From NCBI GenBank assembly GCA_948470475.1, contig OX419346.1:2585231-2649230 (forward strand): DNA of 64,000 nucleotides, in the 5' to 3' direction. Made by a program: the position numbers and the translations under genes. Every line of letters starts with the position of its first letter. The stretch's first letter is position 1. Below the pieces are notes generated by a model. It did no database searches. It was not told the origin of the DNA and saw only the letters and a program-made list of their open reading frames with translations. Of the stretch, positions 1 through 64,000 are shown piece after piece. Source of the DNA: Galaxea fascicularis. Lineage: Eukaryota; Cnidaria; Anthozoa; Scleractinia; Euphylliidae.

Positions 1-141
1 CGTGTGATTTTCACCGCGCGCTGGCGACGCGACAACTTCCGCATCACCATCGTAAGCAAAAAACGCTTGTGTAGCCGCGGCTTTAGCCTCATAAACAACT
101 TATCTTCAATTTAATTGACATTATGTGTCCTCCTTTTGCAG

Positions 142-172
142 CACGCCGGAAGAAAGAGATGATTGGGTTGAG
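142..172 (+). CDS. exon: end of first PH domain
   Basis: Acceptor CTTTTGCAG ends at 141 and donor GTATGA starts at 173. The first base completes an upstream codon; the rest reads TPEERDDWVE. Together with the next exon this is the C-terminal alpha helix of a PH domain, including the characteristic Trp. This is the first exon visible here; sequence 1-141 is intron. Confidence 0.75.
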
Positions 173-3100
173 GTATGATTCTAACTTTATGAGGTCAAAC
201 AGAGGTCTGAATCTAAATTGTCTTTACAATATCTTCGCCTGATGAACTTACGGGTAGTGAGAATAAGGAACGTGATCGCGAAATATGAAATGTTTTGTTG
301 TTAAAACTAGTTCCTCCCTCCACATGACCACCGTAAGAAACATACAGTTGGCAGAACAGCGGTAAAATATGAATATAGTTATCAAGGCTTTTCAAGGGTA
401 GCTTTAGTAATTACTTTGTCCTTGGAAGCATGAGAAGAATTTCTTAGTCTTGTGACTTCCCATTAAATCAAGACGGGCGGGAAGATAAGTTGTCGCTATA
501 TTTTTCAGTTTTAAATTTTAAATAGAGATAGAAAAAAAAAACTAATTTTATTCTATTTTTGGGATTTGAAGGCTCTGAATAAAGCGATAGATGAGGTGAC
601 AAAACGGAAGATAACATTTGTTAACAAGACAAGAGATGCACCTGGATTGGTTAGACATGTTTGTAAATTTACCTCATTCAAATTTTTCCTCATTCAAGTT
701 TCCTTCCTCGGTTTGCCAGATATTTTCTTTTACATTAGATATTTTTCTTCTTTTTTCTTCCTTTATTACTTCTTTCTTCCTCGTCTTCCTCCATCCTTCC
801 CTCCCCTAAAAACGGAAATTGCTTTCTCTCACACGGCATTCAATTATTTTAGCTGGAGCAAGAAGGCGATACGACTAAGCTTGGTGAAAAGGCTCCTGTA
901 TGGATACCAGACGCTCGTGTTACCATGTGTATGAGCTGTACAAAACCCTTCACCGTCACCAACAGAAGGCATCATTGTCGAGCGTGCGGCAATGTGAGTA
1001 TCAATAAAAATTAAAATGTGTTCTTCGGTAGACAGCCCTGAATGTCACGCTATGATTGCCTACCACGCTAAGCCCTGCACCTTTTCTTGCAGTTCATCAC
1101 TAAATTTTCTGCAATTCAGATTGGTTTAAATTGATCACGTGACCTAGTAGTCTTCATCCGTTGAGAGATACTATAACTAGTGTTCTTCCAGTGAAAATAC
1201 CCGGATGGACAGGACGTACAGTTCCGCAAAATGAGCCCTTTTCAGCAATTTTTTGTTTGGAACAAAACGTAGCGGTGAACATTAAAAACAATAAATGTTT
1301 CCGAGCCTATCGAACTGATAGTTGCCCCTCGGAATATGATTTCTTTAAAACTGGCATAAATATTAGATATGCCACAGTTACACTTGTAGGATACGCTCTT
1401 GTTGTAAAGTTGGTTAGAGTGTGGAAAATGGAGAGGAAGGGGTGTGTGGGCAATAAAATCAGCTATTTTCCTAAACTATCACGTTATTTCAGGTTGTTTG
1501 TGGATCCTGCTCTGAAAGCACTGCTCCGCTTGCGTACCTTGACTATACCCAGGCCAGGGTCTGCGACAAGTGTTATGATCTGTTACTCAAAGGTAAATAT
1601 GTAATCATCTTCAAGTTGGTTTTAAGCCTTATATTCTTTAGAGCGACTAGCATCTGATGTCTCCCTACAATATAACCAGTTAACCTGCAACTAATGAGAG
1701 TAAAGTAAGTGAACGTTGAAGGTGAAGTATTTTGATATTTAACTAAATTCTCCCACGGTTATTATGCGTGATATTTAGAGCAATGGGGAGAATAATTATG
1801 TTGATATCTGCACTACGAAAAGAACAGTAGCTAAGCTGATAGTCACTGGAAGTTGCTACTTTCTTTAAGCTCTCCTTGCCATCTTGAAATAGCAATTGAA
1901 ACAAAAACTAAGCTTAATGGAAGCTAAGCAAATATTTTGAGGCCATTCTGGTTTGGCAATACGAGAATACGCGGCGTAAGGTTTTCCAATGGAACAGATG
2001 CCCTGAGAACAGACCACAGAGGCGGCGGGGGTGACCTGGGACCAGTGCTTAGAATACCCTGGACCGAGTGTGTGAACTCCACATCACGGGTTTTGGCGGG
2101 ATGCCTCGATTTGTCCTCCAAAACGTTCCCAAAAGAATGCATTTTTCTGGGTATTCCTAGTAAACCGTACACTGGTCATTCGGATATTGCAGCAGAATGG
2201 AGGGAATGCTATTTCGTTCATTTCGAAAAGAACACGCCCATTGCAGTCCATTCTGAGTGTTCCTATTGCAGAATGTTATCAGAACGCGCCCAAAGTGAGG
2301 GCTAAAAACTCAACGATCTTTCAGCTTGCTGACAATTTTGATTTCTGGAATTGCGTTGTAAATTGTACTTAATACATCGGACTTTGCTTTGAACAACAAC
2401 CATCCAACTAACTAACCATTCTTTTGCCACAAATATAAAATACATGAAGACAGCTTTAAAGGAAAAAAAAACTTAATTTGGCGAAAAACTCACTGGAATG
2501 TAAATACTAAACGAGTTGAGGTTTTCGTGGCATTTGGAATATAACGTGGAAATTCGCTTGACCAACGTTTGGTTTGTCTTCGAGGAACTGTCATGAGTGT
2601 TGTGTGGTTGTCTTTGCAGAGTTTCACACAGATGAAATACACGTTGATCTAGAGGAACCCGCCGCGCTGCCTCCGTTATTACAAGAAGCAGACACTGCAG
2701 AAAAGCTCCTACGAAAACCGACAAAGTTTGAGATGATGCGTCGATTTAAGAGCAGAAAAACGAAGAGAAAGTCACAGATAATGCATCCAACTCACTTAAC
2801 AGAGGTGGGTAGCCTGTGCCACTGTAATGGAAGTTTGTTCAAATTGTGAAGAAGTGCTTCCTTCTGTTATACGGTCGGCCCGTGTACCACATAGAGGTAG
2901 ATTTCAAATGAATACTTGGAAGTAAAGATGCTATGACAGAACTGGCTAACTTTTACGAGCTGCCATCTGTTTCCTCCTAATCAGCCGTGACCGTAGAGAA
3001 CCGCAATTAGTTTCTATGCACGTCACATGTCTTCAAGGTTCCATTGTTGCAAATACATCTTTGAGTTTTTTCCACATTTCATGACAGTGAATGATGTATA

Positions 3101-6100
3101 CGAAATAAATTATATGTGAACTGCGGAAATGAAATTAAATGAAGATTGAATGATCCTCGCAGTTGTGAACGCAATTTATGCAATTGCTTATAAAAGCCCG
3201 AAAAAAAAAATTCAGGACTTCAACCCGGTTTGAACCCGTGACCTCGCGATACTGGTGCGATGCTCTAACCAACGAGGACCATTCTTCATTTGATTACGTG
3301 ACAGTGCACCGTTATCCCTTAAGAGTGACGAATGTTTCATTTCTCCTTATGGTAATACTGCTCAATCAAACATGAAGGCTGTGAGAAAAAAGGAAGTGAT
3401 CAACAAGTTATAAAGACCTTGATCGTTAAACAAATTCTCCTCAGTATTTCCAAAGAAAATATACAAACCAACGGTGTGGAGAATATACATTCTGATATTA
3501 GAGTTGAAAGGGTAACTGGTAATTTCAGGCTATGCTTGAAATCATACAGTTCTCTTGTGAAAGCTGTTAGTAGTACACCTCTCTGTTACTACACGTTTAT
3601 AACGCTGTGCAGGGCAGTGCATCTTATATTGAAAACTAATCAAAAGTACCTTTCCGTGGTATTGTTTATTAGGCCGTGTAAGGTGGTTCTCGGTTTTGAG
3701 TCTGTGGATGAAATCCTAAAGTGCGACTATTCAAATGAAAGCTACTGAGCAGGTCTTTCCTGTGGTGCTGTTTATTGAGTTGTACAAGATGGTTCTAGGT
3801 TTTGAGTCTGTAGATGAAATCCTAAAGTGTGACTATTCAAGTGAAAGCTACTGAGCAATGCTTTCTTGTGGTGCTCTTTATTGAGTTGCACAAGATGGTT
3901 CTAACTTTTGAGTCTGTGGATCAGATCCTCAAGTGTAACCATTCAAATAAAAGCCATCGAGTAGTTATTTCTTGAGGTGCAGTGAAGAGGGGGAAAGGTG
4001 GCTCTAATTTTTGAGTCTCTGGATGAAATTCCAAAGCTTGATCATTCAAAGGAAAGCTGTAATCCTGTGGCACTATTCGTTATGCTATTCAAAATTGTTC
4101 TGTGGTGAAATTCGTATGTTTGGCCTATCGAATGAAGCTAGCGATCAATATATTATGTGCTTCCCATTTCAGTACTCTGTACAGGGAAAAAACTTGGTCT
4201 GTAACTTATAGTGCGGACCCAGAGAACGAGGTTATTAAGAGGTATTAATAATGGTGATAACGAAGACGTTGACGGTGTTGATGATGATGATGATGATGGT
4301 GATGATGGTGGTGGTGGTGGTGATGGTGGTGGTGATGGCGATGATGGTGATGATGATGGTGATGATGATGGTGATTATGGTGGTGATGATGATGGCGATG
4401 ATGATGATGATTGTGATGATGTTTCAAGGGGTTGCAGCCTCTGCTTGCTTATAGGAGACACTGACTTCCAATTAAAATCTTAAGAACTTTAAACTGATTG
4501 ATTGCTTCTCTTTACTATATTCAGGTTGTAGCTAATCAAGAGGGCATTCAAATGAGTGGATATTTGAGGTGTAAGAAAGGAAGATACGGCTGGAAGAAGT
4601 CCTGGTTTGTTCTTAAAGACAGTGTGGTCTACTCCTACAAAGCCAGCTCGGTAAGTCGTACATTTTTACACAATATCACTCGACATAGACGTTTTTCAAC
4701 CAAAATTACTTTTTTAATAATCGGTTGAAGTGGTGGCTGTTCGCATCAACTCGCCATATTGTCAAAATTTCAGTATCCGCTAATCACTGGCACCTGCAAA
4801 AAGAATCGGTACGAATCAGTGATCTTAAATGAAGACGTTAACTTATAGACCGTCCCAGTTGTGGACGCTACCCAGAAGCCAAGAGGAGAAATGACCTGTA
4901 TTACAAGTCTTTTTGTTGTGAGGTAGTCGTCAATCTCTGATTCTGCGTCAGTGTGATCCTTATCATGCGCTTTCATCTCTTGAACAGAATACCGAGATAT
5001 TTTTATTTCTTCAATATTTTATTGAAGAAACCAAGCATTTTTCAAAAGGTAGAATTTTGTAACGTACCACCTTTCAGCATCCTTTTTTGTATTCTTTTTC
5101 TATTACTCCATTTTTATTGAACTGTTTCTGAAGTGATACAAGTGGTGGAAAAGAGAATTAACTCTGGAGTGTAAATTAAAGTGCTAATAGAAGTCCATGA
5201 AAAACCCACTGGGCGTTAGCCCTAGTAAAGGGTATCAGGGAACCACGCGAGGCAAAGAAAAAATTCTTATGACCTCGGTGGGAATCGAACCCACGACCTC
5301 CGGATTAGATCTACCGTTGCTCTGCCGACTAAGCTACGAGGTCGGACAGAGAAAGTCGGGAACGATTAAGATGGTGAATCGCGGCGAAGAGAAAGTAAGG
5401 GTACATAGATATGTTGTGCCGCGTAGCACTATAAACTATACCCTTTACTAGGGCTAACGCCCAGTGGGTTTTTCATGGGTTTCTCTTAGCACTTCAATTT
5501 ACACTTCAGAGTTAATTCTTTGTTCCACCACTTGTATGTGTTTATAGTGCTACGCGGCACAACATATCTATGTTTCTGAAGTGAGCCCCCTTTTGTCAGC
5601 CATAGTGCTCTTGGGGCAAACTTCGCGACTAACTATTTGTAAATAATATTAAAAAAAAACTGAGCTTGTGTGGGGGTCGAACCCATGACTTCAGCGCTAC
5701 AAATTTCAACAAGCCAACTGGGCTAGCGGGTCATTTTGTTGGTGTAAACAGGTTTAAAAGCTTCCCAAGTTTTTCGCATTTTCTAAAAAGTTAAAATCGT
5801 GAGTTTGACGGCTAAAAGAAATATGTATAGCAACAGATTGTGTCTCTGTTGTATATGCAGTGCAAGTGCTTTTAATTTCTCGTGATAAATGTACCTATAA
5901 ATAATGTGCATGCGTTATTTGACCTGTTGTTTGCAATCACAGGAACTTACGGTGCATGCATATCTTGCAATCTCCGCAGTATAATAGCTGCGTTGAGTTT
6001 GGTAACGAACTGTCAGAGAAATCAATAGCACCATTTTCGTTTGTTTTTGTACTTTTTCTTTCAGGATGTAGTGGCTCTTGACACTTTGCCTGTACTTGGT

Positions 6101-6965
6101 TATACAATTGATGACTTAGGGAAGGTATGAATGTCTGCTTTACTTACATTATGACCGGAAGCGGATATTTTGTGTCGATACATAGCTAATAGTTGCTCTA
6201 CGTTGCACTGTTTCTTGATAGGAAGGTGATGACTTTGTATTCCAACTGAAACACAAAGGTGTACCGCCTATGATATTCAAAGCAGATAACGAAACTTCGG
6301 CTAAAAGGTAATTTTTTAGATTATTTTCCGACACAAAAATTAACGTTCGTAATGCTGGCGGATTGATTCATTTTGTCATGATTTTGGTGATGATGATGAT
6401 GACGTTGATGTTGATGGCGGTGCTGGTGATGATGATGATAATGATGTCGTCACGTCCCTTACTAAATTATCTGATTCTGATTGGTAAACTCTATTTATGT
6501 GACGGCAGAAAGAATTGTGTAACTGTTTCAAATTTAAAGTTAGGATTAAATATGAAACAGAAAAAATTAGATCCACTACAAATAATAAATTGGAAATCTT
6601 CTACAAAAAACGGCCTAAGGGTCAATTCCCCCTCTGAACTTGTTCGTGTCTGTGTCTTTATTTTTAAAACTGTAATAAGACCCAACCTTAAGAAATGCTT
6701 TTACCAGCATCTGCGTAGCTGTTACTGGTAACTGACTTCTTTTTTTGTTTTTCTTCTCTGTTTTCCCTCTGTGTTCATATATTTATTGTCATTTTGATAA
6801 AAAAAAACTTAACAAAAATAATGATGATGATGATATGATGATGACGACGACGACGACTATGATGATGATGGTGATGATGATGACGACGATGATGATGATG
6901 ATGATGATTATTATTATTATTATTTTAGGTGGATAGAAGAACTGACGAAAGCGACCACAATGTAA
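142..6965 (+). CDS. FGD-like PH-FYVE-PH protein, 3' part of gene (spliced, 5' incomplete)
   Basis: Nine exons join in frame: 142-172, 572-649, 853-993, 1493-1592, 2620-2804, 4525-4650, 6065-6124, 6222-6307, 6929-6965 (843 nt after one base of a preceding codon, 280 residues plus TAA). All introns are GT-AG and every phase agrees. Order of parts: last helix of a PH domain (ERDDWVEALNKAIDE), FYVE finger (WIPD, RRHHCRACG, ARVCDKC), basic linker, C-terminal PH domain ending in WIEELTKAT. Known of the family: FGD1-6 are DH-PH-FYVE-PH guanine-nucleotide exchange factors for Cdc42-type GTPases, where FYVE and PH bind phosphoinositides. The DH domain is not in the window and is presumed upstream. Segment LPVLGYTI resembles FGD5/FGD6-type second PH domains, but I do not assign a paralogue. 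No UTR boundary or promoter can be fixed. Confidence 0.85.
572..649 (+). CDS. exon: PH helix end and linker to FYVE
   Basis: Reads ALNKAIDEVTKRKITF followed by VNKTRDAPGL. It continues the PH helix of the previous exon. The start after TTTGAAG is well supported by frame. The donor is the weak point: GTTAGA at 650 keeps phase 0 with the FYVE exon, but GTGACA at 596 would also keep phase, giving a shorter exon. Confidence 0.65.
853..993 (+). CDS. exon: first half of FYVE zinc finger
   Basis: Forty-seven codons in phase 0. Contains the FYVE signatures WIPD and RRHHCRACG and the first four Cys ligands (CMSC and CRAC). The RRHHCR motif is the PtdIns3P-binding basic patch of classical FYVE domains and is intact. 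Acceptor TTATTTTAG, donor GTGAGT. Confidence 0.92.
994..2619 (+). other. introns after the two FYVE exons
   Basis: Introns 994-1492 and 1593-2619. Only unique-looking AT-rich sequence with one more GC-rich patch (about 1960-2300). An open frame of about 120 codons on the + strand in that patch resembles no family I know and lacks codon or motif support, so it is treated as chance. Confidence 0.6.
1493..1592 (+). CDS. exon: second half of FYVE zinc finger
   Basis: Reads VVCGSCSESTAPLAYLDYTQ then ARVCDKCYDLLLK, supplying the last four Cys ligands (CGSC and CDKC) and the RVC motif. Acceptor TTATTTCAG, donor GTAAAT. The exon ends in phase 1. Confidence 0.92.
2620..2804 (+). CDS. exon: linker between FYVE and C-terminal PH
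   Basis: Sixty-two codons with the carried base. The first half is acidic and proline-leucine rich (VDLEEPAALPPLLQEAD); the second half is strongly basic (RRFKSRKTKRK), which could be a membrane-contact or nuclear-localisation patch (inference). Acceptor GTCTTTGCAG, donor GTGGGT. Low-complexity linkers of this kind separate FYVE and PH2 in FGD proteins. Confidence 0.8.
3076..3281 (-). mobile_element. tRNA-headed SINE-like element
   Basis: Minus strand. The head at about 3212-3281 reads as a tRNA-like region with GGTTAGAGCA in the D-arm position and a B-box-like GGTTCAAACC (+ strand 3227-3236). The body follows (+ strand 3076-3211) and includes GAATGATCCTCGCAGTTGTG and a TTTTTTTTTT run. I recall this family as dispersed in anthozoan genomes, from memory only. 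It lies inside the intron before the PH exon. Boundaries are approximate and I did not find a clear target duplication. Confidence 0.6.
3640..4090 (+). repeat. ~104-bp imperfect intronic tandem repeat, about four copies
   Basis: The core TTTTGAGTCTGTGGATGAAA with the following AGTGTGACTATTCAAATGAA and CTTTCCTGTGGTGCTGTTTA recurs near 3690, 3795, 3900 and 4005. Copies 1 and 2 are close to each other; copies 3 and 4 have diverged. It lies wholly in the intron upstream of exon 4525-4650. Not coding. Confidence 0.75.
4275..4425 (+). repeat. GAT/GGT trinucleotide microsatellite
   Basis: About 150 bp of GAT, GGT and GGC triplets. Translated it gives runs of Asp/Gly or Met/Val on one strand and His on the other, all artefacts. 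Intronic. Confidence 0.9.
4525..4650 (+). CDS. exon: C-terminal PH domain, strands 1-3
   Basis: Forty-two codons in phase 0: after VVANQEGIQ comes MSGYLRCKKGRYGWKKSWFV then LKDSVVYSYKASS, the typical PH start (GYL, KKSWFVL, LYxYK-like). Acceptor CTATATTCAG, donor GTAAGT. A GAT/GGT microsatellite lies about 100 bp upstream in the intron. Confidence 0.9.
5137..5570. mobile_element. fold-back SINE-like insertion with 14-bp target duplication
   Basis: The 14-mer TGTTTCTGAAGTGA occurs at 5123-5136 and 5571-5584, bracketing the element. Inside, an arm of about 100 bp (5137-5235, containing CCCACTGGGCGTTAGCCCTA) is repeated inverted at about 5438-5537. A 34-bp segment with GTGCCGCGTAGCACTATAAA (5402-5435) is repeated inverted at 5538-5570. 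Between the arms is a minus-strand tRNA-like head. A 14-bp duplication fits LINE-mediated retroposition better than a DNA transposon, so I read it as a dimeric or rearranged SINE. It sits in the intron between exons 4525-4650 and 6065-6124. Confidence 0.75.
5271..5343 (-). other. tRNA-like head inside the fold-back element (tRNA pseudogene)
   Basis: Minus strand, 73 nt. The ends GACCTCG and CGAGGTC pair perfectly as a 7-bp acceptor stem, the D-arm reads GCTTAGTCGGCAGAGC, and the T-arm is GTGGGTTCGATTCCCAC with a perfect 5-bp stem. The anticodon arm cannot be folded into a clean 5-bp stem with U33, so a working tRNA is unlikely. A- and B-box matches suggest an internal Pol III promoter. Confidence 0.65.
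5660..5732 (-). other. degenerate tRNA-like sequence (SINE head or tRNA pseudogene)
   Basis: Minus strand reads GACCCGCTAGCCCAGTTGGC at the start and contains GGGTTCGACCCCC. It therefore has A-box-like (TAGCCCAGTTGG) and B-box-like (GGTTCGACCCC) motifs. The acceptor ends do not pair. A short A-run flanks it on the left. Intronic. Confidence 0.5.
6065..6124 (+). CDS. exon: C-terminal PH domain, middle strands
   Basis: Twenty codons, DVVALDTLPVLGYTIDDLGK, phase 0 at both ends. The LPVLGYT stretch is typical of FGD second PH domains. Acceptor CTTTCAG, donor GTATGA. Confidence 0.88.
6222..6307 (+). CDS. exon: C-terminal PH domain, late strands
   Basis: Reads EGDDFVFQLKHKGVPPMIFK then ADNETSAKR. 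It carries the F-x-L and acidic turn preceding the final PH helix. Only a 97-bp intron separates it from the previous exon. Acceptor TCTTGATAG, donor GTAATT; ends after two bases of a codon. Confidence 0.88.
6384..6447 (+). repeat. GAT-rich microsatellite
   Basis: Imperfect GAT/GTT/GGC triplets in the last intron of the FYVE-PH gene. The open frames over it are low-complexity artefacts. Confidence 0.85.
6820..6926 (+). repeat. GAT/GAC then TTA microsatellite abutting the last splice acceptor
   Basis: Triplets GAT and GAC from about 6820 pass into five or more TTA units and end in TTTTAG, which is the acceptor of the last coding exon. The repeat thus supplies the branch/pyrimidine region of a real splice site. 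Confidence 0.88.
6929..6965 (+). CDS. last exon: final PH helix and stop
   Basis: Completes the Arg codon and reads WIEELTKATTM then TAA at 6963-6965. The Trp is the invariant residue of the PH C-terminal helix. The acceptor is made of a TTATTATT microsatellite ending in TTTTAG, so the pyrimidine tract is unusually purine-interrupted. Confidence 0.82.
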
Positions 6966-9254
6966 CGCCGAGTCCCACGTTTTCCTGTGGAGCAGTACCG
7001 CTGTCCTAACAGTCGTGCAGTCACGCATAAGAGGCCTCCGAACAAAATGTCACGGGCGTGTCGGTGAAAGCCTTGTGAGTAACTTCAAAGAACATTGGGA
7101 TTGGGGTTGCCGCATCCTTTCGGAGAATTCTCTCCGGGACAAAACGAAATATACAATTTAACGTTATTTTACAATTATGAAATATTTTTCAGCAATTATG
7201 CTATTTACAGAGAAAAATTATTACCATAATCAGAAAAGCTTGGAAGCCGCAGCTACGAGCGAAGTTTTTGGCCTGCAGAGGTAACATCAGGTTTCCGAAA
7301 AAAAAAAATCTCGTCAAGTGTGCGTTCAGAATCCTTGTTGTAGCCCGTTACGTTGAGTCGATTTGCAAAGTGTTCAACAAGCAGAATATTGATGCGACAA
7401 AATAGTGAGTTACATCGCCTTAGGCTAGCTACATTTGCGACTTTCTCTACGTGCTAGTGACACGACTTTTTCGGCAAATTGCGTCGTCTTTGGAAACAAA
7501 AGATCGCTCTTGCAGCTCTGGTTGAAACGTATGTGTACAGTTATTTCAGTACTGTTTCGAACAGCCAGTATTCAGTTGTAACGCAAGTATCTTCTGCGGC
7601 AAAACTTTCGTGGGCGCTGGATCAATAATTAATGAACGGCTGAACGAAATGAGTCAGAAGAACACTTTTGAAACCACTTGTGTTTAACTTGTTCAGCCCA
7701 AATACCAACATACACATTCTTCTCTCTAGTTTCCATTTGTCTCTTATGGTACATGTTGGGAGAATCTGTGTAAACGTCAAGGTATTTTTTTCTCTGATGG
7801 TCATCTACTATTTTGTCGTATACTAAATGTTTGATCAAGTGGTGATCCTGATGGGAGAAAGTTGATACTGGTCACTCATAGCCCTCGCCAAAAATGTCGT
7901 AGCCTTTGTAGAGAGAAACGATAATTTGGATCATTGAATTCACTAGAAGTATGACTATAATTGAGATAAGAACTTTGGTTAGACTTACGGTAAACTCTAT
8001 TACTTTGTCTGACAAGAAAGTTTGCGATACACTCAAAAGATAGGGAATCTTTTATAAATAATTACGTGGATTTTTACGGAATAGGAAGATGAAACTTATA
8101 CAGGTATTTTTAACCAAGTGTCTTAAAAACCAAACGCAAATTGATTACTCCTGTCAATCACAACTTGCGTGAACCAATCAGAATTCAAAGCAAACAAATG
8201 TAGCCGGCGCCAAGCGCGGGAAAATCCGAGGATGCAAGTCACGATTGGCTTTGGTTTTGCTTCTCATTGGTTGAAAAAGTGGCGCGAATTTTGTTTACCA
8301 ATCACAGAGCAATACCAGAGCAAACGCGAGAAGTACTTACGACGCTCAATTTTTTGAAGCCTTAAATGTAGAGTTTAAAGGAGAAGAAAATTTACGTCTA
8401 TCATAGAATTTCTGTGAGGTATTCATGTTTTTGCCCAGCCAGAAAACAGTAAATAGTTTAAACTTAATGTCCTTTTTCGCTTGTCCTTTCAGCTGTGGGA
8501 ATTATTAGCCATCCATAACATGCTTGTAAATAATGCCAATTTGCCTTTCAGTTCTCAGGGATAGTGCCTTAACTGTGTCCTTGACTGTCGAAACTTGTTC
8601 GTTGTGAAATTGATTCCTAAAGAAGTGGAAATTCTTATGAACGGATCGTTTTCCAAGTTGCTAATTAATGCGTGTCTTCCCTCCACGAGAAAAACTCTGC
8701 TTGTACAAAATTCTGTTAAGGTCAATTGAGACTGTAAAAATGGGTAGTTACTAAGCGTCGAGAAAGAAAATAAAAAAGAAAGTCGAGGATGCATTTTTTT
8801 AGCTGAACCATAATTGTGACTTCAATTCTTCTGCATTACGCTGCATAAATCTAGCAAAATTCGCAAGGCTGGGCGTTAACAGCTTTCAGGGTTTCAGGTC
8901 AGGTAGTTGTACGAGATTCCTTTGTAACAACAAAACTTTGATTCTGGAACCATGCTCTTGATACTGTAAAACCTCAGGACGCCAATTATTGCACGCAGTA
9001 CAGTGTAAAGCTGCGCAGTAATTATTCGCATATTAGGAAATATTACAATTTACAAAAGTATTAGTCGTCAATAATTTTAGAGAATTTATTTCCCAGAGAA
9101 GGCTTTTATTTTTATTAAGAGTTTCAAACCTATTAGAGATTTATTACTAATCAGAGGTTTCATTGTAGATATACAAAGTATACTTTGAATAAAACCAATT
9201 TAATTTTGCTGGCATCTGACTTTATATTGTCTGCGAGTTAGATCCAACACTTTC
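6966..9254 (+). other. 3' flank of the FYVE-PH gene; no other gene seen
   Basis: Presumed 3' UTR followed by intergenic DNA. Possible AATAAA signals occur near 8768 and at 9188-9193, but nothing shows which, if any, is used. No convincing open frame. A motif cluster at 8173-8302 is listed separately. Confidence 0.45.
8173..8302. promoter_or_regulatory. cluster of CCAAT boxes and E2F-like sites
   Basis: Four CCAAT boxes, two in each orientation (8173-8177, 8298-8302 direct; 8244-8248, 8266-8270 inverted). They surround GCGCGGGAAA (8214-8223) and GGCGCGAA (8281-8288), both E2F-like. The composition stands out from the AT-rich flanks. It could be a promoter or simply part of a dispersed repeat; no transcript start is visible. 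Confidence 0.3.
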
Positions 9255-9475
9255 TGGTCTGCGTAATGGACGCGGGAGAGGTAGACGCGCGCGCGATCAC
9301 ATGTCCTCCTACCCGCGCACGTCGGAGACCGCTTCTACGCTTGTGGGAGCTATTCTTTGTTATTCACGCGTGCGCATGCGACTGGCCTTCGCACTATTGC
9401 TTCTTATGGTGAAATAATGACAGTACGCCAAGATGAAATTGAAGCCTTTTCTGCTTGGATTAGAGTCCCTTTCGG
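9255..9475. promoter_or_regulatory. CpG-rich patch with NRF1-like site and possible first exon
   Basis: About 9268-9380 is rich in CG dinucleotides (GACGCGCGCGCGATC and others) in an otherwise AT-rich region, and ends with TGCGCATGCG (9371-9380), close to the NRF1 consensus. Just downstream, ATG at 9418 opens a short frame (MTVRQDEIEAFSAWIRVPF) reaching a possible donor GTAACG at 9476. No later exon was identified, so the coding part is weak. Confidence 0.28.
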
Positions 9476-9705
9476 TAACGAAGGGCTCTGCTCATAAAGG
9501 CCGCTTTCAAATTCAACCCGAATTTCTTGTTATCAGTAAAAGGATGAACGTCTGTGCTCTGTTTCAGAAAGATCGATAGCATATCCAAGGTATCTATGAC
9601 AAGGCTCATGTTTGTTTGTTTGTTAGATACGGGGACTTTTTTTTATTAGCTATCGTAATTTTTTGCGGTGCTTATGTGTTGCGGCAACAACTGAAAGATA
9701 TATGT

Positions 9706-9935
9706 CATGGAACGACGGGTCTATTTTATAGGTCACATTCCACAGGTCAAAGTACAGGTCACCGTGCTACAGATAAATAAACAAGCCCAAAAGAATCTCC
9801 TAGCCCTAATCACTACTATCCAAAATTTGTTTTAAATCGATGTCAAACTGTTTGGCTTAGTTGCCAATCGATAAAACAGTGACCTGTACCTCTGACCTGT
9901 GTAATGTGACCTGTAAAATAGATCCGGCCGCCATG
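9706..9935. mobile_element. 230-bp MITE-like element with ~55-65-bp inverted ends
   Basis: The left arm starts CATGGAACGACGGGTCTATT; the right arm, reversed, starts CATGGCGGCCGGATCTATTT. The arms stay similar for about 55-65 bp, including three AGGTCA motifs in each. No transposase and no clear target duplication (flanks GATATATGT and AAATTGTGC). Confidence 0.7.
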
Positions 9936-10098
9936 AAATTGTGCTGGGATATTAGAAGGAAAGTTGTTTTTTTGAGAAGAAGACTCCTTCTTTCTTAAAA
10001 TAATTTTCAATAGTTTGCGTTATCTTTGCTCGGTATGGACATTTCACTATCTGAATATTCATGCTCTTTTGTCACCTTCCACGTGCGAAAACAACAGA

Positions 10099-10406
10099 GG
10101 TTGTTTACCATTTACATGGGAAAACCGGTTGGTCGACGGTTTGTACAAATGGTAAGCAAAAATCCTTAATGAAAAATTCGGTTCTGGATTGGCGTGTACA
10201 TTTGCACAATCCCTACTAAATAACATGTGACACGCATCAAAATTGGAGTAGGGCTTGGAACTGGTGAAAATCGGTTGGAGATTTTGGACTATCTTTCAAG
10301 ACGTTCCGAAAATTTTGGACATTTTCCGGTCTGGAACACCAAAATGGCCATACCATTTACATTCCAACCGAAATTCCTGAAATGTTTTGGTAAATGGCAG
10401 ACAACC
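10099..10406. mobile_element. possible short TIR element
   Basis: GGTTGTTTACCATTTAC at 10099-10115 is matched inverted, with two mismatches, by GGTAAATGGCAGACAACC at 10389-10406. AGA flanks both sides (3 bp). The interior has an open frame of about 70 codons resembling nothing known. The sequence looks like a dispersed repeat, which needs genome copy number to confirm. Confidence 0.4.
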
Positions 10407-11024
10407 AGAATCACTGGCTTCCCTCAACCTCCCAGTTGAGCGTTCACTCTGCGCCTTGAGACAACGACGTTTCTACTTGATACTATAATATTGGAGATCT
10501 CTGCGATGAAAACCTTCAGCCGAAAGCACGACTTTCTGGACTAACGTTGGACGCACGTGCTGACTGTGAAAAAGACGTCGTGTGGTTTCTTCGTTTCTTT
10601 GCAAGGTAATTATGAAATTTTGCGTCAAATGGGAACTTCTTGGTATTCTTCCTACATTATATCAAAACGTTTTATATTTCTTTAAAAGAGTGGTACATTC
10701 TTCACTCTCTTGTTTGACCTGAATATTCTTTGCTGTTGATACGGTATCCAGTCGTTTCGCTCCGAGTTGTTTCGCTACAGAATACAGTATAAGAATGTTG
10801 ATTATTTTTCATTCTTAAATTCAATTTGTTTGACAGATTTGATCTGGCGTTTCTATGTATCACAGTCTTAAGTGTTACGTATAATTTCAATTCAAGTATT
10901 AAAGTATATGGCAGTTTTGAAATGTAGCGAATCGCTCTAATCGAGTTGTTTTTAGAAGAGGATGGAGACGGGGGGGGGGAGCATTTAAGGTCTGTCTTGT
11001 ATGGGGTGTCGGACCCTTTTACAG
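10407..11024. other. intergenic, no gene seen
   Basis: AT-rich unique-looking sequence with a run of ten G at 10970-10979. A minus-strand open frame across this stretch shows no recognisable motif. Confidence 0.5.
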
Positions 11025-11928
11025 GAAGGAAGGAAGGAAGGAAAACTTTATTTATACACGGTAGTTCCATCAGCTTAATTAATTGTTACTACTAACTCAC
11101 TATCTACTTAATTACAATCACCAGAGAATAAAAAATAAAATAGTAAAAAAAAAAATAATAATATAGGCTGCTTTTCTTGGAGGCCGTGTTTAAAATCTTA
11201 TTTAACTACTTAAAACTTTCTCAAAACTGTGGCGACTCAATTCATTCTTAAAATCTCTCAAGGAAGTCGCTTGTCTTAATTCCAAGGGTAAACTGTTCCA
11301 CAACTGAGCTCCACTGTACGAAAAACTTCTCTTTAGATAATCAGTGCGAGGTTTTGGAAGGGCCAATGCGTTTTCAGTATTCCTCAAATGATATGAATTC
11401 ACACTATCGCGAAAAACAAAACCGGATCTTAAATATTCAGGTGTCATGTCATGTAAGATTTTGTACAACATAGTAGTGCCCGGAACAAATCATTCAAATT
11501 ACTGTCATAATTAGCAGACATCAAAATACGGGCTGCTCGATTTTGAAGTTTTTGGAGTCTATCAGAAAGGCCTTTGTTACAGTCTCCCCACACCTCACAA
11601 CAATAATCGAAGTGAGGCTGAACAAGGCTATTATAAACATTGACTACAACATTAAAAGGGATTTGATGTCGTATGCGCTTTATTGCGCCAATGGCAGAAG
11701 CAATCTTCTTGCTGATGTTTTCTATATGACTTTCCCAATTTAAAGTTTGATCAATGCAGACCCCAAGGGATTTTGTTGATGATACCTGCTCCACGGTCAT
11801 GTTATTTATAGTTAAAGAAGGACAATCTGAAAGGTTCGATAATTTCTGTCTGGGTGCAATTAGCATAAACTCGGTTTTTGTCAGGTTTAAGGTAAGCTTA
11901 TTAGCTGATAACCAAGTGTACACTTTGC

Positions 11929-12482
11929 TTAGATCATAATTAAGACAACCCGATTTACATCCTGAACGTCGGCACTAGCAAACGTCAAGCTGGTATCATC
12001 AGCGTACATCCTTGGTAGTGAAAATTGTAAGCAATTTGGTAAGTCATTGATATACAACAGAAAAAGTAGCGGTCCTAGGATTGTTCCTTGGGGAACGCCA
12101 CATTTCAAAGATTTCGGGGTTGACTTACGACAATTAATTTGACAAATTTGAGTGCGGTTATCTAAGTAAGAGGCAAACCATTTATAACTGGACTGACGTA
12201 GCCCATAATATTGCAATTTACGTAACAAAATTTCGTGGTCAACTGTATGAAAGGCCTTTTTAAGGTCTAAAAAAACGACAGCGTTGATGAGACCACGATC
12301 AATGTTCATAGCCCAACTATCAGTTGCCTCAAGAAGTGCCGTAACCGTAGAGTGTAGAGAACGGAAGCCGGATTGATGACATGTCAGAATACTATTCTCA
12401 ATTAGATAGTGGTATACCTGTTCATAAATTATTCGCTCAAAAACTTTGGCTACGACTGGGATTACAGATATTGGTCGATAAT
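11929..12482 (-). pseudogene. LINE reverse transcriptase core fragment
   Basis: The longest intact piece of the LINE, about 185 codons. Motifs in order: YRPISVIPVVAKVFER, GFRSLHSTVTALLEATD, FLDLKKAFHTVDHEIL (RT block A with its Asp), CGVPQGTILGPLLFLLYIND (block B) and MYADDTSLTF (catalytic YADD). Its upstream (right) end is cut by the MITE at 12483-12717, and its downstream end by a frameshift. Confidence 0.85.
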
Positions 12483-12717
12483 AGGCCATTTTACAGTTGT
12501 TCGCTCAGTGACCTGGCCTATGAATGGCAGCGAGGTTGCCGGTGACCTTGTATTGATAGAGACCTCACTGTTTTTATCATGTAAATCATGTTGATGTAAT
12601 GCTAACTAGTCTGCATTTGCACAAGAAAAGTAGAGAGGTTTCTATCAAAACAAGGTCACCCTCAGCCTCGCTTCCATTCATAGGCCAGGTAACTCTGCCA
12701 CAACTGTAAAATGGTCT
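12483..12717. mobile_element. 235-bp MITE-like element nested in the LINE
   Basis: Ends AGGCCATTTTACAGTTG and, reversed, AGACCATTTTACAGTTG. The arms match for about 90 bp (both contain ACCTGGCCTATGAATGG), leaving a short spacer near 12590. Removing it with one copy of the flanking AT (12481-12482, 12718-12719) restores a continuous LINE reading frame through the TNYRPISV motif. A TA duplication one base over (Tc1/mariner style) is the alternative. No transposase inside. Confidence 0.75.
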
Positions 12718-14167
12718 ATTTGTCGGCTCATTCCGCTTCCCAGAGTTTTTGTACAATGGAGTGACTCTGGCAGATTTCCATTCATCAGGGAAGAGGCCAG
12801 TTATCAAGGATTGATTGAATATTCACGATAAGAGATTCAGCGAGTAAGTCAGGGCCTCAATAATTTCGCCGAAATATTATCTAATCCGGTTGCCTTTGTC
12901 TGGGAAAGTTTTGATAGGAGTGAAAAAACTTGTGCAGTTGTTGTTTTTTCAAAAATGAAATTTTCCTCAGTTAATCTTCGAAGGAATCCTCAACCTTCGT
13001 TACATGACTGCTAAGGTTAGGCCCAATTTCTGTAAAAACGAGTTTAACATCTCTGCCACACCAGTTTGGTTTTCCAATTTTTGTCCGTTGTAGTCTATCT
13101 CGTTTATTACGGTTTTATTGGACTTGCGTGAAGTCAGTTCGTTAATTGTTTTCCATGTTTTGCGTTGGTCTCCAGAGCAATTATTGAAGGCATTTTTATA
13201 GTAAGCCTGTTTGGCAGTATGAATGTCCCGATTAACTTGATTTCTCATTGTTCTAAATTGGTTCCAAATAGATGGATCGTTTGTTTTTAATGGCTTTACG
13301 TTTAAGGCGGTCCCTGCAATTCATCCGCTTTTTTAAAATAGTAGTTATCCATGGAGATTTGGTATTACGCGTCCTTTTGATCTTCAATGGAGCATGTCTA
13401 TCGCAGACAGTTAAAAATAAGTCTTTCCACTTCTTCCACATATCATTAGGGTTATGGAATTGCTGAAGGTCACCCCAAGGTTGCACAAAAATATCAGCTC
13501 GGAAATTGGCGCTATTGAAATGTTTGAACTGGCGATAACTTATTAAGTTGATTCCTTTAGAAGCAGAAGGAAATGAAATCTTACGGAAAACATAAACTAA
13601 ACTGTGATCACTAATAGCAATGTGAGAGACTCCAGAACAATATACATTGTCTGGTTGATTAGTGAAAATTTAAATCAATTAGAGTACTTGTCAAAGGTGT
13701 AATTCGAGTGGGTTCATTGATAAGTTGTTTCAAACCATCATTGCCAGTAATATTCAGGAGGGCCTTAGCATAAACATTGTCTTTTGATAACAAGTCGCAA
13801 TTCATATCCCCCGTGAGAAAAAGTTCAACATTCTCTGAATCTAATTTGCATAACAATGTGTCAAGGTGCGAAAAAAGTTCTTGAGGGGAATTAGGAGGTC
13901 TATACCAAGAAGTGACGACAAAAGGTTTTGAGTTGGGTTTACGAAATTCGATTGATAAAATTTCAAGAAACTCGTTGTCCAAATCTTTACGGATGGAACA
14001 ATTTATGTTTGAACGAATATAAAAACATACGGCTCAACTACTCTTTCTGTGGCTTTTATTCTTTTTTATATATGACGGCATTACCAGTATATTGTAATAT
14101 ATCATAAATCGAATTGACCCGGGGTCGTTTAACCCTCTCACAATTTTAACACCCTTCTTGCCACCAG

Positions 14168-14252
14168 GAAACCTTGAAAGCCCGTTTCTGCCTCCAAAGG
14201 ATTTAACGAGGACTCACCAAAGACGAGCCAAAGAACTATAAATTCGCAAAAT
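14168..14252 (+). pseudogene. possible exon with in-frame stop (uncertain)
   Basis: Flanked by an acceptor-like GCCACCAG and a perfect donor GTAAGT at 14253. From 14170 the frame reads NLESPFLPPKDLTRTHQRRA then KEL, followed by TAA (14239-14241) and then IRK plus AT. If spliced to the next block, the split codon becomes ATG in an AAAATGG context, in the same frame. Either a 3'-terminal coding end, a 5' leader, or chance. Confidence 0.25.
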
Positions 14253-14575
14253 GTAAGTTGAAGTACAACTTTCTCTCTTAATCTCTCTATAATTATTTGA
14301 TATTCACTTCAGGAACGCCGGTTTTTGATTTTTATAGGCTAAATAAGATGCAATTTTAGACCATAAAATAGTGCAATTTGTATATAAATTACACTGTTGA
14401 GAACCAATCAGATTTCAAGAATATCCGGTGATTTCAAAATGGGTGTAAAAATGCGTTATATTGGTCGTTGCTCGATATTAACTCAGTTGTACATCGTTTA
14501 TGAACCCAAACCTTAAAATCTTGTTTATTCTAACAGTTTTGTACTATTTGAACTCAATTTATTTCCTTTTTACAG

Positions 14576-14698
14576 GGTGCAGAATGTCGCTATTGAAAAC
14601 AGAAATCGACGAAATGATAAGCAAACTAAAGACAAGCAAAGGGCAAGCAAGGGAAAAGCAGAGGACAAGCGAAGGATAAGCTGGAATCTCATATGTTT
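14576..14698 (+). pseudogene. possible internal exon, lysine/arginine-rich (uncertain)
   Basis: Acceptor CCTTTTTACAG and donor GTAAGT bracket an open frame of 40 codons starting VQNVAIENRNRRNDKQTKDK and continuing QRASKGKAEDKRRISW. No stop lies between the splice sites; reading through the donor hits TAA at once. No family recognised and no following exon found. Confidence 0.3.
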
Positions 14699-15612
14699 GT
14701 AAGTTAGGTTCTTAGGCTTTTAGGTAGCAGAAACGTAACAAATTCAGCAGAAAGGTCAGCTAAAAGGGCAATTTTGATTTTGTAAAACATGTTTCCACTG
14801 ACGGTTTGTCAGCCATCTTCAGTTGTAAAAACCAAAATGGGTGCACAATGAAAAGAGTTGCGCTTCCGGAAAATAACCTTAAGGAATATTTTTTGTTGCG
14901 ACTTCTTACGCCATTTTCGTTTAGAGGCAAACATCCAGGAACGTCTACTATTCTGTTTATATGGAAATTCAATTCTTTGATTACAATTTTATTTCGATTC
15001 TAAAAGGCCAAATCAAATATTGATAAGGAATTTGCTGTGTACCACATGGTTCGATCTGAAACAACCAGGATTCGTTCCGTTTTATTCAAACATTTAGTCG
15101 AATCAGCAAACAACGAGCGAGGTTATCAATTGCCGTTAGAGGAGGTAGGTACCAAAAACAGTCGTTTTCAGAAAGGTTGCACAAACCTTCTCAAAACATT
15201 GCAAACGGAATTTCCTTCCTAAAGTTTTGTAAGATCATCTATTTGCACCTATTTCGGGAAGATTTTAGAAATCGGCATTTTTTGGCCTCCCCTTACAGCG
15301 GGTAGGTACCCCAAAAAAGTGCTTTCAAGATAGGTTGCACAAACTCTCCCAAAACATCGAAAACGTAATGTCCTCACCAAACCTTTGTGAAATCAGCTAT
15401 TTTCGCTAATTTTGGGCAGTTTTGAAAAATCCACAAAGTTTTTAATTGCGCTTAGAGGTGGTAGGTACCCAAAAAAGTCTTTTTCAGAAAGGTTGCACAT
15501 TCCTTCTCAAAACATCGAGAACGAAATGTCCTGACCAAATCTTTGTAAAATCAGCTATTTCTCACTATTTTAAGGCAGTGTTCACAAATCGACATTTTTT
15601 TAATTGCGCTTA

Positions 15613-16011
15613 GGGCCCGATTACATGGCGAATTTCAGCCCGGTCAACCGGGCTGAAATTTTGTTGCGATTACATGATGAACTTCAGCCCGGGCTGAAAT
15701 ATTAGTCTCGGCACCAAATATGAAATTTGGCGCGAAGAGTCTCGGGAAAATCAGGCAGCCATGTTATTTCCTGCTTTTCAGCCCGGGCTGAAATTTCTTT
15801 TCGATTACATGAGATTTTTTCAGCCCGGGCTGAAAATCCTAGCCCGGTTTGGTCCAACCGGGCTAGGATTTTCAGCCCGGGCTGAATTTCGCCCCGGGCT
15901 GAAAAAATCTCCATGTAATCGACAATTTGATTTTCAGAGGATTTGTTTCAGAGGCCGGGATGAAATTTCAGCCCGGTTAACCGGGCTGAAATTCGCCATG
16001 TAATCGGGCCC
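15613..16011. mobile_element. 399-bp PIF/Harbinger-like MITE with TTA target duplication
   Basis: Termini GGGCCCGATTACATGGCGAA and its exact inverse, followed on each side by a second dyad around AGCCCGGT(C/T)AACCGGGCT. TTA flanks both ends (15610-15612, 16012-16014). Removing 402 bp restores the 157-bp step of the host tandem repeat, which confirms the boundaries. A 3-bp TWA duplication is the known signature of PIF/Harbinger elements. The interior repeats the palindrome TTCAGCCCGGGCTGAA about four times; no transposase. Confidence 0.85.
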
Positions 16012-16176
16012 TTAGAGGGGGTAGCTACCCCCAAAAAAACCTTTTCAGAAAGGTTGCACAAATCTTCTCAAAACATCGCAAACGTAATTTTTCTAACGAA
16101 AGTTTTGTAAAAGCAGCTATTTGCACATGTTGTGGGAACGTTTTACAAATCGACATTTTTTAGCCTCCTTTTAGGA

Positions 16177-16188
16177 GGGGGGGGGGGG
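16177..16188 (+). repeat. G12 homopolymer
   Basis: Run of twelve G at the end of one A-type 157-bp monomer, an expansion of the usual GAGGGGG. Confidence 0.9.
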
Positions 16189-17242
16189 TAGGTACCCAAA
16201 AAAGTGTTTTCAAGATCAGTTGCACAGACCTTCTCAAAACATCTGAAACGTACTGTCCTGACCAAATCTTTTTAGAATCAGCTATTTTCACTATTTTTGG
16301 GCAGTTTTTAAAAATCGGCATTTTTTAAATGGCGCTTAGAGTGAGTAGGTACCCAAAAAACGTCCTTTTCAGAAGTCCTTCTCAAGACATCGCAAAGCGC
16401 AATTTCCTAACTAAATTTTTGCAAAATCAGCTATTTGCACCTGGTTTGGGAAGTTTTTACAAATCGTCATTTTTTAGCCTCATTTTAGAGGGGGTAGGTA
16501 CCCCCAAAAAATATTTTTATGATAGGTTGCACAAACCATTTAAAAACATAAAAAACGTAATAAGCTGACCAAATCTTTGTAAAATCAGCTACTTTCACTA
16601 TTTTTGGGCAGTTTTCAAAAATCGACAGTTTTTGAATTGCGCTTAGAGGGAGAGGTACCCTAAAAAAAGACCTTCTCAGAGAGGATGCGCAAAATGTCTC
16701 AAAACATGGCAAACGTAATTTCCTTACTACAGTTTTGTAAAATCAGCTATTTGCAGCTGTTTTTGGAGGGTTTTAGAAATCGACATTTTTTGGCCCCTCC
16801 TTAGAGGGGGAAGGTACCGAAAAAGTGCTTTTGAGATAGGTTGCAGAAACCTTCTCAAAACATTGAAAACGGAATGTCCTGACCAAATCTTTGGAATATC
16901 AGCTATTTTCACTAGTTTTGGGCAGTTTTCAGGAATCGACATGAATTGCGCTTGGAGGGGTTAGGTACCCAAAGGAACTGAAAAGACGTCTAATAATGTG
17001 TACCCTGATACTGTTAAAAAAGAGTAGGGCCTGGTGTCTGGTACTCTCTATCCTTATCTTTATGAGTCTGCCTTTCACACTATGGCACGGGTTGGGTGGA
17101 TGGATCGATGAGTGAAATAAAGGATGGACTGCTCGGGCTACCAGTGGTGCTTTTACATGCCGACATCCAATCACACGGTCCCACAGAAGAACATTATAGA
17201 AGGCCATGAGACTGTTATTTAACAATTATTGGATGAGGTTGA

Positions 17243-17347
17243 GCATGATAGCGATAATTATCAAGGCCAGAGTTTGTGTTATCTGCCGAAGCCGAAGGCT
17301 GAGGCGGATAACACAAACTGAGGCCTTGATAATTATCGCTATCATGC
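17243..17347. repeat. hairpin with 45-bp arms
   Basis: The arm GCATGATAGCGATAATTATC and following bases (17243-17287) are matched inverted at 17303-17347 with about three mismatches, around a 15-base centre that itself holds GCCGAAGCCGAAGGC. Likely a fold-back or MITE remnant; a solo hairpin with no coding sequence. Confidence 0.8.
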
Positions 17348-17446
17348 GAAAACCGAATCCATAATTGTTTTATTATGCATATTCCTGAGCTGCACTGGCG
17401 ACTCCGCCATAACAAAACTGATCAAACTGCTGGTTAGTGTATTAGT

Positions 17447-17540
17447 TGACGTCACTTCTGCATGCATAAAACTATTGTCTGTAGGTATGACGTCAATTCT
17501 ACATATATAAAAACTATGGTCTGTAGGTATGACGTAAGAG
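17447..17540 (+). repeat. ~42-bp direct repeats carrying TGACGTCA
   Basis: TGACGTCA (consensus CRE palindrome) occurs at 17447-17454 and 17488-17495, with TGACGTAA at about 17530. Each is followed by TTCTRCATRYATAAAA and ends CTATKGTCTGTAGGTA. About two and a half copies. Confidence 0.7.
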
Positions 17541-18985
17541 AAACAGAGCTAGCAAAAATTAGCTGCGTGCTTATAGCCAATCAAAATCGAGCTGGTGACA
17601 CCAATGTATAATAAATGCATGTTATATAAATTGCAAATACATTTATTCTTCATCAGCTCCACTGACCACTTTGTTTTTTCCAGCTGTGTCCCTAGTCGCT
17701 TTGTATTTTTCCCAAGGCCACTCATAACAACAGAAATTATAACAGACTGACATTTAAACCCTCCATAACAAAAAAAATAACAAAAACAAAAAAAAAACGT
17801 CTATATCATTCTCATCTCTATTACCAGGATGTAGTATTTAGAACCCCGCTTCCACTGTAATGTCTATCATCTAATTTTTACTGGGTCACTTTTCACTCAT
17901 CTTTTCTTTCACTTTTTTCTTGAATTCTTTTAGAGTTTCTTTGTTGAATCATCTTAAGACACTGCATTCCATTGGCACAACATTGTCAGCTCTACTAAGA
18001 GGCAGGAAATATGAGGGAAGATGACATGTTCTTTTCTGGGGTTGTGAAATTCATGTTACAGAAGTAATCTGGCTGAGTTGCCTGAAGACCCATTAGCATT
18101 AATCCTGGATTCTTATGATCTAAGCCTAAATATTTCCATGGTAGGTAACCCGGATTAGCGTTGACCAAGCTTCCAGCAACTCAGCCCTGAAGTTAATTGT
18201 GTTCTGTGAAATTATGGGAGTCTTAATCCTTGAAACACTAAGAGTAATCAACATCAAATTTCTCCTCCTAATTTCAACACCATTGCCATGAGAATTAAGA
18301 ACGAGATCACGCGTAAGGAATTTCCTTGATATTTAAACAGCTTCTCCCAACTATTTCCATTGGAAATATGTAGGGGTAACAAATGATAATCTTAATTTTC
18401 ATCTTAGGGTGTAAAGGGTTACCATTCCATAAAATGTTCAGTGTTTGGTGATGAACTTTTAACGCTAACCAATGAGACGCGTAATGAAACCGCAAGAAGA
18501 AGGCACCAACCAAATGAGATCAGACCAGTATTTAATTTCTTCCTCCCATATCATGAAAACAGTGGCAGTAATTACTTTAGGTAAGGTCACAGTTTCTTCC
18601 AAATGCTACCATCATGAATATTTGGAATCCAATGGGGAGAAAATGCAGTCTGATAAAAGAAAGCGTATATCGAACTCATCTGACACTTTAGTGTATTTAA
18701 AAGTCAGTTTTGTTCATTTTTTTTGTATTTAGTACTAAGTTGAAAAACAATAAAAGAATCTTTAAAACACTGGCCGGTTGTATTCCTACTTTACAAAAAC
18801 CTAACTTCGGTCAAATATAAAATTAACAGCTTCACCACGGCACCTAAAGGTAACTAAGCGATGTAAACTCACTCCATTTAAAACAATTATTAAAACACTT
18901 TAACTTTTCTTTCATGCGAGTAAACCTCGGCTTTCATTTGATAACAAAGCCCGCAACCCAGATACTTCCCAAAACAAGTAGGAGA
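17541..18985. other. intergenic, no gene seen
   Basis: AT-rich DNA. Stretches near 18100-18420 (TTAATCCTGGATT, GTGTAAAGGGTTA) look like fragments of dispersed repeats. Short open frames on both strands have no recognisable motif. Confidence 0.45.
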
Positions 18986-19815
18986 CAACTCAACCTCACT
19001 AACCAATTCAGCCTTCCTTCAGATGTTCTTGAATTTTTTTGCGCCAATCCATTTCGCTCCATCGGAAAAATAGGGGGATTTTCTTCGATTTTTCTCCACC
19101 GCCTAAACAAACACCGCTCTGTAAATATTTGTTCCCAATGGCAGCGCAACAACACAAAATAACAGTATTTTGAATCCTCAAACAACAGACATTGGTTAAT
19201 GAGCGAACTATAGCAAAATCCACCTCCTTTTGCACAGGCTGTGGAACACCAGTTCTAACCTCATTAACCAATTTCCATTCTTTTTATATTTACACCGCTT
19301 AAAAAAACAGCACTTAATTAATACCTGTTGCAAATAGCAGCACAAAAAACAATTAAAATAACAAAGAAATACTCCCTTCAATATTGAAACAATAGAAATT
19401 GGTTAATAAGCAAAATGAAGCAAAATTCACCTACTTTTGCAAACGGCCGTGGAAGGCCAGTTTTAAGCTCCTTAACCAAATTCTATTGTTTGATTATTCA
19501 TACCATTATTTCTCTTCAAATAAGAGGATTTTCCTCACATTTTCTTTACACGTTAAAGAACAGCGCCCTATCGATATGTGTTCCAAATGGCAGCGTAAGA
19601 ACACTTAAAATAACAAAGAATTCGCCTTTGGATATTCAAAAAATAGAAATTTGTTGATGACCAAAATGGAGCAAAATTGACCTACTTTTGCAAAGGGTAT
19701 GGAAGGCCAGTTTTAAGCTCGTTAACCAATTTCTATTGTTTAACTATTCATACCATTATTTCTCTTCAACTAAAATAATTTTCCTCACATTATCTTTACC
19801 ACGTTAGATCTAAAA
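18986..19815 (+). repeat. imperfect 210-270-bp tandem repeats, about four copies
   Basis: TTAACCAATTTCTATTG or a close variant recurs near 18993, 19262, 19472 and 19722, and CACCTACTTTTGCAAA with GGAAGGCCAGTTTTAAGCTC recurs near 19230, 19430 and 19680. The spacing is uneven (about 208-268 bp) and copies are diverged, the left ones most. Not related by eye to either the 157-bp or the 187-bp repeat. Confidence 0.65.
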
Positions 19816-19831
19816 GGATAGAGATGCTGGT

Positions 19832-20000
19832 CAAAAATTCAAAAGTTTTTAGAACAATTAAAACATCATTTCTAAACTGCTCTGTGAAGGAGCCAAAGTC
19901 TTAACCAAATTCAAACTGTGACCGTTAACATCATTTCTAGACTCCTCTTTGAAATAGGCAAAGTTTCAGCCAAATTGCAAATTTGAGCCAAAAGCATGGG
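19832..20000 (+). repeat. diverged partial monomers at the satellite's left edge
   Basis: Two incomplete, mutated pieces of the 187-bp monomer (AGTTTTTAGAACAATTAAAA, then TTAACATCATTTCTAGACTC) precede the first regular monomer. Decay at the edge with uniformity inside is usual for satellites maintained by unequal exchange. Confidence 0.8.
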
Positions 20001-23000
20001 TTAACCCCTTTGGGTTTTGGTCAAAATTTCAACTTTGCTAAAATCTTGCACACAGCTCAAATAAGAAGAGAAATAATGTTTTGGGAGTTTTTAGAAGCAT
20101 TTTAACATCATTTCTAGACTCCTCTTTGAACTAGGCAAACTTTCAGCCAAATTCCAAATTTGACCCATAACTGGCCAAAAGCATGGGTTAACCCCTTTGG
20201 GTTTTGGTCAAAATTTCAACTTTGCTGAAATCTTGCACACAGCTCAAATAAGAAGAGAAATAATGTTTTGGGAGTTTTTAGAAGCATTTCAACGTCATTT
20301 CTAGACTCCTCTTTGAACTAGGCAAACTTTCAGCCAAATTCCAAATTTGACCCAAAACTGGCCAAAAGCATGGGTTATCTCGTTTGGGTTTTGGTCAAAA
20401 TTTCAACTTGGCTGAAATCTTGCACACAGCTCAAATAAGAAGAGAAATAATGTTTTGGGAGTTTTTAGAAGCATTTCAACATCATTTCTAGACTCCTCTT
20501 TGAACTAGGCAAACTTTCAGCCAAATTCCAAATTTGACCCAAAACTGGCCAAAAGCATGGGTTAACCCCTTTGGGTTTTGGTCAAAATTTCAACTTTGCT
20601 GAAATCTTGCACACAGCTCAAACAAAAAGAGAAATAATGTTTTGGGAGTTTTTAGAAGCATTTCAACATCATTTCTAGACTCCTCTTTGAACTAGGCAAA
20701 CTTTCAGCCAAATTCCAAATTTGACCCAAAACTGGCCAAAAGCATGGGTTAACCCCTTGGGGTTTTGGTCAAAATTTCAACTTTGCTGAAATCTTGCACA
20801 CAGCTCAAATAAGAAGAGAAATAATGTTTTGAGAGTTTTTAGAAGCATTTCAACGTCATTTCTAGACTCCTCTTCGAACTAGGCAAACTTTCAGCCAAAT
20901 TCCAAATTTGACCCAAAACTGGCCAAAAGCATGGGTTAACCCCTTTGGGTTTTGGTCAAAATTTCAACTTTGCTGAAATCTTGCACACAGCTCAAATAAG
21001 AAGAGAAATAATGTTTTGGGAGTTTTTAGAAGCATTTCAACATCATTTCTAGACTCCTCTTTGAACTAGGCAAACTTTCAGCCAAATTCCAAATTTGACC
21101 CAAAACTGGCCAAAAGCATGGGTTAACCCCTTTGGGTTTTGGTCAAAATTTCAACTTTGCTGAAATCTTGCACACAGCTCAAATAAGAAGAGAAATAATG
21201 TTTTGGGAGTTTTTAGAAGCATTTCAACGTCATTTCTAGACTCCTCTTTGAACTAGGCAAACTTTCAGCCAAATTCCAAATTTGACCCAAAACTGGCCCA
21301 AAGCATGGGTTAACCCCTTTGGGTTTTGGTCAAAATTTCAACTTTGCTGAAATCTTGCACACAGCTCAAATAAGAAGAGAAATAATGTTTTGGGAGTTTT
21401 TAGAAGCATTTCAACAACATTTTTTAGACTCCTCTTTGAACTAGGCAAACTTTCAGCCAAATTCCAAATTTGACCCAAAACTGGCCAAAAGCATGGGTTA
21501 ACCCCTTTGGGTTTTGGTCAAAATTTCAACTTTGCTGAAATCTTGCACACAGCTCAAATAAGAAGAGAAATAATGTTTTGGGAGTTTTTAGAAGCATTTC
21601 AACGTCATTTCTAGACTCCTCTTTGAACTAGGCAAACTTTCAGCCAAATTCCAAATTTGACCCAAAACTGGCCCAAAGCATGGGTTAACCCCTTTGGGTT
21701 TTGGTCAAAATTTCAACTTTGCTGAAATCTTGCACACAGCTCAAATAAGAAGAGAAATAATGTTTTGGGAGTTTTTAGAAGCATTTCAACAACATTTTTT
21801 AGACTCCTCTTTGAACTAGGCAAACTTTCAGCCAAATTCCAAATTTGAGCCAAAACTGGCCAAAAGCATGGGTTAACCCCTTTGGGTTTTGGTCAAAATT
21901 TCAACTTTGCTGAAATCTTGCACACAGCTCAAATAAGAAGAGAAATAATGTTTTGGGAGTTTTTAGAAGCATTTCAACATCATTTCTAGACTCCTCTTTT
22001 AACTAGGCAAACTTTCAGCCAAATTCCAAATTTGACCCAAAACTGGCCAAAAGCATGGGTTAACCCCTTTGGGTTTTGGTCAAAATTTCAACTTTGCTGA
22101 AATCTTGCACACAGCTCAAATAAGAAGAGAAATAATGTTTTGGGAGTTTTTAGAAGCATTTCAACATCATTTCTAGACTCCTCTTTGAACTAGGCAAACT
22201 TTCAGCCAAATTCCAAATTTGACCCAAAACTGGCCAAAAGCATGGGTTAACCCCTTTGGGTTTTGGTCAAAATTTCAACTTTGCTGAAATCTTGCACACA
22301 GCTCAAACAAGAAGAGAAATAATGTTTTGGGAGTTTTTAGAAGCATTTCAACATCATTTCTAGACTCCTCTTTGAACTAGGCAAACTTTCAGCCAATTTC
22401 CAAATTTGAGCCAAAACTGGCCAAAAGCATGGGTTTTGGTCAAAATTTCAACTTTGCTGAAATCTTGCACACAGCTCAAACAAGAAGAGAAATAATGTTT
22501 TGGGAGTTTTTAGAAGCATTTCAACATCATTTCTAGACTCCTCTTTGAACTAGGCAAACTTTCAGCCAAATTCCAAATTTGACCCAAAACTGGCCAAAAG
22601 CATGGGTTAACCCCTTTGGGTTTTGGTCAAAATTTCAACTTTGCTGAAATCTTGCACACAGCTCAACTAACAAGAGAAATAATGTTTTGGGAGTTTTTAG
22701 AAGCATTTCAACGTCATTTCTAGACTCCTCTTCGAACTAGGCAAACTTTCAGCCAAATTCCAAATTTGACCCAAAACTGGCCAAAAGCATGGGTTAACCC
22801 CTTTGGGTTTTGGTCAAAATTTCAACTTTGCTGAAATCTTGCACACAGCTCAAATAAGAAGAGAAATAATGTTTTGGGAGTTTTTAGAAGCATTTCAACA
22901 TCATTTCTAGACTCCTCTTTGAACTAGGCAAACTTTCAGCCAAATTCCAAATTTGAGACAAAACTGGCCAAACGCATGGGTTAACCCCTTTGGGTTTTGG

Positions 23001-23042
23001 TCAAAATTTCAACTTTGCTGAAATCTTGCACACAGCTCAAAT

Positions 23043-26000
23043 AAGAAGAGAAATAATGTTTTGGGAGTTTTTAGAAGCATTTCAACATCATTTCTAGACT
23101 CCTCTTTGAACTAGGCAAACTTTCAGCCAAATTCCAAATTTGACCCAAAACTGGCCAAAAGCATGGGTTAACCCCTTTGGGTTTTGGTCAAAATTTCAAC
23201 TTTGCTGAAATCTTGCACACAGCTCAAACAAAAAGAGAAATAATGTTTTGGGAGTTTTTAGAAGCATTTCAACATCATTTCTAGACTCCTCTTTGAACTA
23301 GGCAAACTTTCAGCCAAATTCCAAATTTGACCCAAAACTGGCCAAAAGCATGGGTTTTGGTCAAAATTTCAACTTTGCTGAAATCTTGCACACAGCTCAA
23401 ACAAGAAGAGAAATAATGTTTTGGGAGTTTTTAGAAGCATTTCAACATCATTTCTAGACTCCTCTTTGAACTAGGCAAACTTTCAGCCAAATTCCAAATT
23501 TGACCCAAAACTGGCCAAAAGCATGGGTTAACCCCTTTGGGTTTTGGTCAAAATTTCAACTTTGCTGAAATCTTGCACACAGCTCAAACAAAAAGAGAAA
23601 TAATGTTTTGGGAGTTTTTAGAAGCATTTCAACATCATTTCTAGACTCCTCTTTGAACTAGGCAAACTTTCAGCCAAATTCCAAATTTGACCCATAACTG
23701 GCCAAAAGCATGGGTTAACCCCTTTGGGTTTTGGTCAAAATTTCAACTTTGCTGAAATCTTGCACACAGCTCAAATAAGAAGAGAAATAATGTTTTGGGA
23801 GTTTTTAGAAGCATTTCAACATCATTTCTAGACTCTTCTTTGAACTAGGCAAACTTTCAGCCAAATTCCAAATTTGACCCAAAACTGGCCAAAAGCATGC
23901 GTTTTGGTCAAAATTTCAACTTTGCTGAAATCTTGCACACAGCTCAAATAAGAAGAGAAATAATGTTTTGGGAGTTTTTAGAAGGATTTCAACATCATTT
24001 CTAGACTCCTCTTTGAACTAGGCAAACTTTTAGCCAAATTCCAAATTTGACCCATAACTGGCCAAAAGCATGGGTTAACCCCTTTGGGTTTTGGTCAAAA
24101 TTTCAACTTTGCTGAAATCTTGCACACAGCTCAAATAAGAAGAGAAATAATGTTTTGGGAGTTTTTAGAAGCATTTCAACGTCATTTCTAGACTCCTCTT
24201 TGAAGTAGGGAAACTTTCAGCCAAATTCCAAATTTGACCCAAAACTGGCCAAAAGCATGGGTTTTGGTCAAAATTTCAACTTTGCTGAAATCTTGCACAC
24301 AGCTCAAATAAGAAGAGAAATAATGTTTTGGGAGTTTTTAGAAGCATTTCAACATCATTTCTAGACTCCTCTTTGAACTAGGCAAACTTTCAGCCAAATT
24401 CCAAAACCCTTTGGGTTTTGGTCAAAATTTCAACTTTGCTGAAATCTTGCACACAGCTCAAATAAGAAGAGAAATAATGTTTTGGGAGTTTTTAGAAGCA
24501 TTTCAACATCATTTCTAGACTCCTCTTTGAACTAGGCAAACTTTCAGCCAAATTCCAAATTTGACCCATAACTGGCCAAAAGCATGGGTTAACCCCTTTG
24601 GGTTTTGGTCAAAATTTCAACTTTGCTGAAATCTTGCACACAGCTCAAATAAGAAGAGAAATAATATTTTGGGAGTTTTTAGAAGCATTTCAACATCATT
24701 TCTAGACTCCTCTTTGAACTAGGCAAACTTTCAGCCAAATTCCAAATTTGAGCCAAAACTGGCCAAAACCATGGGTTAACCCCTTTGGGTTTTGGTCAAA
24801 ATTTCAACTTTGCTGAAATCTTGCACACAGCTCAAACAAGAAGAGAAATAATGTTTTGGGAGTTTTTAGAAGCATTTCAACATCATTTCTAGACTCCTCT
24901 TTGAACTAGGCAAACTTTCAGCCAAATTCCAAAACCCTTTGGGTTTTGGTCAAAATTTCAACTTTGCTGAAATCTTGCACACAGCTCAAATAAGAAGAGA
25001 AATAATGTTTTGGGAGTTTTTAGAAGCATTTCAACATCATTTCTAGACTCCTCTTTGAACTAGGCAAACTTTCAGCCAAATTCCAAATTTGACCCATAAC
25101 TGGCCAAAAGCATGGGTTAACCCCTTTGGGTTTTGGTCAAAATTTCAACTTTGCTGAAATCTTGCACACAGCTCAAACAAAAAGAGAAATAATGTTTTGG
25201 GAGTTTTTAGAAGCATTTCAACATCATTTCTAGACTCCTCTTTGAACTAGGCAAACTTTCAGCCAAATTCCAAATTTGACCCAAAACTGGCCAAAAGCAT
25301 GGGTTTTGGTCAAAATTTCAACTTTGCTGAAATCTTGCACACAGCTCAAACAAAAAGAGAAATAATGTTTTGGGAGTTTTTAGAAGCATTTCAACATCAT
25401 TTCTAGACTCCTCTTTGAACTAGGCAAACTTTCAGCCAAATTCCAAATTTCAGCCAAAACTGGCCAAAAGCATGGGTTAACCCCTTTGGGTTTTGGTCAA
25501 AATTTCAACTTTGCTGAAATCTTGCACACAGCTCAAACAAAAAGAGAAATAATGTTTTGGGAGTTTTTAGAAGCATTTCAACATCATTTCTAGACTCCTC
25601 TTTGAACTAGGCAAACTTTCAGCCAAATTCCAAATTTGACCCAAAACTGGCCAAAAGCATGGGTTAACCCCTTTGGGTTTTGGTCAAAATTTCAACTTTG
25701 CTGAAATCTTGCACACAGCTCAAATAAGAAGAGAAATAATGTTTTGGGAGTTTTTAGAAGCATTTCAACATCATTTCTAGACTCCTCTTTGAACTAGGCA
25801 AACTTTCAGCCAAATTCCAAATTTGACCCAAAACTGGCCAAAAGCATGGGTTAACCCCTTTGGGTTTTGGTCAAAATTTCAACTTTGCTGAAATCTTGCA
25901 CACAGCTCAAATAAGAAGAGAAATAATGTTTTGGGAGTTTTTAGAAGCATTTCAACATCATTTCTAGACCCCTCTTTGAACTAGGCAAACTTTCAGCCAA

Positions 26001-29000
26001 ATTCCAAATTTGACCCAAAACTGGCCAAAAGCATGGGTTAACCCCTTTGGGTTTTGGTCAAAATTTCAACTTTGCTGAAATCTTGCACACAGCTCAAATA
26101 AGAAGAGAAATAATGTTTTGGGAGTTTTTAGAAGCATTTCAACATCATTTCTAGACTCCTCTTTGAACTAGGCAAACTTTCAGCCAAATTCCAAATTTGA
26201 CCCAAAACTGGCCAAAAGCATGGGTTTTGGTCAAAATTTCAACTTTGCTGAAATCTTGCACACAGCTCAAATAAGAAGAGAAATAATGTTTTGGGAGTTT
26301 TTAGAAGCATTTCAACATCATTTCTAGACTCCTCTTTGAACTAGGCAAACTTTCAGCCAAATTCCAAATTTGACCCAAAACTGGCCAAAAGCATGGGTTA
26401 ACCCCTTTGGGTTTTGGTCAAAATTTCAACTTTGCTGAAATCTTGCACACAGCTCAAATAAGAAGAGAAATAATGTTTTGGGAGTTTTTAGAAGCATTTC
26501 AACGTCATTTCTAGACTCCTCTTTGAACTAGGCAAACTTTCAGCCAAATTCCAAATTTGACCCAAAACTGGCCAAAAGCATGGGTTAACCCCGTTGGGTT
26601 TTGGTCAAAATTTCAACTTTGCTGAAATCTTGCACACAGCTCAAATAAGAAGAGAAATAATGTTTTGGGAGTTTTTAGAATCATTTCAACAACATTTTTT
26701 AGACTCCTCTTTGAAGTAGGCAAACTTTCAGCCAAATTCCAAATTTGACCCAAAACTGGCCAAAAGCATGGGTTAACCCCGTTGGGTTTTGGTCAAAATT
26801 TCAACTTTGCTGAAATCTTGCACACAGCTCAAATAAGAAGAGAAATAATGTTTTGGGAGTTTTTAGAAGCATTTCAACATCATTTCTAGACTCCTCTTTG
26901 AACTAGGCAAACTTTTAGCCAAATTCCAAATTTGACCCATAACTGGCCAAAAGCATGGGTTAACCCCTTTGGGTTTTGGTCAAAATTTCAACTTTGCTGA
27001 AATCTTGCACACAGCTCAAATAAGAAGAGAAATAATGTTTTGGGAGTTTTTAGAAGCATTTCAACGTCATTTCTAGACTCCTCTTTAAACTAGGCAAACT
27101 TTCAGCCAAATTCCAAATTTGAGCCAAAACTGGCCAAAAGCATGGGTTAACCCCTTTGGGTTTTGGTCAAAATTTCAACTTTGCTGAAATCTTGCACACA
27201 GCTCAAATAAGAAGAGAAATAATGTTTTGGGAGTTTTTAGAAGCATTTCAACATCATTTCTAAACTCCTCTTTGAACTAGGCAAACTTTTAGCCAAATTC
27301 CAAATTTGACCCAAAATTGGCCAAAAGCATGGGTTAACCCCTTTGGGTTTTGGTCAAAATTTCAACTTTGCTGAAATCTTGCACACAGCTCAAATAAGAA
27401 GAGAAATAATGTTTTGGGAGTTTTTAGAAGCATTTCAACGTCATTTCTAGACTCCTCTTTAAACTAGGCAAACTTTCAGCCAAATTCCAAATTTGAGCCA
27501 AAACTGGCCAAAAGCATGGGTTAACGCCTTTGGGTTTTGGTCAAAATTTCAACTTTGCTGAAATCTTGCACACAGCTCAAATAAGAAGAGAAATAATGTT
27601 TTGGGAGTTTTTAGAAGCATTTCAACATGATTTCTAGACTCCTCTTTGAACTAGGCAAACTTTCAGCCAAATTCCAAAACCCTTTGGGTTTTGGTCAAAA
27701 TTTCAACTTTGCTGAAATCTTGCACACAGCTCAAATAAGAAGAGAAATAATGTTTTGGGAGTTTTTAGAAGCATTTCAACATCATTTCTAGACTCCTCTT
27801 TGAACTAGGCAAACTTTCAGCCAAATTCCAAAACCCTTTGGGTTTTGGTCAAAATTTCAACTTTGCTGAAATCTTGCACACAGCTCAAATAAGAAGAGAA
27901 ATAATGTTTTGGCAGTTTTTAGAAGCATTTCAACATCATTTCTAGACTCCTCTTTGAACTAGGCAAACTTTCAGCCAAATTCCAAATTTGACCCATAACT
28001 GGCCAAAAGCATGGGTTAACCCCTTTGGGTTTTGGTCAAAATTTCAACTTTGCTGAAATCTTGCACACAGCTCAAATAAGAAGAGAAATAATGTTTTGGG
28101 AGTTTTTAGAAGCATTTCAACATCATTTCTAGACTCCTCTTTGAACTAGGCAAACTTTCAGCCAAATTCCAAATTTGAGCCAAAACTGGCCAAAACCATG
28201 GGTTAACCCCTTTGGGTTTTGGTCAAAATTTCAACTTTGCTGAAATCTTGCACACAGCTCAAACAAGAAGAGAAATAATGTTTTGGGAGTTTTTAGAAGC
28301 ATTTCAACATCATTTCTAGACTCCTCTTTGAACTAGGCAAACTTTCAGCGAAATTCCAAAACCCTTTGGGTTTTGGTCAAAATTTCAACTTTGCTGAAAT
28401 CTTGCACACAGCTCAAATAAGAAGAGAAATAATGTTTTGGGAGTTTTTAGAAGCATTTCAACATCATTTCTAGACTCCTCTTTGAACTAGGCAAACTTTC
28501 AGCCAAATTCCAAATTTGACCCATAACTGGCCAAAAGCATGGGTTAACCCCTTTGGGTTTTGGTCAAAATTTCAACTTTGCTGAAATCTTGCACACAGCT
28601 CAAACAAAAAGAGAAATAATGTTTTGGGAGTTTTTAGAAGCATTTCAACATCATTTCTAGACTCCTCTTTGAACTAGCCAAACTTTCAGCCAAATTCCAA
28701 ATTTGACCCAAAACTGGCCAAAAGCATGGGTTTTGGTCAAAATTTCAACTTTGCTGAAATCTTGCACACAGCTCAAACAAGAAGAGAAATAAGGTTTTGG
28801 GAGTTTTTAGAAGCATTTCAACATCATTTCTAGACTCCTCTTTGAACTAGGCAAACTTTCAGCCAAATTCCAAATTTCAGCCAAAACTGGCCAAAAGCAT
28901 GGGTTAACCCCTTTGGGTTTTGGTCAAAATTTCAACTTTGCTGAAATCTTGCACACAGCTCAAATAAGAAGAGAAATAATGTTTTGGGAGTTTTTAGAAG

Positions 29001-29699
29001 CATTTCAACATCATTTCTAGACTCCTCTTTGAACTAGGCAAACTTTCAGCCAAATTCCAAATTTGACCCAAAACTGGCCAAAAGCATGGGTTAACCCCTT
29101 TGGGTTTTGGTCAAAATTTCAACTTTGCTGAAATCTTGCACACAGCTCAAATAAGAAGAGAAATAATGTTTTGGGAGTTTTTAGAAGCATTTCAACATCA
29201 TTTCTAGACTCCTCTTTGAACTAGGCACACTTTCAGCCAAATTCCAAATTTGACCCAAAACTGGCCAAAAGCATGGGTTAACCCCTTTGGGTTTTGGTCA
29301 AAATTTCAACTTTGCTGAAATCTTGCACACAGCTCAAATAAGAAGAGAAATAATGTTTTGGGAGTTTTTAGAAGCATTTCAACATCATTTCTAGACTCCT
29401 CTTTGAACTAGGCAAACTTTCAGCCAAATTCCAAATTTCAGCCAAAACTGGCCAAAAGCATGGGTTAACCCCTTTGGGTTTTGGTCAAAATTTCAACTTT
29501 GCTGAAATCTTGCACACAGCTCAAATAAGAAGAGAAATAATGTTTTGGGAGTTTTTAGAAGCATTTCAACATCATTTCTAGACTCCTCTTTGAACTAGGC
29601 AAACTTTCAGCCAAATTCCAAATTTGACCCAAAACTGGCCAAAAGCATGGGTTTTGGTCAAAATTTCAACTTTGCTGAAATCTTGCACACAGCTCAAAC
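23043..29699 (+). repeat. higher-order repeat unit 1, copy 1 (6657 bp)
   Basis: Private variants in this block reappear exactly 6657 bp later: AAAAGCATGCG (23895/30552), GAAGGATTTC (23981/30638), TGAAGTAGGG (24201/30858), ATATTTTGGG (24664/31321), CCCCGTTGGG (26589/33246), TTAACGCC (27521/34178), GGCAG (27911/34568), GAACTAGCCA (28671/35328), CTAGGCACAC (29221/35878). Similarity ends near 29438/36095. It comprises about 37 monomers, including the 173- and 154-bp forms. Confidence 0.92.
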
Positions 29700-32600
29700 A
29701 AGAAGAGAAATAATGTTTTGGGAGTTTTTAGAAGCATTTCAACATCATTTCTAGACTCCTCTTTGAACTAGGCAAACTTTCAGCCAAATTCCAAATTTGA
29801 CCCAAAACTGGCCAAAAGCATGGGTTAACCCCTTTGGGTTTTGGTCAAAATTTCAACTTTGCTGAAATCTTGCACACAGCTCAAACAAAAAGAGAAATAA
29901 TGTTTTGGGAGTTTTTAGAAGCATTTCAACATCATTTCTAGACTCCTCTTTGAACTAGGCAAACTTTCAGCCAAATTCCAAATTTGACCCAAAACTGGCC
30001 AAAAGCATGGGTTTTGGTCAAAATTTCAACTTTGCTGAAATCTTGCACACAGCTCAAACAAGAAGAGAAATAATGTTTTGGGAGTTTTTAGAAGCATTTC
30101 AACATCATTTCTAGACTCCTCTTTGAACTAGGCAAACTTTCAGCCAAATTCCAAATTTGACCCAAAACTGGCCAAAAGCATGGGTTAACCCCTTTGGGTT
30201 TTGGTCAAAATTTCAACTTTGCTGAAATCTTGCACACAGCTCAAACAAAAAGAGAAATAATGTTTTGGGAGTTTTTAGAAGCATTTCAACATCATTTCTA
30301 GACTCCTCTTTGAACTAGGCAAACTTTCAGCCAAATTCCAAATTTGACCCATAACTGGCCAAAAGCATGGGTTAACCCCTTTGGGTTTTGGTCAAAATTT
30401 CAACTTTGCTGAAATCTTGCACACAGCTCAAATAAGAAGAGAAATAATGTTTTGGGAGTTTTTAGAAGCATTTCAACATCATTTCTAGACTCTTCTTTGA
30501 ACTAGGCAAACTTTCAGCCAAATTCCAAATTTGACCCAAAACTGGCCAAAAGCATGCGTTTTGGTCAAAATTTCAACTTTGCTGAAATCTTGCACACAGC
30601 TCAAATAAGAAGAGAAATAATGTTTTGGGAGTTTTTAGAAGGATTTCAACATCATTTCTAGACTCCTCTTTGAACTAGGCAAACTTTTAGCCAAATTCCA
30701 AATTTGACCCATAACTGGCCAAAAGCATGGGTTAACCCCTTTGGGTTTTGGTCAAAATTTCAACTTTGCTGAAATCTTGCACACAGCTCAAATAAGAAGA
30801 GAAATAATGTTTTGGGAGTTTTTAGAAGCATTTCAACGTCATTTCTAGACTCCTCTTTGAAGTAGGGAAACTTTCAGCCAAATTCCAAATTTGACCCAAA
30901 ACTGGCCAAAAGCATGGGTTTTGGTCAAAATTTCAACTTTGCTGAAATCTTGCACACAGCTCAAATAAGAAGAGAAATAATGTTTTGGGAGTTTTTAGAA
31001 GCATTTCAACATCATTTCTAGACTCCTCTTTGAACTAGGCAAACTTTCAGCCAAATTCCAAAACCCTTTGGGTTTTGGTCAAAATTTCAACTTTGCTGAA
31101 ATCTTGCACACAGCTCAAATAAGAAGAGAAATAATGTTTTGGGAGTTTTTAGAAGCATTTCAACATCATTTCTAGACTCCTCTTTGAACTAGGCAAACTT
31201 TCAGCCAAATTCCAAATTTGACCCATAACTGGCCAAAAGCATGGGTTAACCCCTTTGGGTTTTGGTCAAAATTTCAACTTTGCTGAAATCTTGCACACAG
31301 CTCAAATAAGAAGAGAAATAATATTTTGGGAGTTTTTAGAAGCATTTCAACATCATTTCTAGACTCCTCTTTGAACTAGGCAAACTTTCAGCCAAATTCC
31401 AAATTTGAGCCAAAACTGGCCAAAACCATGGGTTAACCCCTTTGGGTTTTGGTCAAAATTTCAACTTTGCTGAAATCTTGCACACAGCTCAAACAAGAAG
31501 AGAAATAATGTTTTGGGAGTTTTTAGAAGCATTTCAACATCATTTCTAGACTCCTCTTTGAACTAGGCAAACTTTCAGCCAAATTCCAAAACCCTTTGGG
31601 TTTTGGTCAAAATTTCAACTTTGCTGAAATCTTGCACACAGCTCAAATAAGAAGAGAAATAATGTTTTGGGAGTTTTTAGAAGCATTTCAACATCATTTC
31701 TAGACTCCTCTTTGAACTAGGCAAACTTTCAGCCAAATTCCAAATTTGACCCATAACTGGCCAAAAGCATGGGTTAACCCCTTTGGGTTTTGGTCAAAAT
31801 TTCAACTTTGCTGAAATCTTGCACACAGCTCAAACAAAAAGAGAAATAATGTTTTGGGAGTTTTTAGAAGCATTTCAACATCATTTCTAGACTCCTCTTT
31901 GAACTAGGCAAACTTTCAGCCAAATTCCAAATTTGACCCAAAACTGGCCAAAAGCATGGGTTTTGGTCAAAATTTCAACTTTGCTGAAATCTTGCACACA
32001 GCTCAAACAAAAAGAGAAATAATGTTTTGGGAGTTTTTAGAAGCATTTCAACATCATTTCTAGACTCCTCTTTGAACTAGGCAAACTTTCAGCCAAATTC
32101 CAAATTTCAGCCAAAACTGGCCAAAAGCATGGGTTAACCCCTTTGGGTTTTGGTCAAAATTTCAACTTTGCTGAAATCTTGCACACAGCTCAAATAAGAA
32201 GAGAAATAATGTTTTGGGAGTTTTTAGAAGCATTTCAACATCATTTCTAGACTCCTCTTTGAACTAGGCAAACTTTCAGCCAAATTCCAAATTTGACCCA
32301 AAACTGGCCAAAAGCATGGGTTAACCCCTTTGGGTTTTGGTCAAAATTTCAACTTTGCTGAAATCTTGCACACAGCTCAAATAAGAAGAGAAATAATGTT
32401 TTGGGAGTTTTTAGAAGCATTTCAACATCATTTCTAGACTCCTCTTTGAACTAGGCAAACTTTCAGCCAAATTCCAAATTTGAGCCAAAACTGGCCAAAA
32501 GCATGGGTTAACCCCTTTGGGTTTTGGTCAAAATTTCAACTTTGCTGAAATCTTGCACACAGCTCAAATAAGAAGAGAAATAATGTTTTGGGAGTTTTTA

Positions 32601-35600
32601 GAAGCATTTCAACATCATTTCTAGACCCCTCTTTGAACTAGGCAAACTTTCAGCCAAATTCCAAATTTGACCCAAAACTGGCCAAAAGCATGGGTTAACC
32701 CCTTTGGGTTTTGGTCAAAATTTCAACTTTGCTGAAATCTTGCACACAGCTCAAATAAGAAGAGAAATAATGTTTTGGGAGTTTTTAGAAGCATTTCAAC
32801 ATCATTTCTAGACTCCTCTTTGAACTAGGCAAACTTTCAGCCAAATTCCAAATTTGACCCAAAACTGGCCAAAAGCATGGGTTTTGGTCAAAATTTCAAC
32901 TTTGCTGAAATCTTGCACACAGCTCAAATAAGAAGAGAAATAATGTTTTGGGAGTTTTTAGAAGCATTTCAACATCATTTCTAGACTCCTCTTTGAACTA
33001 GGCAAACTTTCAGCCAAATTCCAAATTTGACCCAAAACTGGCCAAAAGCATGGGTTAACCCCTTTGGGTTTTGGTCAAAATTTCAACTTTGCTGAAATCT
33101 TGCACACAGCTCAAATAAGAAGAGAAATAATGTTTTGGGAGTTTTTAGAAGCATTTCAACGTCATTTCTAGACTCCTCTTTGAACTAGGCAAACTTTCAG
33201 CCAAATTCCAAATTTGACCCAAAACTGGCCAAAAGCATGGGTTAACCCCGTTGGGTTTTGGTCAAAATTTCAACTTTGCTGAAATCTTGCACACAGCTCA
33301 AATAAGAAGAGAAATAATGTTTTGGGAGTTTTTAGAATCATTTCAACAACATTTTTTAGACTCCTCTTTGAAGTAGGCAAACTTTCAGCCAAATTCCAAA
33401 TTTGACCCAAAACTGGCCAAAAGCATGGGTTAACCCCGTTGGGTTTTGGTCAAAATTTCAACTTTGCTGAAATCTTGCACACAGCTCAAATAAGAAGAGA
33501 AATAATGTTTTGGGAGTTTTTAGAAGCATTTCAACATCATTTCTAGACTCCTCTTTGAACTAGGCAAACTTTTAGCCAAATTCCAAATTTGACCCATAAC
33601 TGGCCAAAAGCATGGGTTAACCCCTTTGGGTTTTGGTCAAAATTTCAACTTTGCTGAAATCTTGCACACAGCTCAAATAAGAAGAGAAATAATGTTTTGG
33701 GAGTTTTTAGAAGCATTTCAACGTCATTTCTAGACTCCTCTTTAAACTAGGCAAACTTTCAGCCAAATTCCAAATTTGAGCCAAAACTGGCCAAAAGCAT
33801 GGGTTAACCCCTTTGGGTTTTGGTCAAAATTTCAACTTTGCTGAAATCTTGCACACAGCTCAAATAAGAAGAGAAATAATGTTTTGGGAGTTTTTAGAAG
33901 CATTTCAACATCATTTCTAAACTCCTCTTTGAACTAGGCAAACTTTTAGCCAAATTCCAAATTTGACCCAAAATTGGCCAAAAGCATGGGTTAACCCCTT
34001 TGGGTTTTGGTCAAAATTTCAACTTTGCTGAAATCTTGCACACAGCTCAAATAAGAAGAGAAATAATGTTTTGGGAGTTTTTAGAAGCATTTCAACGTCA
34101 TTTCTAGACTCCTCTTTAAACTAGGCAAACTTTCAGCCAAATTCCAAATTTGAGCCAAAACTGGCCAAAAGCATGGGTTAACGCCTTTGGGTTTTGGTCA
34201 AAATTTCAACTTTGCTGAAATCTTGCACACAGCTCAAATAAGAAGAGAAATAATGTTTTGGGAGTTTTTAGAAGCATTTCAACATGATTTCTAGACTCCT
34301 CTTTGAACTAGGCAAACTTTCAGCCAAATTCCAAAACCCTTTGGGTTTTGGTCAAAATTTCAACTTTGCTGAAATCTTGCACACAGCTCAAATAAGAAGA
34401 GAAATAATGTTTTGGGAGTTTTTAGAAGCATTTCAACATCATTTCTAGACTCCTCTTTGAACTAGGCAAACTTTCAGCCAAATTCCAAAACCCTTTGGGT
34501 TTTGGTCAAAATTTCAACTTTGCTGAAATCTTGCACACAGCTCAAATAAGAAGAGAAATAATGTTTTGGCAGTTTTTAGAAGCATTTCAACATCATTTCT
34601 AGACTCCTCTTTGAACTAGGCAAACTTTCAGCCAAATTCCAAATTTGACCCATAACTGGCCAAAAGCATGGGTTAACCCCTTTGGGTTTTGGTCAAAATT
34701 TCAACTTTGCTGAAATCTTGCACACAGCTCAAATAAGAAGAGAAATAATGTTTTGGGAGTTTTTAGAAGCATTTCAACATCATTTCTAGACTCCTCTTTG
34801 AACTAGGCAAACTTTCAGCCAAATTCCAAATTTGAGCCAAAACTGGCCAAAACCATGGGTTAACCCCTTTGGGTTTTGGTCAAAATTTCAACTTTGCTGA
34901 AATCTTGCACACAGCTCAAACAAGAAGAGAAATAATGTTTTGGGAGTTTTTAGAAGCATTTCAACATCATTTCTAGACTCCTCTTTGAACTAGGCAAACT
35001 TTCAGCGAAATTCCAAAACCCTTTGGGTTTTGGTCAAAATTTCAACTTTGCTGAAATCTTGCACACAGCTCAAATAAGAAGAGAAATAATGTTTTGGGAG
35101 TTTTTAGAAGCATTTCAACATCATTTCTAGACTCCTCTTTGAACTAGGCAAACTTTCAGCCAAATTCCAAATTTGACCCATAACTGGCCAAAAGCATGGG
35201 TTAACCCCTTTGGGTTTTGGTCAAAATTTCAACTTTGCTGAAATCTTGCACACAGCTCAAACAAAAAGAGAAATAATGTTTTGGGAGTTTTTAGAAGCAT
35301 TTCAACATCATTTCTAGACTCCTCTTTGAACTAGCCAAACTTTCAGCCAAATTCCAAATTTGACCCAAAACTGGCCAAAAGCATGGGTTTTGGTCAAAAT
35401 TTCAACTTTGCTGAAATCTTGCACACAGCTCAAACAAGAAGAGAAATAAGGTTTTGGGAGTTTTTAGAAGCATTTCAACATCATTTCTAGACTCCTCTTT
35501 GAACTAGGCAAACTTTCAGCCAAATTCCAAATTTCAGCCAAAACTGGCCAAAAGCATGGGTTAACCCCTTTGGGTTTTGGTCAAAATTTCAACTTTGCTG

Positions 35601-36095
35601 AAATCTTGCACACAGCTCAAATAAGAAGAGAAATAATGTTTTGGGAGTTTTTAGAAGCATTTCAACATCATTTCTAGACTCCTCTTTGAACTAGGCAAAC
35701 TTTCAGCCAAATTCCAAATTTGACCCAAAACTGGCCAAAAGCATGGGTTAACCCCTTTGGGTTTTGGTCAAAATTTCAACTTTGCTGAAATCTTGCACAC
35801 AGCTCAAATAAGAAGAGAAATAATGTTTTGGGAGTTTTTAGAAGCATTTCAACATCATTTCTAGACTCCTCTTTGAACTAGGCACACTTTCAGCCAAATT
35901 CCAAATTTGACCCAAAACTGGCCAAAAGCATGGGTTAACCCCTTTGGGTTTTGGTCAAAATTTCAACTTTGCTGAAATCTTGCACACAGCTCAAATAAGA
36001 AGAGAAATAATGTTTTGGGAGTTTTTAGAAGCATTTCAACATCATTTCTAGACTCCTCTTTGAACTAGGCAAACTTTCAGCCAAATTCCAAATTT
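29700..36095 (+). repeat. higher-order repeat unit 1, copy 2 (incomplete)
   Basis: Follows copy 1 directly and matches it for about 6.4 kb with only a few differences, for example CAAACAAAAAG against CAAATAAGAAG at about 25535/32192 and GACCC against GAGCC at about 25826/32483. The near identity points to a recent tandem duplication or an assembly duplication. Confidence 0.9.
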
Positions 36096-39000
36096 GACCC
36101 AAAACTGGCCAAAAGCATGGGTTAACCCCTTTGGGTTTTGGTCAAAATTTCAACTTTGCTGAAATCTTGCACACAGCTCAAATAAGAAGAGAAATAATGT
36201 TTTGGGAGTTTTTAGAAGCATTTCAACATCATTTCTAGACTCCTCTTTGAACTAGGCAAACTTTCAGCCAAATTCCAAATTTGACCCAAAACTGGCCAAA
36301 AGCATGGGTTAACCCCTTTGGGTTTTGGTCAAAATTTCAACTTTGCTGAAATCTTGCACACAGCTCAAATAAGAAGAGAAATAATGTTTTGGGAGTTTTT
36401 AGAAGCATTTCAACATCATTTCTAGACTCCTCTTTGAACTAGGCACACTTTCAGCCAAATTCCAAATTTGACCCAAAACTGGCCAAAAGCATGGGTTAAC
36501 CCCTTTGGGTTTTGGTCAAAATTTCAACTTTGCTGAAATCTTGCACACAGCTCAAATAAGAAGAGAAATAATGTTTTGGGAGTTTTTAGAAGCATTTCAA
36601 CATCATTTCTAGACTCCTCTTTGAACTAGGCAAACTTTCAGCCAAATTCCAAATTTGACCCAAAACTGGCCAAAAGCATGGGTTAACCCCTTTGGGTTTT
36701 GATCAAAATTTCAACTTTGCTGAAATCTTGCACACAGCTCAAATAAGAAGAGAAATAATGTTTTGGGAGTTTTTAGAAGCATTTCAACATCATTTCTAGA
36801 CTCCTCTTTGAACTAGGCAAACTTTCAGCCAAATTCCAAATTTGACCCAAAACTGGCCAAAAGCATGGGTTTTGGTCAAAATTTCAACTTTGCTGAAATC
36901 TTGCACACAGCTCAAATAAGAAGAGAAATAATGTTTTGGGAGTTTTTAGAAGCATTTCAACATCATTTCTAGACTCCTCTTTGAACTAGGCAAACTTTCA
37001 GCCAAATTCCAAATTTGACCCAAAACTGGCCAAAAGCATGGGTTAACCCCTTTGGGTTTTGGTCAAAATTTCAACTTTGCTGAAATCTTGCACACAGCTC
37101 AAATAAGAAGAGAAATAATGTTTTGGGAGTTTTTAGAAGCATTTCAACGTCATTTCTAGACTCCTCTTTGAACTAGGCAAACTTTCAGCCAAATTCCAAA
37201 TTTGACCCAAAACTGGCCAAAAGCATGGGTTAACCCCTTTGGGTTTTGGTCAAAATTTCAACTTTGCTGAAATCTTGCACACAGCTCAAATAAGAAGAGA
37301 AATAATGTTTTGGGAGTTTTTAGAAGCATTTCAACGTCATTTCTAGACTCCTCTTTGAACTAGGCAAACTTTCAGCCAAATTTCAAATTTGACCCAAAAC
37401 TGGCCAAAAGCATGGGTTTGGGTTTTGATCAAAATTTAAACTTGGCTGAAATCTTGCACACAGCTCAAATAAGAAGAGAAATAATGTTTTGGGAGTTTTT
37501 AGAAGCATTTCAACATCATTTCTAGACTCCTCTTTGAACTAGGCAAACTTTCAGCCAAATTCCAAATTTGACCCAAAACTGGCCAAAAGCATGGGTTAAC
37601 CCCTTTGGGTTTTGGTCAAAATTTCAACTTTGCTGAAATCTTGCACACAGCTCAAATAAGAAGAGAAATAATGTTTTGGGAGTTTTTAGAAGCATTTCAA
37701 CATCATTTCTAGACTCCTCTTTGAACTAGGCAAACTTTCAGCCAAATTCCAAATTTGAGCCAAAACTGGCCAAAAGCATGGGTTAACCCCTTTGGGTTTT
37801 GGTCAAAATTTCAACTTTGCTGAAATCTTGCACACAGCTCAAATAAGAAGAGAAATAATGTTTTGGGAGTTTTTAGAAGCATTTCAACATCATTTCTAGA
37901 CTCCTCTTTGAACTAGGCAAACTTTCAGCCAAATTCCAAATTTGAGCAAAAACTGGCCAAAAGCATGGGTTAACCCCTTTGGGTTTTGGTCAAAATTTCA
38001 ACTTTGCTGAAATCTTGCACACAGCTCAAATAAGAAGAGAAATAATGTTTTGGGAGTTTTTAGAAGCATTTCAACATCATTTCTAGACTCCTCTTTGAAC
38101 TAGGCAAACTTTCAGCCAAATTCCAAATTTGACCCAAAACTGGCCAAAAGCATGGGTTAACCCCTTTGGGTTTTGGTCAAAATTTCAACTTTGCTGAAAT
38201 CTTGCACACAGCTCAAATAAGAAGAGAAATAATGTTTTGGGAGTTTTTAGAAGAATTTCAACATCATTTCTAGACTCCTCTTTGAACTAGGCAAACTTTC
38301 AGCCAATTTCCAAATTTGAGCCAAAACTGGCCAAAAGCATGGGTTTTGGTCAAAATTTCAACTTTGCTGAAATCTTGCACACAGCTCAAATAAGAAGAGA
38401 AATAATGTTTTGGGAGTTTTTAGAAGCATTTCAACATCATTTCTAGACTCCTCTTTGAACTAGGCAAACTTTCAGCCAAATTCCAAATTTGACCCAAAAC
38501 TGGCCAAAAGCATGGGTTAACCCCTTTGGGTTTTGGTCAAAATTTCAACTTTGCTGAAATCTTGCACACAGCTCAACTAACAAGAGAAATAATGTTTTGG
38601 GAGTTTTTAGAAGCATTTCAACATCATTTCTAGACTCTTCTTTGAACTAGGCAAACTTTCAGCCAAATTCCAAATTTGACCCAAAACTGGCCAAAAGCAT
38701 GCGTTTTGGTCAAAATTTCAACTTTGCTGAAATCTTGCACACAGCTCAAATAAGAAGAGAAATAATGTTTTGGGAGTTTTTAGAAGGATTTTAACATCAT
38801 TTCTAGACTCCTCTTTGAACTAGGCAAACTTTTAGCCAAATTCCAAATTTGACCCATAACTGGCCAAAAGCATGGGTTAACCCCTTTGGGTTTTGGTCAA
38901 AATTTCAACTTTGCTGAAATCTTGCACACAGCTCAAATAAGAAGAGAAATAATGTTTTGGGAGTTTTTAGAAGCATTTCAACGTCATTTCTAGACTCCTC

Positions 39001-41019
39001 TTTGAACTAGGCAAACTTTCAGCCAAATTCCAAATTTGAGCCAAAACTGGCCAAAAGCATGGGTTAACCCCTTTGGGTTTTGGTCAAAATTTCAACTTTG
39101 CTGAAATCTTGCACACAGCTCAAAGAAGAAGAGAAATAATGTTTTGGGAGTTTTTAGAAGCATTTCAACATCATTTCTAGACTCCTCTTTGAACTAGGCA
39201 AACTTTTAGCCAAATTCCAAATTTGACCCATAACTGGCCAAAAGCATGGGTTAACCCCTTTGGGTTTTGGTCAAAATTTCAACTTTGCTGAAATCTTGCA
39301 CACAGCTCAAATAAGAAGAGAAATAATGTTTTGGGAGTTTTTAGAAGCATTTCAACGTCATTTCTAGACTCCTCTTTAAACAAGGCAAACTTTCAGCCAA
39401 ATTCCAAATTTGAGCCAAAACTGGCCAAAAGCATGGGTTAACCCCTTTGGGTTTTGGTCAAAATTTCAACTTTGCTGAAATCTTGCACACAGCTCAAATA
39501 AGAAGAGAAATAATGTTTTGGGAGTTTTTAGAAGCATTTCAACATCATTTCTAGACTCCTCTTTGAACTAGGCAAACTTTCAGCCAAATTCCAAATTTGA
39601 CCCATAACTGGCCAAAAGCATGGGTTAACCCCTTTGGGTTTTGGTCAAAATTTCAACTTTGCTGAAATCTTGCACACAGCTCAAACAAAAAGAGAAATAA
39701 TGTTTTGGGAGTTTTTAGAAGCATTTCAACATCATTTCTAGACTCCTCTTTGAACTAGGCAAACTTTCAGCCAAATTCCAAATTTGACCCAAAACTGGCC
39801 AAAAGCATGGGTTTTGGTCAAAATTTCAACTTTGCTGAAATCTTGCACACAGCTCAAACAAGAAGAGAAATAATGTTTTGGGAGTTTTTAGAAGCATTTC
39901 AACATCATTTCTAGACTCCTCTTTGAACTAGGCAAACTTTCAGCCAAATTCCAAATTTCAGCCAAAACTGGCCAAAAGCATGGGTTAACCCCTTTGGGTT
40001 TTGGTCAAAATTTCAACTTTGCTGAAATCTTGCACACAGCTCAAATAAGAAGAGAAATAATGTTTTGGGAGTTTTTAGAAGCATTTCAACATCATTTCTA
40101 GACTCCTCTTTGAACTAGGCAAACTTTCAGCCAAATTCCAAATTTGACCCAAAACTGGCCAAAAGCATGGGTTAACCCCTTTGGGTTTTGGTCAAAATTT
40201 CAACTTTGCTGAAATCTTGCACACAGCTCAAATAAGAAGAGAAATAATGTTTTGGGAGTTTTTAGAAGCATTTCAACATCATTTCTAGACTCCTCTTTGA
40301 ACTAGGCACACTTTCAGCCAAATTCCAAATTTGACCCAAAACTGGCCAAAAGCATGGGTTAACCCCTTTGGGTTTTGGTCAAAATTTCAACTTTGCTGAA
40401 ATCTTGCACACAGCTCAAATAAGAAGAGAAATAATGTTTTGGGAGTTTTTAGAAGCATTTCAACATCATTTCTAGAGTCCTCTTTGAAGTAGGCAAACTT
40501 TCAGCCAAATTCCAAATTTGAGCCAAAACTGGCCAAAAGCATGGGTTAACCCCTTTGGGTTTTGGTCAAAATTTCAACTTTGCTGAAATCTTGCACACAG
40601 CTCAAATAAGAAGAGAAATAATGTTTTGGGAGTTTTTAGAAGCATTTCAACATCATTTCTAGACTCCTCTTTGAACTAGGCAAACTTTCAGCCAAATTCC
40701 AAATTTGACCCAAAACTGGCCAAAAGCATGGGTTAACCCCTTTGGGTTTTGGTCAAAATTTCAACTTTGCTGAAATCTTGCACACAGCTCAAATAAGAAG
40801 AGAAATAATGTTTTGGGAGTTTTTAGAAGCATTTCAACATCATTTCTAGACTCCTCTTTGAACTAGGCAAACTTTCAGCCAAATTCCAAATTTGACCCAA
40901 AACTGGCCAAAAGCATGGGTTAACCCCTTTGGGTTTTGGTCAAAATTTCAACTTTGCTGAAATCTTGCACACAGCTCAAATAAGAAGAGAAATAATGTTT
41001 TGGGAGTTTTTAGAAGGAT

Positions 41020-44000
41020 TTCAACATCATTTCTAGACTCCTCTTTGAACTAGGCAAACTTTCAGCCAAATTCCAAATTTGACCCAAAACTGGCCAAAAG
41101 CATGGGTTAACCCCTTTGGGTTTTGGTCAAAATTTCAACTTTGCTGAAATCTTGCACGCAGCTCAACTAACAAGAGAAATAATGTTTTGGGAGTTTTTAG
41201 AAGCATTTCAACGTCATTTCTAGACTCCTCTTTGAACTAGGCAAACTTTCAGCCAAATTCCAAATTTGAGCCAAAACTGGCCAAAAGCATGGGTTAACCC
41301 CTTTGGGTTTTGGTCAAAATTTCAACTTTGCTGAAATCTTGCACACAGCTCAAATAAGAAGAGAAATAATGTTTTGGGAGTTTTTAGAAGCATTTCAACA
41401 TCATTTCTAGACTCCTCTTTGAACTAGCCAAACTTTCAGCCAAATTCCAAATTTGAGCCAAAACTGGCCAAAAGCATGGGTTAACCCCGTTGGGTTTTGG
41501 TCAAAATTTCAACTTTGCTGAAATCTTGCACACAGCTCAAATAAGAAGAGAAATAATGTTTTGGGAGTTTTTAGAAGCATTTCAACATCATTTCTAGACT
41601 CCTCTTTGAACTAGGCAAACTTTCAGCCAAATTCCAAATTTGACCCAAAACTGGCCAAAAGCATGGGTTTTGGTCAAAATTTCAACTTTGCTGAAATCTT
41701 GCACACAGCTCAAATAAGAAGAGAAATAATGTTTTGGGAGTTTTTGGAAGCATTTCAACATCATTTCTAGACTCCTCTTTGAACTAGGCAAACTTTCAGC
41801 CAAATTCCAAATTTGACCCAAAACTGGCCAAAAGCATGGGTTTTGGTCAAAATTTCAACTTTGCTGAAATCTTGCACACAGCTCAAATAAGAAGAGAAAT
41901 AATGTTTTGGGAGTTTTTAGAAGCATTTCAACATCATTTCTAGACTCCTCTTTGAACTAGGCAAACTTTTAGCCAAATTCCAAATTTGACCCAAAACTGG
42001 CCAAAAGCATGGGTTAACCCCTTTGGGTTTTGGTCAAAATTTCAACTTTGCTGAAATCTTGCACACAGCCCAAATAAGAAGAGAAATAATGTTTTGGGAG
42101 TTTTTAGAAGGATTTCAACGTCATTTCTAGACTCCTCTTTGAACTAGGCAAACTTTCAGCCAAATTCCAAATTTGAGCCAAAACTGGCCAAAAGCATGGG
42201 TTAACCCCTTTGGGTTTTGGTCAAAATTTCAACTTTGCTGAAATCTTGCACACAGCTCAAATAAGAAGAGAAATAATGTTTTGGGAGTTTTTAGAAGCAT
42301 TTCAACATCATTTCTAGAGTCCTCTTTGAAGTAGGCAAACTTTCAGCCAAATTCCAAATTTGAGCCAAAACTGGCCAAAAGCATGGGTTAACCCCTTTGG
42401 GTTTTGGTCAAAATTTCAACTTTGCTGAAATCTTGCACACAGCTCAAATAAGAAGAGAAATAATGTTTTGGGAGTTTTTAGAAGCATTTCAACATCATTT
42501 CTAGACTCCTCTTTGAACTAGGCAAACTTTCAGCCAAATTCCAAAACCCTTTGGGTTTTGGTCAAAATTTCAACTTTGCTGAAATCTTGCACACAGCTCA
42601 AATAAGAAGAGAAATAATGTTTTGGGAGTTTTTAGAAGCATTTCAACATCATTTCTAGACTCCTCTTTGAACTAGGCAAACTTTCAGCCAAATTCCAAAT
42701 TTGACCCATAACTGGCCAAAAGCATGGGTTAACCCCTTTGGGTTTTGGTCAAAATTTCAACTTTGCTGAAATCTTGCACACAGCTCAAATAAGAAGAGAA
42801 ATAATGTTTTGGGAGTTTTTAGAAGCATTTCAACATCATTTCTAGACTCCTCTTTGAACTAGGCAAACTTTCAGCCAAATTCCAAATTTGAGCCAAAACT
42901 GGCCAAAAGCATGGGTTAACCCCGTTTGGGTTTTGGTCAAAATTTCAACTTTGCTGAAATCTTGCACACAGCTCAAATAAGAAGAGAAATAATGTTTTGG
43001 GAGTTTTTAGAAGCATTTCAACATCATTTCTAGACTCCTCTTTGAACTAGGCAAACTTTCAGCCAAATTCCAAATTTGACCCAAAACTGGCCAAAAGCAT
43101 GGGTTAACCCCTTTGGGTTTTGGTCAAAATTTCAACTTTGCTGAAATCTTGCACACAGCTCAAATAAGAAGAGAAATAATGTTTTGGGAGTTTTTAGAAG
43201 CATTTCAACATCATTTCTAGACTCCTCTTTGAACTAGGCAAACTTTCAGCCAAATTCCAAATTTGACCCAAAACTGGCCAAAAGCATGGGTTAACCCCGT
43301 TGGGTTTTGGTCAAAATTTCAACTTTGCTGAAATCTTGCAAACAGCTCAAATAAGAAGAGAAATAATGTTTTGGGAGTTTTTAGAAGCATTTCAACATCA
43401 TTTCTAGACTCCTCTTTGAACTAGGCAAACTTTCAGCCAAATTCCAAATTTGACCCAAAACTGGCCAAAAGCATGGGTTAACCCCTTTGGGTTTTGGTCA
43501 AAATTTCAACTTTGCTGAAATCTTGCACACAGCTCAAATAAGAAGAGAAATAATGTTTTGGGAGTTTTTAGAAGCATTTCAACATCATTTCTAGACTCCT
43601 CTTTGAACTAGGCAAACTTTCAGCCAAATTCCAAATTTGACCCAAAACTGGCCAAAAGCATGGGTTAACCCCTTTGGGTTTTGGTCAAAATTTCAACTTT
43701 GCTGAAATCTTGCACACAGCTCAAATAAGAAAAGAAATAATGTTTTGGGAGTTTTTAGAAGCATTTCAACATCATTTCTAGACTCCTCTTTGAACTAGGC
43801 AAACTTTCAGCCAAATTCCAAATTTGAGCCAAAACTGGCCAAAAGCATGGGTTAACCCCTTTGGGTTTTGGTCAAAATTTCAACGTTGCTGAAATCTTGC
43901 AAACAGCTCAAATAAGAAGAGAAATAATGTTTTGGGAGTTTTTAGAAGCATTTCAACATCATTTCTAGACTCCTCTTTGAACTAGGCAAACTTTCAGCCA

Positions 44001-45330
44001 AATTCCAAATTTGACCCAAAACTGGCCAAAAGCATGGGTTTTGGTCAAAATTTCAACTTTGCTGAAATCTTGCACACAGCTCAAATAAGAAGATATAATG
44101 TTTTGGGAGTTTTTAGAAGCATTTCAACATCATTTCTAGACTCCTCTTTGAACTAGGCAAACTTTCAGCCAAATTCCAAATTTGACCCAAAACTGTCCAA
44201 AAGCATGGGTTAACCCCTTTGGGTTTTGGTCAAAATTTCAACTTTGCTGAAATGTTGCACACAGCTCAAAAAAGAAGAGAAATAATGTTTTGGCAATTTT
44301 TAGAAGCATTTCAACATCATTTCTAGACTCCTCTTTGAAGTAGGCAAACTTTCAGCCAAATTCCAAATTTGACCCAAAACTGTCTAAAAGCATGGGTTAA
44401 CCCCTTTGGGTTTTGGTCAAAATTTCAACTTTGCTAAAATCTTGCACACAGCTCAAATAGGAAGAGAAATAATGTTTTGGGAGTTTTTAGAAGCATTTCA
44501 ACATCATTTCTAGACTCCTCTTTGAACTAGGCAAACTTTCAGCCAAATTCCAAATTTGACCCAAAACTGGCCAAAAGCATGGGTTAACCCCTTTGGGTTT
44601 TGGTCAAAATTTCAACGTTGCTGAAATCTTGCAAACAGCTCAAATAAGAAGAGAAATAATGTTTTGGGAGTTTTTAGAAGCATTTCAACATCATTTCTAG
44701 ACTCCTCTTTGAACTAGGCAAACTTTCAGCCAAATTCCAAATTTCAGCCAAAACTGGCCAAAAGCATGGGTTAACCCCTTTGGGTTTTGGTCAAAATTTC
44801 AACTTTGCTGAAATCTTGCAAACAGCTCAAATAAGAAGAGAAATAATGTTTTGGGAGTTTTTAGAAGCATTTCAACATCATTTCTAGACTCCTCTTTGAA
44901 CTAGGCAAACTTTCAGCCAAATTCCAAATTTGACCCAAAACTGGCCAAAAGCATGGGTTAACCCCTTTGGGTTTTGGTCAAAATTTCAACTTTGCTGAAA
45001 TCTTGCACACAGCTCAAATAAGAAGAGAAATAATGTTTTGGGAGTTTTTAGAAGCATTTCAACATCATTTCTAGACTCCTCTTTGAACTAGGCAAACTTT
45101 CAGCCAAATTCCAAATTTGACCCAAAACTGGCCAAAAGCATGGGTTAACCCCTTTGGGTTTTGGTCAAAATTTCAACTTTGCTGAAATCTTGCACACAGC
45201 TCAAATAAGAAAAGAAATAATGTTTTGGGAGTTTTTAGAAGCATTTCAACATCATTTCTAGACTCCTCTTTGAACTAGGCAAACTTTCAGCCAAATTCCA
45301 AATTTGACCCAAAACTGGCCAAAAGCATGG
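41020..45330 (+). repeat. higher-order repeat unit 2, copy 1
   Basis: Shared rare variants with copy 2 at an offset of 4585 bp: CTTGCACGCA (41151/45736), GAACTAGCCA (41421/46006), CCCCGTTGGG (41485/46070), AGAAGGATTT (42106/46691), CCAAAACCCT (42541/47126), CAACGTTGCT (43881/48466). The offset then becomes 4787 bp: AACTGTCCAA (44191/48978), TGGCAATTTT (44291/49078), TGTCTAAAAG (44381/49168). Edges are approximate. Confidence 0.85.
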
Positions 45331-45604
45331 GTTTTGGTCAAAATTTCAACTTTGCTGAAATCTTGCACACAGCTCAAATAAGAAGAGAAATAATGTTTTG
45401 GGAGTTTTTAGAAGCATTTCAACATCATTTCTAGACTCCTCTTTGAACTAGGCAAACTTTCAGCCAAATTCCAAATTTGACCCAAAACTGGCCAAAAGCA
45501 TGGGTTAACCCCTTTGGGTTTTGGTCAAAATTTCAACTTTGCTGAAATCTTGCACACAGCTCAAATAAGAAAAGAAATAATGTTTTGGGAGTTTTTAGAA
45601 GCAT

Positions 45605-48600
45605 TTCAACATCATTTCTAGACTCCTCTTTGAACTAGGCAAACTTTCAGCCAAATTCCAAATTTGACCCAAAACTGGCCAAAAGCATGGGTTAACCCCT
45701 TTGGGTTTTGGTCAAAATTTCAACTTTGCTGAAATCTTGCACGCAGCTCAACTAACAAGAGAAATAATGTTTTGGGATTTTTTAGAAGCATTTCAACGTC
45801 ATTTCTAGACTCCTCTTTGAACTAGGCAAACTTTCAGCCAAATTCCAAATTTGACCCAAAACTGGCCAAAAGCATGGGTTAACCCCTTTGGGTTTTGGTC
45901 AAAATTTCAACTTTGCTGAAATCTTGCACACAGCTCAAATAAGAAGAGAAATAATGTTTTGGGAGTTTTTAGAAGCATTTCAACATCATTTCTAGACTCC
46001 TCTTTGAACTAGCCAAACTTTCAGCCAAATTCCAAATTTGAGCCAAAACTGGCCAAAAGCATGGGTTAACCCCGTTGGGTTTTGGTCAAAATTTCAACTT
46101 TGCTGAAATCTTGCACACAGCTCAAATAAGAAGAGAAATAATGTTTTGGGAGTTTTTAGAAGCATTTCAACATCATTTCTAGACTCCTCTTTGAACTAGG
46201 CAAACTTTCAGCCAAATTCCAAATTTGACCCAAAACTGGCCAAAAGCATGGGTTTTGGTCAAAATTTCAACTTTGCTGAAATCTTGCACACAGCTAAAAT
46301 AAGAAGAGAAATAATGTTTTGGGAGTTTTTAGAAGCATTTCAACATCATTTCTAGACTCCTCTTTGAACTAGGCAAACTTTCAGCCAAATTCCAAATTTG
46401 ACCCAAAACTGGCCAAAAGCATGGGTTTTGGTCAAAATTTCAACTTTGCTGAAATCTTGCACACAGCTCAAATAAGAAGAGAAATAATGTTTTGGGAGTT
46501 TTTAGAAGCATTTCAACATCATTTCTAGACTCCTCTTTGAACTAGGCAAACTTTTAGCCAAATTCCAAATTTGACCCAAAACTGGCCAAAAGCATGGGTT
46601 AACCCCTTTGGGTTTTGGTCAAAATTTCAACTTTGCTGAAATCTTGCACACAGCTCAAATAAGAAGAGAAATAATGTTTTGGGAGTTTTTAGAAGGATTT
46701 CAACGTCATTTCTAGACTCCTCTTTGAACTAGGCAAACTTTCAGCCAAATTCCAAATTTGAGCCAAAACTGGCCAAAAGCATGGGTTAACCCCTTTGGGT
46801 TTTGGTCAAAATTTCAACTTTGCTGAAATCTTGCACACAGCTCAAATAAGAAGAGAAATAATGTTTTGGGAGTTTTTAGAAGCATTTCAACATCATTTCT
46901 AGACTCCTCTTTGAACTAGGCAAACTTTCAGCCAAATTCCAAATTTAACCCAAAACTGGCCAAAAGCATGGGTTAACCCCTTTGGGTTTTGGTCAAAATT
47001 TCAACTTTGCTGAAATCTTGCACACAGCTCAAATAAGAAGAGAAATAATGTTTTGGGAGTTTTTAGAAGCATTTCAACATCATTTCTAGACTCCTCTTTG
47101 AACTAGGCAAACTTTCAGCCAAATTCCAAAACCCTTTGGGTTTTGGTCAAAATTTCAACTTTGCTGAAATCTTGCACACAGCTCAAATAAGAAGAGAAAT
47201 AATGTTTTGGGAGTTTTTAGAAGCATTTCAACATCATTTCTAGACTCCTCTTTGAACTAGGCAAACTTTCAGCCAAATTCAAAATTTGACCCATAACTGG
47301 CCAAAAGCATGGGTTAACCCCTTTGGGTTTTGGTCAAAATTTCAACTTTGCTGAAATCTTGCACACAGCTCAAATAAGAAGAGAAATAATGTTTTGGGAG
47401 TTTTTAGAAGCATTTCAACATCATTTCTAGACTCCTCTTTGAACTAGGCAAACTTTCAGCCAAATTCCAAATTTGAGCCAAAACTGGCCAAAACCATGGG
47501 TTAACCCCTTTGGGTTTTGGTCAAAATTTCAACTTTGCTGAAATCTTGCACACAGCTCAAATAAGAAGAGAAATAATGTTTTGGGAGTTTTTAGAAGCAT
47601 TTCAACATCATTTCTAGACTCCTCTTTGAACTAGGCAAACTTTCAGCCAAATTCCAAATTTGACCCAAAACTGGCCAAAAGCATGGGTTAACCCCTTTGG
47701 GTTTTGGTCAAAATTTCAACTTTGCTGAAATCTTGCACACAGCTCAAATAAGAAGAGAAATAATGTTTTGGGAGTTTTTAGAAGCATTTCAACATCATTT
47801 CTAGACTCCTCTTTGAACTAGGCAAACTTTCAGCCAAATTCCAAATTTGACCCAAAACTGGCCAAAAGCATGGGTTAACCCCTTTGGGTTTTGGTCAAAA
47901 TTTCAACTTTGCTGAAATCTTGCAAACAGCTCAAATAAGAAGAGAAATAATGTTTTGGGAGTTTTTAGAAGCATTTCAACATCATTGCTAGACTCCTCTT
48001 TGAACTAGGCAAACTTTCAGCCAAATTCCAAATTTGACCCAAAACTGGCCAAAAGCATGGGTTAACCCCGTTGGGTTTTGGTCAAAATTTCAACTTTGCT
48101 GAAATCTTGCACACAGCTCAAATAAGAAGAGAAATAATGTTTTGGGAGTTTTTAGAAGCATTTCAACATCATTTCTAGACTCCTCTTTGAACTAGGCAAA
48201 CTTTCAGCCAAATTCCAAATTTGACCCAAAACTGGCCAAAAGCATGGGTTAACCCCTTTGGGTTTTGGTCAAAATTTCAACTTTGCTGAAATCTTGCACA
48301 CAGCTCAAATAAGAAGAGAAATAATGTTTTGGGAGTTTTTAGAAGCATTTCAACATCATTTCTAGACTCCTCTTTGAACTAGGCAAACTTTCAGCCAAAT
48401 TCCAAATTTGACCCAAAACTGGCCAAAAGCATGGGTTAACCCCTTTGGGTTTTGGTCAAAATTTCAACGTTGCTGAAATCTTGCAAACAGCTCAAATAAG
48501 AAGAGAAATAATGTTTTGGGAGTTTTTAGAAGCATTTCAACATCATTTCTAGACTCCTCTTTGAACTAGGCAAACTTTCAGCCAAATTCCAAATTTGACC

Positions 48601-50115
48601 CAAAACTGGCCAAAAACATAGGTTAACCCCTTTGGGTTTTGGTCAAAATTTCAACTTTGCTGAAATCTTGCACACAGCTCAAATAAGAAGAGAAATAATG
48701 TTTTGGGAGTTTTTAGAAGCATTTCAACATCATTTCTAGACTCCTCTTTGAATTAGGCAAAGTTTTAGCCAAATTTCAAATTTGACCCAAAACTGGCCAA
48801 AAGCATGGGTTAACCCCTTTGGGTTTTGGTCAAAATTTCAACTTTGCTGAAATCTTGCACACAGCTCAAATAAGAAGAGAAATAATGTTTTGGGAGTTTT
48901 TAGAAGCATTTCAACATCATTTCTAGACTCCTCTTTGAACTAGGCAAACTTTCAGCCAAATTCCAAATTTGACCCAAAACTGTCCAAAAGCATGGGTTAA
49001 CCCCTTTGGGTTTTGGTCAAAATTTCAACTTTGCTGAAATCTTGCACACAGCTCAAAAAAGAAGAGAAATAATGTTTTGGCAATTTTTAGAAGCATTTCA
49101 ACATCATTTCTAGACTCCTCTTTGAAGTAGGCAAACTTTCAGCCAAATTCCAAATTTGACCCAAAACTGTCTAAAAGCATGGGTTAACCCCTTTGGGTTT
49201 TGGTCAAAATTTCAACTTTGCTGAAATCTTGCACACAGCTCAAATAGGAAGAGAAATAATGTTTTGGGAGTTTTTAGAAGCATTTCAACATCATTTCTAG
49301 ACTCCTCTTTGAACTAGGCAAACTTTCAGCCAAATTCCAAATTTGACCCAAAACTGGCCAAAAGCATGGGTTAACCCCTTTGGGTTTTGGTCAAAATTTC
49401 AACGTTGCTGAAATCTTGCAAACAGCTCAAATAAGAAGAGAAATAATGTTTTGGGAGTTTTTAGAAGCATTTCAACATCATTTCTAGACTCCTCTTTGAA
49501 CTAGGCAAACTTTCAGCCAAATTCCAAATTTCAGCCAAAACTGGCCAAAAGCATGGGTTAACCCCTTTGGGTTTTGGTCAAAATTTCAACTTTGCTGAAA
49601 TCTTGGAAACAGCTCAAATAAGAAGAGAAATAATGTTTTGGGAGTTTTTAGAAGCATTTCAACATCATTTCTAGACTCCTCTTTGAACTAGGCAAACTTT
49701 CAGCCAAATTCCAAATTTGACCCAAAACTGGCCAAAAGCATGGGTTAACCCCTTTGGGTTTTGGTCACAATTTCAACTTTGCTGAAATCTTGCACACAGC
49801 TCAAATAAGAAGAGAAATAATGTTTTGGGAGTTTTTAGAAGCATTTCAACATCATTTCTAGACTCCTCTTTGAACTAGGCAAACTTTCAGCCAAATTCCA
49901 AATTTGACCCAAAACTGGCCAAAAGCATGGGTTAACCCCTTTGGGTTTTGGTCAAAATTTCAACTTTGCTGAAATCTTGCACACAGCTCAAATAAGAAAA
50001 GAAATAATGTTTTGGGAGTTTTTAGAAGCATTTCAACATCATTTCTAGACTCCTCTTTGAACTAGGCAAACTTTCAGCCAAATTCCAAATTTGACCCAAA
50101 ACTGGCCAAAAGCAT
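45605..50115 (+). repeat. higher-order repeat unit 2, copy 2
   Basis: Second copy of the block above. Between about 48.5 and 48.9 kb it has one extra full monomer (with AAAAACATAGG and AATTAGGCAAAGTTTTAGCC), or copy 1 has lost one; copy 1 at that place has a 173-bp monomer and a small deletion (AGATATAATG at 44092). Confidence 0.85.
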
Positions 50116-53100
50116 GGGTTAACCCATTTGGGTTTTGGTCAAAATTTCAACTTTGCTGAAATCTTGCAAACAGCTCAAATAAGAAGAGAAATAATGTTTT
50201 GGGAGTTTTTAGAAGCATTTCAACATCATTTCTAGACTCCTCTTTGAACTAGGCAAACTTTCAGCCAAATTCCAAATTTGACCCATAACTGGCCAAAAGC
50301 ATGGGTTAACCCCTTTGGGTTTTGGTCAAAATTTCAACTTTGCTGAAATCTTGCACACAGCTCAAATAAGAAGAGAAATAATGTTTTGGGAGTTTTTAGA
50401 AGCATTTCAACATCATTTCTAGACTCCTCTTTGAACTAGGCAAACTTTCAGCCAAATTCCAAATTTGACCCAAAACTGGCCAAAAGCATGGGTTAACCCC
50501 TTTGGGTTTTGGTCAAAATTTCAACTTTGCTGAAATCTTGCACACAGCTCAAATAAGAAGAGAAATAATGTTTTGGGAGTTTTTAGAAGCATTTCAACAT
50601 CATTTCTAGACTCCTCTTTGAACTAGGCAAACTTTCAGCCAAATTCCAAATTTGACCCAAAACTGGCCAAAAGCATGGGTTAACCCCTTTGGGTTTTGGT
50701 CAAAATTTCAACTTTGCTGAAATCTTGCAAACAGCTCAAATAAGAAGAGAAATAATGTTTTGGGAGTTTTTAGAAGCATTTCAACATCATTTCTAGACTC
50801 CTCTTTGAACTAGGCAAACTTTCAGCCAAATTCCAAATTTGACCCAAAACTGGCCAAAAGCATGGGTTAACCCCTTTGGGTTGTGGTCAAAATTTCAACT
50901 TTGCTGAAATCTTGCACACAGCTCAAATAAGAAGAGAAATAATGTTTTGGGAGTTTTTAGAAGCATTTCAACATCATTTCTAGACTCCTCTTTGAACTAG
51001 GCAAACTTTCAGCCAAATTCCAAATTTGACCCAAAACTATCCAAAAGCATGGGTTAACCCCTTTGGGTTTTGGTCAAAATTTCAACGTTGCTGAAATCTT
51101 GCAAACAGCTCAAATAAGAAGAGAAATAATGTTTTGGGAGTTTTTAGAAGCATTTCAACATCATTTCTAGACTCCTCTTTGAACTAGGCAAACTTTCAGC
51201 CAAATTCCAAATTTGACCCAAAACTGTCCAAAAGCATGGGTTAACCCCTTTGGGTTTTGGTCAAAATTTCAACTTTGCTGAAATCTTGCACACAGCTCAA
51301 ATAAGAAGAGAAATAATGTTTTCGGAGTTTTTAGAAGGATTTCAACATCATTTCTAGACTCCTCTTTGAACTAGGCAAACTTTCAGCCAAATTCCAAATT
51401 TGACCCAAAACTGGCCAAAAGCATGGGTTAACCCCTTTGGGTTTTGGTCAAAATTTCAACGTTGCTGAAATCTTGCACACAGCTCAAATAAGAAGAGAAA
51501 TAATGTTTTGGGAGTTTTTAGAAGCATTTCAACATCATTTCTAGACTCCTCTTTGAACTAGGCAAACTTTCAGCCAAATTCCAAATATGACCCAAAACTG
51601 GCCAAAAGCATGGGTTAACCTCTTTGGGTTTTGGTCAAAATTTCAACTTTGCTGAAATCTTGCACACAGCTCAAATAAGAAGAGAAATAATGTTTTGGGA
51701 GTTTTTAGAAGCATTTCAACATCATTTCTAGACTCCTCTTTGAACTAGGCAAACTTTCAGCCAAATTCCAAATTTGACCCAAAACTGGCCAAAAGCATGG
51801 GTTAACCCCTTTGGGTTTTGGTCAAAATTTCAACTTTGCTGAAATCTTGCACACAGCTCAAATAAGAAGAGAAATAATGTTTTGGGAGTTTTTAGAAGCA
51901 TTTCAACATCATTTCTAGACTCCTCTTTGAACTAGGCAAACTTTCAGCCAAATTCCAAATTTGACCCAAAACTGGCCAAAAGCATGGGTTAACCCCTTTG
52001 GGTTTTGGTCAAAATTTCAACTTTGCTGAAATCTTGCACACAGCTCAAATAAGAAGAGAAATAATGTTTTGGGAGTTTTTAGAAGCATTTCAACATCATT
52101 TCTAGACTCCTCTTTGAACTAGGCAAACTTTCAGCCAAATTCCAAATTTGACCCAAAACTGGCCAAAAGCATGGGTTAACCCCTTTGGGTTTTGGTCAAA
52201 ATTTCAACTTTGCTGAAATCTTGCACACAGCTCAAATAAGAAGAGAAATAATGTTTTGGGAGTTTTTAGAAGCATTTCAACATCATTTCTAGACTCCTCT
52301 TTGAACTAGGCAAACTTTCAGCCAAATTCCAAATTTGACCCAAAACTGGCCAAAAGCATGGGTTAACCCCTTTGGGTTTTGGTCAAAATTTCAACGTTGC
52401 TGAAATCTTGCACACAGCTCAAATAAGAAGAGAAAAAATGTTTTGGGAGTTTTTAGAAGCATTTCAACATCATTTCTAGACTCCTCTTTGAACTAGGCAA
52501 ACTTTCAGCCAAATTCCAAATTTGACCCAAAACTGGCCAAAAGCATGGGTTAACCCCTTTGGGTTTTGGTCAAAATTTCAACGTTGCTGAAATCTTGCAA
52601 ACAGCTCAAATAAGAAGAGAAATAATGTTTTGGGAGTTTTTAGAAGCATTTCAACATCATTTCTAGACTCCTCTTTGAACTAGGCAAACTTTCAGCCAAA
52701 TTCCAAATTTGACCCAAAACTGGCCAAAAGCATGGGTTAACCCCTTTGGGTTTTGGTCAAAATTTCAACTTTGCTGAAATCTTGGAAACAGCTCAAATAA
52801 GAAGAGAAATAATGTTTTGGGAGTTTTTAGAAGCATTTCAACATCATTTCTAGACTCCTCTTTGAACTAGGCAAACTTTCAGCCAAATTCCAAATTTGAC
52901 CCAAAACTGGCCAAAAGCATGGGTTAACCCCTTTGGGTTTTGGTCAAAATTTCAACTTTGCTGAAATCTTGCACACAGCTCAAATAAGAAGAGAAATAAT
53001 TTTTTGGGAGTTTTTAGAAGCATTTCAACATCATTTCTAGACTCCTCTTTGAACTAGGCAAACTTTCAGCCAAATTCCAAATTTGACCCAAAACTGGCCA

Positions 53101-56100
53101 AAAGCATGGGTTAACCCCTTTGGGTTTTGGTCAAAATTTCAACGTTGCTGAAATCTTGCACACAGCTCAAATAAGAAGAGAAATAATGTTTTGGGAGTTT
53201 TTAGAAGCATTTCAACATCATTTCTAGACTCCTCTTTGAACTAGGCAAACTTTCAGCCAAATTCCAAATTTGACCCAAAACTGGCCAAAAGCATGGGTTA
53301 ACCCCTTTGGGTTTTGGTCAAAATTTCAACTTTGCTGAAATCTTGCACACAGCTCAAATAAGAAGAGAAATAATGTTTTGGGAGTTTTTAGAAGCATTTC
53401 AACATCATTTCTAGACTCCTCTTTGAACTAGGCAAACTTTCAGCCAAATTCCAAATTTGACCCAAAACTGGCCAAAAGCATGGGTTAACCCCTTTGGGTT
53501 TTGGTCAAAATTTCAACTTTGCTGAAATCTTGCACACAGCTCAAATAAGAAGAGAAATAATGTTTTGGGAGTTTTTAGAAGCATTTCAACATCATTTCTA
53601 GACTCCTCTTTGAACTAGGCAAACTTTCAGCCAAATTCCAAATTTGACCCAAAACTGGCCAAAAGCATGGGTTAACCCCTTTGGGTTTTGGTCAAAATTT
53701 CAACGTTGCTGAAATCTTGCACACAGCTCAAATAAGAAGAGAAATAATGTTTTGGGAGTTTTTAGAAGCATTTCAACATCATTTCTAGACTCCTCTTTGA
53801 ACTAGGCAAACTTTCAGCCAAATTCCAAATTTGACCCAAAACTGGCCAAAAGCATGGGTTAACCCCTTTGGGTTTTGGTCAAAATTTCAACTTTGCTGAA
53901 ATCTTGCACACAGCTCAAATAAGAAGAGAAATAATGTTTTGGGAGTTTTTAGAAGCATTTCAACATCATTTCTAGACTCCTCTTTGAACTAGGCAAACTT
54001 TCAGCCAAATTCCAAATTTGACCCAAAACTGGCCAAAAGCATGGGTTAACCCCTTTGGGTTTTGGTCAAAATTTCAACTTTGCTGAAATCTTGCACACAG
54101 CTCAAATAAGAAGAGAAATAATGTTTTGGGAGTTTTTAGAAGCATTTCAACATCATTTCTAGACTCCTCTTTGAACTAGGCAAACTTTCAGCCAAATTCC
54201 AAATTTGACCCAAAACTGGCCAAAAGCATGGGTTAACCCCTTTGGGTTTTGGTCAAAATTTCAACGTTGCTGAAATCTTGCACACAGCTCAAATAAGAAG
54301 AGAAATAATGTTTTGGGAGTTTTTAGAAGCATTTCAACATCATTTCTAGACTCCTCTTTGAACTAGGCAAACTTTCAGCCAAATTCCAAATTTGACCCAA
54401 AACTGGCCAAAAGCATGGGTTAACCCCTTTGGGTTTTGGTCAAAATTTCAACTTTGCTGAAATCTTGCACACAGCTCAAATAAGAAGAGAAATAATGTTT
54501 TGGGAGTTTTTAGAAGCATTTCAACATCATTTCTAGACTCCTCTTTGAACTAGGCAAACTTTCAGCCAAATTCCAAATTTGACCCAAAACTGGCCAAAAG
54601 CATGGGTTAACCCCTTTGGGTTTTGGTCAAAATTTCAACTTTGCTGAAATCTTGCACACAGCTCAAATAAGAAGAGAAATAATGTTTTGGGAGTTTTTAG
54701 AAGCATTTCAACATCATTTCTAGACTCCTCTTTGAACTAGGCAAACTTTCAGCCAAATTCCAAATTTGACCCAAAACTGGCCAAAAGCATGGGTTAACCC
54801 CTTTGGGTTTTGGTCAAAATTTCAACTTTGCTGAAATCTTGCAAACAGCTCAAATAAGAAGAGAAATAATGTTTTGGGAGTTTTTAGAAGCATTTCAACA
54901 TCATTGCTAGACTCCTCTTTGAACTAGGCAAACTTTCAGCCAAATTCCAAATTTGACCCAAAACTGGCCAAAAGCATGGGTTAACCCCTTTGGGTTTTGG
55001 TCAAAATTTCAACTTTGCTGAAATCCTGCACACAGCTCAAATAAGAAGAGAAAAAATGTTTTGGGAGTTTTTAGAAGCATTTCAACATCATTTCTAGACT
55101 CCTCTTTGAACTAGGCAAACTTTCAGCCAAATTCCAAATTTGACCCAAAACTGGCCAAAAGCATGGGTTAACCCCTTTGGGTTTTGGTCAAAATTTCAAC
55201 TTTGCTGAAATCTTGCACACAGCTCAAATAAGAAGAGAAATAATGTTTTGGGAGTTTTTAGAAGCATTTCAACATCATTTCTAGACTCCTCTTTGAACTA
55301 GGCAAACTTTCAGCCAAATTCCAAATTTGACCCAAAACTGGCCAAAAGCATGGGTTAACCCCTTTGGGTTTTGGTCAAAATTTCAACTTTGCTGAAATCT
55401 TGCACACAGCTCAAATAAGAAGAGAAATAATGTTTTGGGAGTTTTTAGAAGCATTTCAACATCATTGCTAGACTCCTCTTTGAACTAGGCAAACTTTCAG
55501 CCAAATTCCAAATTTGACCCAAAACTGGCCAAAAGCATGGGTTAACCCCTTTGGGTTTTGGTCAAAATTTCAACTTTGCTGAAATCTTGCACACAGCTCA
55601 AATAAGAAGAGAAATAATGTTTTGGGAGTTTTTAGAAGCATTTCAACATCATTTCTAGACTCCTCTTTGAACTAGGCAAACGTTCAGCCAAATTCCAAAT
55701 TTGACCCAAAACTGGCCAAAAGCATGGGTTAACCCCTTTGGGTTTTGGTCAAAATTTCAACTTTGCTGAAATCTTGCACACAGCTCAAATAAGAAGAGAA
55801 ATAATGTTTTGGGAGTTTTTAGAAGCATTTCAACATCATTTCTAGACTCCTCTTTGAACTAGGCAAACTTTCAGCCAAATTCCAAATTTGACCCAAAACT
55901 GGCCAAAAGCATGGGTTAACCCCTTTGGGTTTTGGTCAAAATTTCAACTTTGCTGAAATCTTGCACACAGCTCAAATAAGAAGAGAAATAATGTTTTGGG
56001 AGTTTTTAGAAGCATTTCAACATCATTTCTAGACTCCTCTTTGAACTAGGCAAACTTTCAGCCAAATTCCAAATTTGACCCAAAACTGGCCAAAAGCATG

Positions 56101-59100
56101 GGTTAACCCCTTTGGGTTTTGGTCAAAATTTCAACGTTGCTGAAATCTTGCACACAGCTCAAATAAGAAGAGAAATAATGTTTTGGGAGTTTTTAGAAGC
56201 ATTTCAACATCATTTCTAGACTCCTCTTTGAACTAGGCAAACTTTCGGCCAAATTCCAAATTTGACCCAAAACTGGCCAAAAGCATGGGTTAGCCCCTTT
56301 GGGTTTTGGTCAAAATTTCAACTTTGCTGAAATCTTGCACACAGCTCAAATAAGAAGAGAAATAATGTTTTGGGAGTTTTTAGAAGCATTTCAACATCAT
56401 TTCTAGACTCCTCTTTGAACTAGGCAAACTTTCAGCCAAATTCCAAATTTGACCCAAAACTGGCCAAAAGCATGGGTTAACCCCTTTGGGTTTTGGTCAA
56501 AATTTCAACTTTGCTGAAATCTTGCACACAGCTCAAATAAGAAGAGAAATAATGTTTTGGGAGTTTTTAGAAGCATTTCAACATCATTTCTAGACTCCTC
56601 TTTGAACTAGGCAAACTTTCAGCCAAATTCCAAATTTGACCCAAAACTGGCCAAAAGCATGGGTTAACCCCTTTGGGTTTTGGTCAAAATTTCAACTTTG
56701 CTGAAATCTTGCACACAGCTCAAATAAGAAGAGAAATAATGTTTTGGGAGTTTTTAGAAGCATTTCAACATCATTTCTAGACTCCTCTTTGAACTAGGCA
56801 AACTTTCAGCCAAATTCCAAATTTGACCCAAAACTGGCCAAAAGCATGGGTTAACCCCTTTGGGTTTTGGTCAAAATTTCAACTTTGCTGAAATCTTGCA
56901 CACAGCTCAAATAAGAAGAGAAATAATGTTTTGGGAGTTTTTAGAAGCATTTCAACATCATTTCTAGACTCCTCTTTGAACTAGGCAAACTTTCAGCCAA
57001 ATTCCAAATTTGACCCAAAACTGGCCAAAAGCATGGGTTAACCCCTTTGGGTTTTGGTCAAAATTTCAACGTTGCTGAAATCTTGCACACAGCTCAAATA
57101 AGAAGAGAAATAATGTTTTTGGAGTTTTTAGAAGCATTTCAACATCATTTCTAGACTCCTCTTTGAACTAGGCAAACTTTCAGCCAAATTCCAAATTTGA
57201 CCCAAAACTGGCCAAAAGCATGGGTTAACCCCTTTGGGTTTTGGTCAAAATTTCAACTTTGCTGAAATCTTGCACACAGCTCAAATAAGAAGAGAAATAA
57301 TGTTTTGGGAGTTTTTAGAAGCATTTCAACATCATTTCTAGACTCCTCTTTGAACTAGGCAAACTTTCAGCCAAATTCCAAATTTGACCCAAAACTGGCC
57401 AAAAGCATGGGTTAACCCCTTTGGGTTTTGGTCAAAATTTCAACGTTGCTGAAATCTTGCACACAGCTCAAATAAGAAGAGAAATAATGTTTTGGGAGTT
57501 TTTAGAAGCATTTCAACATCATTTCTAGACTCCTCTTTGAACTAGGCAAACTTTCAGCCAAATTCCAAATTTGACCCAAAACTGGCCAAAAGCATGGGTT
57601 AACCCCTTTGGGTTTTGGTCAAAATTTCAACTTTGCTGAAATCTTGCAAACAGCTCAAATAAGAAGAGAAATAATGTTTTGGGAGTTTTTAGAAGCATTT
57701 CAACATCATTTCTAGACTCCTCTTAGAACTAGGCAAACTTTCAGCCAAATTCCAAATTTGACCCAAAACTGGCCAAAAGCATGGGTTAACCCCTTTGGGT
57801 TTTGGTCAAAATTTCAACGTTGCTGAAATCTTGCAAACAGCTCAAATAAGAAGAGAAATAATGTTTTGGGAGTTTTTAGAAGCATTTCAACATCATTTCT
57901 AGACTCCTCTTTGAACTAGGCAAACTTTCGGCCAAATTCCAAATTTGACCCAAAACTGGCCAAAAGCATGGGTTAACCCCTTTGGGTTTTGGTCAAAATT
58001 TCAACTTTGCTGAAATCTTGCCCACAGCTCAAATAAGAAGAGAAATAATGTTTTGGGAGTTTTTAGAAGCATTTCAACATCATTTCTAGACTCCTCTTTG
58101 AACTAGGCAAAGTTTCGGCCAAATTCCAAATTTGACCCAAAACTGGCCAAAAGCATGGGTTAACCCCTTTGGGTTTTGGTCAAAATTTCAACTTTGCTGA
58201 AATCTTGCACACAGCTCAAATAAGAAGAGAAAAAATGTCTTGGGAGTTTTTAGAAGCATTTCAACATCATTTCTAGACTCCTCTTTGAACTAGGCAAACT
58301 TTCAGCCAAATTCCAAATTTGACCCAAAACTGGCCAAAAGCATGGGTTAACCCCTTTGGGTTTTGGTCAAAATTTCAACTTTGCTGAAATCTTGCACACA
58401 GCTCAAATAAGAAGAGAAATAATGTTTTGGGAGTTTTTAGAAGCATTTCAACATCATTTCTAGACTCCTCTTTGAACTAGGCAAACTTTCAGCCAAATTC
58501 CAAATTTGACCCAAAACTGGCCAAAAGCATGGGTTAACCCCTTTGGGTTTTGGTCAAAATTTCAACGTTGCTGAAATCTTGCACACAGCTCAAATAAGAA
58601 GAGAAAAAATGTTTTGGGAGTTTTTAGAAGCATTTCAACATCATTTCTAGACTCCTCTTTGAACTAGGCAAACTTTCAGCCAAATTCCAAATTTGACCCA
58701 AAACTGGCCAAAAGCATGGGTTAACCCCTTTGGGTTTTGGTCAAAATTTCAACGTTGCTGAAATCTTGCAAACAGCTCAAATAAGAAGAGAAATAATGTT
58801 TTGGGAGTTTTTAGAAGCATTTCAACATCATTTCTAGACTCCTCTTTGAACTAGGCAAACTTTCAGCCAAATTCCAAATTTGACCCAAAACTGGCCAAAA
58901 GCATGGGTTAACCCCTTTGGGTTTTGGTCAAAATTTCAACGTTGCTGAAATCTTGCACACAGCTCAAATAAGAAGAGAAATAATGTTTTGGGAGTTTTTA
59001 GAAGCATTTCAACATCATTTCTAGACTCCTCTTTGAACTAGGCAAACTTTCAGCCAAATTCCAAATTTGACCCAAAACTGGCCAAAAGCATGGGTTAACC

Positions 59101-62100
59101 CCTTTGGGTTTTGGTCAAAATTTCAACTTTGCTGAAATCTTGCACACAGCTCAAATAAGAAGAGAAATAATGTTTTGGGAGTTTTTAGAAGCATTTCAAC
59201 ATCATTTCTAGACTCCTCTTTGAACTAGGCAAACTTTCAGCCAAATTCCAAATTTGACCCAAAACTGGCCAAAAGCATGGGTTAACCCCTTTGGGTTTTG
59301 GTCAAAATTTCAACGTTGCTGAAATCTTGCACACAGCTCAAATAAGAAGAGAAAAAATGTTTTGGGAGTTTTTAGAAGCATTTCAACATCATTTCTAGAC
59401 TCCTCTTTGAACTAGGCAAACTTTCAGCCAAATTCCAAATTTGACCCAGAAGCATTTCAACATCATTTCTAGACTCCTCTTTGAACTAGGCAAACTTTCA
59501 GCCAAATTCCAAATTTGACCCAAAACTGGCCAAAAGCATGGGTTAACCCCTTTGGGTTTTGGTCAAAATTTCAACTTTGCTGAAATCTTGCAAACAGCTC
59601 AAATAAGAAGAGAAATAATGTTTTGGGAGTTTTTAGAAGCATTTCAACATCATTTCTAGACTCCTCTTTGAACTAGGCAAACTTTCAGCCAAATTCCAAA
59701 TTTGACCCATGGGTTAACCCCTTTGGGTTTTGGTCAAAATTTCAACTTTGCTGAAATCTTGCACACAGCTCAAATAAGAAGAGAAATAATGTTTTGGGAG
59801 TTTTTAGAAGCATTTCAACATCATTTCTAGACTCCTCTTTGAACTAGGCAAACTTTCAGCCAAATTCCAAATTTGACCCAAAACTGGCCAAAAGCATGGG
59901 TTAACCCCTTTGGGTTTTGGTCAAAATTTCAACTTTGCTGAAATCTTGCACACAGCTCAAATAAGAAGAGAAATAATGTTTTGGGAGTTTTTAGAAGCAT
60001 TTCAACATCATTTCTAGACTCCTCTTTGAACTAGGCAAACGTTCAGCCAAATTCCAAATTTGACCCAAAACTGGCCAAAAGCATGGGTTAACCCCTTTGG
60101 GTTTTGGTCAAAATTTCAACTTTGCTGAAATCTTGGACACAGCTCAAATAAGAAGAGAAATAATGTTTTGGGAGTTTTTAGAAGCATTTCAACATCATTT
60201 CTAGACTCCTCTTTGAACTAGGCAAACTTTCAGCCAAATTCCAAATTTGACCCAAAACTGGCCAAAAGCATGGGTTAACCCCTTTGGGTTTTGGTCAAAA
60301 TTTCAACTTTGCTGAAATCTTGCACACAGCTCAAATAAGAAGAGAAATAATGTTTTGGGAGTTTTTAGAAGCATTTCAACATCATTTCTAGACTCCTCTT
60401 TGAACTAGGCAAACTTTCAGCCAAATTCCAAATTTGACCCAAAACTGGCCAAAAGCATGGGTTAACCCCTTTGGGTTTTGGTCAAAATTTCAAGGTTGCT
60501 AAAATCTTGCACACAGCTCAAATAAGAAGAGAAATAATGTTTTGGGAGTTTTTAGAAGCATTTCAACATCATTTCTAGACTCCTCTTTGAACTAGGCAAA
60601 CTTTCGGCCAAATTCCAAATTTGACCCAAAACTGGCCAAAAGCATGGGTTAGCCCCTTTGGGTTTTGGTCAAAATTTCAACTTTGCTGAAATCTTGCACA
60701 CAGCTCAAATAAGAAGAGAAATAATGTTTTGGGAGTTTTTAGAAGCATTTCAACATCATTTCTAGACTCCTCTTTGAACTAGGCAAACTTTCAGCCAAAT
60801 TCCAAATTTGACCCAAAACTGGCCAAAAGCATGGGTTAACCCCTTTGGGTTTTGGTCAAAATTTCAACTTTGCTGAAATCTTGCACACAGCTCAAATAAG
60901 AAGAGAAATAATGTTTTGGGAGTTTTTAGAAGCGTTTCAACATCATTTCTAGACTCCTCTTTGAACTAGGCAAACTTTCAGCCAAATTCCAAATTTGACC
61001 CAAAACTGGCCAAAAGCATGGGTTAACCCCTTTGGGTTTTGGTCAAAATTTCAACTTTGCTGAAATCTTGCACACAGCTCAAATAAGAAGAGAAATAATG
61101 TTTTGGGAGTTTTTAGAAGCATTTCAACATCATTTCTAGACTCCTCTTTGAACTAGGCAAACTTTCAGCCAAATTCCAAATTTGACCCAAAACTGGCCAA
61201 AAGCATGGGTTAACCCCTTTGGGTTTTGGTCAAAATTTCAACGTTGCTGAAATCTTGCACACAGCTCAAATAAGAAGAGAAATAATGTTTTTGGAGTTTT
61301 TAGAAGCATTTCAACATCATTTCTAGACTCCTCTTTGAACTAGGCAAACTTTCAGCCAAATTCCAAATTTGACCCAAAACTGGCCAAAAGCATGGGTTAA
61401 CCCCTTTGGGTTTTGGTCAAAATTTCAACTTTGCTGAAATCTTGCACACAGCTCAAATAAGAAGAGAAATAATGTTTTGGGAGTTTTTAGAAGCATTTCA
61501 ACATCATTTCTAGACTCCTCTTTGAACTAGGCAAACTTTCAGCCAAATTCCAAATTTGACCCAAAACTGGCCAAAAGCATGGGTTAACCCCTTTGGGTTT
61601 TGGTCAAAATTTCAACGTTGCTGAAATCTTGCAAACAGCTCAAATAAGAAGAGAAATAATGTTTTGGGAGTTTTTAGAAGCATTTCAACATCATTTCTAG
61701 ACTCCTCTTTGAACTAGGCAAACTTTCAGCCAAATTCCAAATTTGACCCAAAACTGGCCAAAAGCATGGGTTAACCCCTTTGGGTTTTGGTCAAAATTTC
61801 AACGTTGCTGAAATCTTGCAAACAGCTCAAATAAGAAGAGAAATAATGTTTTGGGAGTTTTTAGAAGCATTTCAACATCATTTCTAGACTCCTCTTTGAA
61901 CTAGGCAAACTTTCAGCCAAATTCCAAATTTGACCCAAAACTGGCCAAAAGCATGGGTTAACCCCTTTGGGTTTTGGTCAAAATTTCAACTTTGCTGAAA
62001 TCTTGCACACAGCTCAAATAAGAAGAGAAATAATGTTTTGGGAGTTTTTAGAAGCATTTCAACATCATTTCTAGACTCCTCTTTGAACTAGGCAAACTTT

Positions 62101-64000
62101 CAGCCAAATTCCAAATTTGACCCAAAACTGGCCAAAAGCATGGGTTAACCCCTTTGGGTTTTGGTCAAAATTTCAACTTTGCTGAAATCTTGCACACAGC
62201 TCAAATAAGAAGAGAAATAATGTTTTGGGAGTTTTTAGAAGCATTTCAACATCATTTCTAGACTCCTCTTTGAACTAGGCAAACTTTCAGCCAAATTCCA
62301 AATTTGACCCAAAACTGGCCAAAAGCATGGGTTAACCCCTTTGGGTTTTGGTCAAAATTTCAACTTTGCTGAAATCTTGCACACAGCTCAAATAAGAAGA
62401 GAAATAATGTTTTGGGAGTTTTTAGAAGCATTTCAACATCATTTCTAGACTCCTCTTTGAACTAGGCAAACTTTCAGCCAAATTCCAAATTTGACCCAAA
62501 ACTGGCCAAAAGCATGGGTTAACCCCTTTGGGTTTTGGTCCAAATTTCAACTTTGCTGAAATCTTGCACACAGCTCAAATAAGAAGAGAAATAATGTTTT
62601 GGGAGTTTTTAGAAGCATTTCAACATCATTTCTAGACTCCTCTTTGAACTAGGCAAACTTTCAGCCAAATTCCAAATTTGACCCAAAACTGGCCAAAAGC
62701 ATGGGTTAACCCCTTTGGGTTTTGGTCAAAATTTCAACGTTGCTGAAATCTTGCACACAGCTCAAATAAGAAGAGAAATAATGTTTTGGGAGTTTTTAGA
62801 AGCATTTCAACATCATTTCTAGACTCCTCTTTGAACTAGGCAAACTTTCGGCCAAATTCCAAATTTGACCCAAAACTGGCCAAAAGCATGGGTTAACCCC
62901 TTTGGGTTTTGGTCCAAATTTCAACTTTGCTGAAATCTTGCACACAGCTCAAATAAGAAGAGAAATAATGTTTTTGGAGTTTTTAGAAGCATTTCAACAT
63001 CATTTCTAGACTCCTCTTTGAACTAGGCAAACTTTCAGCCAAATTCCAAATTTGACCCAAAACTGGCCAAAAGCATGGGTTAACCCCTTTGGGTTTTGGT
63101 CAAAATTTCAACTTTGCTGAAATCTTGCACACAGCTCAAATAAGAAGAGAAATAATGTTTTGGGAGTTTTTAGAAGCATTTCAACATCATTTCTAGACTC
63201 CTCTTTGAACTAGGCAAACTTTCAGCCAAATTCCAAATTTGACCCAAAACTGGCCAAAAGCATGGGTTAACCCCTTTGGGTTTTGGTCAAAATTTCAACG
63301 TTGCTGAAATCTTGGACACAGCTCAAATAAGAAGAGAAATAATGTTTTGGGAGTTTTTAGAAGCATTTCAACATCATTTCTAGACTCCTCTTTGAACTAG
63401 GCAAACTTTCAGCCAAATTCCAAATTTGACCCAAAACTGGCCAAAAGCATGGGTTAACCCCTTTGGGTTTTGGTCAAAATTTCAACGTTGCTGAAATCTT
63501 GCAAACAGCTCAAATAAGAAGAGAAATAATGTTTTGGGAGTTTTTAGAAGCATTTCAACATCATTTCTAGACTCCTCTTTGAACTAGGCAAACTTTCAGC
63601 CAAATTCCAAATTTGACCCAAAACTGGCCAAAAGCATGGGTTAACCCCTTTGGGTTTTGGTCAAAATTTCAACGTTGCTGAAATCTTGCAAACAGCTCAA
63701 ATAAGAAGAGAAATAATGTTTTGGGAGTTTTTAGAAGCATTTCAACATCATTTCTAGACTCCTCTTTGAACTAGGCAAACTTTCAGCCAAATTCCAAATT
63801 TGACCCAAAACTGGCCAAAAGCATGGGTTAACCCCTTTGGGTTTTGGTCAAAATTTCAACTTTGCTGAAATCTTGCACACAGCTCAAATAAGAAGAGAAA
63901 TAATGTTTTGGGAGTTTTTAGAAGCATTTCAACATCATTTCTAGACTCCTCTTTGAACTAGGCAAACTTTCAGCCAAATTCCAAATTTGACCCAAAACTG
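50116..64000 (+). repeat. most homogeneous part of the satellite array
   Basis: Here nearly all monomers are full 187-bp copies that differ only at a few sites, mainly CAACTTTGC/CAACGTTGC and GCACACAG/GCAAACAG. The 173- and 154-bp forms are absent. A long-range duplication is visible: CTTTCGGCC followed by GGGTTAGCCCC at about 56246-56295 and again 4359 bp later. Confidence 0.85.
59440..59470 (+). repeat. deletion junction between monomers
   Basis: TTTGACCCA runs straight into GAAGCATTTCAAC, dropping the greater part of a monomer from the middle of one unit to the middle of the next. A second irregular junction near 59707 (GACCCATGGGTTAA) has lost about 16 bp. Confidence 0.85.

What the first reader, a model, noticed from the sequence alone, without database searches (positions are those of the whole stretch)
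20001..64000. Very long uninterrupted 187-bp satellite, candidate (peri)centromeric array
At least 44 kb of head-to-tail monomers in one orientation, about 240 copies, with no inserted transposon and no gene. The length near nucleosome-repeat size, the higher-order structure and the decayed edge resemble centromeric satellites. Cnidarian centromere satellites are, to my knowledge, little described. The role is inference.
Basis: partly seen in the sequence, partly recalled or inferred. Interest (0 to 1): 0.8.

Follow-up and report, generated by a model that had tools for sequence, protein, structure and literature searches.

The report
Dispersed 187-bp satellite DNA array
This is a real, very uniform stretch of tandem repeat DNA, about 315 kb long, in an animal that may be a coral, but the same repeat family sits at several separate places on at least five chromosomes, so calling it the centromere is not yet justified.

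Summary
The array starts at window 19,927 and runs past the window to C12:2,919,798 (about 315 kb; the middle was sampled). In the window, 186 of 239 monomers are exactly 187 bp and mean identity to consensus is 99.1%. There is no regular higher-order repeat: the one outlying lag is a single 6,657-bp block duplication. The 187-bp monomer is itself a decayed palindrome (two ~90-bp halves, about 67% alike) with no CpG in its consensus. The family is not confined here: a 28-base core has 18,746 matches with up to 3 mismatches genome-wide (control 0), and places were seen on C1, C2, C3, C10 and C12; eight chromosomes are undetermined. C12 alone has at least seven arrays or sites, both orientations, over 5.2 Mb, with exon-like sequence between some. 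The centromere reading is neither shown nor excluded. Most likely it is an ordinary expanding satellite family, new in sequence as far as I could search, possibly pericentromeric.

The parts
19927..64000 (+). Left 44,074 bp of a ~315-kb array of 187-bp monomers (continues to C12:2,919,798)
   Evidence: Wraparound alignment; monomer statistics; right edge
19844..19923 (+). Decayed half-monomer at the left edge (78.8% identical to consensus)
   Evidence: blastn
22986..29660 (+). First copy of a block duplicated at a lag of 6,657 bp (37 monomers), 99.75% identical, longest exact run 3,611 bp
29643..36317 (+). Second copy of the 6,657-bp block
   Evidence: coordinates are the first copy plus the lag
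20559..20568 (.). Example of the monomer's dyad centre GGGTTAACCC (consensus positions 13-22)
   Evidence: read off the sequence
22428..22440 (+). Example of the 173-bp unit class: 14 bp between GGGTT direct repeats are absent, which removes the palindrome; 23 units of 173 bp among 161 anchored in the window
59374..59522 (+). 74-bp local tandem duplication inside a monomer, the largest irregularity of the array in the window

Best explanation
A genome-wide satellite family with 177- and 187-bp monomers has expanded into many separate arrays on at least five of thirteen chromosome-scale scaffolds. The window holds the left end of one array of about 315 kb. Its monomer descends from a ~90-bp unit duplicated in inverted order (inferred from the dyad). 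Arrays grow and stay uniform by unequal exchange and block duplication within each array; the pattern is shown (array-specific variants, a 6,657-bp duplication, recurrent shortened units), the exchange itself is inferred. It has no long reading frame. Its most likely role is passive: heterochromatin-type selfish DNA, tolerated between genes and perhaps concentrated near centromeres, with no centromere function shown.
For: 18,746 core matches (7,667 forward, 11,079 reverse; control 0 and 0) in 416.6 Mb, about 3.4 Mb or 0.8% of the genome at ~180 bp each (my conversion). Places on C1, C2, C3, C10, C12. C12 has at least seven: 1 to 15-20 kb (177, -), ~235-306 kb (177, +), ~574-660 kb (177, -), ~1.20-1.35 Mb (187, +), 2.605-2.920 Mb (187, +), 3.72-3.77 Mb (+) and two hits at 5.18 Mb (-). 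Between arrays: a Myb-type domain at 150 kb and ankyrin repeats at 0.5 Mb. Identity within an array 95.4-98.6%, between arrays 88.7-96.7%. Longest open frame in the tiled consensus 46 codons.
Against: Listed exact core matches on C1 lie almost all at 6.579-6.598 Mb and those listed on C2 at 5.2-6.1 Mb: one zone per chromosome would be more centromere-like than random dispersal. Eight chromosomes, and all matches with 1-3 mismatches, could not be listed. C12's left end is satellite without telomere, which could be the edge of an unassembled centromere.
Confidence: 0.6

Rival explanations
1. Pericentromeric or centromeric satellite: the family marks one zone per chromosome, and some arrays (perhaps this one) carry CENP-A chromatin or flank it; C12 is acrocentric, or its short arm is missing from the assembly.
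For: One dominant place among exact matches on C1, and 5.2-6.1 Mb on C2 as far as listed; C12's arrays crowd the end that lacks a telomere; near-nucleosome-repeat length; whole-monomer dyad symmetry of the 187-bp consensus (0 of 500 and 0 of 300 shuffles) and arrays in both orientations, features reported for putative (peri)centromeric satellites of Tribolium (PMC13081366, abstract); lower divergence beyond 52 kb than near the edge, though not a steady gradient.
Against: At least seven arrays or sites over 5.2 Mb of C12 with exon-like sequence between some; a C1 exact match 8 Mb from the main place; on C10, 15 of 15 readable probes from 7.6 to 9.5 Mb outside the ~40-kb array are free of it; no CENP-B-box match, best 3 mismatches of 9 core bases; a paper on Atlantic Acropora associates presumed centromeres with LINE peaks (PMC11577847, passages).
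Confidence: 0.3
2. Subtelomeric or terminal heterochromatin satellite, seen here near the end of C12.
For: Known C12 arrays lie in its left 5.2 Mb of 22.1 Mb and the scaffold starts in satellite. In Acropora pruinosa whole-genome hybridisation marked the telomeric region of one chromosome only (PMC8167085, passages).
Against: Sites on C1 at 6.2-14.4 Mb, C2 at 5.2-6.1 Mb, C3 at 21.9 Mb and C10 at 8.6 Mb are deep inside; 0 of 22 readable end probes and 0 of 17 readable probes 0.3 Mb from ends on the other chromosomes are satellite.
Confidence: 0.06
3. Length or arrangement is partly an assembly artefact (falsely expanded or collapsed array; the 6,657-bp block copied by the assembler).
For: Long uniform arrays are hard to assemble; the block copies are 99.75% alike with a 3,611-bp exact run; C12's left end stops inside satellite.
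Against: The block copies differ at some sites and variants change along the array; the right boundary is a clean junction to other DNA. The family's abundance rests on many places, not on this array.
Confidence: 0.04

Closest known systems
Alpha satellite and other centromeric satellites of ~150-190 bp (recalled)
   Same: Monomer near nucleosome-repeat length, long head-to-tail arrays, local homogenisation, a diverged edge
   Different: No sequence comparison was made; no regular higher-order repeat here, no CENP-B box, CENP-A untested, several arrays per chromosome with exon-like sequence between some
Tribolium madens major/minor satellites with macro-dyad symmetries (PMC13081366, abstract seen)
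   Same: Two related satellites from one ~110-bp element there; two related monomer classes from an inferred ~90-bp unit here; arrays in both orientations
   Different: There 38% of the genome, with inversion sites inside the arrays; here about 0.8%, and the opposite-strand C12 arrays seen lie hundreds of kilobases apart; the dyad seen here is inside the monomer
Coral centromere probes MA-13C (111 bp, Micromussa) and FP-9X (357 bp, Favites) (PMC12355185, PMC9005458, passages seen)
   Same: Repeat-type FISH probes that mark a coral centromere
   Different: Each marked the centromere of one chromosome; their sequences are in supplements or GenBank records that I did not read, so no comparison was made

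Membership tests
Satellite DNA family | Long head-to-tail arrays of a near-identical non-coding unit | tested here: met
Satellite DNA family | Concerted evolution: copies more alike within an array than between arrays | tested here: met
   Within 95.4-98.6%, between 88.7-96.7%; six arrays, 39 monomers. The two 187-bp arrays intermix in the tree
Centromeric satellite | Bound by CENP-A (CenH3) chromatin | not testable with these tools
   Needs ChIP or CUT&RUN
Centromeric satellite | Present on all or nearly all chromosomes, one zone each | tested here: inconclusive
   Seen on 5 of 13 chromosome-scale scaffolds; the list holds exact matches only and stops on C2; eight chromosomes undetermined; C12 has at least seven arrays or sites, C1 three places
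Centromeric satellite | Co-located with the primary constriction | not testable with these tools
   Species unnamed; no karyotype or FISH for it
CENP-B-box satellite | NTTCGNNNNANNCGGGN motif (recalled) | tested here: not met
   No match in the 64-kb window on either strand; best in the consensus 3 mismatches of 9 fixed bases
Higher-order-repeat array (alpha-satellite type) | Regular multi-monomer period with higher identity than neighbouring monomers | tested here: not met
   Lags 1-44 at 0.984-0.986 except lag 37 (0.987), from one block duplication; tested in the window's 44 kb only
Subtelomeric satellite | Arrays next to telomeres of many chromosomes | tested here: not met
   0 of 22 readable end probes of 600 bases on the other twelve chromosomes; sites deep inside C1, C2, C3, C10

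The most novel reading that the evidence does not exclude
The family is the (peri)centromeric satellite of this animal: one zone per chromosome, with arrays in both orientations and a monomer that is itself an inverted duplication free of CpG, so that dyad symmetry rather than a CENP-B box is the structural hallmark. If the animal is a coral, it would be a sequence-defined centromere candidate outside bilaterian animals.
Probability: 0.25. Interest if true: 0.7.

Novelty: new member of a known kind. Interest (0 to 1): 0.4.

Why it matters
Centromere DNA of cnidarians appears little described: the coral papers that I saw in passages use single FISH markers or LINE density as proxies. An assembled, partly mapped satellite with defined variants gives FISH probes and targets for CENP-A mapping. 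If one zone per chromosome holds, the centromere question in this group becomes directly testable; if not, it is a well-resolved case of satellite turnover between genes.

Tried and rejected
Regular dimer (374-bp) higher-order repeat: rejected, lag-2 identity is about equal to lag-1, although Tandem Repeats Finder lists a 374-bp row.

Coding capacity: rejected, longest frame 46 codons in the tiled consensus. Rfam (gathering threshold) and tRNA scans of the window hit only one tRNA, in the left flank. Of 21 stop-to-stop frames of at least 90 codons in the left 20 kb, 20 were scanned against Pfam; the only match above a curated cut-off is the reverse transcriptase; the 21st (4205-4483, low complexity) was not scanned.

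Stable hairpin per monomer: not supported, z -1.42 and -1.29 against shuffles, although the sequence dyad of the 187-bp consensus is beyond all shuffles. In the local test the two 177-bp variants do not exceed shuffles (42 against a shuffle maximum of 54, and 26 against 50, 200 shuffles each), so the dyad claim rests on the 187-bp consensus.

Confinement to the left 3 Mb of C12: my working view from probes (0 of 14 readable probes between 4 and 21 Mb of C12), overturned.

Viral contigs: one 25-base exact scan, no match. Papers: nine searches. '187 bp' or '187-bp' was a term only, and '177' in none; no listing or passage that I saw describes this satellite. bioRxiv and most subscription papers are not held.

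Full report
OBSERVATION. From window position 19,927 to the end, a wraparound alignment to one monomer runs without a break. Of 239 monomers longer than 100 bp, 186 are exactly 187 bp; mean identity to consensus is 99.1% and 51 are identical to it. The window is C12:2,585,231-2,649,230 of a 416.6-Mb assembly with 170 contigs. The array's right end is at C12:2,919,798, where it stops sharply against other DNA. The array is therefore about 314.6 kb, roughly 1,700 monomers if uniform. Beyond the window it was sampled by 30 loci of 3.4 kb, some overlapping, and by three further stretches, all satellite, not read in full.

STRUCTURE OF THE ARRAY. Mean identity between monomers stays at 0.984-0.986 for lags 1 to 44 except lag 37 (0.9873; 47 of 202 pairs identical), so there is no regular higher-order repeat in the window. 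Lag 37 is one block, 22,986-29,660, repeated 6,657 bp further on at 99.75% identity with a 3,611-bp exact run. Two recurrent short units occur: 173 bp (23) and 154 bp (12) among 161 anchored units. The 14-bp loss lies between GGGTT direct repeats and removes the palindrome GGGTTAACCC; slippage is my inference. Mean divergence from consensus per 4-kb bin is 1.1% at the left edge, 0.7-1.0% up to 52 kb and 0.4-0.7% beyond, not a steady gradient.

THE MONOMER IS A DECAYED PALINDROME. The circular 187-bp consensus aligns to its own reverse complement along its whole length: local score 64 against a shuffle mean of 22.8, 0 of 500 shuffles reaching it (from another starting base 56, against a maximum of 42 in 200 shuffles). 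Best half-against-half score 79 against 48.4 (sd 5.1, maximum 66), 0 of 300. The halves agree in 68 of 101 columns. Two 177-bp variants show 65-66% between halves in the same register but do not beat shuffles in the local test. Predicted folding is not beyond shuffles. I therefore claim an origin by inverted duplication, not a present hairpin. The consensus has no CpG (6.3 expected; 8 of 20,000 shuffles have none); CpG observed/expected is 0.05 in the array and 0.85 in the left flank.

THE FAMILY IN THE GENOME. Thirteen scaffolds of 18.7-44.6 Mb hold 412.3 of 416.6 Mb (lengths; sum mine). A 28-base core with up to 3 mismatches matches 7,667 times forward and 11,079 times in reverse, with a reversed-pattern control of 0 and 0. 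At about 180 bp per match this is some 3.4 Mb, 0.8% of the genome; the conversion is mine. The list of places shows exact matches only and stops on C2. Taking it as ordered by contig, exact matches on C1 fall almost all at 6,578,818-6,598,081, two at 6.16 Mb and one at 14.44 Mb; on C2 at 5.20, 6.01 and 6.11 Mb before the list is cut. Where the many matches with 1-3 mismatches lie is not known. Other searches, whose lists are also capped, add C3:21.877-21.881 Mb and C10:8.594-8.635 Mb. Eight chromosomes are undetermined.

C12. Of 46 probes between 1 and 2.585 Mb, one was withheld and 20 of 45 readable were satellite; probes were placed to follow arrays, so this is not a density, and array extents between probes are inferred. 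They show arrays at 1 to 15-20 kb (177 bp, minus), about 235-306 kb (177, plus), about 574-660 kb (177, minus) and about 1.20-1.35 Mb (187, plus), besides the window's. One search adds 3.72-3.77 Mb (plus, with gaps in the list) and two hits at 5.18 Mb (minus). Between arrays, probes hit a Myb-type domain at 150 kb, ankyrin repeats at 0.5 Mb and a DDE_Tnp_4 transposase frame at 2.50 Mb. C12's left end is satellite without telomere. Its right end holds degenerate telomere-like repeats, mostly in the CCCTAA sense with a short TTAGGG run at the tip, so it is not a clean telomere.

OTHER CHROMOSOME ENDS. Of 24 end probes on C1-C11 and C13, 22 were readable and none was satellite; telomere repeats were clear at both ends of C5 and at the starts of C9 and C11. 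Of 19 probes 0.3 Mb from ends of those chromosomes, 17 were readable and none was satellite. On C10, 15 of 15 readable probes outside the array between 7.6 and 9.5 Mb were negative, four more being withheld. These probes are sparse: on C12 such probes missed two places that one search found.

ARRAY RELATIONSHIPS. Monomers within an array are 95.4-98.6% alike, between arrays 88.7-96.7% (39 monomers from six arrays, the window's 161 anchored monomers sampled down to 14, and only 3 to 8 from each of the others). Four arrays cluster by themselves in the tree, the C10 one with modest support; the two 187-bp arrays on C12 intermix. The 187-bp type carries 10 bp that the 177-bp types lack.

WHAT IT DOES. 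Shown: a satellite family at many places, locally homogenised, with block duplication. Inferred: unequal exchange as the engine, and a passive, heterochromatin-type role. The centromere reading keeps weight because listed exact matches concentrate in one zone on C1 and C2 and because C12's arrays crowd an end without telomere. It loses weight because places are several per chromosome and exon-like sequence lies between some. I put about 0.3 on a (peri)centromeric association.

LITERATURE SEEN. Passages of PMC11577847 (centromeric regions of Atlantic Acropora appear associated with LINEs), PMC12355185 and PMC9005458 (one-chromosome centromere markers), PMC8167085 (A. pruinosa: 2n = 28, whole-genome hybridisation at the telomeric region of one chromosome) and PMC10194864; abstract and outline of PMC13081366. 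Others were seen only in search listings. Work on alpha satellite and the CENP-B box is recalled.

ORGANISM. The records are unnamed. The flank LINE's one named relative among the 120 listed hits (of 7,822) is Acropora digitifera (62%), and telomeres are TTAGGG. A stony coral is plausible, not proven; 13 large scaffolds do not match the 2n = 28 reported for Acropora.

Noticed in passing
window 15128-16942: Second, older tandem repeat of ~158 bp (about 9 copies in two blocks, roughly 67-80% alike), interrupted at about 15,609-16,015 by a foldback element whose 53-bp terminal inverted repeats are 96% alike, MITE-like.
   Followed up: partly
window 19068-19806: Decayed repeat of ~200-250 bp directly left of the array (copies 72-73% alike), with no blastn match to the 187-bp monomer at E 0.01.
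   Followed up: partly
window 11202-14033 (-): Broken non-LTR retrotransposon (reverse transcriptase PF00078, sub-threshold endonuclease match), jockey-like by its one named relative.
   Followed up: partly
window 5270-5343 (-): tRNA-Arg (TCT), above the Rfam cut-off.
   Followed up: no
window 19927-64000: CpG is almost absent from the array (observed/expected 0.05 against 0.85 in the left flank), with CpA raised (1.38); methylation-driven loss is one explanation.
   Followed up: partly
L173 (G000:C10:8600001-8602000): Array on C10 in which 177-bp and 164-bp units occur (4 and 2 of 6 anchored), possibly a dimer; the capped list shows no match at about 8.611-8.621 Mb inside it.
   Followed up: partly
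L100 (G000:C12:2200001-2200400): Another short-unit tandem repeat that stays open in several frames.
   Followed up: no
L042 (G000:C12:22086797-22087396): Right end of C12: degenerate telomere-like repeats mostly in the CCCTAA sense, with a short TTAGGG run at the very tip, an orientation not expected of a simple right-hand telomere.
   Followed up: no
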